Shown: positions 1 to 64,000 of the stretch, piece after piece
How the letters are laid out: the number at the start of each line of letters is the position of its first letter
How positions within the stretch are numbered: the first letter of the stretch is position 1
From: Owenia fusiformis
Lineage: Eukaryota > Annelida > Polychaeta > Sabellida > Oweniidae
Reading direction: 5' to 3'
DNA length: 64,000 bases
NCBI GenBank assembly: GCA_903813345.2
Contig: CAIIXF020000001.1
Coordinates: 1,922,001-1,986,000 of the forward strand
The notes under the pieces: generated by a model
The model's input: the letters and a program-made list of their open reading frames with translations, nothing else
Database searches by the model: none
What the model was told of the DNA's origin: nothing
Translations under genes and position numbers: made by a program

Positions 1-71
1 CTAGATGAGAAATTATTGTCCAGAGAACATCGAAAATTGATAAACAATGAGATTTATTTTTGTGATGTTAT

Positions 72-1590
72 TTGCATTTCTTGTTATACAGATTGGTATA
101 TTTCATTATTGTGAATATTGAACATGTAAATAAATATAAATATCTAGGAGTAATTCTTACTGATAATAATAAATTTGATATCAACACAAGTTATCTCAAA
201 GAACAATCACGAAAGGCAATATTCAAAATCAAACAGCAGTATAAGAAATTCAATGACGTGCCACCTGATGTTGCTCTTCACCTTTTTGATTCATTAGTCA
301 GTCCAATACTATGTTATGGGTGTGAGATTTGGTATGACAAGAAGCAGATGAAAGCAATTGAAACAATACATTTGTCCTTTTTAACATCTATTTTAGGTGT
401 CAAAACTCAAACAGCTAATCCCGCAGTGTATGGTGACCTTGGTAAATTTCCTTTATCCATTAAAATTAAATTTTCAATTGTAAAATACTGGTTAAGACTT
501 TTTAAACTACCAAATTCTAATATTTTAAACCAGGCTTACTTATATAGACAAGAAAAACATGCATTAGGGTTTAAATCTTGGTCTGCAAAAGTTTATGATA
601 TACTTCATAAATGTGAACTAACAGAGTATTGGGATGACCAAAGTCAAATTACAGACCACTTAGTAAATTTGGTTGACAAGAAATTAAAGAATATGTTTGT
701 AGAAAATTGGAAAAAGGACATTTTGATATATCCCAAATTAACCCTTTCCCGACGTGAATATAAGAGGAAAAATTTGGCCCTTGTGACAGATAAGTAAGAG
801 CGGTTTTTAGGGGAAAACTGCAAATTACCTACACCCTGGAACCTATACCTTGAATTTTATCACTGAAATACAATTTTCAGTAAGTATTATAACATAAGAA
901 CAACTTGTCAAAATTTGGTGTAAAAATATTGAATAGAACTGGAGATATTGTCATTTCATTGATGTATGTAAATAAATATAATGGTGCCAAAAGGAGCCTA
1001 TCGTCCTGAAAGGTATTACATATTAGGGCTCCATATGGAGCCCATCGTCGTGAAAGGGTTAAGGAAATATAAGCTGTTTAAGAAAGATTTTGCATTAGAA
1101 CTACGTATACAAAGTTAGACAATAAAAAATATAGATTGGCAATAAGTAGATTTACGTTGAGTTCACATCAGTTAAAAATAGAAACAGGAAGACACACGAA
1201 GCCAAAATCCAAACGAAGATGAATTTCACTTTATCATAAATTGTACAAAGCATTCTCAACACAGGCAAATATTTTTCAGCAAAATTTCTGAAACATTATC
1301 AAAATTTGATTTAAATAGTGATAATTTATTTACAAATATAATTTCAAGTGATAATACCATCATACAACGGCATCTTGGTAAATTTATATATCACTCATTT
1401 AACTATTTAGAATAGTCAGCATATTTTGTACATCACACTTAAAAATATTCTGCCTCTCTTGTATGCTTTCAATATGCATATGGAATTTTTGTACATTACT
1501 TTGTAATTGTAGTTTTAGTTAGTCTTAGTGAGTAGTTGTGACTAATGTAATCATGTAATGATACAATATGTCAATAAAAGTTATATATTA
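72..1590 (+). pseudogene. Decayed LINE-type reverse transcriptase, C-terminal part
   Basis: From about 126 to 797 one open frame reads like the thumb and C-terminal part of a non-LTR retrotransposon reverse transcriptase: YKYLGVILTD, then the LFDSLVSPILCYGCEIW block and a lysine-rich tail. After a stop near 797 and about 250 bases of unrelated sequence (801-1055), similarity resumes with LRKYKLFKKDFALE near 1056 and a DEFHFIINC stretch near 1210, now broken by several stops. The catalytic F/YxDD palm motif lies upstream of the window or is lost. The 3' part ends near 1590 with an AATAAA-like signal at about 1573. This is a dead, 5'-truncated copy, not an active gene. The family assignment rests on characteristic C-terminal motifs; the clade was not determined. 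Confidence 0.75.
801..1055. repeat. Insertion interrupting the reverse transcriptase remnant
   Basis: Sequence here has no reverse transcriptase similarity, while similarity continues on both sides. It ends with two related blocks, GGAGCCTATCGTCCTGAAAG and GGAGCCCATCGTCGTGAAAG, separated by a short spacer. It is probably a short interspersed element inserted into the LINE; no target duplication was identified. Confidence 0.35.
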
Positions 1591-1789
1591 AACATCAATT
1601 CAATATTCACAATAATAAAATATACCAATCTGTATAACAAGAAATGCAAATAACATCACAAATATGACGGACTGACAATCATCAGCCATTCTAACAGAGT
1701 AATTAGTAAAGTAATTTGCTAAAGTTATACTAGAAAAACAGCAACTCCACGGAGTAGCAAATCCCACCGAACAAAACATATTATGCTTA

Positions 1790-2170
1790 TTATGCTTATA
1801 TATGTAAATGTTGAAATGTTTGTGCATTTTGTGATAGAAGCATGAAATTTGGCTCAAAGTTAGTTTATACCATTGTGAACTAGGCATCATCATATAAAAT
1901 TTGAACCAAATCCGTTCACTGGTATATGAGTTATCAACAATTACATTTTTTACGAAAAATGGCGGCCATTTTGAATTGAGTGGCCATATTGAAAATTCCT
2001 TCTCGAGCAGAGGTCCTACACTCATAAGGCATAAGCCTATAAAATTTGAACCATCAACCGGTATTGGAGTTACCGCCCGGACACACGGACGGACGAACAG
2101 ACAGACGGACGGCTTCTCTATATTATATCCCCCTCGAACTTTGTTCGGTGGGATAATTATGCATATTTTC
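1790..2170 (-). repeat. Dispersed repeat with TCCG-rich microsatellite, copy 1
   Basis: Read on the minus strand this begins TATCCCACCGAACAAAGTTC, has a GTCCGTC-type microsatellite near 2080-2115, then a block containing AAATGGCCGCC-like motifs. Related copies are at about 19930-20165 (-), 36795-37660 (+), 39090-39245 (+, partial) and 42080-42480 (+). Open frames across it are artefacts of the microsatellite. Confidence 0.7.
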
Positions 2171-2275
2171 ATAATTTGTTTAATATTTCAAAATTTAAGG
2201 CTAAATAATAAAATAAATAACTATGCACTGTATGGTAGCGTGAATCAGCTCACTGTGGCACATCATTGACAAATA

Positions 2276-3785
2276 TGCAATTTGAGGTAGCTAATAATAA
2301 ACCATTATTACCACTTAATAAAATCGGTGAAAAATGGTCAAAGTTTTTAGAAATAATATACAGAAAAACATTAAGAGCAAATGTATAATGCTAAAGAGCT
2401 GCAAATAATGAGATTTGGGAGAACTGTTATTCTCACTATTTGGATAGGCCTAGTTTAGTTATTATTTGCAATCGTTTATTTTCATAGCTAGAGAGTGTAT
2501 TTATTATGCCTTGCCGACGTGATATTAGACATGTCATTACAGACTCTACAATAGCTTTTAAACTGAATAGCTACTCAATGACTTCTTTGACTGAGCAAAT
2601 AAGAATTTTATGCAAATAAATAAACAAATAAACTGTATTGTGTTTTTTTGATTTGCAATTTAATATTTTTTGGTATCTAGAAGGTCTATAATTTTCAAGT
2701 GGTTCTAATAATAAAATTTCACATATGAACACTGCAGTTTCACTGGGTCACTGAACAATGGGTTTCTAGAACAAAAAGAGAAACCTTGACATGCTTATGG
2801 GTCCACATGTTATGAACAAAACTACATCAATATAAGGAGAGAACTTAGATAGACAAGTCATGTAACACATTTCCTACCAAATAATCACAACATCAGAAAC
2901 ATCACTTTTGAGAGACATCATTAATTGAGCTCTCCTTTATAAGTTGCTTTTTTCTGCTTTCGTTGATCTTCATAGTTACACAACACAATTTTCTATTTTT
3001 TCAATAAAAGAGCAATTAAGAATTGTATTTTTGAACAAAATAAATGAATATTGAAGAAATTCAATACATAAAACAAACGTGGGTTTGTGAATGTTCCCTG
3101 GATGGTTAAGGCAAGGACGTGTATCTCAGACGTCCTTGGTTAAGCTTATATTGTATTGAACCTTGTTTGTTCTGTTTTCGAATTTTATATTTATTCTTTG
3201 TGATTTCATTTTTTTTCAAATGAATAAAAGACAACCATGATTCAATGTATTCAATACCATTGTTGACAATCGCTGACATTCGTAATCTAAATATACATAA
3301 ATATTTGTCAAGCCCCTGTATATTTAGTTTAAGGGGGTTTTTCTTGAAAGGTAACCATGGGCATTGTGAGGTAATTATTCAGATTCTGTGTTCATCAACA
3401 TAGATATGAAAAACCCAAACTGGTGACCAAGTACAATGTACAGGGAAGACCAAATAAAAAAATACCTCTATCAGTTGAACACAAGTGGAAAAATTTTCAT
3501 TGAATAAGTGTTAATGAAACCTTTATAAGTGGAACATCTTCTTGGTAGAATCAATGGTATTACACTTATTCACGTTCTACTATAATCTAAGTATAAACAG
3601 AGGTACTTAAATAAAATAAAATGAATACCATTAGAAAGGGAATTCAATACATGAACATGATATAATTTTCAAATAAATCAAAATGGGCCAATTTTATTGA
3701 CTCACCATGTATTATTGTAAAAAAGCAATATATATTTTTTGTGTCCAAACAATGTTCCATTTCTGCTTGCAACAGTTGTACAAGA
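2276..3785. other. Intergenic, no gene recognised
   Basis: AT-rich sequence with no convincing exon on either strand. Around 3465-3590 there are fragments of an AAGTGGAACA-containing dispersed repeat, also present at 18310-18490. The rest is unremarkable; the 3' end probably contains the promoter of the RGM-like gene. Confidence 0.5.
3729..3735 (+). promoter_or_regulatory. Possible TATA element of the RGM-like gene
   Basis: TATATAT lies 51 bases before the proposed start codon at 3786, a plausible spacing for a short 5' leader. The sequence is AT-rich, so this is weak. The CAACAG just before the leader could instead be a splice acceptor of an exon whose upstream part is noncoding. Confidence 0.25.
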
Positions 3786-6700
3786 ATGAGGGTTTTAATT
3801 TTGCTCTCAGGTAAGATAAGATTATCAATATTTTTTATGAAATAACAAAACTGTTAAAATCTTTAATTAATTATACAAAGATCATATGTGTATATGAGTA
3901 TACTATGAAAATAATTATTGCCTTTTATCTAAAAGACAACTTCAACTGGTGTTATTATAAAAGCCAAAATTCCAAATAAATACATGAAATTATAATAGAA
4001 GTAAATATGGTACATGGCATGTAAGAAAGTACCTTTCTTCTTTTAATTATTAAAAATATGTACATATCATCAGTAAACAAAATAAATTCAAAAAAAATTC
4101 TTGAAGTATACATATCATTCACTTATTTCTGCAATGTGCCACCTCATTTGATTTCATATAAGTGCAGTTACAATAGTATCAAAAATATTTCATTTTCAAT
4201 CATTTGATTTCCTAAAAGATTGTACACCTAATCAGTGAATTCTCAGAAATTTCATCTCACACACATAAATATGATGTTGGAAATTTTGATAATTTTTACA
4301 TAACCTTTGATTTAATTCTAAATTAGCCAAACCCTGGGCTTTGAAGAGAACAGAATAAAGTTGAATTTATAACTAAGAAAAATGCAAAATACCATACCAC
4401 TTACTATTTTTTGTGTTTAATTAAGGGACATGGGAAAACCATTAAAAAGAATGAGATAAAGCAAAAATACTTAAGTGATAGGAATTCAAAAACAATCAAT
4501 TGAATACTCTGTATTCACACATACTGAAATTAGCCTTGTTATGTAGTTTGTCCACATATTTTTGTTGTGTTTGTTTAACTAGTGATACTGGGCACCCAGG
4601 CTCAATTCTTTGGCCCAGGAATCGACCCAAATTCCAATGCCTTCCCAGGAAATGGTACTGATGATGAAAAGTGTGTGCAGTATGGTGCCTTGAGTTTTGC
4701 TGATTACTGGTGCAAGGATAGTTTGAATCGATGGAATAGTGCTATAATGAGCAACTCACTACAGGAGCAGACCCAGACTGATTATTCCAGTATAGTGACA
4801 GATTCTATGAGCGAATCAGAAGCTAAAGAAGCTCTAATTGAGGCAGTAGTTGATTATCTTGATACAATGATTTGTGGGTAGGTGTTATACATACAAGAAA
4901 ACCTTACTCTACTTGTTGAACCATTTAGCATATTATGAGCACTCCCAAAGATAATATCAATATGTGTTTATTTCTCATTAAGTTTTTCTTATCTTAGGTT
5001 CTATACCAAGACGAGAATAAGTTTATTGACAGTTCCTAAACTGAAATAAGTTAATATATGTCTTACTTCTAGAATCAAAACACTTGTTCGAGTCATTTTA
5101 TTTTCTTTGTGACACCTTTTGTTATAGCCTTGCCCAAGTCGGTATTTTTTACTTATCTGATCTTGAATTATTACCACCTTGTACAATCCAATACATCTCC
5201 GCTGTTATTATGCTGAAATATTCAACGGTTTCGAGATTTCCATTATACCTACGCTATCAGGGGTATCGCGAAACCTTATTGATTGACAGATAACGCGTGG
5301 ACACGACGTGTGACTTCAGGCTGAATGACCAATCAAAACGTTATTAGGTTGAGCTGCATAAACAAAACAAACTTCTCATCTACGACTTGAAATTCAATGA
5401 TCTGATCGAGTGTTTCTTTAGAGTTACAATATATTATGGAATTAAATGTACACTGGAAGGTAAGAGTCATTAATATAAATTAAATCATGCGATTCAATGT
5501 TGATTTAAAACTGATATCGCGATGAAAATGCAATGTAGCGGGTCATGTTGTCGATCGATCGGTGATTGAATCTCTACATGTTCAGCGATCGTTTCAACGT
5601 TTATTGTTGAAATCTTCTCACCTTTGGTTATCCGATCGATGTCCCGGCATCCACTAAACTCTCATTGATATTTATCTGATAAAATATTTGTATTTTCATG
5701 ATGAATTCGTGATCAGATTCGTGCAAGATTTGTTCGTGAAAAGTCCCGGTGAAAAGTGCACTTGTTTTTGACCTTGCATAATAATGAGCTAACGCTACAG
5801 GGCCGTTGTTGATTGGTCAAATTTTACCGACATCAACAAACTGTCGGTAAAGCACGTGGCTTTCTCTTTGGTACAAGGCGGTCATAATAGAAATCAAGAT
5901 AAGTAAAAGAGACCGACTTGGGCAAGGCTACTTTTGTTATTCAATTTAATATCATCACTAAAAAGGGATTTCACAATTTCATACACCTATATTTATAGAA
6001 GAATGGGATACTTGGATTCCACAGATGGGTCTGTGGCTCCATATGCCTCATATGCGGCATGTGTAACTGATGTAATGACCGAAGCAAATAACTGTGATGA
6101 AGAGAATGCATCCACTAAATTAATGTTGGCCAACTTAATTGGAAAAGCGGAATTTGCATGTAACAGTGATGGTAGCACAAAAACAGATGTTATACGCGAT
6201 GGTAATACCAGACAAGCTGTTCTAACTTTATTTCTGAATGATTCTTCCATCTTAACGTTATTTAGAAATAGTTTTGTAAAAGACAATATCTCTTTTCATA
6301 ATTCCAATGAATTTTGACACTTTCTTACTAACTCTCCAATGCTTTTTATCAGATATGTCTCAATTATTTTTGGCATGCTTTTTGAAAAAAAATACATTCT
6401 CTATCCCCTAAGATTCCTTCAATTAAGGAATAAAGACAGAGATCTTATGATTTATTGCGCAAAAATGATATATGACCAAACATTTAATCCTGTTCATTGT
6501 TATAAGACTGAAATCATGTAGCAATTACCTGTGACGTAACATATTGTAGCGGGAGCGCATTTTTCTTATTTATTTTCAAGTTTTATTTTCATGCTTTTCT
6601 GATCAAGATCAAATTATGTTTTATATATGGTTAAAAAGAACATTTTTTTAACAATTTATTCATTTTTATTTCATGCAAAAAGGAATAATAGTTTTTGAGT

Positions 6701-9700
6701 AAGACATGTTTAAATAACTAGTGTAAACGTGTGATTTTATTTAATTCATGGCCGCTTGGCACACATGATTTCAGTTCTTATTTACTCATGTTCTTTCTCA
6801 TTAAATATAGAGAAGAGTATTTGTCTGTAAATTATAATAATTATTTCTTAAATTAAGGGTGAATTGAGCTTTTAAACGGTGTATTAAACTTTGAATTTGA
6901 TCTCATACTTTAGGAGATATTGTAATTTAAAAAGAGTGATTTTCAGTCAAGTTTTATATTTCTGACGGCATTTTGCCGATACTTTTACAAACTTTCCCAC
7001 ATAGTAAATTGATTGACAGGCTAGCGCTAGGTTTATTAGTCTTTGATGTGACAGCTATTTTGACATTGTAGCAAGCTAACAGACCTGTTGTCATAGTTGC
7101 ACTTCCTTATATGGAAATAGATTGTCAAAAATATAAACTTTCTCATGATCGTTCGGGAGAACGATCAGTCTAGTTTTGAATGCTGAAGAGTAAGAACCTG
7201 CGATTACATTTTGGATTTATAACAGAATTGTATCATTGGATTTATAACAGATTTTGGATTTATATTGCTGTATTAAGTTACGCTGGATATTTGTGCCACT
7301 GGTGATCGTATTATTGTGGATTTATATTGAACATAACTGGATATATCTTGCGTTTACACGGAGATACGTTGTTAGCCTGAAAGTCGTTCAGCGCTGCTTG
7401 TGACTATGTATTCTGATATAAGGTAATTATTACAATAAAGTCTTGTTATTTGTTCATTTAAATTCACTGTGTCTGTTTTGATATAAACAAGTGAAGCTAA
7501 AGTGAGTCAATCTAGTCCACATTTACTGCTTAATTTCCATTGCAATTCAAGAGTGATAAGGGAAATAAATTCAATTTTACATCCTTCATTCAATCAATTC
7601 ACAGTCCATTGTTTCAAATATTCCATTTATTAGCATTCGCTATCACCAATTCTTTATCCCCAGTATTTCTATCAATCTAAACGTTTCGCATATTCATTAT
7701 TTTTATCCTTAATTCCCAGTGCTACTGTCAATTATTCCAATCTCATTACATTCATTTTTGCTACAATTTACAACATTCATATTTCTTTGTCTAAAGATTG
7801 GCCATATCTGTAACAAATTGCTCCTACCAAAACTGCTCCTTACGTTTTGCTCCGGAGCCAATTTCTCTTGTGTGGAGTAAAGAATTTATTTCAAAGAGGC
7901 AAGGTAGTGTAAGACTATTGCTATGTGACTTAATTGGTATAACCAAGGTAGTAGTAATTCATATGCAATAGGTACTTAATTGCTCTTAATTGCTCTCAAA
8001 GCTCCTGTTTTGCTGTTAAACTATTGATTTGGAGCATTGTGCTTTGCTCCGGAGCCCATTGAGAGCTCCTGCTTGATTGACTATTAATTTGGAGCCTTGC
8101 ATTTTGATCTGGAGCCTGCTTTGCTTTAAGGCTCATTGATTTATTGACTCATTGAGAGCATTACATTTTGCTCCGGAGCTTGTTATTGACTCTAATTGTA
8201 TTTGGAGCCTGACGGAGGCATTTATTTGAGCACTACATTTTGCTCCGGAGCCTTGCCAAGCCATTTGTTTTAATATTGCACTTTGCTCCAGAGCCTGTTT
8301 CTGGCTCCTTAAATAAAGAGCACTGCATTTTGCTCCGGAGCCTGCTGCTTGCTCATTTTGTGCATTGAGCTTTGTGGAGCCATTATTCTGAATATAGTAT
8401 TTTGCTCTGGAGCCCAAGTCGCTAGGAGCCTACCATACTCAGTGTTTATTACATTTTGCTCTTTTAGCCATCAAAGTGTGCTCTAATTGTTTCAGGGAGC
8501 TATGTTGTAGAATTTAAATATTGGCCAAACCTTTCATTATCATCATTCCTCATTCACATATTCCTCCAATTGAACTTGTTAATTTTACAAATAATCAAAG
8601 TTATTATATTTCCCTTGTCATTCTTTGTTATTCTACTTGTATAATATCAGTGGCAGAACGATAATTAAAATCAACACAACAAAATCCTTTCACCAACAGA
8701 CGTTCCCCGCCGGCTCTCATACCACGTGAGAGTTTTAAAGTGACACACGGGTTTCCGCTCGGCCCAGACGCCACGTTCCGTCACAATATCATATCAGATA
8801 TTGTCATTCCAGAAAAATACACAGATAGGTTGTGGAAAAATCAAAGTTTTTGTTAAAAACAGACATATGCTTATTGTATAGGGTCAAGATTGCAGTTAAA
8901 AATCCCACTGAGGACCATTATAACGTTTAATTTCATAATATATTCATGGGCACAAATCTAGCTCAGCGAAACAGTGCCCAGTGTTCATTGGAGTCTTGTC
9001 TAGCTTGCCGTTACAAAATAATGATACGGTGACCACACCGTTTTTGAGATTCAATCAAGAACTCAATCTGGAGAGAGCTACCACTGTAAAGCTACCTGTT
9101 TCAGAAAATTATTCTGCTCTACATAGTCTCCAAAATCACTCCGCCATCTCAAAAAATTCTGTTTCTAACAAAACTTGTAAATCTTTCCTGATATTTACCC
9201 TATCGAGAATAAACATTGATTCATTTATCAAACACTAGATAGCGCTGCGACGGGCCAGAAAAGGAGAAAAAGCTTTTTTATACAGGAAACCAAATAACCA
9301 ACAGTAACCGCTAGTATTCCTACTCCGAACTATATTCATATGGTTATGTATTTCCAGTCATGGCTCAAATGTACCCATTTTTCTACCAAAGTAATACATA
9401 TAACCTGACTACACTTGTTGAGCAAAAAGGGGTTGAAATGCCAGCATGTTTCGAAGATATGGACACTCTGATGAATCAGTTTATGGATTGTTATCCTGAC
9501 ATTTTCCTATTTGGTGGGGCAGATTTCTGGAATGATGCTCCTTCAGAAACTGCTAGTGAAATTATTCCAAAGATCAATAGGTATGCGTAACTTTATTTTT
9601 TGCATGGTTTTGTATGACAACTACTTTTAGTTTAGAACTCTTGCTTCCATTTGATTCAGCATTTAAGATTTGGGTTACATGGCCCAAGTCCTATTATAAG

Positions 9701-12700
9701 AGTTCACTAGTTATTACAAGTACTCAGAACAGGGACAGACCTGAAAATCAAATGGAGGGGGGCAAAAATCTTCATAAATGCAGTATTTTTTTGTCCTAAA
9801 TCTGAGATTTTGGGCCCAGTTTCCTAAAAATAGGCCAAAAATTTACAAATGCCCATTATGGCCAGTCTGTTACCAAAATTGGGAAAAGCAGATATTAGGC
9901 CCTAAAATTGTTTAACCCCCCCCCCCCCCCACTGCAAAAGAGTAATAGGCTAATCAATTTATTTCAGGGAAGTCAAGAACATGGCTTTATGTATGGGAAA
10001 CATAGTCTTACCAGACTCTGAAAGTGGTACGACACTCACAACTGAAGAACTTACTGAATGCAAAAGCTTTGGAGTGAGCTTGAAGAAATATGTAGCATTG
10101 ACTTTTCCTGTACAATATGGATTTGTATCGTTAGACGACTTGGAAAATACAGCATATGTAAGTATTCTCTGAAAAGTATATAAAACAAACCTTATTCAAA
10201 ATATAATCCATGTTACTTTATTTCTACCACAAATCATGCATTAATATATTTCATTAATAAATGAATAATATTATGCATGTATATGTAAATTCAAATGAGA
10301 AGAATCTAGATCATCTCAATGGAGTAAATGATAAGTGTTCATAACCTTCACAATCATAAATGGCCCTTGGAAAATGATATCAGTCAGTTCCAATCGTGAG
10401 GTAGCAAATTCAATAAAGCTATTGAAAACAATAACAACCTCAACAAAAATTAGAATCTAGTTTGTCTTTGCTTTCAGACACCACGTTCGGTTGAACGAAG
10501 AACTCTGATGTGTTTCGGTGACCCGCATTGCAAGTTCTATGATTCTGATGGAAGCCAAGGCTCTGATTGGGTAACATGTTCTGCACCAGGAAACAATGTC
10601 TGGTTGAAGAATGCACTGTTCACACTAAACATGACAACTACTGAAGTTTCTGGCAGCACTGGGAATCCAAGGCCTACCATTATAACTGCGGTGAGTATTC
10701 AGTGCATAAAATCCTAATTCAGTACTTAATTCATTTTCACTGAATTAATTTGCTTTAGCAATCACTATTCTATGAAACTGATGGAAAATTGGAGATAACT
10801 TAGCTTGGCTGAATATTGTAGCATAATGGAAGCACAAGAGGGTCCAGCGCTAGTTATCTTGAACCTGGGCAACCATTTATTGGAAAAAAAACATAGCAAG
10901 TGCCAACTTGTCTGAATTCATAATCTTTATGTCAGAATATGACTGACTTAAAAATGACAAGCAATTAATACAGAATTTTCTTCTTTCATGAATTGCAAAG
11001 GATAGGTATCGATATAGTGAACTGAATTCAACATTGTTTTTCTCTTAAACTAATTATTGAAAACATTCTGTAGAAAAACACCTCAGACCTCTCAATATTA
11101 TAGTTATACAAAGGAAATTTTGGTTGATTTAATAAAAAGCATGCAAAAACTTGAAACAACCCCCCCCCCCAAATAGATAAAATTAAGATAAACTTTTATT
11201 TCATTAACAAGATACCTTTTTAAAATCAACCAAACTTTCCTTTGTACAATTACAATATTGAGAGACCTAAACACGTTGTGTTTATGTCGTTTTGTTCCGA
11301 TGAGGTTCGGAAAGACGTTTCATTTCATTCGGAACATATGATACCAAGAACGAAAGAAGTGTCTGATGTGTTTTCTCAAACAATATAGAGAAACGTATAT
11401 ATATATATATTTCAAATTATAATGTTATTATCCAAAAGATGACCATTAAATTGACGATGTGTAAAATTTTCAGAATGTTTTGATGACTGGTTTAAGAGAA
11501 ACGCGTGTTCAAAAAGTTCACCATATCGATACCACTCCTTTGTCTGGGATCCAAGAATATTCAAAGTTCCCATACTGAATCATGGAAATAATGTGTTATA
11601 ATGTGTTACATTAACAACTTTAAAATTTATTCTTGTCATTTTAGTTCCACATTTCATTCAGATCATCACTGGGTGCCTATATGGGTTCATATAGTGCCAG
11701 TGCTGGAACCTTACCAACAGCATTTGATGGATCAGGATCAGATTTGCTAACAGCACAAGGTATGTAACCTAAATATTGCCAGGTTCCAGTAGCACTACCC
11801 TTTATTTACAGATTACTTAACAGTTTCTATGGTGGCATGAGATATTAACTATCTAAAATATAGCTTTCATGTCCTTTAATGTGAGTTTCAAGGTACATTA
11901 CATGATCAGAATGAACAGAAGTTACAATCTAGATTCAATATATCTCAATGATTTTAGAAGGGTCCAAGATGTACATCCAAAGATCTTAAGCCCAAATAAA
12001 TTATATGTATTCATAACTTCTATTTAGATCCGATATATCTAATTTAACCTCTATCACACATTTTTGCAGTCAACAAAAGAAATACATTTCAAAAGGATAA
12101 CAATAGATACTGATACAATGGAGTAAAAGTGTATATTTCATGTAACAAAAACTGTATATTTATTATTTATTATGATTATAGGCGAGGATGGGACAGATGA
12201 GGTAATAAATGTTGTGGACTCACAATCCAAAAGAGATCCCAGTGTCAACTATGTAAAGGTTAAGGGTGTAAAGCATGGTTTCCTTGCAACATTTATCAAA
12301 CGAAGGTTTGTAGCATTATTACTCCAAAAGTAACCTTGTGCTTAACCACACTTAGCACTGTATGTACAGTGATCGCCTACTATTAAAAGTGGGTGATCAA
12401 AGACTCGACAAGATGCGCAAAATTCGAAATGTCGGAGGAAAGGTATGTTTGTTTCTCTTCTCCACCTTAATGTCATTTTACCTACAGATGGTATTCCATA
12501 TGCTGTATAAGAGACTCAAGATTCATTTGGCAACAGAATTCAGTGATTGGCTCAACCGAATTACCTGAACTGAGTTGATAAATGAAGCAAAATCAAAAAC
12601 CCGCCGACTGAAAATGTATATTTCACCAAATTTTCTGTTTTTAGATTACCAAAACCACAAAACTGACATGCCTATGATTAATGTACATAATACTTAACAT

Positions 12701-15700
12701 TACATGCATATAAGACGTTCCAACTCCCCTTCAGTGTCGAGTAAGAAGGATGTTATGAAAACAATTTATGATCAGCCAAGTGAGTGATTTTACCATGTGG
12801 ATTCTAATGATATGTTCTTTGCATTTCAGAGTGGTTGGGTTTACATGATTTTACTGTCCTTCATTTCGAACTCCTAAATTTCAAATCATTATAAACCACC
12901 TTGTAGAACATCATGAAGAAAAGAGATGAAGATGGGAAAGATTACTGAAAATAGAGGCAAATTTAGAATGATAACAAGAAATTTCTCTTGAGTAATACCA
13001 AATGAAGTGAAATCAATAAATAAACACATACTTGTAGAAAGTAATTAATTTATGACAATTTCAGTGATTGACAATAATCGAATGAAATCATCCAAAATCC
13101 CTCATTCAACTGCTACAAAATAAAATAAAATCACCATTATTAGAGATAATAGCATGGTATTTATTTCACACTTTGTAGAGTTTCTTTAAAACACCCACTG
13201 GGTGTTTATTATGTATTCGATTACATGCAATTCTAAAATCCTCAAGCTATTCACCTATAGACCTTAGTTGAAAATTGATTAATACATCTACTGAATATTG
13301 AACTTTAGAGGAGCTTTCCCTTATACCTGTCATTCATATATGACCCAAGTTAGCCACCTCGTGGTGAAACTGGGAACTGACAACTGGCATCTACTGATAC
13401 TTATTGATACCTTGATGCAAAAGAATGATTTAATTCCCCAATGAAATAGATAATGTACAGATTTTATATTTCATAAGTTTATTATGAGACCCCATGTCCA
13501 AAACAGACACAATCATGACAATGGGCGATACAGTAACATGCATTTTCATTTATGATTTATTCAATTCTTGCATTACAATTCGTTAATCATCTTGAATGCC
13601 AATGTGTAAAGTTCTCGTTCCTTGGATCAGAAGGTAAAATAAATGGACTGAAATAGGACTTAAAAACTGTTCCTCGTATAAGGTGTTACGCTTCAAGAGG
13701 TGTTTCACTTAGCAGGTTGTACTGTACAGTGTACTTATCATTAATGGTAATGTATTCAAACCTAGGCAGAAACAAAATGTACGCACACACAGTGACCATT
13801 TAATTGACTGAGTCAGTGAAAGGTGATGAACATGTTTATTTTAAACATACATTTTGCGAGAAACCCCTTTTTTCTTTTCTTGAAAGCATGTATGAAAATG
13901 ATATATAGTTTGCTGAAACTCACGCTCTGGCTGATCCATTCGTTTCTGTTTTAGAATATTAATTCCATGTTATTTAAGAGGAAACGTGAATTTCATCATG
14001 GTCAAATGGAAGCCAAAGACCCTACCTAAGTATTAAAAATAAAGAGAGTAAAAATGTTCAATTGTTTTCGATATTTTTAAGCTTTTTTAAATAAAATAAC
14101 ACATATTACATCGCATTTATATCTTTACATCGTAAAATCAATAACATTTACGAAAAATGGTCAAACTGATATATATTTCTCAAAGCATAAGGGTGTTCCT
14201 GTGCCTACAAAAGCTAATTGAATAACCAGTAGCCTGTAATATAAACACAAATAAATCTTTTGAAAATAACCGTTACAAAATATTTGAATTTTGCGCATCT
14301 TGTCGAGTCTTTGATCACGCACTTTTAATAGTAGACGATCACTGTACATACAGTGCTTAGGTAGCAACACAATAGAATGACCTGTGTTTTATTTATAAGG
14401 ATATCCAGTTATAATAAAGAGCAATGTATTATTTTTCTATTGTTTTTTAAGTATGTACACTTGGCAATAGCTATCCAAAACCAGTGTGGCACAAAAGATG
14501 ATTGACCGTTTCATGCAGTGCATTAAAGCTTAACTAATTATACCCTATTCACTCTTTCAATAGTTGAATAGTAAACACAAAAGAAACAAACTTAAAACTA
14601 TATATGCCCTGTTAAATGCAGTGCACTGAAGCTGAACTAATTACACCCACTCACTTCCCAATACACTTACCTCATAGTCAATACAAACAAATTCAAATTA
14701 TTGACAATAATTTCATTTATGGCAATGTGAGAGTCGGTTAAGGTTTAGGTATGAACAAGCCCTAAGAAGACCATTCCCCGGTTATCCCAGGTAAATGTTT
14801 CTGGTAAGTTACACTGAACGAAACATCAAGCTTCAGATCTCGAGAGTACGAGATGAGACTTTAGACGAGATATCGATAGGATTGTAGTTGGAGGGTTTTC
14901 TCCCTAGGTGCGTACAAAATCCATTAACATCAATGTAAGTTATACATTTCGATTCTTTTCCCTCACCTCCTTCCCCAGCTTACACCACCAGTTGGAGCCT
15001 TATTTTCGCCCAAGAAGATGAGTTGGAGATGGTATTATAATATATCCAATTGAGCTAATTAACAGTTATGTCAAATTGTAAACTCTTGTAGCTAATTAAC
15101 TTAAATTAGCCATTATTTTCCAAGGTATTGTGTTTTGTGTTAATTGGCTCAATATTTATTTATATTAATTTTATATTAATAATTTTACATGTACGACTCT
15201 CACGGCCATATCTATACTCTACATGAACATAAATCAAGTTTTCCTAAAATTGATCTTGATCCACTTACCTTTGATAAGAGTTAGTGCCCATTGTGTGGTT
15301 TAAGTTAGATAAACAATTCGTCTTGGGTCTTAGGAAAAATAATGGCCTCTGGGCTTTGCCCCTTGGCTATTATTCATCCTAATCCCCAAGACTCATTGTT
15401 TATCCATTACATAATGTCCTGTAATTACTGTTACTGCAGATGATTTTTATTCTGTAACACTTAGTTTTTTTTCATTTAGCACTTTGTACTTGTAGCACTT
15501 TGTACTTGTACATACATAACAGATGGAATTTATTGTGTTCATTCAGTGATAGCTACCCTGTGGTTCTGCTACGAATCTCTAAATCACTCCTGGATGTATC
15601 TTCTGGTATGTTTGTCACTGGGTGTCCAGAGGATCAAATCATTGGTAACTCAGCAAAGAGACGCAGGCGCAGAAAGCGTCAAGCTAGTTGCGTAGATGCA

Positions 15701-16114
15701 TGTAGTGGACAAGGAGATAGACAAAGCCAATGTGAATTGGACTGTGATAATCTTGGAGTTGAGGTATTTCAATCATTTATAAAACCTAATACACACATTT
15801 CATGAAAATTAGAAATGTTCAATCTGAAGACAAATCTTGAATACTTGATCAGTGATAACATATTTCGATTGTGATGCCATTGAAAAAATGACTGAAACTG
15901 TCAAACAACACATCAAAACATAAAAAAGGTATACAATTTCATTTTATTTCAAAATATTTTTCAGTATGCTCAAGCAGCGTCCAGTTCAGTTGTAGTAGTT
16001 GAGGAGGAGGCTGCAGAAGAGGACAGCACCCTGGCTGATAATAGTAATGCGAGGACAACAGCTACAGCTTCTATGATACTGATGGCTTTAGCACTCCTGG
16101 TTCATCTTCACTAG
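3786..16114 (+). CDS. RGM: RGM (repulsive guidance molecule/hemojuvelin)-family protein, 10 coding exons
   Basis: Coding exons: 3786-3810, 4583-4877, 5999-6201, 9358-9580, 9968-10157, 10478-10690, 11645-11759, 12182-12305, 15547-15763, 15965-16114. All junctions are GT-AG and phases agree (1,1,2,1,2,0,0,1,2,0 at exon starts after the first), giving 584 residues. Residues 1-15 (MRVLILLSVILGTQA) form a signal peptide. Residues 16-312 carry about ten cysteines and match no family I recognise. CFGDPH at 324-329 is the autocleavage motif of RGM proteins, which cut themselves between Asp and Pro. The following von Willebrand D-like domain resembles RGMs up to GMFVTGCPEDQII (about 483-495). A KRRRRRKR furin-like site (500-507) and a hydrophobic tail, ASMILMALALLVHLH, suggest processing and GPI anchoring. 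Family members are cell-surface BMP co-receptors and neogenin ligands. The RGM call rests on the C-terminal half; the N-terminal half is much longer than the vertebrate one. Confidence 0.75.
5125..5930. mobile_element. 806-bp TIR element with 9-bp target duplication (E1)
   Basis: The ends are inverted repeats of about 70 bp: TAGCCTTGCCCAAGTCGGT at the left and its reverse complement at the right, with further imperfect pairing (TACTTATCT, ACCTTGTAC). The perfect direct repeat CTTTTGTTA lies at 5116-5124 and 5931-5939. It sits in intron 2 of the RGM-like gene, is richer in CG than its surroundings, and has no recognisable coding sequence. A 9-bp duplication is usual for MULE-like elements and compatible with Merlin; the superfamily is not established. 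Confidence 0.85.
6530..8785. other. Intron 3 block bounded by inverted TGTGACG-type ends
   Basis: The left boundary TGTGACGTAACAT (from 6530) is mirrored by the reverse complement of TGTGACGGAACGT at 8773-8785. Inside are a GC-richer end (8700-8785), a palindrome GATCGTTC...GAACGATC near 7147-7167, three GGATTTATA blocks near 7200-7270, an AATAAA at about 7433 and the GCTCCGGAGC array. It looks like a decayed mobile element or two opposed LTR-like ends, but no target duplication or coding sequence was found. Confidence 0.35.
7846..8475. repeat. Degenerate array of GCTCCGGAGC palindromes
   Basis: The motif TTTTGCTCCGGAGCC and close variants occurs about eight times, with centres near 7853, 8049, 8109, 8172, 8243, 8289, 8335 and 8406. 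Spacing is mostly 46-71 bp. Intervening sequence is related (GCAT/TTGCTC, GAGCCTG, ATTGA) but not exactly tandem. An open minus-strand frame with repeated SGAKC results from the repeat and is not considered a gene. Confidence 0.75.
9916..9930 (+). repeat. C15 homopolymer in intron 4
   Basis: A run of 15 cytosines lies 37 bases before exon 5 of the RGM-like gene, at the end of a diverged repeat that starts near 9734 with a GGAGGGGGGCAAAAATC block. The run length should be treated as approximate. Confidence 0.85.
10997..11541. mobile_element. TIR element AAAGGA..GGTATCGA, copy 1 (545 bp)
   Basis: Left end AAAGGATAGGTATCGATA and right end TATCGATACCACTCCTTT are inverted repeats extending about 50 bp, through GAACTGAATTCAAC and TTTCTCTTAAAC. 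An internal inverted repeat (about 11086-11270, containing GGTTGATTT and AAATCAACC) gives a second fold. A second, longer copy lies at 31573-32391. It is in intron 6 of the RGM-like gene. No clear target duplication and no transposase. Confidence 0.8.
12350..14362. mobile_element. About 2-kb element with 70-bp inverted ends in intron 8
   Basis: TTAGCACTGTATGTACAGTG at about 12352 continues through a block containing GACTCGACAAGATGCGC, and this whole stretch recurs in reverse complement at about 14285-14362. The enclosed 1.9 kb has no coding sequence that I recognise and no exon of the RGM-like gene. It is probably a non-autonomous DNA transposon; target duplications are not clear. The short open frames at each end come from the repeat itself. 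Confidence 0.7.
15308..15405. repeat. 98-bp imperfect hairpin in intron 8
   Basis: GATAAACAATTCGTCTTGGG pairs with CCCCAAGACTCATTGTTTATC-type sequence, and AATAATGGCC pairs with GGCTATTATT around a small loop TCTGGGCTTTGCCCCTT. It is a foldback repeat in the intron before exon 9 of the RGM-like gene. Confidence 0.65.
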
Positions 16115-16622
16115 ATCTCTATGCCAACCACATCCTTGTATAATTCCTGGTGTTCTTCCATAAGGGATATATAGGGCAAGATGCATGGTACATCAAAGAG
16201 ATAGACTATCTAAAAAGCTAACCTTGGATTAACATAAATCTGACTCTCAGCACTGTATTTGATTGATTTAAAATGTTCATAATATTATGAAATTGACAGT
16301 TTGTCCATATCTGATAAAGACAGGATACCTTCAGGTACACTTAGACCAAAAAAGATATTTCTGGTCATTTATACTTCAAAAAAGTAATAAATACATTACA
16401 ACTAGAAATATCTTGATAATGATGATAGTTCAAAGTGTCAATTTTGTGCTCATTGGACAAAAAATCTCAATTCATACTCATGTTATGACTTTATTTAGAA
16501 ATTTTAATAGACGTTATATGTAATCAAAATCATAAGCAATCAACAGTCTGCTGGCAGATATTTTTGCACACTTTGCACACAAAATTATTGAAATGTTAGC
16601 TTCATGGACTATTCATGTAAGA

Positions 16623-16628
16623 AATAAA
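16623..16628 (+). terminator. Candidate polyadenylation signal of the RGM-like gene
   Basis: AATAAA about 510 bases after the stop codon is the first canonical hexamer downstream on this strand. Confidence 0.45.
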
Positions 16629-17009
16629 GTATCCTATATTGTTCTGTATTCTACAAATTAAAAGCATGAGGGCCCTGCCCAATTGAGTTATCTTTAAGAG
16701 ATTCTGCATACATGAATGCTTTAAATGTTCAATATGGAATGATAAAGGATTCTTAATTGCAAATCACCTGCTTGATGGAAATGAGTACAAAACTTTCTTT
16801 AATTAAATATTCAAATACAAATTTGAGGAGATTTTTGCAAAGATCAGTTTTATTTACGAAGTTTGTATTCTCCATCCATTCATCCAATGGTACATGTAAC
16901 ATGAAGTATGCATTTAACAATTGATGTGAATTGCACAGTTTACAAACACACACTTATTGTATTTATATTTGAGATAATTTAGGTGCACTGTTAGAAATTT
17001 TCTTAAAGT

Positions 17010-17200
17010 ACAGTAAAACTTGTCATATCCGAAACCCCACTGGAACTAGCCAAAAGTGTTAGGGCTAGCAGGTGTGTTTATATTTTAAGATTTTCTTAAT
17101 AAGTGTGTCTATGAGACAAAATTGGGACTGAAAAAAGTGTTCACATTGAGAGATTTTCTGATCAGTGTTTGGATATGAAGGTTTCACTGAAGTTAAATGA
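17010..17200 (+). repeat. Dispersed repeat, CAAAAGTGTT type
   Basis: Contains GCCAAAAGTGTT and GGGACTGAAAAAAG, followed by GTTCACATTGAGAG. The same order of blocks occurs at about 55010-55100. It lies between the two convergent genes. Confidence 0.5.
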
Positions 17201-17312
17201 GTATTGTATTTACATGAAAGATGTTGTACTTTCAATAGATTTTTACTCCTAACGTTATTTGACTAACAGTGAATAAATATAACATAATAAATATATGATT
17301 GAGGTTTATGTA

Positions 17313-17318
17313 TTTATT
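17313..17318 (-). terminator. Candidate polyadenylation signal of the EF-hand gene
   Basis: TTTATT on the plus strand reads AATAAA on the minus strand. It lies about 660 bases beyond the stop codon and is the first canonical hexamer I found in that direction. Confidence 0.35.
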
Positions 17319-17981
17319 TTTTACACAAAAATATGTATAAAAATATACATGCAATATATTTAAATAAGCACCTATATATTATATAATACTATTATTCTTA
17401 TCCTAAATGTTTTTTAATTATAATGATCTGAAGATAGCATCATAAAAAAAGATTGGTACTTTTGGTTCTTCTGAAAATATAAAATCTTGAAAAATAGCTC
17501 AAATATTAATGAACAGAATTTCACAACTTTCGCCTTTTCAATCTTTAGAGGCAGAACAAATATACATGAAATAAATGTTTAAATGAATTCACTGTCTATA
17601 TAAACTTTGATAATTCCAGAAAAGCAGGTTATATCATCGTCTTTTGATGGTGAAAATCACATATCATACTGACTTCAAAGTGTTTTAACGTCATTTAGGA
17701 TAACAAATACTGACTTTTAATTGCAAAAAATTGTGTATCAATTTGAGATCAATGTTTTAATAACAAGTAGTACAAATATAACATAAATATTCATCTTTAA
17801 TACAGATATCTCAAACATAAATTTGAGATGATGAGAGAAACACTAACTGTAATTGTTCCTATATCTAGTATAATTTAATCACTGTCATATCACAGCCTTC
17901 AGTTTTAAAATTCTTTCACTTATAAAAGGTCCATTACGGGTTATCGTCATCTGAGATCACTTTCCACATTTCATTTGGGAT

Positions 17982-19016
17982 TTAATAATCATCATCTGCA
18001 TACTTTCCAATCCTATCTGGTGTATCCTGTTCTTGTTCTACTTCTCCAGATGTGAAGTGGAATGGTCCACGGAGGAACTCACCCATATCCAATATACCAT
18101 CATCTAGAAGCACAAACACAGAAAATCAGTTTAAAGACAGAATCATTTAGAGAATATATATTTCCAATAAAAACTTACCGCTTTTGGTGAATCACTGAAA
18201 CTAGAGTATATTGGTGAAATTTATGAGGTAGAAATGCTTGTTCACAATATTCTAAAAAGGCTCAATACAACACTAATCTAAATCCCAAAAATTGAATCAC
18301 ATGTCTGTACATATACAGTTATAGAACCTGTTAAGTGAAACAACTCTACAAATGGAACACCTCTGTGAGTGGAACACTTTTCAGGTGACTAAACCTTAAA
18401 TAAACTTCTATAAGTGGAGCACCTCCCATGTGGAACACTTTTAAGAGGTTCCATAATTGAATGGTGTTCCATTTAAAAAGGTTTTACTGTATATATATTC
18501 TGCCACTTGCAGTAATAACTAATATTCATTTAATGTGCATGATTTGATTATCAGATACTGACTTATACCCCTCAAACTTTAAAAAATCTGTTTCAAATGT
18601 GATACTTTTTTCTTTCAAAACACTAATTTAGCAATAACATCACAATTTAACGTACCATTTTCATCAGCCATTCCAAAGGCTTCAATGCACTTTTCAGGTG
18701 TTGATGAGATGGCTTCAGCAAACTCTGTCAGGGTCACTCTGTCGTCATTGTCTGAATCATATTTGGAGAGATCAGAAGAAAATGGCTTCTCGTCATCATT
18801 AATGGCAACTGATCGGCGTTTACGCCCAATATTGCAGACTTTGTGGCAGACAGGAGCACAGATCCCTGGGAGGGTGCATTTTTGGTTACAGTACATACTG
18901 CAGACTGGTGCGATGATACGACGGAGACCAAGTCTTGGGAGACGTACCCTCCAGGCATCACTTGTGTGTAAAGAGGCAACAACGGCCAGAAGGAGGAAGG
19001 CAATAGTGGCTTTCAT
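17982..19016 (-). CDS. Secreted cysteine-array protein with two EF-hands, 2 coding exons
   Basis: Coding exons on the minus strand are 19016-18656 and 18103-17982, joined by a GT-AG intron in phase 1, giving 160 residues. A noncoding first exon (19281 to about 19360) is joined to the acceptor before 19024. Residues 1-21 are a signal peptide (MKATIAFLLLAVVASLHTSDA). A basic WRVRLPRLGLRR stretch follows, then six cysteines at 39, 43, 47, 53, 57 and 61 (spacing x3,x3,x5,x3,x3), a GRKRR processing site (64-68), and two EF-hand loops at 87-98 (DSDNDDRVTLTE; Asp rather than Gly at position 6) and 118-129 (DENDDGILDMGE, canonical). The tail is acidic. The protein is probably secreted, calcium-binding and cut after the basic site. 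Similar small secreted EF-hand proteins occur in marine invertebrates; the function is unknown. Confidence 0.8.
18310..18490 (-). repeat. Dispersed AAGTGGAACAC repeat in the EF-hand gene intron
   Basis: Repeated GTGGAACACTT and AGTGGAGCACC units, ending with GGTTTTACTGTA. Related fragments occur near 3465-3590. It lies within the 18104-18655 intron. Confidence 0.5.
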
Positions 19017-19280
19017 CTTAATACCTGCAAAACATTAGTAGTTATTGAATTTAAGGAAAAGGAATATATGCCATACAAATTTAAATCATTTATTTATTAG
19101 TGTTTGGAGCTATAAATAGCCTGATCAAAGCCTGACCATCACAATGTTTTGTAAACTATGTAAGATTTACAAATGTGCTTTCTCACTACAAAAACATAAA
19201 CTTGTGTTTCATAAACTCTGATAATGAGAAACTAATCAGCTATTGAAGGTTTCACTGTACTGGAATGTAATTTTGCTTAC

Positions 19281-19360
19281 CTTTAAATTCAATTGTTCCA
19301 AAAAACTATAGTCTTCAGTGTTCTGATGCAGTGTTGTCTCTGAGAGTCCAGTGAACTATG
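19281..19360 (-). other. Noncoding first exon of the EF-hand gene
   Basis: A good donor (AAAG|GTAAGC on the minus strand) ends at 19281, and a matching acceptor TTTTGCAG lies seven bases before the start codon. The upstream limit, near 19360, is inferred from the TATA position and is approximate. Confidence 0.5.
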
Positions 19361-19386
19361 TGAAGTAATCCTCTTCATTTTAGCTT

Positions 19387-19394
19387 TATTTATA
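19387..19394 (-). promoter_or_regulatory. TATA box of the EF-hand gene
   Basis: Minus strand TATAAATA. Transcription starting about 30 bases downstream would begin near 19360 and give an approximately 80-base noncoding first exon that ends at the donor at 19281. Confidence 0.5.
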
Positions 19395-19929
19395 CAATTT
19401 CAGTGGAAGTAAATTGTTGTATTTTGAAGGCTTCTGCACAATTTCTGTGAAAAACTACCTTAACTTCAACCTTAACAGGGCACTAAAAGCAATAAATCTC
19501 TCAATAGAAATTCTGATACAGAGGACCTTATTTAGGTTTAACTGCTTTCCTGATTGTCTAGAAATAATTGATAACAACCGGTTTGTTCTATTTATCCTGG
19601 TGGAGCACTTTAGCAGTCTAATCAAGGTCAAGAAAAGCGGTAACTACATTTACACTCCCCTTCATGAGTTTGGAAATTGGAAGTTTTCATTGGATAGACT
19701 ATAAAAGCATGTCAATGTTTGTTCTTTTATAATTACAATAGATTTATTTATAATTACGAAAGATTTATGGCAAATTTTTAGAATTGCCAAACATAAATAG
19801 GCTTCGATAAGTGATTCAAAAGATGAATTTCTGTTGCCAAACTTATGGAGGGGAATGTAGTTAAAAGAGACATAATTAGTAAGAAGGTTAAGCTACACAT
19901 TTTTAGTGAACTTATCTGTGAACTGTAAT

Positions 19930-20165
19930 ATTCTGTCCCTGAGGCATCCGCATATAAAATTTGAACCAAATCAAATGGATTACAAATCCATTCTGCAGCA
20001 GAGGTCCTATCTTCATATAGTATTACCCTGTAAACTTTGAACCCAATCTTGCAACCAGTATTTGAGTTATAGCCTTAACAGTTGGATGTACAAACAGATG
20101 AACAAACGAACAGATGGATGGACGGACTGCTTCTTTATATCCCTCTTCGTTTGGTGGGATAATTA
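19930..20165 (-). repeat. Dispersed TCCG-type repeat, copy 2
   Basis: The minus strand begins TTATCCCACCAAACGAAG, followed by a degraded GTCCATCCATC microsatellite and TTTGATTTGGTTCAAATTTT. It is a relative of the copies at 1790-2170 and 42080-42480. Confidence 0.65.
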
Positions 20166-21525
20166 AATATTTCTAACAAAAAGTGTATATGGCATCAAGA
20201 GGCAAAATTTGAAGTTAGGTTACAGATTACCCATTGATTGAACAGCTTCCCTAATGGGAATTCCATCTAGAATTCAAAATGAGTCAATATCTTATTACAG
20301 AAGCTAAACAGTCATTGGTTCTAAACTCAACTTCCTTGTTGTCATTTGCATTGCTACATGTAAGTCTCAGCCTAGACAGGGGTTAAGTGAAACCACCCTC
20401 CTTAGAGTTTAAGTTAGACTAGAATAGTGTGCCCTTTCCAAGAACTTCTTATCCCGAATCAGCATTTTCAAGAAAGCGAGAAACAGTGGTTAAAGTTCAA
20501 AATATCCATTTTTACACCAGTTCCAAAGTTTTATACTTCAGGCTAGGCTTTTTCTCAACTTGGGCTTAAAATACAACTTCTTTCATTCATTTTTGGGCCT
20601 TTTTGAAAATTGTTTGTCTGAAATTTGAAAATATGTTGAATTGAAAACGTAGGTTTAAATAGTTTCACTGGTGTAAATTATTACAGTGACTGCAGTCACT
20701 GTACCATTCTTTCTTTTTAAGTGGACTAGGTTTTGTATTGTCTTGTTGTTGTGTTGCATTTTAAGCTGCAAGCCAATGAAGATCTGTGGATAAAGACAGA
20801 AAGGGATCCAATATTAGATGGATTCATCATTTTCAATCCTAGGTAATTGTTTTGTTCACACATGCAGAAATATCAATAACCTACCTTCATATTGGATATG
20901 GTTTCTTCAACGATGTTCAATATGTATGTCTGCATGGAGAGTAACACTAGTCTGGCTACAAGTTCCTTCACCTCATGTGGCAGTAAATCTCCAGATGACT
21001 AATTGTCTCAAACAGTACCTGTAAAATTCTTAATTGGCTTTATTTCATAGCAGGATTTAATGTGGGCTTATAGTACTGTATGTTGATTTTTAGTCATTTT
21101 TGTCAGTATGCAAAAAATGAGATTTCAAATCATCAGCAAGCGCATTTTAGCTTTCCATCTAAAAAAATTATATTGTACTTCTGGTTCCCCATACACCCTC
21201 TGAATCTGAAACAGTGGACTAACTTAAGTAACAAACATCACACATACATTGGTAATGTAAGCATTTTGCCTTTATGTTCTCTCATGGAAATATCAAAATA
21301 GCAAGTTGGCCACAACTGACAATCAACCTGGAAATTCTAAAAGGAAATAACAACAGGCTTTAAATCTGATTGACTGCCTGGTTCAAGGCACGTGCCGAGG
21401 TTCCCGATGCTTGTGTGCTCATGTCACTGGAAAGGGTTTTCTCTTGATTGCTGCCATTGAATTGTTGTCCTGTTGTTTTTCTCAATATATCGGCAATACT
21501 TTACCCATAAGTTGGTGTAAAGATA
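20166..21525. other. Intergenic, no gene recognised
   Basis: AT-rich single-copy-looking sequence. Short open frames are present on both strands, but none has convincing codon use, splice sites or known motifs. Confidence 0.45.
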
Positions 21526-22575
21526 CAAGGGGCGATCCATATATTCTGATAAAAATGCTCTCATTTTGTGATTTTTTCACATATCCCTTTCATTTTTTCA
21601 GAACATGTAGATCATGTAATTACACATACAATGCTAAAACATTATAGCTATATCTTCAATTAATTTTGAAAAAAGGTTGCCATGGTAACCTGTATTTAGG
21701 GTAGGCAGGTCAGTTAAATTATAATGTATAAAATAGATAATTTTTTTTAATTTAATCCTTTCTCGGTACCTATTTTAAGCACATCAAACGCATTTTCTAG
21801 TCATTGCCAACTATTTGTTGAACTGTTCCATACACCTGTTGCCCTTATTTGCTAATTTCTACAGTGGGATAGTTCTCTCTTCATAAGTTGCAGCTCAATT
21901 TATCGTAGTGTTATTCTCTGTCCACAAGCTCTTCTTGCAACCAGATTGTGGATGATCTTCAACAATTACCATGCCTTCCTCTTTACAATAATACCTATAG
22001 ATTCTTTAAGCAGATATAACACCTTGCCCATAGATTTAAGTCCATATGTCTCTGACAGTGTTCTCTTACTTATTCTTGATAGTACATAAAATCTAATGGT
22101 ACTCTTAATGTATCTGTTAATGTCACACTCTGCATCAGCCTCACTTACCTCATCTGACATTTTGATTTTTGGTGTGTCTCATGACATGTAATGTTAACTG
22201 GTTAGTTCTGTCATACATTGCTATTGTGAGTTGTTGTGATGTTATAGTGAACACAAATAAACTTTTGTTTAGCAACAAACAACGAGCAACAATACCAAAC
22301 TTTTTTAGAAAAAAATGTTTGATTTCCGCATGCTTTAAAATAATTACAATAACAATTTATTATGATATTTTATATGTTTTAATTTGATTGACCTGCCTAC
22401 CCTTAATACAGGTTACCATAGCAACCCTATTTCATTAATCATTTAAGACATAGCTATAATATTTTAGCATTGTATGTGTAATTACATAATCTACATTTTC
22501 TGATAATATGAGAGGGATATGTGAAAAAATCACAGAATGAGAGCATTTTTATCAGAATATATGGATCGCCCCTTG
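21526..22575. mobile_element. 1050-bp element with long TIRs and TA target duplication
   Basis: Ends are CAAGGGGCGATCCATATATT and its inverse, flanked by TA at 21524-21525 and 22576-22577. The inverted arms are about 195 bp each (to roughly 21720 and from roughly 22382) and include GGTTACCATGGCAACC-like and GACCTGCCTACCCT blocks. A TA duplication is typical of Tc1/mariner elements. The internal 660 bp has no recognisable transposase; the 64-residue minus-strand frame at 21966-22160 matches nothing I know. Confidence 0.8.
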
Positions 22576-22837
22576 TATATCTACGGTATAAGCAATTATA
22601 ATGGGACATCACTTATTGTTCAGTAGAGAAACGTGTTTAATATGGCATAATATATCTTTAAGCAGAGAATTACATTTGTACATGTATTTACTAAATTTTC
22701 TTTCATTTGGTCTTCAAAAGATTAAAAACGCCAGTTCGCAAAATTTGGAAGAAGCCTTGAACCTTATAGACATGGATGCATATGCAGGTATCTAACTGTA
22801 AAAGATACAAGACATGTATACCCAAATGAAGAGGTAT

Positions 22838-23056
22838 AAATCAGTTTATCCCACCCTAAGTGCTTTATATGATTGTATAATAGCATTGTATAACTGCAAT
22901 ATAAAACCAACACCCATCGTATACAACTCTTGAGAACGATATACAACTCCTGGATAGCGTATACAACTCCTGGGCAGCGTATACAACTCTTCCACTCGAT
23001 ATACAACTGCTGAATTTAGATTAACCTCTTATTGATTAAAGATTAGGGTGGGATAA
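22838..23056. mobile_element. Short TIR element enclosing a GTATACAACTC tandem array
   Basis: TTATCCCACCCTAA near 22838 and TTAGGGTGGGATAA near 23043 are inverted. Inside, about 22915-23010, five units of roughly 24 bp share ATACAACTCCTG. It is followed directly by the foldback at 23064-23197. Confidence 0.6.
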
Positions 23057-23063
23057 TAAGATC

Positions 23064-23197
23064 ATATAATGGTTGATTTTGTATATCGCTATACTCTCGT
23101 GAGTATATGATATATTCACTCGTTCCCTTCGGTCACTCGTGAAAATATCATATACTCACTTGAGTATAAACACGATATACAGAATCAACCATTATAT
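23064..23197. repeat. 134-bp foldback with TCCCTTCGGTC centre
   Basis: ATATAATGGTTGATTTTGTA pairs with its reverse complement at the right end, and GAGTATATGATAT pairs with ATATCATATACTC. The loop is ACTCGTTCCCTTCGGTCACT. A similar centre occurs in the foldback at 29930-30070. Confidence 0.75.
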
Positions 23198-25795
23198 AAC
23201 CTCATATTATAGGGTAAACACAATACAATACAATTTACTGTTCATACCTGCTATTATTCTACTGTTCTCCAACGTGACAGTAATGGTAACCTGTGTAGCC
23301 AGTGACAATCTCAATGCAGTTCTTCAGCTGGTTAAGCTCGACACCAATTTGAGCCATATCGTCTTTCACTTTGGGTAATCTCTCTAGAAATATATTTAAA
23401 TCAGAACTGAATACACTGGTGATATATATGTTGGGTGGGGTTGGATTCACATAGCTAAAACAGTAAAGAAGGTCAGCAAAAGTACTATAAATGTATAATG
23501 CTAAAAAACTGTAAAACTGCTAATTTTTACAGTGCAATAAAAATATTTGGATGAGCAACTTACTGCAAGATCTCTGTTATCAAGTGTAAAATGTACCTTT
23601 ATATGGCAAATTGCCATCTTTGACTGGAGAAGTCTTTCTGTGACACTGATTTTGGATGGTAATTTTTCAATCTAGCCCTATTTGATGAGTTGCTGAAAGA
23701 AAAAAATATGTTAAAAATCATATTCTAACCATGGATTTTAGGCTGATATAAAGATGGGACAGTTTGCATATAAACATTATGGAACATGCACAAAAAATGC
23801 AAAGATATTCATCAAGTAGTTTTTGAAAAACTATTTTTCTCTCAAAATCACGAAGAGAACGCGATTTGCAAATACATGTTGAAACTGTATTTTACTTTTA
23901 AAAATTCGTAAGATAGTCGATAGTGGTTCGAATTTCATAAAATAAGGTATGCTGGAAAGGGAATTCAACCTGTAAATGATTGTTTACCAAACAGAGCAAT
24001 AATGATTACTTTGCATTTTCCAAAGTATTAGAAACAAGGTAACTATGAATATCTTATGAACTCAATTTATTCACATTGAGAAAATATGACTAAAGAAGAG
24101 GGAAATTAAAAAGCCTTTTTTATTCTCACTTTCAACACTACGCATTTGCGTTGTGGCGTACATTGTTCCTATGCCACTGCTTATGGCATTTCAATAATTT
24201 AAAAATAAGTGGGGATTAAAAAAAATCAACAACAAAGTAGCGCTATATATTCAAATTGTTTATGTTTTCTGAAAATTCAAGAAATTATTATGGAAACTTC
24301 CCTGCCTCTAGTGACACTATTTTAACTCAGACAGTCAAAGTCGACAGCCCCTCCTATTTATAAATCCATGAACTTATAAATACAGTGGGGGACATAAAGA
24401 ATTGCTATAGCTATGAAAATTACAAGCTGTCGCACATGTAATAAATTCTTACCCCAGTATATTCAGTGATCTATTTTCTCCGTCCTAGTAAGTCCAAATA
24501 TAGTGGAATTTGTGTCCATAATGACAAATAAGAACTTAAAAAGTTGAAGAGGATATTTACATGTTAATTCCGACTCTTCAAATGTTGAGGTGATTTTGGA
24601 GCCCGATTACACTGAAGGGAGGATAGGCTCCCAGAATGCAACATGACACGTGCCAGCTTTCAAAATGCAGCTTCGCGATTTTGAAACCTGTTAGGAGTAA
24701 ATAAGGTAAACTGATGTTGCATTGTGGGAGTCAATCCTCCTTGGATCACAAACATGGCGATTCATGAAAACATTCATTCGATTTGGTAGGGATTTATCCA
24801 TCATTTGCAGGTATGAAGCTTTGGATTCATTTATTGTGTTACTTCAAGCTGAGCTTCAAGTGAATGGGAATTATTTTTCTACCACTTGGGAGAGTTTGAG
24901 ACACGAAACTTAGAATTTAGCTCATTGTGACAACTTTTGATGGTTGAGGTTTAGATCTAGTTTTGTCCCCCACTTTAGTATCTGATTTTGGCCAAAGGCA
25001 ATTGATTGTGACCTGAGGTCTGTAGAAATCCACATGCTATCTATTGCAAGACTTACGGCTGCCAGATTTTTTAGTTTTTTGTGCAATAAGCCTGTGCCGT
25101 CTTGTAATTTGAAGAATTTCAGACATGTTAATCTTATTGAAAATAACATGGCAGAGAAACATCCAAATATAAGAGGCCACACACTTTATATACAAATGTC
25201 ATTCATGTACATGAATATACTTTTCCATATATTATTGCACAATGGTCACCCAATTTCTTATTTTTGCCGTTCTACTGACGAAATGAAGCAGTGAAATGGA
25301 CTCTAAGCTTACTGTAGGCCCTACACAAAAAAAACATTTTTGTAATTTTGTGTAAATATTTCCCTCTAACTTGGCTAAATATTTAATATTGTTTTGTCGA
25401 CTTCATCCCTGATATATTATGCATCTACATGTTTACCTGCGAATACAAACATCGTCTTGAAAATGAGATAATAGATCAAAGATTTAGCACAAAACCCATT
25501 TTCATTTCAGCGTGTTTACATTTAAAAATGGCGCTCTATGTCACACAAACTGTAAATTCAATTATCATATATTACTCAGTTAAAATCGACAAGTATGATG
25601 ATTGTCTATCTTAAATAAAATTATTTATTTATTTTTTGTTGCCATTTACCACATTTTATCATTAATATAATTGTATTGTCTAATACATTTGGTTTTGAGA
25701 CTATTTTTTAAAGAACACTAATATAGGAGGCGTTACCATGTTGTACGTTCACATAATTGACAGATTGTATTAGTTCTGATGTTCATAAACTAAGC
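23198..25795. other. Intergenic upstream of HS1BP3
   Basis: No convincing exon. A short inverted repeat (about 24617-24645 and 24712-24740, GGCTCCCAGAATGCAACAT against ATGTTGCATTGTGGGAGTC) is the only clear structure. The promoter of HS1BP3 should lie at the right end; no TATA box stands out. Confidence 0.45.
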
Positions 25796-28700
25796 ATGCC
25801 ACCTGTAACAGTTACAGTTAGGTAAGAAGATTATTTTAGATTGCTCATATGTGCACGTTATCCATGAAAATATCAGAAAACAGTAATCGAAAATGGAAGA
25901 GTTTACTTCCGGGTATCAACAACAACAACAACAAAAAGTAATTTATGTGCTTTGTGTTTCACTATTTATCGTTGTTATTGATGACCACATGACATACAGT
26001 TCGGGACATAAATAAATGACAGGTGGATTTGCTGAAGTGAGAATTTCCCATGTTAAAAATAAGAGAATTTACAAGAGGCCATACATCAGTGGATGAGATT
26101 ATACAAAATGTGAAATATACAAATTTTAAGGGATATATATCTAGACAATATTGGAAATTATGGGCTTTCAGACGACCATAATTAGGAAATGGTGATCGAA
26201 AATCGACCTGTCATTTATTTTTGTCCCCAACTGTAATGTAACGGATTATCACCATTTTCCACTGAATAACAAATGAAGTTGTATAAGAAAACATTACACA
26301 GTGACCCCTTACCCTATGTTACACATGTAGTAGCTACGATAAAGCCCAGTGACAGTGACAGGAACTTATCATGTATCAACACCTGACAGTAACATCTATT
26401 GGTGAAAAAACCTAGAAGTCTAAGAGATAAAAGGTTTATTTCTAGTGCATTTTCACTGTGGTGACAGTTTTCATCATTCTGATTTAGATCCGTGTCCACA
26501 GGGGCGTAGCCAGCTTTCAGTCAGGGGGAGATGCGATCGCTAGAAAATTTCAGTTTTCAGTCAGAAGGGGGGGGGGTTGATTTTGGCATAAACAAGATAT
26601 TTGATTTGAATTTCACAAAAAGATCGCACCCCCCTGGTTACGCTTATGCATGTCCCTCTTTCTGAAGCTTGTGAGAGACAGCTAGTACCCCAAAGGATAG
26701 TACAGGCTGTGGATCCCATAATGCCTCCTAATCATCAGTTTACATGATTCAATCATTTGCTGATTACTGCAACGACCTGAGGGCATCTCTGGGAATTAGC
26801 CATCTGCCGAGCATAGTGAAACAAGCCAGACATAAAAGAAAGTGTGCTAATTCAATTCCCAATATAATGTATTGTAGAGATTCCCAAACTCCCTATTTGT
26901 TTTTTTAATGGATCCATGATTTTTTGTAGAGAAATCAAGAACAAGGATATAGGACTAGATATCAGTGTGCCAAATCACAATGAGATTTCTGGGAAGATGA
27001 CATCAACTATTGAATACCATGTGGTGGTGGTGACGTCGCTAGATTGCTTCAAATTACCAAAACATAAAGAAACTGATAATGTGCAATTCATGGTAAGTCA
27101 TAATTCCTAAATCAAAATTAACATTTTTATCAAATAACTCGAATTAAAAGAATACATGTTTATGTAATAACGGGAGGGTGCCTCTTTGTAGTGACTATTG
27201 CAAAGTGTAATGTAACAAGCCAGACAGTTTGCATTCTTCAACACCCTGTGTGGGAATCAAACCTAATTAGTCTAATTAGATTGTCAGAACCAAATCAAAC
27301 TTTGTAGGAGTCTTGAAGATTTTTATAAACAATGTGTTTTACTTGGAATACCCTTCTTGATTTATTTAGATTAAAAAGACAATGGGAGATTTCGATGACT
27401 TTCATAAAAAGATGACAGCAGCATTCCCTGGCACGATCCTCCCACCGCTGCCACCAAAAACATTATTTACGAGTGATAAACTCGCGAGAGAAAGAAGGAA
27501 TGCTCTGGACCATCTGTTAAAAGTCATTCACAAAGTCCCAAAGCTGGTGAACCATCCTATTTTCTTAGAATTCTTGGGTAAGTTGTTTAAATGATAAGGT
27601 GCTCTCAACCCCTAAGTTCAAATTGTCAACACTTCACCTAAGAGACGAACAAAGTACAGGGTGTCCGGAAAGTAAAGATACAAATACTCTAATTTTGAGA
27701 GATTTAGGTTTTTTGTAATGAGATTGCTGCAAATTGTAGAGGAACTTTATTACAATACATCTACCAACTTTTATAACATTTAGTCTAAACGTGTTGAAGT
27801 TACAGTTGTCATGGTAATGGTGGTGAGGGGTATGCGGATCAGTTACAATTCCATTCTACAATCTGTAGCAATTTCATCTCACAACAGGTTAATCTATTGA
27901 AATTAGAGCATTTGTATCTTTACTTTCCGGACACCCTGTATAAGATCTCACTCCCTTCTTTAATAAAGCAGGTAGACATTGAAGTTGATGTAATGCAAAC
28001 TGGTTTTCATGGCAGTGCTTTATGAAATAATCAAAATAACTTTGCATGAGAAAGACATAGTAACAGTCCTAAAAGAATGTGTATTTGCATGTTTATGAAT
28101 CGTCCAATAAAATATAACTAACTCACAACTTAAACATGATAGTTGAAAACCTAATGAGTCATGAAATGTATACGCCGTAGGGGTTTCTTTTTCATGCATT
28201 GTACGAAACATTGTATCATTGATTTTTACTGAATAAATTGAATTGGATTAAAAAAAAATTGAATTGAATACTGTTAACTAGTAAATAGGTCATTATCAAC
28301 TAATGGTAATTATAAACTAAGGGTGATTATAGAGTTATGGTGATTGAACTCATGATTATGAAGTTAGGCCATTCAAAGTTAATCATATGTTTAACGTTCT
28401 GAGCACATACAAGTAATGGTGATTGAAGAAGTCATAATTATTAATTATTGCAATTAAAGAGTTATATTAATTGTGTGTTCTGCATCAGGTGTTGACCCAA
28501 TGAGAGCCAGCCTCCACACTAAGAAGGACCAGAAACCTGTCACAAAAGACCAAGATGCAAAAGAGGAAGGAGATACTGAAGGAGGCAATGCCGACACGCA
28601 ACAAAAAGAAGTGAAACAGTAAGATTCCAAACCAAAAAAGACCAGCATAATAGTATCCCATAGCTAGAAATGGCCCCTTGGCAAAGCTAAATTGGAAAAT

Positions 28701-31028
28701 AAGATCCAAAAAGTATTTATGAAATTAGGTTCAATCATTCTTATCTTATGGCCGAGAAGAAATGGGAATTTATGAGATGTCATGGTTTATTATGATGAGG
28801 CTCAATCACATATAAAGAACACATCAATCTAGTGTATCCTTTCTCATATTTTGTGAAACATCGAGTTCAGTCCTTGGAAATTTGTTATCTGAAACTTTGA
28901 AAAATATCCAACTGCCACATTTGAGACAATTTTACATTTTTGTCATATATTGTAATAATTATTGAAAATGCTTTAATTGTACTTCCAACTTACTTCAACT
29001 TCCTCTAATATTGTTCTTCCAACTAACAATTACATTTTAGGAGTTCATTGTTTGACGAGGATGATGAACCTGAACATGACATGTTTACAAGTGTACCTGG
29101 CTCTGGAGACATTGATGATGACATCTTTAAATCTGGCAATGCCTTTTCAACAGGTACTTTAAAATGTTTTGTTCTTATTTTTTTATTTATGAGACGTTTT
29201 TAGTTATCAATATTTTCAGTAATGATATAAAATAAATGTCTTTCTTCCTCAAGTGTTAGCAATTGGACACTTTTTTGTGTGATCAGAAATTATAAGTTGA
29301 ATGATAAGCTAATGGAATGCCAAAGTAATATTTAAACGCAATTGTTATAGGTATCTTTCTTAGCTTAAAATGTTAAGCGATGTTGGAATTAATATTTATT
29401 TGGACTATCGTGGTGTGCTCTTTTCGAGAAATTGTCATTGGGATCAATGTATCTGCAGAGTGAAGAAGTACCAACTAAGCAAAGATTACAGTATGCAGAA
29501 ATATCTGTTTTATATAAATTAGCCATAAAGATGAATACAACCAATGATCACATCATCCTTACTACAAATTTCATCACTTAAGAGTAATATGATGTATCTC
29601 ATACTTGAGTGGGTTTGGGGTAGATATCACCCGGGAATATATATCGTATCTGAGGAGCGGGCAGGATATATTGTATATGTCCCGCTCCAGGCCAAATGCG
29701 GGCAGATATAATATATCCATCCCGCTCCCAGGAATTTTTCAAAAGTTTAAAAAAGTTTAAATATCAAAAGTTTTGATTTTTTAATTTTGAAATTTAAATT
29801 TTTTAAGTTTAAATGTTACAATTTCATTGTATTGAACAAAAAGAATAGTACGAAAATGTTAAATATATATTTGAAAAAGGTGGAAAAGGTTATATCTACC
29901 CTAAACCCACTCAAGTATGAGATACACCAGTTATGCACGGTCGGTTTGGATACATGGAATATCCCTTGGGATATACAATATATCTTCCCTCGGTCCCTTC
30001 GGTCCCTCGGGAAGATATATTGTATATCCCTCGGGATATTCCCTGTATCCAAAACCTCCCAGTGCATAACCCCTATATATTTACTCTAGGCCCAGATGCA
30101 GAAACTAAACTGTTCGATGATCAAGACTTTGGAGGTGGGATAGCAGAAAATGATGACCTTGCATCATTTGTCATCAGAGACACTGATGTAAAAGAAAAGT
30201 TCAATAAGGCAGATGCAGCTCCTGCTGCTGCTGATGGGGATTATTCTTCAGATCTTTTGAAGTATGTGGGTTTGTTTCTACATAGATGTCCTTGTCACCC
30301 TATATATATGATACAATATGATATGATATGAAAATTACACGGAAAAATTGCATAGGTTTTAGGCTGATTTAAAGATGGCAGCAGTAGTAGAATTATATAG
30401 TATGTGAAAATGATTGATAGCACTGCCATCTTTATTTAGAAATTATGTCTACTACCCTTTAGCTTATGAAAATTATAACGCCCAAGTGAACATGTAGCAG
30501 GTTTTTAAATGTGCACCATATTTTACCATTTTTCACAGATCACAGATAAAGAGGCGTGCTCAAAGGCATACCCTTGCTCTGAAACATCTTAAACAAGTAT
30601 TTCAGTGTTAATGTATATTGCTTAACTTATGTGTTTTCATGTATTTTTCCAGTATTGAAGATGACTTGGACAAATTACTAACTACACCAATTGAAAAACC
30701 AACACAGGACTCTAAAAAGCCACCACTAGGGGTAAAACCAAACATTAGTCCTAAACCCAAATCTAGTGACAAGCCAACTATTCAAAACAAACCTAAAATT
30801 GGACAGAAACCAGTGAAGACTCCCAACAAACCAGATATTAAAGACAAACCTACAATTGCCACTAAACAAACTGTTGTTAAAGAAGCCCCAAAAGCAATGA
30901 AAGACAATGATAGTTTATTTGCCCCTAACCCAGAGAGCTCTCTTGGTGATATGGATGATGATGATATCATGAAGTATATTCAAGACAATGAACAAAGTAA
31001 AGATGATGACTTGGATTTATTTTCTTAG
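25796..31028 (+). CDS. HS1BP3: HS1BP3 orthologue, PX-domain protein, 7 exons
   Basis: Exons: 25796-25821, 26930-27092, 27370-27577, 28489-28618, 29041-29153, 30090-30261, 30653-31028. All introns are GT-AG and phases agree, giving 395 residues, close to the roughly 390 of human HS1BP3. The start MPPVTVTV fits the family N terminus and its donor supplies the two bases needed by exon 2. Residues about 14-132 form a PX phosphoinositide-binding domain (GLDISVPNHNEISGK, TIEYHVVVVTSLDCFK, LPPLPPKTLF, NHPIFLEFLG). Acidic linkers follow, then TKLFDDQDFGGGIAENDDL (about 219-237), matching a conserved family block, a lysine/proline-rich stretch (about 283-345), and a C terminus, DIMKYIQDNEQ, like the human IQYIQD-type end. 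Human HS1BP3 binds HCLS1/cortactin and restrains autophagosome formation through phosphatidic acid; that role is inferred here. Introns carry several transposon remnants. Confidence 0.93.
26499..26651. mobile_element. Short hAT-like remnant CAGGGGCGTAGCCAG
   Basis: Left end CAGGGGCGTAGCCAGC and right end GGTTACGCTTATG are imperfect inverted repeats, with two TTTTCAGTCAG blocks and a G run inside. The terminus is typical of short hAT-derived repeats. It lies in HS1BP3 intron 1. TGTCC at both sides may be a 5-bp duplication. Confidence 0.55.
26768..26870 (-). mobile_element. Diverged SINE fragment in HS1BP3 intron 1
   Basis: The order of CGACCTGAGGGC, GGAATTAGCC, GAAACAAGCCAGAC and GAAAGTGTGCTAATTCAAT matches the body of the SINE at 46590-46818, with many changes. 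A further possible fragment in intron 2 (27175-27260) retains ACAAGCCAGACA and GGGAATCAAACC. Confidence 0.6.
27657..27938. mobile_element. 282-bp mariner-type MITE in HS1BP3 intron 3
   Basis: Inverted ends CAGGGTGTCCGGAAAGTAAA (left) and its complement (right), with TA at 27655-27656 and 27939-27940. The arms pair over most of the length. The terminus and TA duplication are typical of non-autonomous Tc1/mariner elements. Confidence 0.9.
29591..29928. mobile_element. 338-bp TIR element in HS1BP3 intron 5
   Basis: GATGTATCTCATACTTGAGT at the left is matched by the inverse at 29893-29928 (CACTCAAGTATGAGATACAC); the inverted repeat is about 37 bp. Inside is a second inverted motif, GGGACATATACAATATATCC-like. 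It abuts the foldback at 29930-30070. Confidence 0.75.
29930..30070. repeat. 141-bp foldback with TCCCTTCGGTC centre, second example
   Basis: GTTATGCAC and GTGCATAAC bound an almost perfect palindrome: GGGATATACAATATATCTTC pairs with its complement around the loop CCTCGGTCCCTTCGGTCCCT. It ends about 20 bases before HS1BP3 exon 6. Confidence 0.8.
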
Positions 31029-31279
31029 AGGCAATCATACCTGATCTATAGGTTTTAGGTCAATATAAAGATGGCAGCTGTGGTAGAATTGATTGTAAAA
31101 CAGATTGCACTGCCATCTGTATCTAAAAATTATTTCTACCACCATTTAGCTGACGCTTAAAATAATATACTTGCTGCAAGCGATCATGCATTAACGACCT
31201 GATTTTTTCAATTGAATGTATGCTTAAAGTCAATAACAGCAAAGGATGGATCAAGGTGTCTGATGGAAGCAATCTGTGC

Positions 31280-31285
31280 AATAAA
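31280..31285 (+). terminator. Polyadenylation signal of HS1BP3
   Basis: AATAAA 252 bases after the stop codon, the first canonical hexamer downstream. Confidence 0.6.
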
Positions 31286-31572
31286 CATGTAAGAGGTGTC
31301 AGTAACGATACTTTTTTTATAACTGAGAAAAGATGTGAGGTAATTTATCAAATATTGAAGTAAATATGTTATTCGAGACTCACTAGGTATAAGTTTCTCA
31401 AAGATAAGTGATGGGTTAGTTTATCATAATTTTATTTAAAAAGAGAGTTAAAATCATGGTGGCCACTGTCCATGTATTCTACCCAATGTATAATAATGAT
31501 TTTTAAAATTGCTCAACCCGCATGACAGAAACAAACATTCACAATACATGTGTATAGGTAAGTCAGTACATC

Positions 31573-32391
31573 AAAGGAGTGGTATCGAAATGGAGAACTG
31601 AATTCAACAATGTTTTTCTCTTAAACCAATAATTGAAAACATTCTGTAAGAAACACGGTATTTTATATAATGTTGACTGATTGAATTTAATGCGAAAATT
31701 ATTTAGAAATATTTTATATAACTGTTTTTGTTAACATTTTTTTTGGTGCAATTGTTTTTGCTCCTTTCTACCAATTCTTTAGAATGAAATAAAATGTCTT
31801 TTCGAACCTTGTTGGAACAAAATAGCATACAAAACATGTTTTTAGATCTCTCAATATAATAGTTATACAAAGGAATTTTTGGTTGATTTTAAAAAAGTAT
31901 TCAAAAAATTAAAACAAAATCCCCCCAAAATAGATATAAATCAAGATAAACCTTTTATTTCATTAACAAGATTCATTTTTAAAATCAACCAAAATTTCCT
32001 TTGTACAATTACAATATTGAGAGACCTAAACATGTTGTGTTTATGTCGTTTTCTTCCAATGAGGTTCGGAAAGATGTCTCATTTCACTCTGGAAACATGA
32101 TACCAAGAACAAAACAAGTGTTTGATGTGTTTTCTACAACAATATCGATGAAAGTATATATATATATATATGATAAAAAGATAAATAACAAAATATGAAA
32201 AGATTTAAAAACTACACATGTTTCTATATTTCCTCAGTAGTTTTTAAATTTTATATATATTTCAAATTATATTGTTACCATTCAAAAGATGACCATTAAA
32301 TTGACGATGTGTTAAATTTTTAGATTTTTTTTATGACTGGTTTAAGAGAAACATGTGTTCAAAAAGTTCTCCATATCGATACCACTTCTTT
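31573..32391. mobile_element. TIR element AAAGGA..GGTATCGA, copy 2 (819 bp)
   Basis: Left end AAAGGAGTGGTATCGAAATG and right end CATATCGATACCACTTCTTT; the inverted repeat is about 50 bp. It shares both ends, the internal inverted repeat (about 31850-32035) and a TATA microsatellite (near 32155) with the 545-bp copy at 10997-11541, but keeps extra internal sequence. Noncoding. Confidence 0.8.
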
Positions 32392-33099
32392 CACGGGTAA
32401 GTAATCAAACTATAGTATAGATGTCATGCTAGTATGAAATCATTTCAATCATCTTCAATTTATAAATATATATATTTTTTTTTTATAAAACCTTTGGTGC
32501 TGAGCTATTCTGAGTGGTGAAATCTGTATTACAGTGGTGTTATTGCAAAATAGACAAGCATTGATTCAAAAAACAACTGTAAAACCAAAACATAATATTC
32601 AGAAAAAAGGTATGACAAGCATGTGTAAAATCTGAGACTAACATAAAAGGTAAAATAAGCATGTCAGCAAAATCAAAAATAAATACCTCATAATGGCTTG
32701 ATCATATATGGTCAATGTAATATCTAAAGGTCAAAATGTCAATGCCAAAATGAAATGTTTGTTACTCAACAAGTGTAGTTTATAGTTTATAGTTAAAGAG
32801 CATGTGCAGTCACATCTTCTATTGCTGGCTATGCAATATGAGCATATACATAGTTTTAATGAAGATCAACTAAATAAATTTAATCAAATTGAACAAAATA
32901 TTTTGTTTTGTGTTTTATTTTCAGCTAATTCTGTAAACCATCAGCTGTGTTCATTTACATCGAGAATACTCTGCCTGTTCGTCAATCCATTTGCCATTCT
33001 TTATCTATGTCTGCCCCGAGGATTGGTACAATAGCCCTCCTTGAAATCTGATTGTGTTATATTGTCTTGCAGCACTGCATGATCGTACCTGTATTTTCT
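32392..33099. other. Intergenic, no gene recognised
   Basis: AT-rich sequence between a TIR element and the 27-bp minisatellite. No motif or exon is convincing on either strand. Confidence 0.45.
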
Positions 33100-34685
33100 C
33101 TTTTAGCATTGACTGCTTATTCCTATAGTATTGATTGTGCTTGTTGTTCCTATAGCATTGGTTGTGGTTGTTGTTCCTTTAGAATTGGTTATGCTTGTTG
33201 TTCCTACACTATTGGTTGTGCTTGTTGTTCCTATAGCATTGGTTGTGCTTGCTGTTCCTTTAGAATTGGTTATGCTTGTTGTTCCTATACTATTGGTTGT
33301 GCTTGTTGTTCCTATAGCATTGGTTGTGCTTGCTGTTCCTTTAGAATTGGTTATGCTTGTTGTTCCTATACTATTGGTTGTGCTTGTTGTTCCTATAGCA
33401 TTGGTTGTGCTTGCTGTTCCTTTAGAATTGGTTATGCTTGTTGTTCCTATAGCATTGATTGTGCTTGTTGTTCCTATAGCATTGGTTGTACTTGTACCTA
33501 TATTATTGGTTGTGCTTGTTGTTCCTATAGCATTGATTGTGCTTGTTGTTCCTATAGCATTGATTAATGATTGTGCTTGTTGTTCCTACACTATTGGTTG
33601 TGCTTGTTGTTCATATAGCATTGGTTGTGCTTGTTGTTCCTATAGCATTGATTGTGCTTGTCGTTCCTAAAACATTGGTTGTGCTTGTTGTTCCTAAAGC
33701 ATTGGTTGTGTTTGTTGTTCCTACAGCATTGATTGCGCTTGTCCTTAAAGCATAAATTGTGTCAATTGTTCCTATAGCTTTGGTTGTGCTTGCTGCTCAT
33801 TTAGAATTGGTCATGCTTGTTGTTCCTATACTATTGGTTTTGCTTGTTTCCAATAGCATTGGTTGTGCCTGTTGTTCCTATAGCATTGGTTGTGCTTGTT
33901 GTTCCTATACTATTGGTTGTGCTTGTTGTTCCTATAGCATTGATTGCGCTTGACCTTAAAGCATTAATTGTGTAAATTGTTCCAAAAGCATTGGCTGTGC
34001 TTGCTGTTCCTTTAGAATTGGTTATGCTTGTTGTTCCTATACTATTAGTCGTGCTCTTTGTTCCTATAGCATTGATTGTGCTTTTTGTTCCTATAGCACT
34101 GATTGTGCTTGTTGTTCCTATAGCATTGGTTGTGCTTGTTGTTCCTATAGCATTGATTATGCTTGTTGTTCCTATAGCATTGATTGTGCTTTTTGTTCCT
34201 ATAGCATTGATTGTGCTTGTTGTTCCTATAGCATTGATTGTGCTTGTTGTTCCTATAGCATTGATTGTGCTTATTGTTCCTGTAGCATCGATTTTGCTTG
34301 TTGTTCCTATAGTATTGGTTGTGCTTGTTGGTTCCTTTAGCATTGATTGTGCTTTTTGTTCCTATAGCATTGGTTGTGCTTGTTGCTCCTATAGTATTGA
34401 TTGTGCTTGTCCTTAAATCATTAATTGTGTCAATTGTTCCTATAACATTGGTGCTGCTTGGTGTTCCTATAGAATTGGTTATGCTTGTTTTTCTATACTA
34501 TTGGTTGTGCTTGTTGTTCCTATAGCATTGGTTGTGCTTGCTGTTCCTTTAGAATTGGTTATGCTTGTTGTTCCTATACCATTGGTTGTGCTTGTTGTTC
34601 CTATAGCATTGATTATGTTTGTTGTTCCTAAAGCATTGATTGTGCTTGCTGTTCCTATAGTGTTGGTTGTGCTTGTTCTTAAGGA
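33100..34685 (+). repeat. 27-bp minisatellite with 81-bp higher-order repeat
   Basis: About 58 copies of a 27-bp unit, GTGCTTGTTGTTCCTATAGC followed by ATTGGTT. Between about 33160 and 33440 three unit variants (ending TATAGC, TTTAGA, TATACT) alternate as an 81-bp higher-order unit, about four times. A further variant, GTCCTTAAAGCATTAATTGT, recurs near 33740, 33950 and 34410. Because 27 is nine codons and the unit has no stop in several frames, long frames such as VLVVPIALV or CACCSYSIG repeats appear on both strands. They are treated as artefacts, since no start context, splice sites or non-repeat domain accompany them. Confidence 0.92.
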
Positions 34686-35096
34686 CAGGGTGCATGTTGG
34701 GAAATTTTCTGCATTCCTCAATTGAGTCACATGTTATTTTTCAAACATGAATAACTCCTTCCCCACATTGTCTACATCTTCCAAGTTTGCACTAAGAGTG
34801 CACTTCTGTGTCTAGAAAAGCCCTGTGAGAAGGTTTGTTTTGTAAAATGTATAAAAAATGAGAAAATTCAGTGAAAAAAATTTCTGAAAATTTTCTGATT
34901 TTTTTTCACTGAATTTTCTTGTTTTTTATACACTTTATCAAAACATTCTTCTCACAAGTCTTTTCTAGGCACATAAGTGCACTCTTTGTGCAAAACTGGA
35001 AGATATATAGACAATGAAGGGAAGGAGTGATTCTTGTTTGAAAAATAACATGTGACTCAATTGAGGAATGCAAAAAATTTCCCAACATGCACCCTG
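34686..35096. mobile_element. 411-bp palindromic element inserted in the minisatellite
   Basis: Starts CAGGGTGCATGTTGGGAAAT and ends with its reverse complement. The arms (about 180 bp) pair almost completely, including AATTGAGTCACATGTTATTT, around an A/T centre near 34885. Minisatellite units continue on both sides. Flanks CTTAAGGA and ACCTTAAA are similar but not identical, so a target duplication is uncertain. The CAGGG end and palindrome suggest a hAT-like or mariner-like MITE. Confidence 0.85.
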
Positions 35097-35190
35097 ACCT
35101 TAAAGCATTAATTGTGTCAATTGTTCCTATAGCATTGGTTGTGCTTGTTGTGTCAATTGTTCCTATATTTACCATTGATTTTGCTTGTTA
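35097..35190 (+). repeat. 27-bp minisatellite, continuation after the insertion
   Basis: CCTTAAAGCATTAATTGTGT and CCTATAGCATTGGTTGTGCT are units of the array that ends at 34685, separated from it only by the palindromic element. Confidence 0.85.
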
Positions 35191-36794
35191 TTCCATATAT
35201 AGACATTGAAATGTGTACCAAATACCATCGATCATTGCATTTCTGTAAATTTAATATAAAATGTTAAAGTGAGTGCAATATTTACATATTAACCACGTGC
35301 ATAGTAGCGCCCTCTGCAGTAGGTCATGATGACCAGTCCAGTCAAGCGAAAGGTGAGATAATCTTGTTATTTTATAGATTTTCAAAGTCGTCAGTTCAAA
35401 AATCAACTTTATTTATACCGTGTTTTCTAGAGGAGCTGTATTGCCATATGTACTTTATGACTATTCGTTATATAACAAACTGCAAAGCTGACATTTTTTG
35501 CTGATTTTCAGTTTTTGGAAATTGCATTTCTCCATTGATGAATTTTCAACCAAAACAAAATGAATTTTGTCACTATACAGTTTACAAAACCTGCTTCATT
35601 GTGACAGACGAGTTTTTAGATAACACATACACATAATAATGACACTAATTCCATGGACATGGGGAGTCACCACCCAATGCAACAACCCCCCCCCCTCTTC
35701 AGAAATTTCCAGGCCTGTAAACTTGGGAACGCCGGGGGGTTCACTATATATAAACCTTGACGTTACTCCCGTCGAGAGCTACTTAGATTTTGAAAGTATA
35801 GCTCTCTATCGCTAGAATCAACAGCTTAAGAATCCTGACTTCAAAGAAAATTCCGGGGTTAAATTCAGCTGACTCATGTTGCACATTATATACCTGAAAA
35901 TGTATCCTACATCGCCATCTTTCATTCAGCTCAACTATAGAATGTCTCACTGCCCTATGTATCGATCAGGACTTCATTTTATTGGTCGTTTCAAAAGTTT
36001 TGGCCAGGTATATTCAATATGGCGGCTTGACGTTTCCCAAGTTGCGCATGCGTCGATAATATTTCCGTTTAACCGCCATATTGGAAATGGGTATCAAACA
36101 ATGAAGATTAGAACTCCTGATCGCCATAGAAACACATCCGCGATCCTACATGCACGGGGAAAGTAGACACATATGAGCCCATATGTAGGCTACAGTTTGA
36201 GACAAACAGTAAGCCGCTGAATGGCGCTGATCAAATTTAGATGTCACAGTTCTTCAGCTGGAGATCCTCACGATGGAGAGCTATACTTTCAAAATCTAAC
36301 ATGGTAGCTCTCCACGTGAGTAACCTTGACGGGGATCCTCGGCGCATGTGGGGTACCTTTTTCAACGTTTGGTATGGCAATGAACCCATATTTTAGGATT
36401 TGGTATGGGAATGCCCAGAAATTTCTGACCTCTGAGGTATGGCAATGGTTGGACTTTTGCTCTTCTGGTATGAGAATGGTCGTTGTAGATACATTACCTA
36501 ACATTCATGGTATGGCATTGGTCCAGTAGTTGCAAATTTGAAGTTGTTTTGGATCGTTTCCCGAAGTATCTTCTTTTCCAGGGCCTTCTTCAACTTTTGA
36601 ATTTTAGCCCTTTTCCCGGGAAATGAGGACCAATCATAGGCTTTGATGAAGTCTCGCTAGATTTTTCGTGATTTCAATACAAAACTTGCCGCCAAGAAAA
36701 ATGGACGCTCGATTCGAAAAGTGGTTGATTTCCAACGATTTGAAGCTTATGGTAGCGATTGGTCCTGTATTTGCACATTTGTATGACATTGATC

Positions 36795-37660
36795 CTATAT
36801 TTCATTATCCCATCGAACGAAGTTCGGAGGGATATAGGGAACGCCTCCGTCCGTCCGTACGTACGTACGTACGTCCGTCCGTCCGTCCGTCTGTCTGTCC
36901 GTCCGGGCAATAACTCAAATACTGTTGGCCCGATTTTGTTGATATTTTGTACACATATACCCTATGGGGGTAGAAGTTCTGCTCGAAAGCCGATTTTCAA
37001 AATGGCCGCTCATTTCAAAATGGCGGCCATTTTAGTGCCAATTTTACAGTTATTTAGGTGCAATATGTAAAACTGTAATAGTAATATGTTTTAAATGTAA
37101 AAAAATTATAAAGGACATTAATAATGCTACAAATGTAGATATTAAAGAAGCACATGGCAGCCATCTTGAAAAATGGCGGCCTTTACTCGTCATTTTACGA
37201 TTTTTGCTGTAACTCAAAAAATAGTGGAGCAATTTTGTTCATATTTGGTATGTGAATACTATAAGCATTGCACACTGTCTAAAGACACTTTTGGTAGAAG
37301 GCGGCCATTTTCAAAATGGCCGCCATTTTAACATATTTTACTATAACTCGAAAAGTAGTGGAGCGATTTTGTTCATATTTGGTATGTGAATACTTTAAGC
37401 ACGGCACACTGTCTATTTCTAATGACACTTTTGGTAGAAGGTGGCCATTTTGAAAAATGGCCTCCATGTTAACGTATTTTACTATAACTCGAAAAGTAGT
37501 AGAGCAATTTTGTTCATATTTGATATGTGAATACTTTAAGCATGGCACATCGTCTTATAAAACTTTGGGGAGTAGTCAGCCATTTTGAAAAATGGCCACC
37601 ATTTTTATGTGTGTTATTTTACAAGTACGTGTGCGATTTTTTAAAAATTTTAGAGGTGGC
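36795..37660 (+). repeat. Dispersed TCCG-type repeat, copy 3, inside E2
   Basis: Begins TTATCCCATCGAACGAAGTT, then a CCGTCCGTACGTACG microsatellite (36848-36905), CAATAACTCAAATACTGTTG, and four successive related blocks, each with AAAATGGCGGCCATTTT-like sequence and TTTGTTCATATTTGGTATGT. The block repeats indicate internal tandem amplification with a period of roughly 125-190 bp. Confidence 0.75.
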
Positions 37661-37838
37661 TTCTTAAAAGCATATTATTCCTCCTGATGACAACTTGGCT
37701 AGTGAGCAACCATTTTGAAAATGGTGGCCTTTCTGGTGTGTTGTTTTATGATATTTGCTATTCGTTTGTAAAAATGCCAGCCATTTCTGTTCGATGGGAT
37801 TCGCTACGCTTTGGCGTTGCCGTTGTTCTGGTTTACTT

Positions 37839-38090
37839 TGAATTAAGGTATGGCATTGGTCCCATATTTGGACATTTGGTATGGCATTGGTCCTACATTT
37901 TGACATTTGGTATGGCATTGGTCCCATAATTGGACATTTGGTATGGCATTGGTCCTATATTTTTGGACATTTGGTATGGCATTGGTCCTATATTTGGACA
38001 TTTGGTATGGCCTTTGGGCGTTATTTTGGTTGGTATGGGAACATATTGAAATTTGACAGATTGGTATGGGAACATATTGATATTTGAGGC
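37839..38090 (+). repeat. GGTATGGCATTGGTCC tandem array
   Basis: Six to seven units of 30-37 bp: GGTATGGCATTGGTCCTATA followed by TTTGGACATTT. Related units occur at about 36370-36530, and inverted at 51285-51455. Confidence 0.8.
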
Positions 38091-38136
38091 TTCAGCCTAG
38101 GACCCCGTCGAGTTTTATATACAGTGAACCCCCTGG

Positions 38137-38324
38137 GGGAACGCCTAACTTGAGACCCTCCTTCAAATTATGGACACCTTGGTTCAAAACTGAACACCCT
38201 GGTCAAAATATCGGACACCTCCGTCAATGGGAGGTGTTCATTTTTTTACCGTATCAGCATTTTATAAAAAGATTCTCATATCTATCTACACACATAAATG
38301 TTTGTTGTATGTGTACGTTTGGCC
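38137..38324 (+). repeat. Older repeat that hosts E2 and E3
   Basis: AACGCCTAACTTGAGACCC is followed by GACACCTTGGTTCAAAACTG and related CAAAATATCGGACACC blocks. With the left flank (35710-35733, AGGCCTGTAAACTTGGGAAC) it forms one repeat comparable to 56655-56790. Confidence 0.65.
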
Positions 38325-38861
38325 TTATCACATCCTACGACCCCTTTAGATTGTGGTCGTACGCGCATGTAATTGGTCAGTCAATGTTTTACAAAGTTGG
38401 ACACCTAAATGACCTACCTCGATACATTCCGTAGTATTTTAGAATTCTTATAATGTTGTTAGATCGCCAATTGTATGGGTTAATCGGCAGAACGAAGAGA
38501 TTTTAGTTTTTACATCGGAAATATATCAGCAATTTTCAAAATGTCGGAAGGGGAATTCCCCAGGGATTTCCCTTATGACTGGTGCATGCCGGGAACTGAA
38601 TGGAGGAATTTGACGGTTGAAATAAGTTAAATATTACACGCAAATATTGCTATCAAAAACGAAAACGTCTTCGTTCTGCCGATAAACCCATACAATTGGT
38701 GATTCAACTACAATAAAAGAATTCTAAAATACTAAGGAATGTATCGAGGTAGGTCATTTAGGTGTGCAATGCGTAGTATTTTCTCCAACTTTGTAAAAAC
38801 ATTGACTGACCAATTATACGCACGTACGACCACAATCTAAAGTGGTCGTAGAATTCGATAA
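38325..38861. mobile_element. 537-bp foldback element with 9-bp target duplication (E3)
   Basis: Ends TTATCACATCCTACGACC and GGTCGTAGAATTCGATAA are inverted repeats, extending about 170 bp per arm (for example GACCTACCTCGATACATTCC and its complement). CGTTTGGCC occurs directly at 38316-38324 and 38862-38870. No coding sequence. Confidence 0.88.
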
Positions 38862-38870
38862 CGTTTGGCC

Positions 38871-40047
38871 CTAAAAGGGCATCAGCACAAATGAAACATA
38901 AAAATCAGTTGATTCTTCAAATCACATTAATGGGTTTAGTATCTCACCTAATGTTCAGCTGAATACTCAGTATCCAGCTTCAAGAAACTTCCCTCCTCTC
39001 TGGGCATCCCTCTTTTTGTTTTCACCTTTACACTAGACTATAGATCTATAAGCTTTTTATGTCCACACCATATAGTGCTGGGCCATATTGTCAGCCTAGG
39101 CGCTTCCGTCTGTCCATCCATTTGTCTGTCTGTCCATCCATCCGTCCATCTGTCCGTACGTCCGTAGTCTGGCAGTTTTCTCCAAAACTGCTACAGATAT
39201 CACCTTCAAATTTTCAAGGATAACTGGAGTTAACTTGAGATAACTATGAGTGCATACACACAGTCCCGTTTATTCTGGTCCGTATTAGTGGTTTTGTTGA
39301 TATTTATACGGAATAAATCATACCATTTCATGAAAAATGGTGACCTTGTCCTACGGAAATTGAGATTATGTTTCACAGCAAGTTCGCACGGATACTGTAT
39401 AGCACATGCTCTAGGGAACCGATTCTACTTTCTATAGACACCAAATACATCTCTGTCGATAGAATAATGAAAAAGCCTTAGGGTCCCAACCTCCTTTGTT
39501 TACATTTACAAAAACGTGAAAAAAGGACAAAAGTTGTCATAACTTTTTAAATTTAAAACTCTTGAAACCAATCTCACTTGCCAGCGACACAAACTTTAGT
39601 CTTTCACGGACCGAACATGTCAATTTGGTTCGTAATATCTCCAAATAATTGATTTCAACATTTTAAAAAACTCTCAAATTTTTGAAGTTTTTCCACAGGA
39701 ATATTTTTGCTTGACAATAAACAGGCAAAATGTGTATTTGCGTGACATATTCTGTCACTCGAAAATAACTGATGTGACTTCAAATTTTCCAGCAAACGCC
39801 TGATAAATATGCAAATTGTGGGACAGTTGGACAGCATCTGCTTACCTAGGCATGGCCCCTGCTTCCCTGCCTGTTTCACTCTGACTTCATCTATTTTCTA
39901 CATCATCTCATTACAAAATTGACTATGGTTAGCTCTAATATTTAGGCACCTATCAAATACAAGTAAGTGAATAGTTTGGAAGTATTGGCTTTAATCTCAT
40001 TTTTTCATGTTCAAGTTACTTGTGAACATTTCTCATTTTTATGTCAC
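38871..40047. other. Repeat-rich intergenic stretch
   Basis: Contains a partial TCCG-type repeat (about 39090-39245, CCGTCTGTCCATCCATTTGT) and a 145-bp dispersed repeat at about 39690-39840 (GACATATTCTGTCACTCGAA). The latter is matched in the same orientation at 57030-57155. No gene recognised. Confidence 0.55.
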
Positions 40048-40056
40048 AATCAGAGG

Positions 40057-41003
40057 GGGTTTTCGGAAAAGACCGACCCCACCGACCACCGACCGGTCGG
40101 TGTTTTCCACTGGTAGCCTCAAAACAGGGTTTGAAGAAAATGTGTAAAAGACCGACCATATCATGTAAAAGACCGAACATATTTGTAGCCTTAGAATATA
40201 AATAATTTGATTTTGGATGTCAATCGTTGGACTAGGCAACGTTTTTTACCGATTTTGTACCTTGCAACGAATGGCAAGCAAACAAATAGGTCATGACCGT
40301 CTCCTCTCGATTAATTGTCCTGCCTTAGGTCCTAACCTATCATTAACCAACCTATCGTTTCTACGGGAATCTATCCTAATTTTCTACTGAAATTTAACAA
40401 TTTCGAAACAAAAATGATTTGTTATCGTCATAGCCTACTGAATACTGAACACGATATAATGTTACATGCGTTCTCTTATCGGGATTAAAAGTGACTTACC
40501 ATTTCAGTACACCATTAGAAAGCTTTTTTTGTCATAGTCTATCAAATGTAGTTTTTACCAGTTGACGTTTAACAACTGAGAAATCAAACATAACGTTACG
40601 ACGTCAACATCGACGATGTTTGTGTGTTTTTGTTATTGCGTTTCATATGAATGAAGAATGAACTTAATGCAATGTTACGTGCGTTTTTTTCAAAGTGACT
40701 AACCAAGATGAAATTGGTCTTCTAACAACTGAAACATCACTTAAAAATATGACATTACACACCACGACGATGTAACGTTTTCATCGTGAGTTGAAATGAT
40801 AATTATATGTTTTTAAATCACGACCTAGTAAAGGTACTATAGTCATTGGATTCCCAGTTTTAGTTTTACTTCTAATTTTGCATTTTTTCATCTTTATGTA
40901 AAAGACCGCCAGCCGACCACCGACCACATGTACCCAACTGTGGAGAGTGACTGGTCGGTGGTCGGTGGTCGGTGGTCGGCGGTCGGTGTTTTACGAAAAC
41001 CCC
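40057..41003. mobile_element. 947-bp TIR element with 9-bp target duplication (E4)
   Basis: Left end GGGTTTTCGGAAAAGACCGA; right end is the reverse complement of GGGTTTTCGTAAAACACCGA. Next to both ends are tandem CCGACCACCGACC units (GGTCGGTGGTCGGTGG at the right). AATCAGAGG occurs directly at 40048-40056 and 41004-41012. The flanks, ATGTCAC on the left and TGGTGACAT on the right, form part of another repeat family (see 49306-50880). No coding sequence. Confidence 0.9.
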
Positions 41004-41630
41004 AATCAGAGGTGGTGACATGATGTTATGGTCTGCAACTTTTTTGGAGACAGCAATCAGAGTTCAGTGTCTGTAAAATTTTGCAATAATTAACATCAAG
41101 CTGGTAAATGCCTTGTAAGTAGTGAGGGACAGCTTAGATTAATGCACATTTTACTTTGAAGTTATTATGGTAAGTTGAATGTTTGTTCATGCGTTTAGAT
41201 TTCTCTGCTTCATCTGCCCCCCTCCCCCAGTAAGCAGCACCCTCACCCAGTCTAGAGCTAGAGCTGTCTCCCACTCATGGCTTGCCCTGAAGGGTTGTGT
41301 AAGTTCAAATTGTGTGTAGAGACAAATTTTTGTATTGATTCAATGTTTTGCATAATAGCATAAGGCTGGGCAGATTCCTAAAATGCCTTGTTTTCTTAAT
41401 CTTTTACATTTTACCCAATAGAAAGTGAATATAGCTTTTGTTATGAATTCAAAAATTTCAAAAATTCATCTGTTGGAAATCAAAATTCACATGTTCACCT
41501 GTAAGACTATCCGTTTTGTCACTTGCACAACTCTGGCTCTTCATGTACATAGCACTTATACAGTATGCACTATGCAGTCTCTCTTTGACTTGATTTCTTG
41601 AACATTGAGCTGCTTTTCATATCTTTGTAG

Positions 41631-41726
41631 ATGTCATACATATGACGTCAAGATCTCCTAAATTTGCTTCAGAAGACCTGGAATATGCAATGGATCTAAT
41701 CTTTGCAGGAGGAAACCAAGGCACAT
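41631..41726 (+). CDS. Orphan exon candidate, possible P450-like fragment
   Basis: A 96-base interval is bounded by a good acceptor (TTTTCATATCTTTGTAG) and a strong donor (CAT|GTAAGT). It is open in phase 1 to phase 1, encoding VIHMTSRSPKFASEDLEYA then MDLIFAGGNQGT. The last part weakly resembles a cytochrome P450 I-helix (LIFAGxxT), but lacks the acidic residue of the usual AGxDT/AGxET motif. No partner exon was found on the plus strand nearby, and the last exon of the GMC gene lies just downstream on the other strand. It could be a remnant or chance. Confidence 0.3.
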
Positions 41727-41736
41727 GTAAGTTTGT

Positions 41737-41742
41737 TTTATT
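41737..41742 (-). terminator. Candidate polyadenylation signal of the GMC gene
   Basis: TTTATT on the plus strand reads AATAAA on the minus strand, 159 bases beyond the stop codon. Confidence 0.5.
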
Positions 41743-41900
41743 TAACAGGAGTTTCTAATTCTAAAGTTACCTTGACGTCATAGTCAAACAATAAATTTCT
41801 GAATTCCATTTGCAAAATAGATCCTTTAGTTACACATTTGGAGGTCTCTGAGGTTGATATCTATAATGGTTGGGTATCATCATTGTACTGTGACAATATT

Positions 41901-44900
41901 TCAGACTGTTGTTTTTCCTCGTATCAAATCTGCAGCCTTCTCGCCAATCATGATAGATGGTGCATTAGTATTCCCAGAGGTGACGAATGGCATGATAGAT
42001 GCATCCGCAACCCTCAGGTTATCAATTCCTTTTACTCTGAAACAAATAAATAACTAGAATTAACATCAAAACAACACTACCTTATTTATCCCACCAAACG
42101 AAGTTCCAGGGGGATATAGAGAAGTCGTCCATCCATCCGTTTGTTCGTCCGTGTGTCCAGACAATAACTCAAATTACAGTTGACGGATTTGATTCAAATT
42201 TTATAAGGTTATGCCTTATGGGAGTAGGACCTCTGCTCGAGAAGGAATTTTCAACATGGCCACTCAATTCAAAATGGCCACCATTTCTCGTAAAAAATGT
42301 AATCTTTGATAATTCAAACTGTAAACAGATTTCAGTCAAATTTTATATGCCGATACCGAAGGATATAGTAGCTCTGTTCAAGAAAGAATTTTCAAGATGG
42401 CGGCTGAACTTTAAAATGGCTGCCATTTTTCGTAAAAAATGTTATCTTTGATAACTCAAATACGAGTGAATGGATTTGGGTCAAATTTTGGGGTTTGTAG
42501 AAAAATTGGGTACCAGGTACCGGGTAGTAAGTCCTCCATGCTGGGTTCAAACTTGGTACCTGGTACCCGGTCAAAAAAACTGGGTACCCAAAAAACGAAA
42601 AATACGAATATATAACATAATTAGATCATTAGAAAACGTGTAAGATTTGTTTTGAATTTACAAAAATGTATGTAACTTCCTTCAAAATTGAGCTAGAAGC
42701 TTCAAATAAAAAGCATTTTAAGGCAAATTGCAAGCCTCTGTGACCCCTCCTTTACTTGACTACACACCTTCTCACACGGTGGGGGGGGGGTGTTACCAGG
42801 TGAGTGCTAGACTTTTGTTGTCAAAAATGTGCAGTAGCCTTGTCATCGATATGGTTTCCAAATCAGGGAATATTGCCACTGATGTTGAGAAGTATCACAT
42901 TCATTTTCAGCTTCCAGGGTTTTACTGTTTTCTCAGGGTTCATATCAGTAATTTTACCTACTTCAATTTAACCTACTTTTTAAACTTGACCTACTGTTTT
43001 AAAATAAAGACAAGTAATCACCATTTCACTGTGTAAGATAAGTCATATTTTGATGAAAAGGAAAATAATACAATAATATTTGGCTTTGGGATTCCCTCTT
43101 TGCAATAGTGTAGTTCGGTTGTAGGGTTAGAGTTATTTCAAGTTTCAACATATTTGTAGACCTGTAGCATATATTATAGTGCTATACTATGTCACAATCA
43201 AATCTTAACTCTGCCATGTTAATTTTGGTACCAATTGCTCAATGCTCCTTTGATAAAATACATGAAACCTTTTGAAGTGAGAACAATCTATTGGCACTAA
43301 AAACATGAAGAGTATTTTTGGCTGGAAGTATGGCCTTAACTCGCACGTTAGTTTAATACTTGTATTGAATTTGTAAAACATGAAAGTGTAAATGTCCTTA
43401 GTCAGTCTGAGCTGATAAAATAAATCCATTTTATAAATCTGAATACCTTAATCGTGGATCAACAACGGAGTTGTTGTCAGATTCAGGGCCCATCTTGCAA
43501 GTACTTGTAGGATGAAATACATTAAGAGGTGTTGCACGAATATAACATTCCCAGTATGGATCACTATTAAATGCATGTGTGGTACATAATGGGTGATGTT
43601 TAGCACTCATTTGAAATCCCCCATCTTTAAATGCTTGAGTTTTGGAAAGTGTTTCAGTCACAACCTTGATTCCTGTAAAAAAGGTGAGACTGTCAGAATG
43701 TAGTTGACTTTATCTGTGCATATAATAGAACTCTTATTGACTCACATGACCAGTGTGGCCAATGGAATTGCTCATTTCTCCAGCACTATGATATATGATC
43801 ATGATAATATAAAAGCTGGAAGGGAAACTGGAAAGTTAAAAACTTAGATTCACATATTAAAATCTGTCTGATTTCTTATGTGAATTTTTTTCATATGTGC
43901 ATGTAGAAGTTGTATAATATATACCTTCTACTAAATGTTTCACATCAACTGGGTCCTCCAAGTATTTTGGGTCAATCAGGGGATAATCAAATGGGTCAGT
44001 TGATCTCAATCTGATGGTCCCATTACTATGAGGGTGGAGTAACACAACAATAATGCTGAGACCCATCTTGCCATCATACTCTTCATGTGGATACATACTG
44101 TCCCATACCTAAAATATAATACCATAAAAGCTAAAACTTGAATAGATATGAATATAAAAGTTCATCATACAGCAGTCTTTCAGATATTTAAATTTATTAA
44201 ATATGAAATACTTAAGACAAAAGATTAGTCTTGCAGTTTGAGCTATCCACGTGGAGATCTTTTAGATTAAAGCGTACCTCATCACGGACCCCTATTACAT
44301 CTTTCCATATATCTCCAATTAGTGCTGCATTAATGAACATTTGTACATATGGGAATTTGTGGAAAGCTGGCTGATGTGAAGTCTTCATGAAGTAAACCAT
44401 ATCAGTTACAGTGCTCCTTTTAACACCTAGAAATATTGAGGGGAGTTGACATGGAATTATTGTGACATATAGCAACACAACAGTGTTGAGATTATAGACT
44501 ATGGTAGTCCCGTTATATTCATGTATTTATTATCTGATTTATATTGAATTTATTATTTTGTACTACTTTTTTTGAATAATAAAAAATACCTGTCCCAAAA
44601 AAATAATATTTCCATCTTTCTTGCCAAGAGGTAATGTCTTTCTCTGTTATTGTTTGAGCTTTAGTAAAGAAGTTGATATGCTGAGCTGCAACATGGTCTT
44701 GTAAATTCTCCCCAACTGGCAAATCTGCAACCACTGGGATCTAAGAGAGGATAATACTTATGAGTTTCTCTGTACCAAACTTATCAGTGGCGGATCCAGG
44801 AAAAATAAAAACTTCCGTACTTGCGCGTAAACTTTTTTTGCGCCCTTTATTTACAAATTTGGGCCCAAATTTTCACATTTTTGGGCCCAAATTTTCAAAA

Positions 44901-47900
44901 TAAGGGCCCAAAAATGTCTGGCCCACAATTTTTTTGGCCCTTATTTTCATAATTTCATTAAAGTCGGGGCGCTGTAAATGAATTTTGGGCATTGAATAAA
45001 CTTATTAACAACCAAATATTCATTTAAGGCCCGGAATGAAAATTATAGTGGCCTAGTTTCATTTGTTTAGGGCCCAGAATGCAAACCAAGGGCCCAATTT
45101 TCGGAGCCCAATTTTTTACTGCCATTTTTTTGGGCCCAACTTAGGGGGGGGGGGGGGCGGACCCCATGGATCCCACTGGATCCGCCACTGCTTATTCCAT
45201 GTACATTGTACAAGACCTTACATACCATATAAGCATTTTATTGGATCCACATTGACCTTATAATGCCAGGTTCATAATTATATACAGGGTGACACAAAAA
45301 ATGTTACGCTCTTATTTTGAAATAACTTTCTCAATTATGAAGGAATATTTTGAAGATAAAGTGTTCAATGTATGAAACATTTGTGTACTTGCTTATCATC
45401 AACAACTTGAAGATTTAGGCTCAAGAATTTTTGAAGCAAATGCATGACATTTGCGGGATTTGCGTGAAATGTCAGAACGGAATGTGTTCATTTATTTTTG
45501 GCGTTCATTTTTTGCTGAATCGGTGTTTTATAAAATGCAGAATTTTTTAAATATCAACATAATGCATAATGCGTGATTTGCTTGACATTTATGATACAAG
45601 CAAAATTAATACGTAATTTCACTTTTTCCATGCGTGAGGGTCGACAGGGCAGCTTTAGCAATTCAGAAATGACTCAAATAATGGCTAAAATAGCAATGCA
45701 AATTTCAGAAAATTGTGTTTTTGACGATTTCACTAAGATACATAAGATCTGTTTCTCAATGTCAAAATGTAAAAGAACCAATCCCACTTGTATGGAGGTA
45801 AAATACGAAGAAACATATCAAAAAATGTATAGATGGCCATAACATACTCACATTCATTGCCTCCAAATGGTTTTTTGGTCCAATACCAGAAAGTAAAAGA
45901 ATATGTGGTGATCCAATGACACCTGCAGAAAGTATCACCTCTTTTCTAGCATTCACTTTTCTCTTTACCAAGTCTCTGATGTATGCCACACCAACAGCCT
46001 TCTTCCCTTTTAGAAGCACCTAAATACAAAATACAAATAAATTTCAAATTAGAACTTATTTTGACTTTATATATTAAACATAAACAGTTGTAGCAGCTTA
46101 TGGCATTATAAGCCTCTTGAATGATCATAATACTGGGTGGTAAAAAATGGTACCCTATTTTTCCCCGTATCATTGTCATTGTAGGAATTTTCTCACTGCC
46201 CCACTCAGTTGGTCAGCATCGTGCTGTAGGCAAACCTGCACACATTGTCCAAAGTTGTCAATGACCTAATTGCATTCCTCTGCAAGTACATTTATGGCCT
46301 AAATGACACTTTTGAGGTTTGATGTTGTTTTGCCATTATTCTCCTTCACTCTATCTTTTGGGTATCCCCACTGGTAAAAGTAAAATGTAATCATGTCTGG
46401 GCTGTGGGTGCCCATTCATTATCTCTGATTCTGCTGATCATGTTATCATTGAAGTGGTCCCAAAGCCAGTCTAGTGCACCATTGGATGTATGGGACAATG
46501 GCTGTGTTTTGTTAGAACCAATGTTGCTGCCTGTCAACCCCTTGAGTTGACCTAAAGGCCCCCCTCCCAGAACTTCCTGAGAATCACAATATAATGTAAT
46601 GACCCGAGGGCGCCCCAGGGGAATGACTAACTAACGAGCACAGTGTGACAGGCCAGATGAAGAAATTGAAAGAAAGTGTGCTAAATTCAATGCCCCGCAT
46701 GGGAATTGAACCTAGGACCCTTTGACCCTCAGAAGTCTGATGCTCTACCGACTGAGCTATAAAGGCTAAAGCCACTACAGCTGGACTGTAGTAGCAACTT
46801 GCTATCAAGGGTCGTTACACTATCTCCCCCTTTGAAAGGACCACACCCTCGTGGTCAGCCCTGCTTTCCCTAGCAGTGACTACCACACACACACGGGCGC
46901 AAAGGATACAACCAATGCTTTGATCCCACTTCTGACACCAATGTAATGACCTGAGGGCGCCCCAGGGGAATGACTAACTAACAAGCACAGTGTGACAAGC
47001 CAGATAAAGAAATTGAAAGAAAGTGTGCTATATTCAATGCCCGGCATGGGAATCGAACCTAGGACCCTTTGACCCTCAGAAGTCAAGACTTAAGCCACTA
47101 CAGCTGGACTGTAGTAGCAACTTGCTATCAAGGGTCGTTACAATAACATACATTCGATGTTGACAGTTATTGCATTTCTGTAAGCATCTTCAAAAGTAAA
47201 GAACCCCTTTCTGCTGAGTATAAACTAAATTGTGGATCTGTCTGTGTGAATGGACCTTAAGGTTTTACTGTATAAGATATAGTGACAGATGGAGCTGTCA
47301 GTGTTTCCAGGGAGCATATAGTTTTTTGACTTTTCACTGTACTTTGTTATTCATTTTTGGTGTCTCGAACATAATACTGCAGAAAAACCTTACTTTAGTG
47401 ACATGGGCCTTTGTTGCAATATGCAGGTTCTCTCTGTGCATAACTGGATAGAGAAAGGCAGTTGCAGTACTGGATCTTTCTCCTTTACTGTCTACATTCA
47501 CTTGGTTGAAACTCATACCTTGATTTAAAAAACACATATGAAATTATGATATAAATAATAATTAAACTAAACCATCACCAATAGATCACCAATACACCAT
47601 GGAAAGTGATTTAGTCAAGTGGTTTGTAAGTTATGTATTAAAACTTGCAATACTCAACTAATACACCACTGTAAGGGTTTTGTAGGTGGAGTGGTTTGTA
47701 AGTTGTGTATTAAATTGATTTTTTCTGGAATGGTCTATTAGTAGTGTATTAAAACTGATCCTTGATTTAGAATGAGAAACCACTTTTAAATGGTGGAAAT
47801 AGTTAAAATGTGAGGGAATTTATTCTACAATGAAATGTAGCATTACAACCAAAAGGGTGACTGGTTGGATGTGGTGTATAAGACTTTAGGGAGTGATGTA

Positions 47901-50900
47901 TTAGTGGTCTATTAGTAATATTTGAGACTTCAGGAGTGATGTATAATTGGTGTATTAGTGATGTATTAGTATTACATGCTCTATGATTGGTCAATAATTT
48001 TTATCTCATTTGCATGGTAATTTTTTCAACTTATAAACCACTGTTAAATCAATGGCAAAAAGTGGTCTGTTAACGAAAGTTACCACTAACAAATCACTTA
48101 TAGAACATGTTCTACTACTACTAGTTGAGTATTGGTAGTCTATTAGTGGTTTATTAGAGTGGTATGTCAAGCTGTTTTTTCACTTGGGTCATTTTGGACA
48201 CATTTAGTATTTGTTTTCATATTACACATACATATTTAACCTATATTGACTTGATCTTGGAACGATTATAAATTATTTATTGTCAGTTGAAAGAAAGACT
48301 GTTTTACCTAGTTGTTCTTCTCCATTAAAATCCTCTGGTGTTTCAAGGCCTGCTTCAACTGCTGCCTTGTATACATACTTTGTTCCCTCTAGTCTAGGTG
48401 CAGGAGATATATGTAGAGGTCCTGAGTGCCCGTGGTATTCTGTTACAAGAAATATGCACAGTATGAATTAAACATCATTTCTTGGATTTTACAACATATG
48501 CCTTTATAGATATTATGTATGTATTTGTTGCATGCCACGTTTTTTCTTTTAAAACAATCTACACAGCCCCGTAACCAGGATTTGCCAAGGGGGGTCACTT
48601 TTTAAAGAAATGTTATAATATCTTTATTCCTGACAGTTTCCCCTTTCTATTTCAACTAAAATCCACGTTAGAAAAATGGAAAATAAAGGTTTTCTTACTT
48701 GATTTCTTTAAATCTTGGTCTAGTTGTGTTTGAGATTTCTTAAAGTAAGGAAGCACGTCCTCATAACTCCATCCAGTGTTGCCCATCTCTGCCCACATAT
48801 CATAGTCATGCTTGCTCCCTCTCACATATGAATTAGCATTAATTGAACTGGATCCTCCTAAGACTTTTCCCCTCGCTATGTTTTGCACCTACGTACAAGT
48901 AAAATTTCAAAAATGACCACTGCATATATTGCTGTTTTACAATTTACGAGTACAAATGTACAGCCAAATATTTGATAGTCTGATTATCCCCCGGGGATTA
49001 TCCTAACATTTGTTGTCAGAATGATGGGAAATACAAATATTGAAAGTTTTCAACTTCAACAATAGATAATAATTTTCAATCATAAAAAATATTTTCAAAC
49101 TATGCACCGGGACTTTGCACTTGGCCTTGAAAGCTGTTTTCAAACTATGAGAAAGATTTGGCTCCAGTACAACAGTTATTTTCCCCTATTAATTTGCGAT
49201 AGGCATAAAAAGATTTCTAAAGATTTCATAGCAATATATTTATATTATGAATTGCTGCTGTTGAAAAGCTGTTCCACCTTGAAACTCCTTTTAACTAAGG
49301 TTATTATGTCACCACCAAAAGTGGTGACATATTGTTATGGTCTCCGTTTTTTTGCGACGGCGGTTGGCGTCCGGCGGTTGGAGGTTGGCGTCCGGCGGTT
49401 GGCGTCCGGCGGTTGGCGTCCGGCGTCTGTAACAATTTCTTACAACTTCCTATAACTTAACAAATACTGTTTAGACTGACTTCAATTTTTTTCTAAATCA
49501 TCTACATGTTCTCAGAAGTTCAAATCTGACTTTAGATTTGACATTTGACCTTCAATGACCTTCTCAAGGTCAAAAAGGTCTTTTTTCAACTTGCTTCACA
49601 TTGACTAAATTTTTTTTCAAAATCATCTACATGTTCTCAGAAATTCAAATCTGACTTTAGATTTGTCTCTAGATTTGACATTTGACCTTCAAACCTGACT
49701 TTAGATTTGACATTTGACCTTCAATGACCTTCTCAAGGTCAAAAAAGGTCAAAAAGGTCTGTTTTCAACTTGCTTCAAATTGACTAAATTTTTTTTTCAA
49801 AATCATCTACATGTTCTCAGAAATTCAAATCTGACTTAAGATTTGACTTAAGATTTGACATTTGACCTTCAATGACCTTCTCAAGGTCAAAAAGGTCTGT
49901 TTTCAACTTGCTTCAAATTGACTAAAAAAAATTTTCAAAATCATCTACGTGTTCTCAGGAATTCAAATCTGACTTTAGATTTGACTTAAGATTTGACATT
50001 TGACCTTCAATGACCTTCTCAAAGTCAAAAAAGGTCAAAAAGGTCTTTTTTCAACTTGCTTCAAATTGACTAAATTTTTTTTTCAAAATCATCTACATGT
50101 TCTCAGAAATTCAAATCTGACTTTAGATTTGACATTTGACCTTCAATGACCTTCTCAATGTCAAAAAAGGTCAAAAAGGTATTATTTCATCTTGCTTCAA
50201 ATTGACTAAATTTTTTTTTCAAAATCATCTACATGTTTTCAGAAATTCAAATATGACTTTAGATTTGACTTTAGATTTGACATTTGACCTTCAATGACCT
50301 TCTCAAGGTCAAAAAAGGTCAAAAAGGTCTTTTTTCAACTTGCTTCAAATTGACTAATTTTTTTTTCAAAATCATCTACATGTTCTCAGAAATTCAAATC
50401 TGACTTTAGATTTGACATTTGACCTTTAATGACCTTCTCAAGGTCATAAAAGATCTGTTTTTAACTTGCTTCAAATTGACCAAATTTTTTTTTCAAAATC
50501 ATCTACATCTTATCAGAAGTTCAAATTTGACTTTACAAGTTCTCTGAAGTTCAAATCTGACTTTAGATTTGACCTTTGACCTTCAATGACCTTCTCAAGG
50601 TCAAAAAGGTCTTTTTTCAACTTGCTTCAAATTGACTAATTTTTTTTCAAAATCATCTACATGTTCTCAGAAGTTCAAATCTGACTTTACATTTGACCTT
50701 CAATGACCTTCTCAATGTCAAAAAAAGTCAAAGAGGTATTTTTTCAACTTGCTTCAAATTGACGAATTTTTTTTTCAAAATCATCTACATGTTCTAAGAA
50801 GTTCAAATCAAACCTTCTTAAGGTCAAAAGGTATTTTCCAACTTGCTTTAAATTGACCAAATTGTTTTAGGTGGTGACATTTTGTCATGTTAATGCCTTG

Positions 50901-52096
50901 TATTTATGTGCAATAATACTCTATGATAAATTGGAGATATATTTTTCTTAAATCCATGAGAATCTTGCTGAATCTTTTAATCCTCGACAGCAGTGATTCT
51001 GTGGTATTGTCTTGTATTGCCAGTCTATCCTAGTGCCAAGGTTGAATAGGGCTCCTATGGGAAGAGAGGTTGTAGGGTACCATGCCTCACCAGCTTCTAA
51101 CAAGAGTACACTGGTGTGGGGATCCTCTGACAATCTGTTAGCTATGACTGCTCCGGCTGAACCACCTCCAACTGAAACATACGAGGGGCGAAGAAAATAT
51201 AGAAAGTAATCTTTCGTAAAGGTTTATCCCGGAGGTTCAATGTGTACAAAATTCAGCGAGGGTCATAGGCTGAACCTTCAGATATCCATCTGTTCCCATA
51301 CTAATTTGTCAAATTTTGATGTGTTTCCATACCAACCAATATAACGCCCAAAGCCATACCAAATGTAAGACCAATGCCATACCAAATGTTTAAATGTAGG
51401 ACCAATGCCATACCAAATGTTTAAATATAGGACCAATGCCATACCAATGCTATGATTGGTCAAAAGTAGAATATTTTTGGGGAAAAAACTAATATTTAAA
51501 CTGAAGCACCCTAGCGATCTTTGAGGAAAACGTTCCAAAACAACCTCAAATTCAGGATATGTGTAACTATGCACACCATCCCGGCCTCTCCCTTTTCTAA
51601 TATATCTCCAAATTGCTCAAACACAGTATGCAACCAATTAACATACTACAAAATTAAGAGTTCATTTTAGAGGGTAACCAACCCCCCCACCACCCGAACC
51701 TTAACTACTGTTGATTTACGCTGCAAAATGACCAGTTTATTCATTTTCATAAAAACTGCACCCCAGCTACCCCTTGAAGAAAAGTGTCTGACGGCCCTGA
51801 TGCTTGAATAACTATAACAGATATCTAGGTTACAGTAACTTAAAACAGTCAAAATAGTTCATAGAGATATTGTTTACAATCTTACTACCTCACTACTAGA
51901 TACATGTGACCTTCACTTTGTGAAAAAGATATGCATATATACTATTCAATGTTAAAATGAAATTAAGCTTACCTATTACATAGTCATATTCCTCATCCAG
52001 AACATCTCTTATCATAGAATCAATGTCTAAATTATCCTTTGTGAAATACAAATACACAGCTACAAGTGCAATGAAAGCTGAGAGTTTCTGCAGCAT
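41901..52096 (-). CDS. GMC-family FAD oxidoreductase (choline/glucose dehydrogenase-like), 11 exons
   Basis: Exons on the minus strand: 52096-51973, 51171-50969, 48888-48699, 48439-48308, 47518-47394, 46019-45852, 44740-44590, 44426-44278, 44108-43925, 43672-43447, 42036-41901. Phases agree throughout, giving 595 residues, the usual family size. Residues 1-20 form a hydrophobic signal or anchor. The FAD-binding fold starts at [19 protein letters not shown] (37-55, GxGxxG at 43-48). [12 protein letters not shown] (115-126) and [15 protein letters not shown] are the two GMC signatures, and PVGENLQDH follows. The C-terminal domain has [12 protein letters not shown] with catalytic-type His529, and [12 protein letters not shown] with Asn575. 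It probably oxidises an alcohol group (sugar, choline or similar) using FAD; the substrate cannot be told. The intron after residue 109 uses a GC donor. The other ten exons are joined by GT-AG. Introns hold SINE, hAT-like and tandem repeats. Confidence 0.93.
42080..42480 (+). repeat. Dispersed TCCG-type repeat, copy 4, in last GMC intron
   Basis: TTTATCCCACCAAACGAAGT, then GTCCATCCATCCGTTTGTTC, CAATAACTCAAATTACAGTT, GGGAGTAGGACCTCTGCTCG and two AAAATGGC(C/T)(A/G)CCATTT blocks. The closest relative is the minus-strand copy at 1790-2170. Confidence 0.8.
42781..42790 (+). repeat. G run in GMC intron 10
   Basis: Ten or more guanines; the exact length is uncertain, as for other homopolymers in this window. 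Confidence 0.7.
44785..45190. mobile_element. 406-bp hAT-like element with 5-bp duplication
   Basis: Ends CAGTGGCGGATCCAG and CTGGATCCGCCACTG, with CTTAT directly repeated at 44780-44784 and 45191-45195. The interior is made of GGGCCCAAATTTT-type units and a G run. The CAGTGGCGG end is characteristic of hAT elements, and a 5-bp duplication is known for one hAT clade. It lies in an intron of the GMC gene. Confidence 0.85.
45285..45310 (+). repeat. Single mariner-type end
   Basis: TACAGGGTGACACAAAAAAT resembles a Tc1/mariner terminus. No matching inverted end was found nearby, so this is at most a truncated copy. Confidence 0.35.
46590..46818 (-). mobile_element. tRNA-derived SINE, copy A (with A and B boxes)
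   Basis: On the minus strand the element starts GTAACGACCCTTGATAGCAA and holds a pol III A box, TAGCTCAGTCGGTAGAGCA (46741-46759), and B box, GGTTCAATTCC (46702-46712). The body runs to GGGGCGCCCTCGGGTCATTA. The tRNA-like part resembles tRNA-Lys with a shortened anticodon arm, so it is not a functional tRNA gene. It lies in an intron of the GMC gene. Confidence 0.88.
46942..47142 (-). mobile_element. tRNA-derived SINE, copy B (A box deleted)
   Basis: Same family and orientation as copy A, 120 bp away, with the B box intact (GGTTCGATTCC). The A-box segment is missing: AGAAGTC is joined to a short remnant before AAGCCACTACAGC. It should not be transcribable from the internal promoter. Confidence 0.88.
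47575..48185. repeat. Repeat rich in GTATTAGTGGT motifs
   Basis: Many variants of TATTAGTGGT, GTGGTTTGTAAGTT and TGTATTAGT occur in both orientations, with ATACTCAACTAATACACCAC near 47650 mirrored around 48120. It looks like a decayed inverted-repeat element in a GMC intron; boundaries are approximate. Confidence 0.5.
48565..48605 (+). repeat. hAT-like end, GTAACCAGGATTTGCCAAGG
   Basis: Shares CCAGGATTTGCCAAGGGGGG with the complete small element at 60078-60295. Only one end is present here, in a GMC intron. Confidence 0.5.
49306..50880. repeat. Repeat bounded by GTCACCACC ends with about 10 tandem units
   Basis: ATGTCACCACC at 49306 is inverted at 50870-50880 (GGTGGTGACAT). After a GGCGTCCGGCGGTT microsatellite (about 49365-49430) there are about ten tandem units of 115-190 bp: TCATCTACATGTTCTCAGAA, CAAATCTGACTTTAGATTTG, GACCTTCAATGACCTTCTCA, AGGTCAAAAAGGTC, TTCAACTTGCTTCAAATTGA. 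Units vary by internal small duplications. It occupies most of GMC intron 2. Confidence 0.88.
51285..51455 (-). repeat. Inverted copy of the GGTATGGCATTGG array
   Basis: AGGACCAATGCCATACCAAA units are the reverse complement of the array at 37839-38090. They lie in GMC intron 1. Confidence 0.8.
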
Positions 52097-52228
52097 GTTT
52101 CATACTTGAGCTTACTCGAGCAAAGTATAAAGTCCTCAAAGTGCACTCCTTAAAGGCCCCATATCAAGTTTAAACCACCTTGGCTTATATTGTAGTCTAA
52201 CCCAATGTTACCAAAATGTGATATGTGA

Positions 52229-53461
52229 GGGGTCAACCCAGTTGTCCGAAACCCAGTTGTCCGAAACCCAGTTTTCCGAAACCCAGTTGTCCGAAACCCA
52301 GTTCTCCGAAACCCAGTTGTCCGAAAATTAGGGGATCTTATTTGAAAAATACAATTTTTTTAAACGAATCTCGTTGTCGCAACCTCTGCGAATCACAACA
52401 TAACATTGGAATAACGTTGACATCATTGCAAAATTAGGCTAAATATGCGAAGTCAAGAAGTTAATTGTTTAAATGTTTAGCCTATGAAAGTTCATATACA
52501 GGTGATATAGATGTTCAAACAAACAAAGTTAAATTATGTTATTCTCATTGTAAAATGGCGTTTACACAACATACATAGATAGGGGTCTACAATTTTTAAA
52601 CCAATTTTCTTTATGGCCCATGGGCCTTTTTTGAGAGGAAACAACATTTTTCCAATGGGTGATGAGCGTTCATAAAAGGAAAAATAGCTTTCCCAAGCCA
52701 GTGGGTATTTATTTAGTAAAGTTGACATGTACATCTTTTGAAACCAAAACTTATTCTTCATTTACGTACTCTGTTCGAGAAATAGAGATTAAAAGGATGA
52801 AGTGAGTACATGGCGAAAATGAAACTTCTTGCGAATGGGAGAACATCCATTTTGATACGAGGACAGCCTGCCTTCGTTTCCAGTTGATCCCAAGTGATTA
52901 AGTTAAGAATGTTTTGTTCTTTTACGATTTGATAAAATACAGAGACTAAGAAATTAAATGCGACGAAATATTTTGACAACGTAATATGTATACTGTTTTA
53001 TTCTTAAAGTACTATATGCGTAAGCCTAAACTTATTTTATCTGTTTCAAAATGATTCATTTTATTTTGCCTATATAAAAGAGATTGAAGAAGATAAGATA
53101 AACTGTTCCGTAATATATATTGTGTTTTGATAACCTTTTTTTAGAATCACAATGTAAAATAAATCCCCCGTTCCTGCCATTCTGGTAACGCGTGCAATGG
53201 ATGCAATTCAAAGTGAGAGAGAGATCTATGAACATCAGAATGCGTCCATGCCATTAATTTGGCCAAATACATGGCATGAAACTGGCCTAAGCTTAGTACG
53301 GTTCCCCTTTCTCTGGTAAATTATGACTATATTTTTCGGAGTAATGGGTTTCGGACAAGTGGGTTTCGGACAACTGGGTTTCGGACAACTGGGTTTCGGA
53401 CAACTGGGTTTCGGACAACTGGGTTTCGGAGAACTGGGTTTCGAACAACTGGGGTGCACCC
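52229..53461. mobile_element. 1233-bp foldback element with tandem-repeat TIRs (E5)
   Basis: The left arm is GGGGTCAA followed by six units of the 15-bp CCCAGTTGTCCGAAA (52237-52326). The right arm is seven units of the complement (53346-53450), ending GGGGTGCACCC. GATATGTGA is directly repeated at 52220-52228 and 53462-53470. The 1-kb centre has no recognised coding sequence. Proline-rich frames over the arms (PKPSC repeats) are artefacts. It is upstream of the GMC gene start, 133 bp away, and could affect its promoter. Confidence 0.92.
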
Positions 53462-53915
53462 GATATGTGAAACGTTTTTTTAATTTTTTTTAATTTTCAA
53501 AAAGTGGTTTTTAAAGGACTTTTGTTCAAAAAATCATGAATTTATTTAAAACTAAATTTTATAGCTCAACATCTTTTAGTTTACTTCCTGCCAAAGCTAT
53601 GTGGATTTTGGTATAAAAGCTTTCCCACGGTGCACTGAACATTTGAATAATTGTGAACTTTAAAACATGAATAATGAGATCAGCGGCTTACTTTTGGTCT
53701 CTAACTGTGTCTTACATCAGTATCATCAATCCGTGCAAGTATTGGAGCACTGAAATACTTCTTTTTCGATCAAGACTTGTAGGCTTTGTATAAAAAACCT
53801 CCTACCTCATACCCACCTACCCACGTACGTTGGACATGATACAGTCTTTGAAGGGGTCAATTTTAAGGATCTTAGTTTATTAAATCTTAGTTTATGATGA
53901 ATTATGGATGCATTT

Positions 53916-54082
53916 GTAACGACCCTTGATAGCAAGTTGCTACTACAGGCAAGCTGGGTTAGATTCCCACTCGGGGCATCGAATTTAGCACACTTTCTTT
54001 CAATTTCTTTATCTGGCTTGTTGGACCTATGCTCTCGGTCGTTAGTTGGTTATTCCCCTGGGGCGCCCTCGGGTCATTGCAC
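53916..54082 (+). mobile_element. tRNA-derived SINE, copy C (tRNA part mostly missing)
   Basis: Begins GTAACGACCCTTGATAGCAA, then jumps after CTACTACAGGC to the B-box region (GGTTAGATTCCCAC) and the common body ending GGGGCGCCCTCGGGTCATTG. The A-box region is absent, as in copy B. Confidence 0.85.
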
Positions 54083-56432
54083 ATTACAATGCACCCATAT
54101 GCCTTTATTTATGGATCTGTCATCCGTCCGTTTTGACTCATTTCCAATATGTCCGAGCAGAAAACGCCATATTGGAATTTGGCAGAAAAAACATTCACTC
54201 GACTAACAATTACTATACCTGGTTTTTATTGATTGTCATTATTTTAATTAGGAGGTTACTGATGTTATGTAATCTATTAACAAAACATCCACAAAACACT
54301 AATTACCAGTTTCTATTCTTGTGATGTCTCAGGACCTTTAGTCTTGTATTCATACTAGAGTTCTCTATGCTAATTGCCAACATGTAAGAGAAGATACAAG
54401 GTTCTTTTATAACAAAATATTACACAAATTATATTACAAAATTATGAATAGAAGTACTTTTCAATATGTGATTGTTGTTTTATTTAATTTTATTAAGGGA
54501 GGAATTCAGATGTGAGTCACAATAAATCGATACTTTATTTTTCAATATTTTTTGAAAAGTGAAGTGATGTTTATCTGCCTGATGTGTTACCCCCATTGGA
54601 GAAAATAGAACACATGTGTTTGATGTACGGTAAAACCCATCTAATCTTACCTTCGTCTAAGGCTTCCACTGTATTCCAGTCTTACGCGAACCACAAATGC
54701 CTGCATGTTTTATTCTGCCGTATATGAGTCACGTCACGATCACAGAATTTGAAATCAAACCAGCCACCATTTTTTCACTTCACAATTTGAATTGTGAGTT
54801 TTGGTCTTATTACTTCACAAAAAATTTCAATACACAAGAAGTGATCACTATATTAATTCATAGACTATTCTTACAACAATTTTAAGAATATTTTTCAAAT
54901 TAAATTTTTTGTCTAAGGGAAAATTTTTCATAAGTTTACGGTGTTTCATTTGCCATGAAGTCTAGCCAAGTAATTTGGCTAGAGACCCAAGTAAGTCCAA
55001 TCAGATCACCAATGGATCAGCCAAAAGTGTTCAGGTTAACAGGTTTTCATAAAAAATGGGACTGAAAAAAGCATTCACGTTGAGAGCCTGAGGTCTTCAT
55101 ATTAGAGATATGGTCATCACCCCAAGGGGGTACTCCCATATATTTGCCATATGGGGACATGCCGCAAAAGTTTTACAGAAAAATCCCTAGATGTGGTTCC
55201 ATTTTGAGAAAAATCTCTAGAACTGGGTTTACTTTTTAAAAATTTGAAATTTAGTATTGTTCTTGAAAAGAAATCGCTGGAAGTAGGTCTTGTTTTTTAA
55301 AAATTACCTAAAGTGTCTCACATATTCGATCAAAATTTGCCATGCAAACATGTTAGTCTACTTTACTGGCCCCCCTTGCTGTAACAAGGAACCCAAAACA
55401 CATTAAAACGTAAACATAAACCAATTAGTCACTTCACTATGAAAGTGGGGGTGTTAGCAAATGTAATGTGTATTAGCAGAATACGCTGTGTGCATGGACT
55501 AACACAATATCAGTGGTCATTTACTGTATCAACTTAGTAACCCTTGCATATCGTGCTCACTCAAGTATTGAACAATTTTTTTATGATCTAAATGTTTGTT
55601 GTTTATAAAAAATGTGATAAATTTTAGTTAGAAATACATTAATTAATATATTTATTCAAACAGCACTAGAATGCGGGAAGAAAGAGCAATGGTGACAAAA
55701 TGCAGACAGAATTTTCCGTAAGGGTTTCAAACATTTCTGAACACAATCATACATGTACTTCTGTACTGTTATTTTTAGTGCTGTATTTATAGATATAATT
55801 TCACGTATTAAACTCATTTTTTGCAGCAATGACTTTAAATTCGGAACCACACCCATATCACATTTTCTTCAATAACTCCAAACATGTGTAAACATTGACC
55901 ATGTGCATATAAATTCAGATTTCACGAGCTCTTTCCTATTCGAGTACCTCATACACCCCTGCATGGATTTGAGTTGGATTCGCCTTTTATACGTGAGCCG
56001 ACACACTCGGAAACGCTGATTGGATAAAGATTGCGAGAATCTTTAAAGTAGGTCTATTTTTGAAAGAAAACCTTTTATATATAATTATGTAGGGCCATTT
56101 TTAGAGGAAAAATCCCTAGATATGGGTGGATATTAGTCACACACTATACTTAAATTGGTTAAACATAACATATATATTAATTTTAATGCACGTGAGTTTG
56201 ATTTCATTCGAATAAGCTATTATTAAAGGATTAACAAAACCACAAAATGCAATAACATTTTTCTTCCTTTTTTGAAAAAATAGAAAAATGACTAGTACTG
56301 TCAAAGATACTATATACATAATGGCACATAAAAGAAAATGCAGATTATTGTTAATTATTGATAAATATATATTGTGCTCTACTTTTACAATTAACATGCT
56401 GTGTCTCTGTGTGTTTATATGCAGAAACAGAA
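54083..56432. other. Intergenic with diverged repeats
   Basis: No gene recognised. Near 55010-55100 is a relative of the repeat at 17010-17200. Near 55125-55215 (GGGGGTACTCCCATATATTT, AAAAATCCCTAGATGTGG) and again near 56095-56130 (AAAAATCCCTAGATATGGG) are parts of a dispersed repeat, perhaps the two ends of one element. Confidence 0.5.
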
Positions 56433-56441
56433 TATAACAAG

Positions 56442-57700
56442 GAATGTTATAAAAACCCTTCGACCTTCGACCTGCACCTTCGACCTTCACCTTCGACTTA
56501 CAGGGTGTCCAAAAAGAAAATATTATAGAAGCTATTTTTGCCGATCTCAGACCACGCAAGAGTCACTTGATTTGTGGTTCACAGGTGAGATCATTAAGAT
56601 CTTAAATTGTGGCAACGTTTGCAGTACTCTAAGTTTAGTTACAGGGGTGAAATACAGGCCTGTCAACTTGGGAACACCTAACATGAGTGACTTGGAAATG
56701 TTGAACACCTCCCCTCAAAATGTGGACACCTTGGTCCAAATCTGAACACCTTGATCCAAAAATTTGAACACCTTGGTTTAAATCTTATTACATCTTGCCA
56801 AATTTTGAACACCTCAAATTTTTCGCGCTCGCTACGCTCACGTTTCAAATAACCGTCAACGGGGGGGGGGGGGGGGGGGGGGGGGTAGGTACGAAAAATT
56901 TCGAACGGATTGCGTGACAAATACGTAATTCGCGTGAAAAGTCCGAACGAAATGCGTACAATTTTTTTCCGCGTTCGTATTTTTCCTGTGAAGACGAACT
57001 TTTTTAGAAATTTTTCTACAGCAATAATTTTGCTTGACAATTACCAGGTAAAATGCGTATTTGCGTGACATTTTCTGTCACGCAAAAATAACTGGCGTGA
57101 CTTCAAATTCTTCAGCAAATGCGTGACAAATACGCAAATTGCGGGACAGTTGACAGGCCTGGAAATAGCGTTTTCATGTTATCAAATTAAGAATTAGTTT
57201 ATGTTGATCGGGTAGTCAATCGGGTAGTTTAAATGGAAGGTTCCCTTTTTAGAACTTACTTCCTGGTTTTGATTCGATTGAATCGAAGTAAAATTAGAGT
57301 AAGTAGCGATCAATTACTGTTCTATTTATTGAGTTCCAATTATAGTCTTGTTGTGTGATCAATATTAAAACGGGATATGGCGTCAATAACTTGTTATTTA
57401 ACTTTGAAATCTTGTCCGAAAAGTGATGACGTCACCAGGCCTATAAAGTATTTCGCCGATGTAAACTCAAGAGGTGACAGCTAGCTTTCGACGAGGACAG
57501 AGCTCCGTTCAATTTCATAATCTATGTGAAGTTGGACTTTCAAAGAAATATTTTTGGACTTTGACAATTTTCATAAGAAAAGTGGTGCAGGTCGAAGGGT
57601 TTTTATAACTTTCTTTTTGGCCCGCTTTTTGGGCACCCTGTAGGTCGAAGCTGAAGGTCGAAGGTGCAGGTCGAAGGTCGAAGGGTTTTTATAACATTCC
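56442..57700. mobile_element. 1259-bp TIR element with 9-bp target duplication (E6)
   Basis: Both ends are GGAATGTTATAAAAACCC (inverted) followed by CTTCGACCT tandem units and a TACAGGGTGTCCAAAAAG-like block. ATATAACAA is directly repeated at 56433-56441 and 57701-57709. Inside are an older repeat (56655-56790, AGGCCTGTCAACTTGGGAAC), a 25-base G run (56861-56885) and a copy of the 145-bp repeat seen at 39690-39840. No transposase. Confidence 0.9.
56861..56885 (+). repeat. G25 homopolymer
   Basis: A run of 25 guanines inside E6. The proline-rich frames opposite it have no other support. Confidence 0.85.
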
Positions 57701-57709
57701 ATATAACAA

Positions 57710-60077
57710 GGTAAAAAAGGTTATTTGCATCACTCAACACCCTATTAATACTGAAGCTGGTGTTGATTATATTTTTCGTCAGAGGAATTATATAATCCTT
57801 TACATGCAAGAAAATTATATTATCTTGTTACCATGGTGATGTCTGCTTAATTAGGGCTAGTTGTTTTTCTCGTTTTTAATGAAAAGGGTTACTGCCATAA
57901 GATTATATAACCTCTCAGATCAGAATCTATAATGAGTATCTTCTGATAGCATATTGGAAAAAGGTTTGGATCATACTGGTCAGGTAACATATTACAAGCT
58001 TCTTGATATTTTTTCATATATTTTTTGATTTAGTAGATAAATTATTTTTTTTCATGTAGGTTTAAATTGTGGGTTTTACTCCTAATGTCTTAACTTATAA
58101 GAAGAACACTACATTAAATAAGTAGATATGAACTCATTCTTTATCATGGTATACATTATAACATGACTATTTCATTTATATGCAGTTTAATATATGTAGT
58201 TATATGATGTGTATCTCACCTGCATGCCAAATTATAATTAAAAAACATTAATGAAGTAACCCCTATATGTGTTAAAATGAGCAATTTTGCATACCTTTAC
58301 CTTGTTGTGTTATTATTGAGAAGCAGGATGTTGACTTCAAGAGCCAAAGTAAAAACTTGATGTTTATAATTAACGGACATTTATCTGAAAATAATTAACG
58401 GACATTTATCCAAAAATAGACATAAAAACAGATAACGCATCTTCAAAATATATCATCAAATCTGAATGGTGAGTACTTTCCTATTCATTAAGCGTATTAA
58501 TTTCAATGTAGCGATAATCACATGGAAAATGAGACCTTCTGTCACCTTTCTAACCTTTGCATTGTTTCGGCTGACCTATTCAACAATAGCTACATACAGC
58601 AGGTCAGTGCAGTTTGTGTAAGGCATGCTTTACTTTGTGTAGTGTTTTATAAAGTCCTCAATGGATGTTAAGCTCTGATCGTGTATCTGATATCTTTAGG
58701 AATTAATTTAGCAAATATGGGACAATAGTATAAAAGACCAATGGAAAAAGATGAGATGATAAATCTACCTTTTGACCTCGTAAATGAGCTCAATGATATT
58801 TTATTTGATTGTGATTTAAAGATCATTTCATTTTTACTAAAACTTTTAGATTCTATCGTTTTCATGCATGTGATCAATATCTGACAAATGTTTCATAAAT
58901 GATAATTAGAAATCAAGAAAATTCTCCTATTTTCGACAATTATTTACTTAATAATTCACTGGTACTTTGAAGTAAATAGATGCATAATACACTAGAGTAA
59001 GCCACAACTATGTCATTTTTTATTGATTTTTCTGTATACCAGCTCTCATATCAAATATTTATCTCTAGTTGCACAATATTTTAAGTATCATATTTCTGAC
59101 AGTGTAATAATTTTAGATAAATGAAAATAATATTATTGAACTATTGCTTCAAATATTTCTGAATGTAAAAATAGATGGCATCTTATACAGTTTTCATATC
59201 TCATTGTGAAACAATCTGCTGAACGAAAATATTACAGCGCATGTGTCTTCATGGTAACTGCTACTCTCATAGATTTTTGTGACTTTTTAATGGCATCACA
59301 AAACCATACCTTTGTAGTATATTAGTTCCAGTCTTTGCCATAATCCATAACTTTCACTTACTTTATTCTCGTTGAACCATAACTAGTTTTTATAGTTGAT
59401 ATTGCTCTAGGCACACTTTTGAAGTCATTATTACAGGCCTCTCGAATTCTAATTAAAAATTATAGAGTTGTAAAGAATTAGTTACCGAGACATATAGTCT
59501 CGTGCCGCTAGGATCTTGATAAAGTTTTGTGGCCAGAAAGTAATTATTAGTGGTCAGAAAAGGGTCAAATTTGGCATAAAAAAGATATTATGTGGCTTTT
59601 AAAAAGGCACTAAAATGCCACATGTTTCACTCTCAGGGACCACAAAAAGTTATTACAGCTTGATTCATTGATTCAAGTCTTGCATGAATACTCTGAACCA
59701 GCCCCCCCCCCCCCCCCCCCCCCCCCTACTCCAGCCTATCTGCTTCACTTTGCATAGGGGCAGGGGGTTCACAAGGCGTGATGCAAGGTTTCATTGATGT
59801 AGGATTTTTAAGATGGTATGTCATCCTGATAACTTGTGATTGTCCAGGCAAACTAATTACGAGATGCATTTCAGTTTTGTGCAAGAGAATCTTCCGGGTA
59901 TAAAGATACCCGGTTAGTTCTTAGGATGCTATAGGTTTTTTTCAATTGTATCGCCACCTTCCACTGGGTCTAAAGAGGTTTCAGCAACTGAAACATTGTG
60001 AAAAGGATGTTGCTATCGAGGGATATTGATCACTGCAATTTGTTTTATTTTACTATTTGGAAAATCCATTTATTGCA
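57710..60077. other. Intergenic, no gene recognised
   Basis: AT-rich sequence without a convincing exon. A 25-base C run lies at 59702-59726, and paired CCGGGTATAAAGATACCCGG forms a short palindrome near 59893. Confidence 0.45.
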
Positions 60078-60295
60078 CAGGCACGTAGCCAGGATTTGCC
60101 AAGGGGGGTTCATTTTTCAAAAAATTTCCAGGGGGGGTTCACATTTGACATTTTTGGCCCAAATATGGCTAAAATCACTTGAGAAGTGCTCAAAATGGTG
60201 AATAACTGCATGATTTGAAAGAATTTTTGGCCAGGGGGGGTTCGCCCGAACCCTGCGAACCCGAACCCTGCGAACCCCCTCTGGCTACGGGCCTG
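60078..60295. mobile_element. 218-bp hAT-like MITE with 5-bp duplication
   Basis: Ends CAGGCACGTAGCCAGGAT and the inverse of CAGGCCCGTAGCCAGAG. TTGCA is directly repeated at 60073-60077 and 60296-60300. The interior has GGGGGGTTCA blocks and a duplicated CGAACCCTGCGAACC. It resembles common short hAT-derived repeats. Confidence 0.85.
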
Positions 60296-60300
60296 TTGCA

Positions 60301-63300
60301 GATCAGCTTTAGTTTCTGTATTCATCTGCTGTATCAACATATTTTGTTTATTTAGGAAAATTTCAACAATTATCACTAGACCATAAAACATTAGTGATAT
60401 ATGTGCATTATATTTAATTAAAGTATGTTTATAATTGAAAATATACAAATTTATGTTTCATATACATTTTATAGAAGTATCCTCGTAATGTTTACCAGTT
60501 TATTATCATTGGTCAAACAATTTTATGACAACTACTTATGTTAAGGTACATACCATCCAAATCAAGGGAATAAAGATATTGTTGACGAACATTTTTATAA
60601 AACAGTGTTCCTTATAATTTCTCAAGTTTGTTCCAATTCTTATCTTATTTTTATTTTCACAATTAATCCTGGGTATGAATAGATTTTCAAATGGGTGCAT
60701 ACCTTTTTTCTGAATCTCAAGTGGGTTGATTAAATACTGAGATTTCTGTTTTGTTTGTAGGATCAAGTCCAAACGGAAAATATCATTTACCTCTTTTACA
60801 TATTAATTTGTCAGTGAATAAATGATTTTGATGATTTTTTAAAACAAGATATAAAAATATGCTTGGTCAGTAGTGCCTGGTGACCCTTGGCATTTGCATG
60901 CTTTCTCGCTATAATTCTACGGCTAAACAAATGCAATAATGGAAAGCTAGTCTTTATCAAATGTATATGCGATCATTAAAAATATTAAGTGGAAAGTCTA
61001 GCAAATAAAATAGACAGATTTTAATGTTTTGCTGACATTTGAGGCAAACTTGCTCAATTAAAATTGGTCAATTTTGCGATTGGGTTTCAGTGATTTATGC
61101 TGATAAAGGATCGAGCATGTCGGTCTGAGAGTCCCATTTAACCTTTTTAATTTCGAAATTAAAATTAGAATCATCTAATATGTGGTAAAATCTTTCAATT
61201 TAAAATTATATCTGCGTGGCTATGAGTGTGTGGAAAGTTTTCACATATCGAAAAGAACAAAAGAAATGACTTAACACTTGATTTGTGGTTTTTGAGTTCC
61301 CGCAAGATTATCATTTTTAATGAATAATTTGATAAAAGAAAGTACAACAATTAGATTTATGACATTTTAACAGCATGAAGCTGCAATAGGCAAGTCATGT
61401 TTTATCTCAGTTTTGAATCTTTTTTGAATTTTAACGAACATTTAATATTTCCAAAGACGCTTGACTTTGGTATATTTTGATAGCATATTCCAATGCCGGC
61501 AAATATTATTGTATACATGTTAAAAGTAACGTCTGCCAGTAATCATGAATAACCACATAGTAATCATGACCAACCACAAGTGTCAATTTAGCATTAGGTA
61601 TGGGTTTGGGTGAGTGACAGGGTATATAAAACACAATTGAAATTCACCAGTGGAGCAATACTCTCATTGCAAAAATCAATCAAATTAATTTTGATATTTT
61701 AAAAGTTTGCTCAACAGTTCACATGAAACTGGCCAGCATATTAGGCATAACAGCAGGGCAACTTTTTGGAAAGAAAACCTATCTACCACATTGACCACTA
61801 ATAGGCCATGTTGGAATTACTCTTTTAGGCAATGTTATACCTCCAGTGAAAACAACCTAAAGAAATTAGAAAAAGTCATGGGAAGTTACCATTCTTAAAT
61901 GGTAAAAGTGCTATTTGTCCTTAAAATATTGATAAAAATCTGTTATTTTTGAGCATTTGTTGCTGGAGAAAATTGGGGCAATTTGTTACTTTAGGTTTTT
62001 GTGGTTTGCCTTCTTTTATGTTTGAAACAGTTAAGATCTTCATCTCTTTTTGTTTATCGTGAATTTTAAATTACTAAAACCATTAAACACTTCTGGTCAG
62101 TTTTTCAAGTTGAAGAAAACAAAAACAACAAATATGATTCTCTGTCAGTTATTTCCAAAAACTAAAACCAAATATTTTTTTTATTTTTTACTTTCAAGAA
62201 ACATATGGTGAATTATGTAACGCAATAAATTAGTCATAAAAGTGCCATATTTCACCTTGGTTTTATTACACATAGAAAGCAATATCCCTTTTAATTTATT
62301 TGGTACCCAATGATTTTCTTGATAGGATGGAAGCAGTTTGAAATAAATCAATTAAATTACAGATTTAGATGGCCAACCAAACAAAGAATTTTTCAAAATG
62401 GGTATTTGGATCATCATATGAAAAGGAAGCGAATGCTTGATTTATTTATGTATTGTCAAAACTAACCAAGATTTATCTTCTGTGTTATTTGAATTTCGCT
62501 TTTATCATGCTGCCGCTTTGAGAAGATCATGAATGGTGAATTCATTTGGGCAGAGCTTATGCAATTTTTTGACAGCTGAAAAAATTGATGGTTTTTCTGT
62601 GCTTTTATTGGCATCATGTCAGTAACCTTTTCAACTCTACTAGCTAGAATGTCATTTTCTGTATATTCAAGGAAGAGTTTTTGTAATTGTTGACATGAGG
62701 TATATTATTTATATGTTTTAATCAAAATAATAATAAATGTTTTAGTTTCATTTTTCAGGAGTTTGAAAGAAGTTTAAAAAGATAGCACTCTTATGTGCTT
62801 TCAAAAATGAATTTAATTTACAACATATTGTTTAGTATATATATCAAATATGTGTTAATTATTTTTTATAATAATGAAGATGAATGTTTCAGGTTTTAAT
62901 ACTTTAATTTAAAAAGTAAAATGGCATAGTAAAAGGAAATGTTCCTTTCTTGTTGGAGCCAAAGAAGTGTTCATTTTAATCAAAAAAATAAATATAGATA
63001 TTTTAGATTTCAATAATTTGAAAGGAGTTAAAAACATAGTAAAATGACAGGTCCCTGTTTTGTTTGTTCCAAAGAAGTGTTCATCCCAAAATATAGGGGG
63101 CAGTTATGTTGGTTGTAATGGGATCTGAAGGGTGTTATGCAAGATTTGATCCAGGGGAAAAAAGATACCAGTCAAAGAGGTCAGAAGGGCAAGCATGATG
63201 AGCAAAACCTGCAGGCGGCTGTACTGAATTAGCCTCATTTGAAGCAGTCATCTAGTCTAAGAATAGAAAACAGGATTTTAAAGATTTTAATTTCATTTGG

Positions 63301-64000
63301 GGTGTGTCTAATCTATCTATAAATCAAAGTTCTGATAATTGTGCAAAACTACTGAAAGAGATGGGTTCATTTTATTTATAGCGTGTGTGTTTTCGTGGTG
63401 GAAACAGTTTTATGAAATCATAATACAATCAACCTGTTTATGTGTGTGATGTCCATGATAAGAAACAATAATTCCAACCTTTATTTTCAAATTGTTACAA
63501 ATTATTACTCTCTATCATGCAGAAATCAGCCACATTTTTCCAAATTAATGTCTTAGTTCGTAGCCACATTTGAAGAATCATATTTTCTGTATCTCCAGGC
63601 ATTACTCTGTCATGTTTATAATTTAACTTTAATTCAGGGAACGCTGCTGTCAATTCAGATATAAAATGAAAGACTTGGTTTGCATATAAAACCCCAAAAT
63701 AAGCGGAATGAGGAATGTGGTTATATGCTCTATTGTAATAAAAGATTCGTTCGCATTTCATTTTTTACCGTTATTCTTTCTGGAAGACCACAATAGTCGT
63801 ATGTTTCAATGGCAGATGTTGGGTTTTTGCATAAGAAAAAACTGCTTAAATTCCCTTTAAGTTGTGGTTGTTTGAGAAATCAAATTGAAAAAATAATATG
63901 GGGTCCTTCTGGTCCCTGCAAATCCCACTTGGACAGTATGATTAACGACTTCCCTTGGGTTTTCTTTTTAAGCCCACATTGAGTAACTAGCCATCATATC
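60301..64000. other. Intergenic, no gene recognised
   Basis: AT-rich with few repeats. A TATA-like box (GGGTATATAAAAC, about 61620) is followed by an ATG at about 61722 that opens a 23-codon frame beginning MKLASILGITAG and ending without a donor site, so no gene is called. An 88-codon minus-strand frame at 63495-63761 has no recognised motif. Confidence 0.4.

What the first reader, a model, noticed from the sequence alone, without database searches (positions are those of the whole stretch)
5116..57709. Six different inverted-repeat elements, all with perfect 9-bp target duplications
Elements at 5125-5930, 35734-38136, 38325-38861, 40057-41003, 52229-53461 and 56442-57700 have different termini, yet each is flanked by an exact 9-bp direct repeat (CTTTTGTTA, GGGAACGCC, CGTTTGGCC, AATCAGAGG, GATATGTGA, ATATAACAA). 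The chance of a random exact 9-mer match at a predicted boundary is about 1 in 262,000 each. A common duplication length suggests one transposase type mobilising several noncoding families. MULE-type transposases make 8-11 bp duplications, so that is the first candidate, but none is encoded here.
Basis: partly seen in the sequence, partly recalled or inferred. Interest (0 to 1): 0.8.

Follow-up and report, generated by a model that had tools for sequence, protein, structure and literature searches.

The report
Several ordinary Mutator-like nonautonomous transposon families
The six elements are copies of abundant noncoding jumping-gene families, at least some of which most likely borrow a Mutator-type transposase encoded elsewhere in the genome, an arrangement already described in mosquitoes and root-knot nematodes.

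Summary
All six intervals are flanked by the stated exact 9-mers, and all belong to repeat families. Boundaries shift by one base at E4 and E6. E2 is a composite holding two nested elements.

In 20 genomic copies per family, exact duplications at conserved ends are 9 bp in 16/20 (E1), 16/20 (E4), 15/19 (E5) and 16/20 (E6). E3 is mixed: 8 bp in 9/20, 9 bp in 5/20. Swapped flanks gave 0/380 per family. E2's duplication fits a related empty site.

Few MULE transposase genes were found. Of 22 fetched MULE loci, eight have the gene framed at both ends by inverted arrays of 15-16-bp tandem repeats, six of them with 8-9-bp duplications. This is E5's architecture. One broken MULE locus has an E5-like cap and array on one side. 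It matches published Phantom/Muta and Tm1 elements. E5 is most likely a nonautonomous MULE; E2, E4 and E6 probably are; E1 and E3 are compatible but unlinked. No transposase gene was found between ends matching any of the six, so "one transposase" is unproven. An apparent E3-MULE link was tested and rejected. New members of a known kind.

The parts
5125..5930 (.). E1: noncoding inverted-repeat element, about 60-bp TIR starting TAGCCTTGCCCAAGTCGG; duplication CTTTTGTTA
   Evidence: 9-bp exact duplication in 16 of 20 copies, 10 bp in 1
35734..38136 (.). E2: composite element, TIR starting G-rich then GTTCACTRTATATAAA, inserted in an element that starts CAGGCCTGT at 35710; duplication GGGAACGCC
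   Evidence: a second copy in L147 has the same right end to within about three bases; duplication checked in this one copy, against a related empty site
35763..36323 (.). M2: element nested in the E2 left terminal repeat, ends TTACTC...GAGTAA, 8-bp duplication CCTTGACG
   Evidence: (8 bp in 8 of 10 copies)
36804..37833 (.). N2: about 1,030-bp repeat without target duplication nested in E2
   Evidence: 0 of 10 copies with an exact repeat over 2 bp at the boundary
38325..38861 (.). E3: near-palindromic element, TIR about 187-207 bp starting TTATC; duplication CGTTTGGCC here, 8 or 9 bp elsewhere
   Evidence: 8 bp in 9 of 20 and 9 bp in 5 of 20 copies
40057..41002 (.). E4: element with ends GGGTTT...AAACCC and subterminal 7-bp repeats; 10-bp duplication CAATCAGAGG in this copy
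   Evidence: 9 bp in 16 of 20 copies, 10 bp in 1
52229..53461 (.). E5: foldback-like element; caps GGGGTCAACCC and GGGTGCACCCC followed by 6 and 8 tandem units of CCCAGTTGTCCGAAA; duplication GATATGTGA
   Evidence: 9 bp in 15 of 19 copies, 8 bp in 2
52235..52326 (+). E5 left array of 15-bp tandem units
53334..53453 (-). E5 right array of 15-bp tandem units
56441..57700 (.). E6: element with 75-bp TIR starting GGAATGTTATAAAAACCC and short CCTTCGA-type tandem repeats; duplication ATATAACAA
   Evidence: 9 bp in 16 of 20 copies
56655..57161 (.). element nested in E6, ends CAGGCCTGTCAACT, 6-bp duplication GAAATA

Best explanation
The six elements are nonautonomous cut-and-paste transposons. At least E5, and probably E2, E4 and E6, are mobilised in trans by Mutator-like (MULE) transposases of the Phantom/Muta type encoded elsewhere in the genome. 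The inferred mechanism is that a transposase with an N-terminal zinc finger binds the terminal or subterminal repeats, excises the element and inserts it through an 8-9-bp staggered cut, whose repair leaves the duplication. Shown: repeated copies with conserved ends and 8-9-bp duplications, and MULE genes sitting between E5-like tandem-repeat termini with the same duplication lengths. Inferred: that these transposases act on these particular elements. E1 and E3 fit the duplication length but have no sequence link.
For: Conserved ends and duplications in 20 copies per family with 0 of 380 swapped-flank matches. MULE loci: open frames of 599 and 617 aa with MULE and FLYWCH domains above the Pfam cut-offs. 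Inverted 15-16-bp arrays framing the gene at 8 of 22 fetched MULE loci (L121, L122, L124, L125, L127, L128, L130, L139), with 8-9-bp duplications at 6 of those 8. L137, a broken MULE gene, carries the cap GGGGATAACCCC and a 15-bp array like E5's in the same orientation; the unit-permutation control reached the score in 6 of 2000 (right end) and 16 of 2000 (left end). E5 array length varies between copies and between ends, 5-8 and 4-11 units in 20 copies. Published precedents: Muta1 and Muta5 (PMC5225508) and Tm1 (PMC3169594).
Against: No MULE gene was found between ends that match any of the six families (28 loci, 164,127 bases). The E5 resemblance at L137 is one-sided, in a decayed locus whose other end was not found. 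Eight of 22 MULE loci show no such arrays, including L126 with an open frame of 631 aa. Two of the eight framed loci (L121, L128) have no duplication. E1 and E3/M2 begin TAGCC and TTA rather than G. The unit of the intact 16-bp MULE arrays resembles E5's only in the opposite orientation.
Confidence: 0.75

Rival explanations
1. Several unrelated superfamilies are present: E2, E4, E5 and E6 are MULE-driven, while E1 and/or E3 and M2 use another transposase (Merlin, P, hAT or an undescribed one) that happens to duplicate 8-9 bp.
For: E1 begins TAGCC and E3/M2 begin TTA, unlike the G-rich ends of the others; E3 is mixed 8/9 and M2 is 8 bp. Merlin-type domain fragments exist in the genome.
Against: The four fetched Merlin-domain loci carry no E1, E3 or M2 ends. 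A mixed 8/9-bp duplication is documented for an active MULE, Muta1 (PMC5225508). hAT and P normally make 8 bp (recalled).
Confidence: 0.35
2. A single transposase mobilises all six noncoding families.
For: Similar duplication lengths across families.
Against: The termini differ; the genome has several diverged MULE lineages with different array units; E3 differs in duplication length.
Confidence: 0.08
3. The E3 family derives from the FLYWCH-MULE at L123 (contig C7), because an E3-like terminus lies about 800 bp downstream of it.
For: An 86% identical E3 terminus at L123:5554-5616.
Against: The segment with that terminus, including about 34 bases beyond the supposed end, recurs at 95-96% in three other places that do not match the upstream part, and a sister copy of the upstream part lacks the segment. 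No left terminus was found in L123 or L133.
Confidence: 0.04
4. The 9-mer matches are chance or a simple-repeat artefact.
For: None found.
Against: 0 of 380 swapped-flank pairs per family against 14-17 of 19-20 true pairs.
Confidence: 0.005

Closest known systems
Muta families of Aedes aegypti, Phantom group MULEs (PMC5225508: search listing, passages and one section seen)
   Same: FLYWCH plus MULE-domain transposase, 8- or 9-bp duplications, TIRs with a short terminal motif (in Muta1 a 10-bp imperfect palindrome) and 9-15-bp subterminal tandem repeats, hundreds of nonautonomous derivatives with variable unit numbers.
Tm1 Mutator/Foldback family of root-knot nematodes (PMC3169594: abstract, one whole section and part 1 of 2 of the discussion seen)
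   Same: Different short motifs at the two ends, mostly 14-bp tandem units varying in number between elements and between ends, 9-bp duplications, MITE-like noncoding members beside a rare FLYWCH-MULE copy.
   Different: Low copy and seemingly senescent in nematodes; here the rough first-look counts run from several hundred to over two thousand per family.
Rehavkus (table and passages of PMC6446971 seen)
   Same: 9-bp duplication, PHD-type finger, minisatellite, reported from arthropods and annelids.
   Different: The transposases here also carry a FLYWCH finger; the PHD match is below Pfam's cut-off; no tree against Rehavkus was made.

Membership tests
MULE superfamily (E5) | 8-11-bp target duplication | tested here: met
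   9 bp in 15 of 19 copies, 8 bp in 2
MULE superfamily (E5) | terminal inverted repeats shared with a MULE transposase gene | tested here: inconclusive
   one-sided similarity to the array at the broken MULE locus L137; caps within four mismatches over 20 bases absent from all 28 loci checked
Phantom/Muta-type foldback MULE (E5) | TIR made of short tandem units behind a palindromic terminal motif | tested here: met
   15-bp units, 5-8 and 4-11 per end, 10-base caps palindromic at 10 of 10 and 8 of 10 positions
Phantom/Muta-type MULE (transposase loci of this genome) | FLYWCH and MULE domains in one protein | tested here: met
   both above the curated cut-offs in L125 and L122
Phantom/Muta-type MULE (transposase loci of this genome) | grouping with Phantom in a transposase tree | not tested
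MULE superfamily (E4, E6) | 8-11-bp target duplication and conserved inverted ends | tested here: met
   9 bp in 16 of 20 copies each; E4 10 bp in one more
MULE superfamily (E2) | 8-11-bp target duplication | tested here: met
   one copy only, against a related empty site
MULE superfamily (E1) | 8-11-bp target duplication | tested here: met
   9 bp in 16 of 20 copies, 10 bp in 1
MULE superfamily (E3) | 8-11-bp target duplication | tested here: met
   8 bp in 9 of 20, 9 bp in 5 of 20 copies
MULE superfamily (E1, E2, E3, E4, E6) | ends shared with a MULE gene | tested here: inconclusive
   no such locus among those fetched; the E3 case was rejected; the search was far from exhaustive, so this does not exclude membership
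Merlin (E1, E3, M2) | ends shared with an IS1595-type transposase gene | tested here: inconclusive
   four loci found and fetched, none with these ends; the genome search may miss weak matches
hAT (E3) | constant 8-bp duplication (recalled) | tested here: not met
   mixed 8 and 9 bp

The most novel reading that the evidence does not exclude
E1 (9 bp, TAGCC ends) and E3/M2 (8-9 bp, TTA ends) are mobilised by a transposase lineage not yet described, or a handful of Phantom-like transposases cross-mobilise several noncoding families with unrelated ends, so that hundreds to thousands of copies are driven by a few genes.
Probability: 0.12. Interest if true: 0.55.

Novelty: new member of a known kind. 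Interest (0 to 1): 0.3.

Why it matters
It places Mutator/Foldback-type transposons with tandem-repeat ends, described from mosquitoes and nematodes, in another genome, perhaps an annelid's (identity untested), where noncoding copies appear to outnumber the transposase genes by far. It also gives a set of transposase loci with defined ends in which end recognition by short tandem units could be tested. It does not change the known picture of MULEs.

Tried and rejected
E3-MULE link at L123: looked good but was rejected, where the terminus lies in a separate duplicated segment. Merlin as source of E1/E3/M2: four weak loci, none with matching ends. Resemblance of the E5 unit to the 16-bp units of L122/L127-type MULEs: only in the opposite orientation, so not used. 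The E5-like array at L121 lies in the opposite orientation, so it counts only as weak support. L140-L143, relatives of the L137 MULE, have no inverted terminal arrays; L142 has only a short three-unit array on one side. A MULE coding trace inside the window: none found. PMC13359780 (passages) added nothing.

L135 does not belong there: its two long arrays lie beside the gene fragment, with a third, short array on the other side. L129 has a two-unit array at one side of its gene fragment and a long one at the other. Both are set apart as disturbed. L138's array has the wrong orientation to be an end of its MULE. L132 gained an array on one side.

Rows dropped or kept: E5 copy L080 was dropped (both caps not found). 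E6 copies L085 and L089 lack the first part of the element but stay as misses in 16 of 20. Three weak MULE places (C3 near 0.27, 1.64 and 1.81 Mb) were not fetched. In one search M2 was run with its right end one base short; the 8 of 10 count is. Divergence figures are biased low, because the copies were the best matches of each search, and are not used.
Full report
What the window holds. The window is G000:C1:1922001-1986000 of a 498-Mb assembly in 525 contigs; twelve contigs that I met are 32-62 Mb long. Size and number fit the annelid Owenia fusiformis (505.8 Mb, 12 chromosome-scale scaffolds; passages of PMC9977687), but identity was not tested. Only eight matches to the Pfam MULE domain were found, which argues against a plant (inference).

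All six are repeats. Whole-element searches scored 40 candidates each out of rough first-look counts of 1463 (E1), 5330 (E2, whose listed matches are to its nested part), 1006 (E3), 507 (E4), 693 (E5) and 2210 (E6). Many scored copies of E1, E3, E4 and E6 run to the ends of the window copy; those of E5 end at varying places within the terminal arrays. For E2, the lists held only its nested parts; a second E2 copy with the same right end, to within about three bases, turned up in L147.

Target duplications. I fetched 20 copies each of E1, E3, E4, E5 and E6, and 10 each of the nested M2 and N2. Exact direct repeats at the conserved ends were: E1 9 bp in 16 of 20 and 10 bp in 1; E3 8 bp in 9 and 9 bp in 5 of 20; E4 9 bp in 16 and 10 bp in 1 of 20; E5 9 bp in 15 and 8 bp in 2 of 19; E6 9 bp in 16 of 20. 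M2 gave 8 bp in 8 of 10, and N2 no exact repeat over 2 bp at its boundary in 10 of 10. Of the 18 misses in the five large sets, 13 differ by only one or two bases in eight or nine (the two of E5 judged by eye). Swapping flanks between copies gave 0 of 380 matches of 8 bp or more in each of the five families. The duplications are genuine, but the length is not uniform: E3 is 8-9 bp.

Nesting. E2 sits in an element that begins CAGGCCTGT at 35710. With one copy of GGGAACGCC removed, the joined flanks align to the start of the related element nested in E6, so the 9-bp duplication fits a related empty site. M2 lies in E2's left terminal repeat with an 8-bp duplication, and N2 lies inside E2. The element nested in E6 has a 6-bp duplication, confirmed on an uninterrupted E6 copy.

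The transposase question. No MULE coding sequence was found in the window. A protein search with the 599-aa MULE of L122 gave 37 matches in about twenty places, and a second search with a fragment of L137 led to four more. I fetched 22 MULE loci (L121-L132, L134-L143 without extensions). In eight the gene lies between inverted arrays of 15-16-bp tandem units (L121, L122, L124, L125, L127, L128, L130, L139; the right array of L130 and the left of L121 are only two and three units long). Two are disturbed, with arrays on both sides of a gene fragment (L129, L135). Three have an array on one side (L132, L136, L137). One has an array in the wrong orientation (L138). Eight show none (L123, L126, L131, L134, L140-L143). 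Of the eight framed loci, six have exact 8-9-bp direct repeats outside the ends (L122, L127 and L130 9 bp; L124 and L139 8 bp; L125 8 or 9), and two have none (L121, L128). The proteins of L122 and L125 have MULE and FLYWCH domains above Pfam's cut-offs; L125 also has a weak N-terminal PHD-finger match below the cut-off, nearest by sequence among solved structures to Pygopus PHD-finger entries, E 0.004.

E5 and the MULEs. E5 has the same plan: a short palindromic cap, different at the two ends, then a variable number of 15-bp units (5-8 at one end, 4-11 at the other in 20 copies including the window's). Its unit is not that of the 16-bp arrays of the intact MULE loci; resemblance there is in the opposite orientation. 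The decayed MULE locus L137 has the cap GGGGATAACCCC and an array resembling E5's in the same orientation, a resemblance reached by 6 of 2000 unit-permuted controls for the right end and 16 of 2000 for the left. This is one locus with one end, so the link is good but not conclusive. E5-related arrays are common in this genome, so a chance neighbour is not excluded.

The other families. E4 and E6 have G-rich ends, short subterminal repeats (7 bp; 7 and 13 bp) and 9-bp duplications, which fits MULEs, but no MULE gene was found between such ends. E2 has a G-rich end and a 9-bp duplication, checked in one copy. E1 and E3 have no sequence link. An E3-like terminus near the L123 MULE proved to belong to a separate duplicated segment. 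The four Merlin-type loci do not carry E1, E3 or M2 ends.

Comparison with the literature. The 14 Muta families of Aedes aegypti have 8-9-bp duplications, ten of twelve long-TIR families have 9-15-bp subterminal tandem repeats, 13 have a FLYWCH finger and all but one have nonautonomous derivatives (section read, PMC5225508). Muta1 in yeast made 8-bp duplications in 21 and 9-bp in 39 events, and has a 10-bp imperfectly palindromic terminal motif (passages). Tm1 of root-knot nematodes has composite tandem-repeat TIRs, unlike motifs at the two ends, 9-bp duplications and MITE-like members (abstract, one section, and part 1 of 2 of the discussion, PMC3169594). A table in PMC6446971 lists Rehavkus from arthropods and annelids with 9-bp duplications and a PHD finger (passages). 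The finding is therefore a new set of members of a known kind. A search for annelid, MULE, terminal inverted repeats and target site duplication returned four papers (listing only, apart from the passages of PMC6446971), so I make no claim that these families are unpublished.

Verdict. The claim of one common duplication length and one transposase for all six is too strong.

Noticed in passing
56655-57161 and 35710 onward: A family with ends CAGGCCTGTCAACTT and a 6-bp duplication (GAAATA in E6); one copy is nested in E6, another is the host of E2. A 6-bp duplication recalls IS3EU (recalled, untested).
   Followed up: partly
36804-37833 (N2): High-copy repeat with (TCCG)n and 141-bp internal tandem units and no target duplication in 10 of 10 copies; recalls Helentron/DINE-type elements (recalled, untested).
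   Followed up: partly
33120-34677: Array of about 58 copies of a 27-bp unit.
   Followed up: no
49696-50808: Satellite-like array with periods of about 148 and 284 bp.
   Followed up: no
L125:2920-4770 and L122:3410-5206: Open frames of 617 and 599 aa combining FLYWCH and MULE domains, with a weak PHD match in L125: fingers that PMC6446971 lists for Phantom and for Rehavkus respectively.
   Followed up: partly
L126, L127, L128: Three MULE loci share a 31-bp internal minisatellite (TTAGACATTTTGAGCAAGATTTAGGAAGGCA or its complement with variants).
   Followed up: no
L145:2118-3625: A nearly 500-bp inverted repeat with 88% identical arms in a locus with a weak IS1595-type domain match.
   Followed up: no
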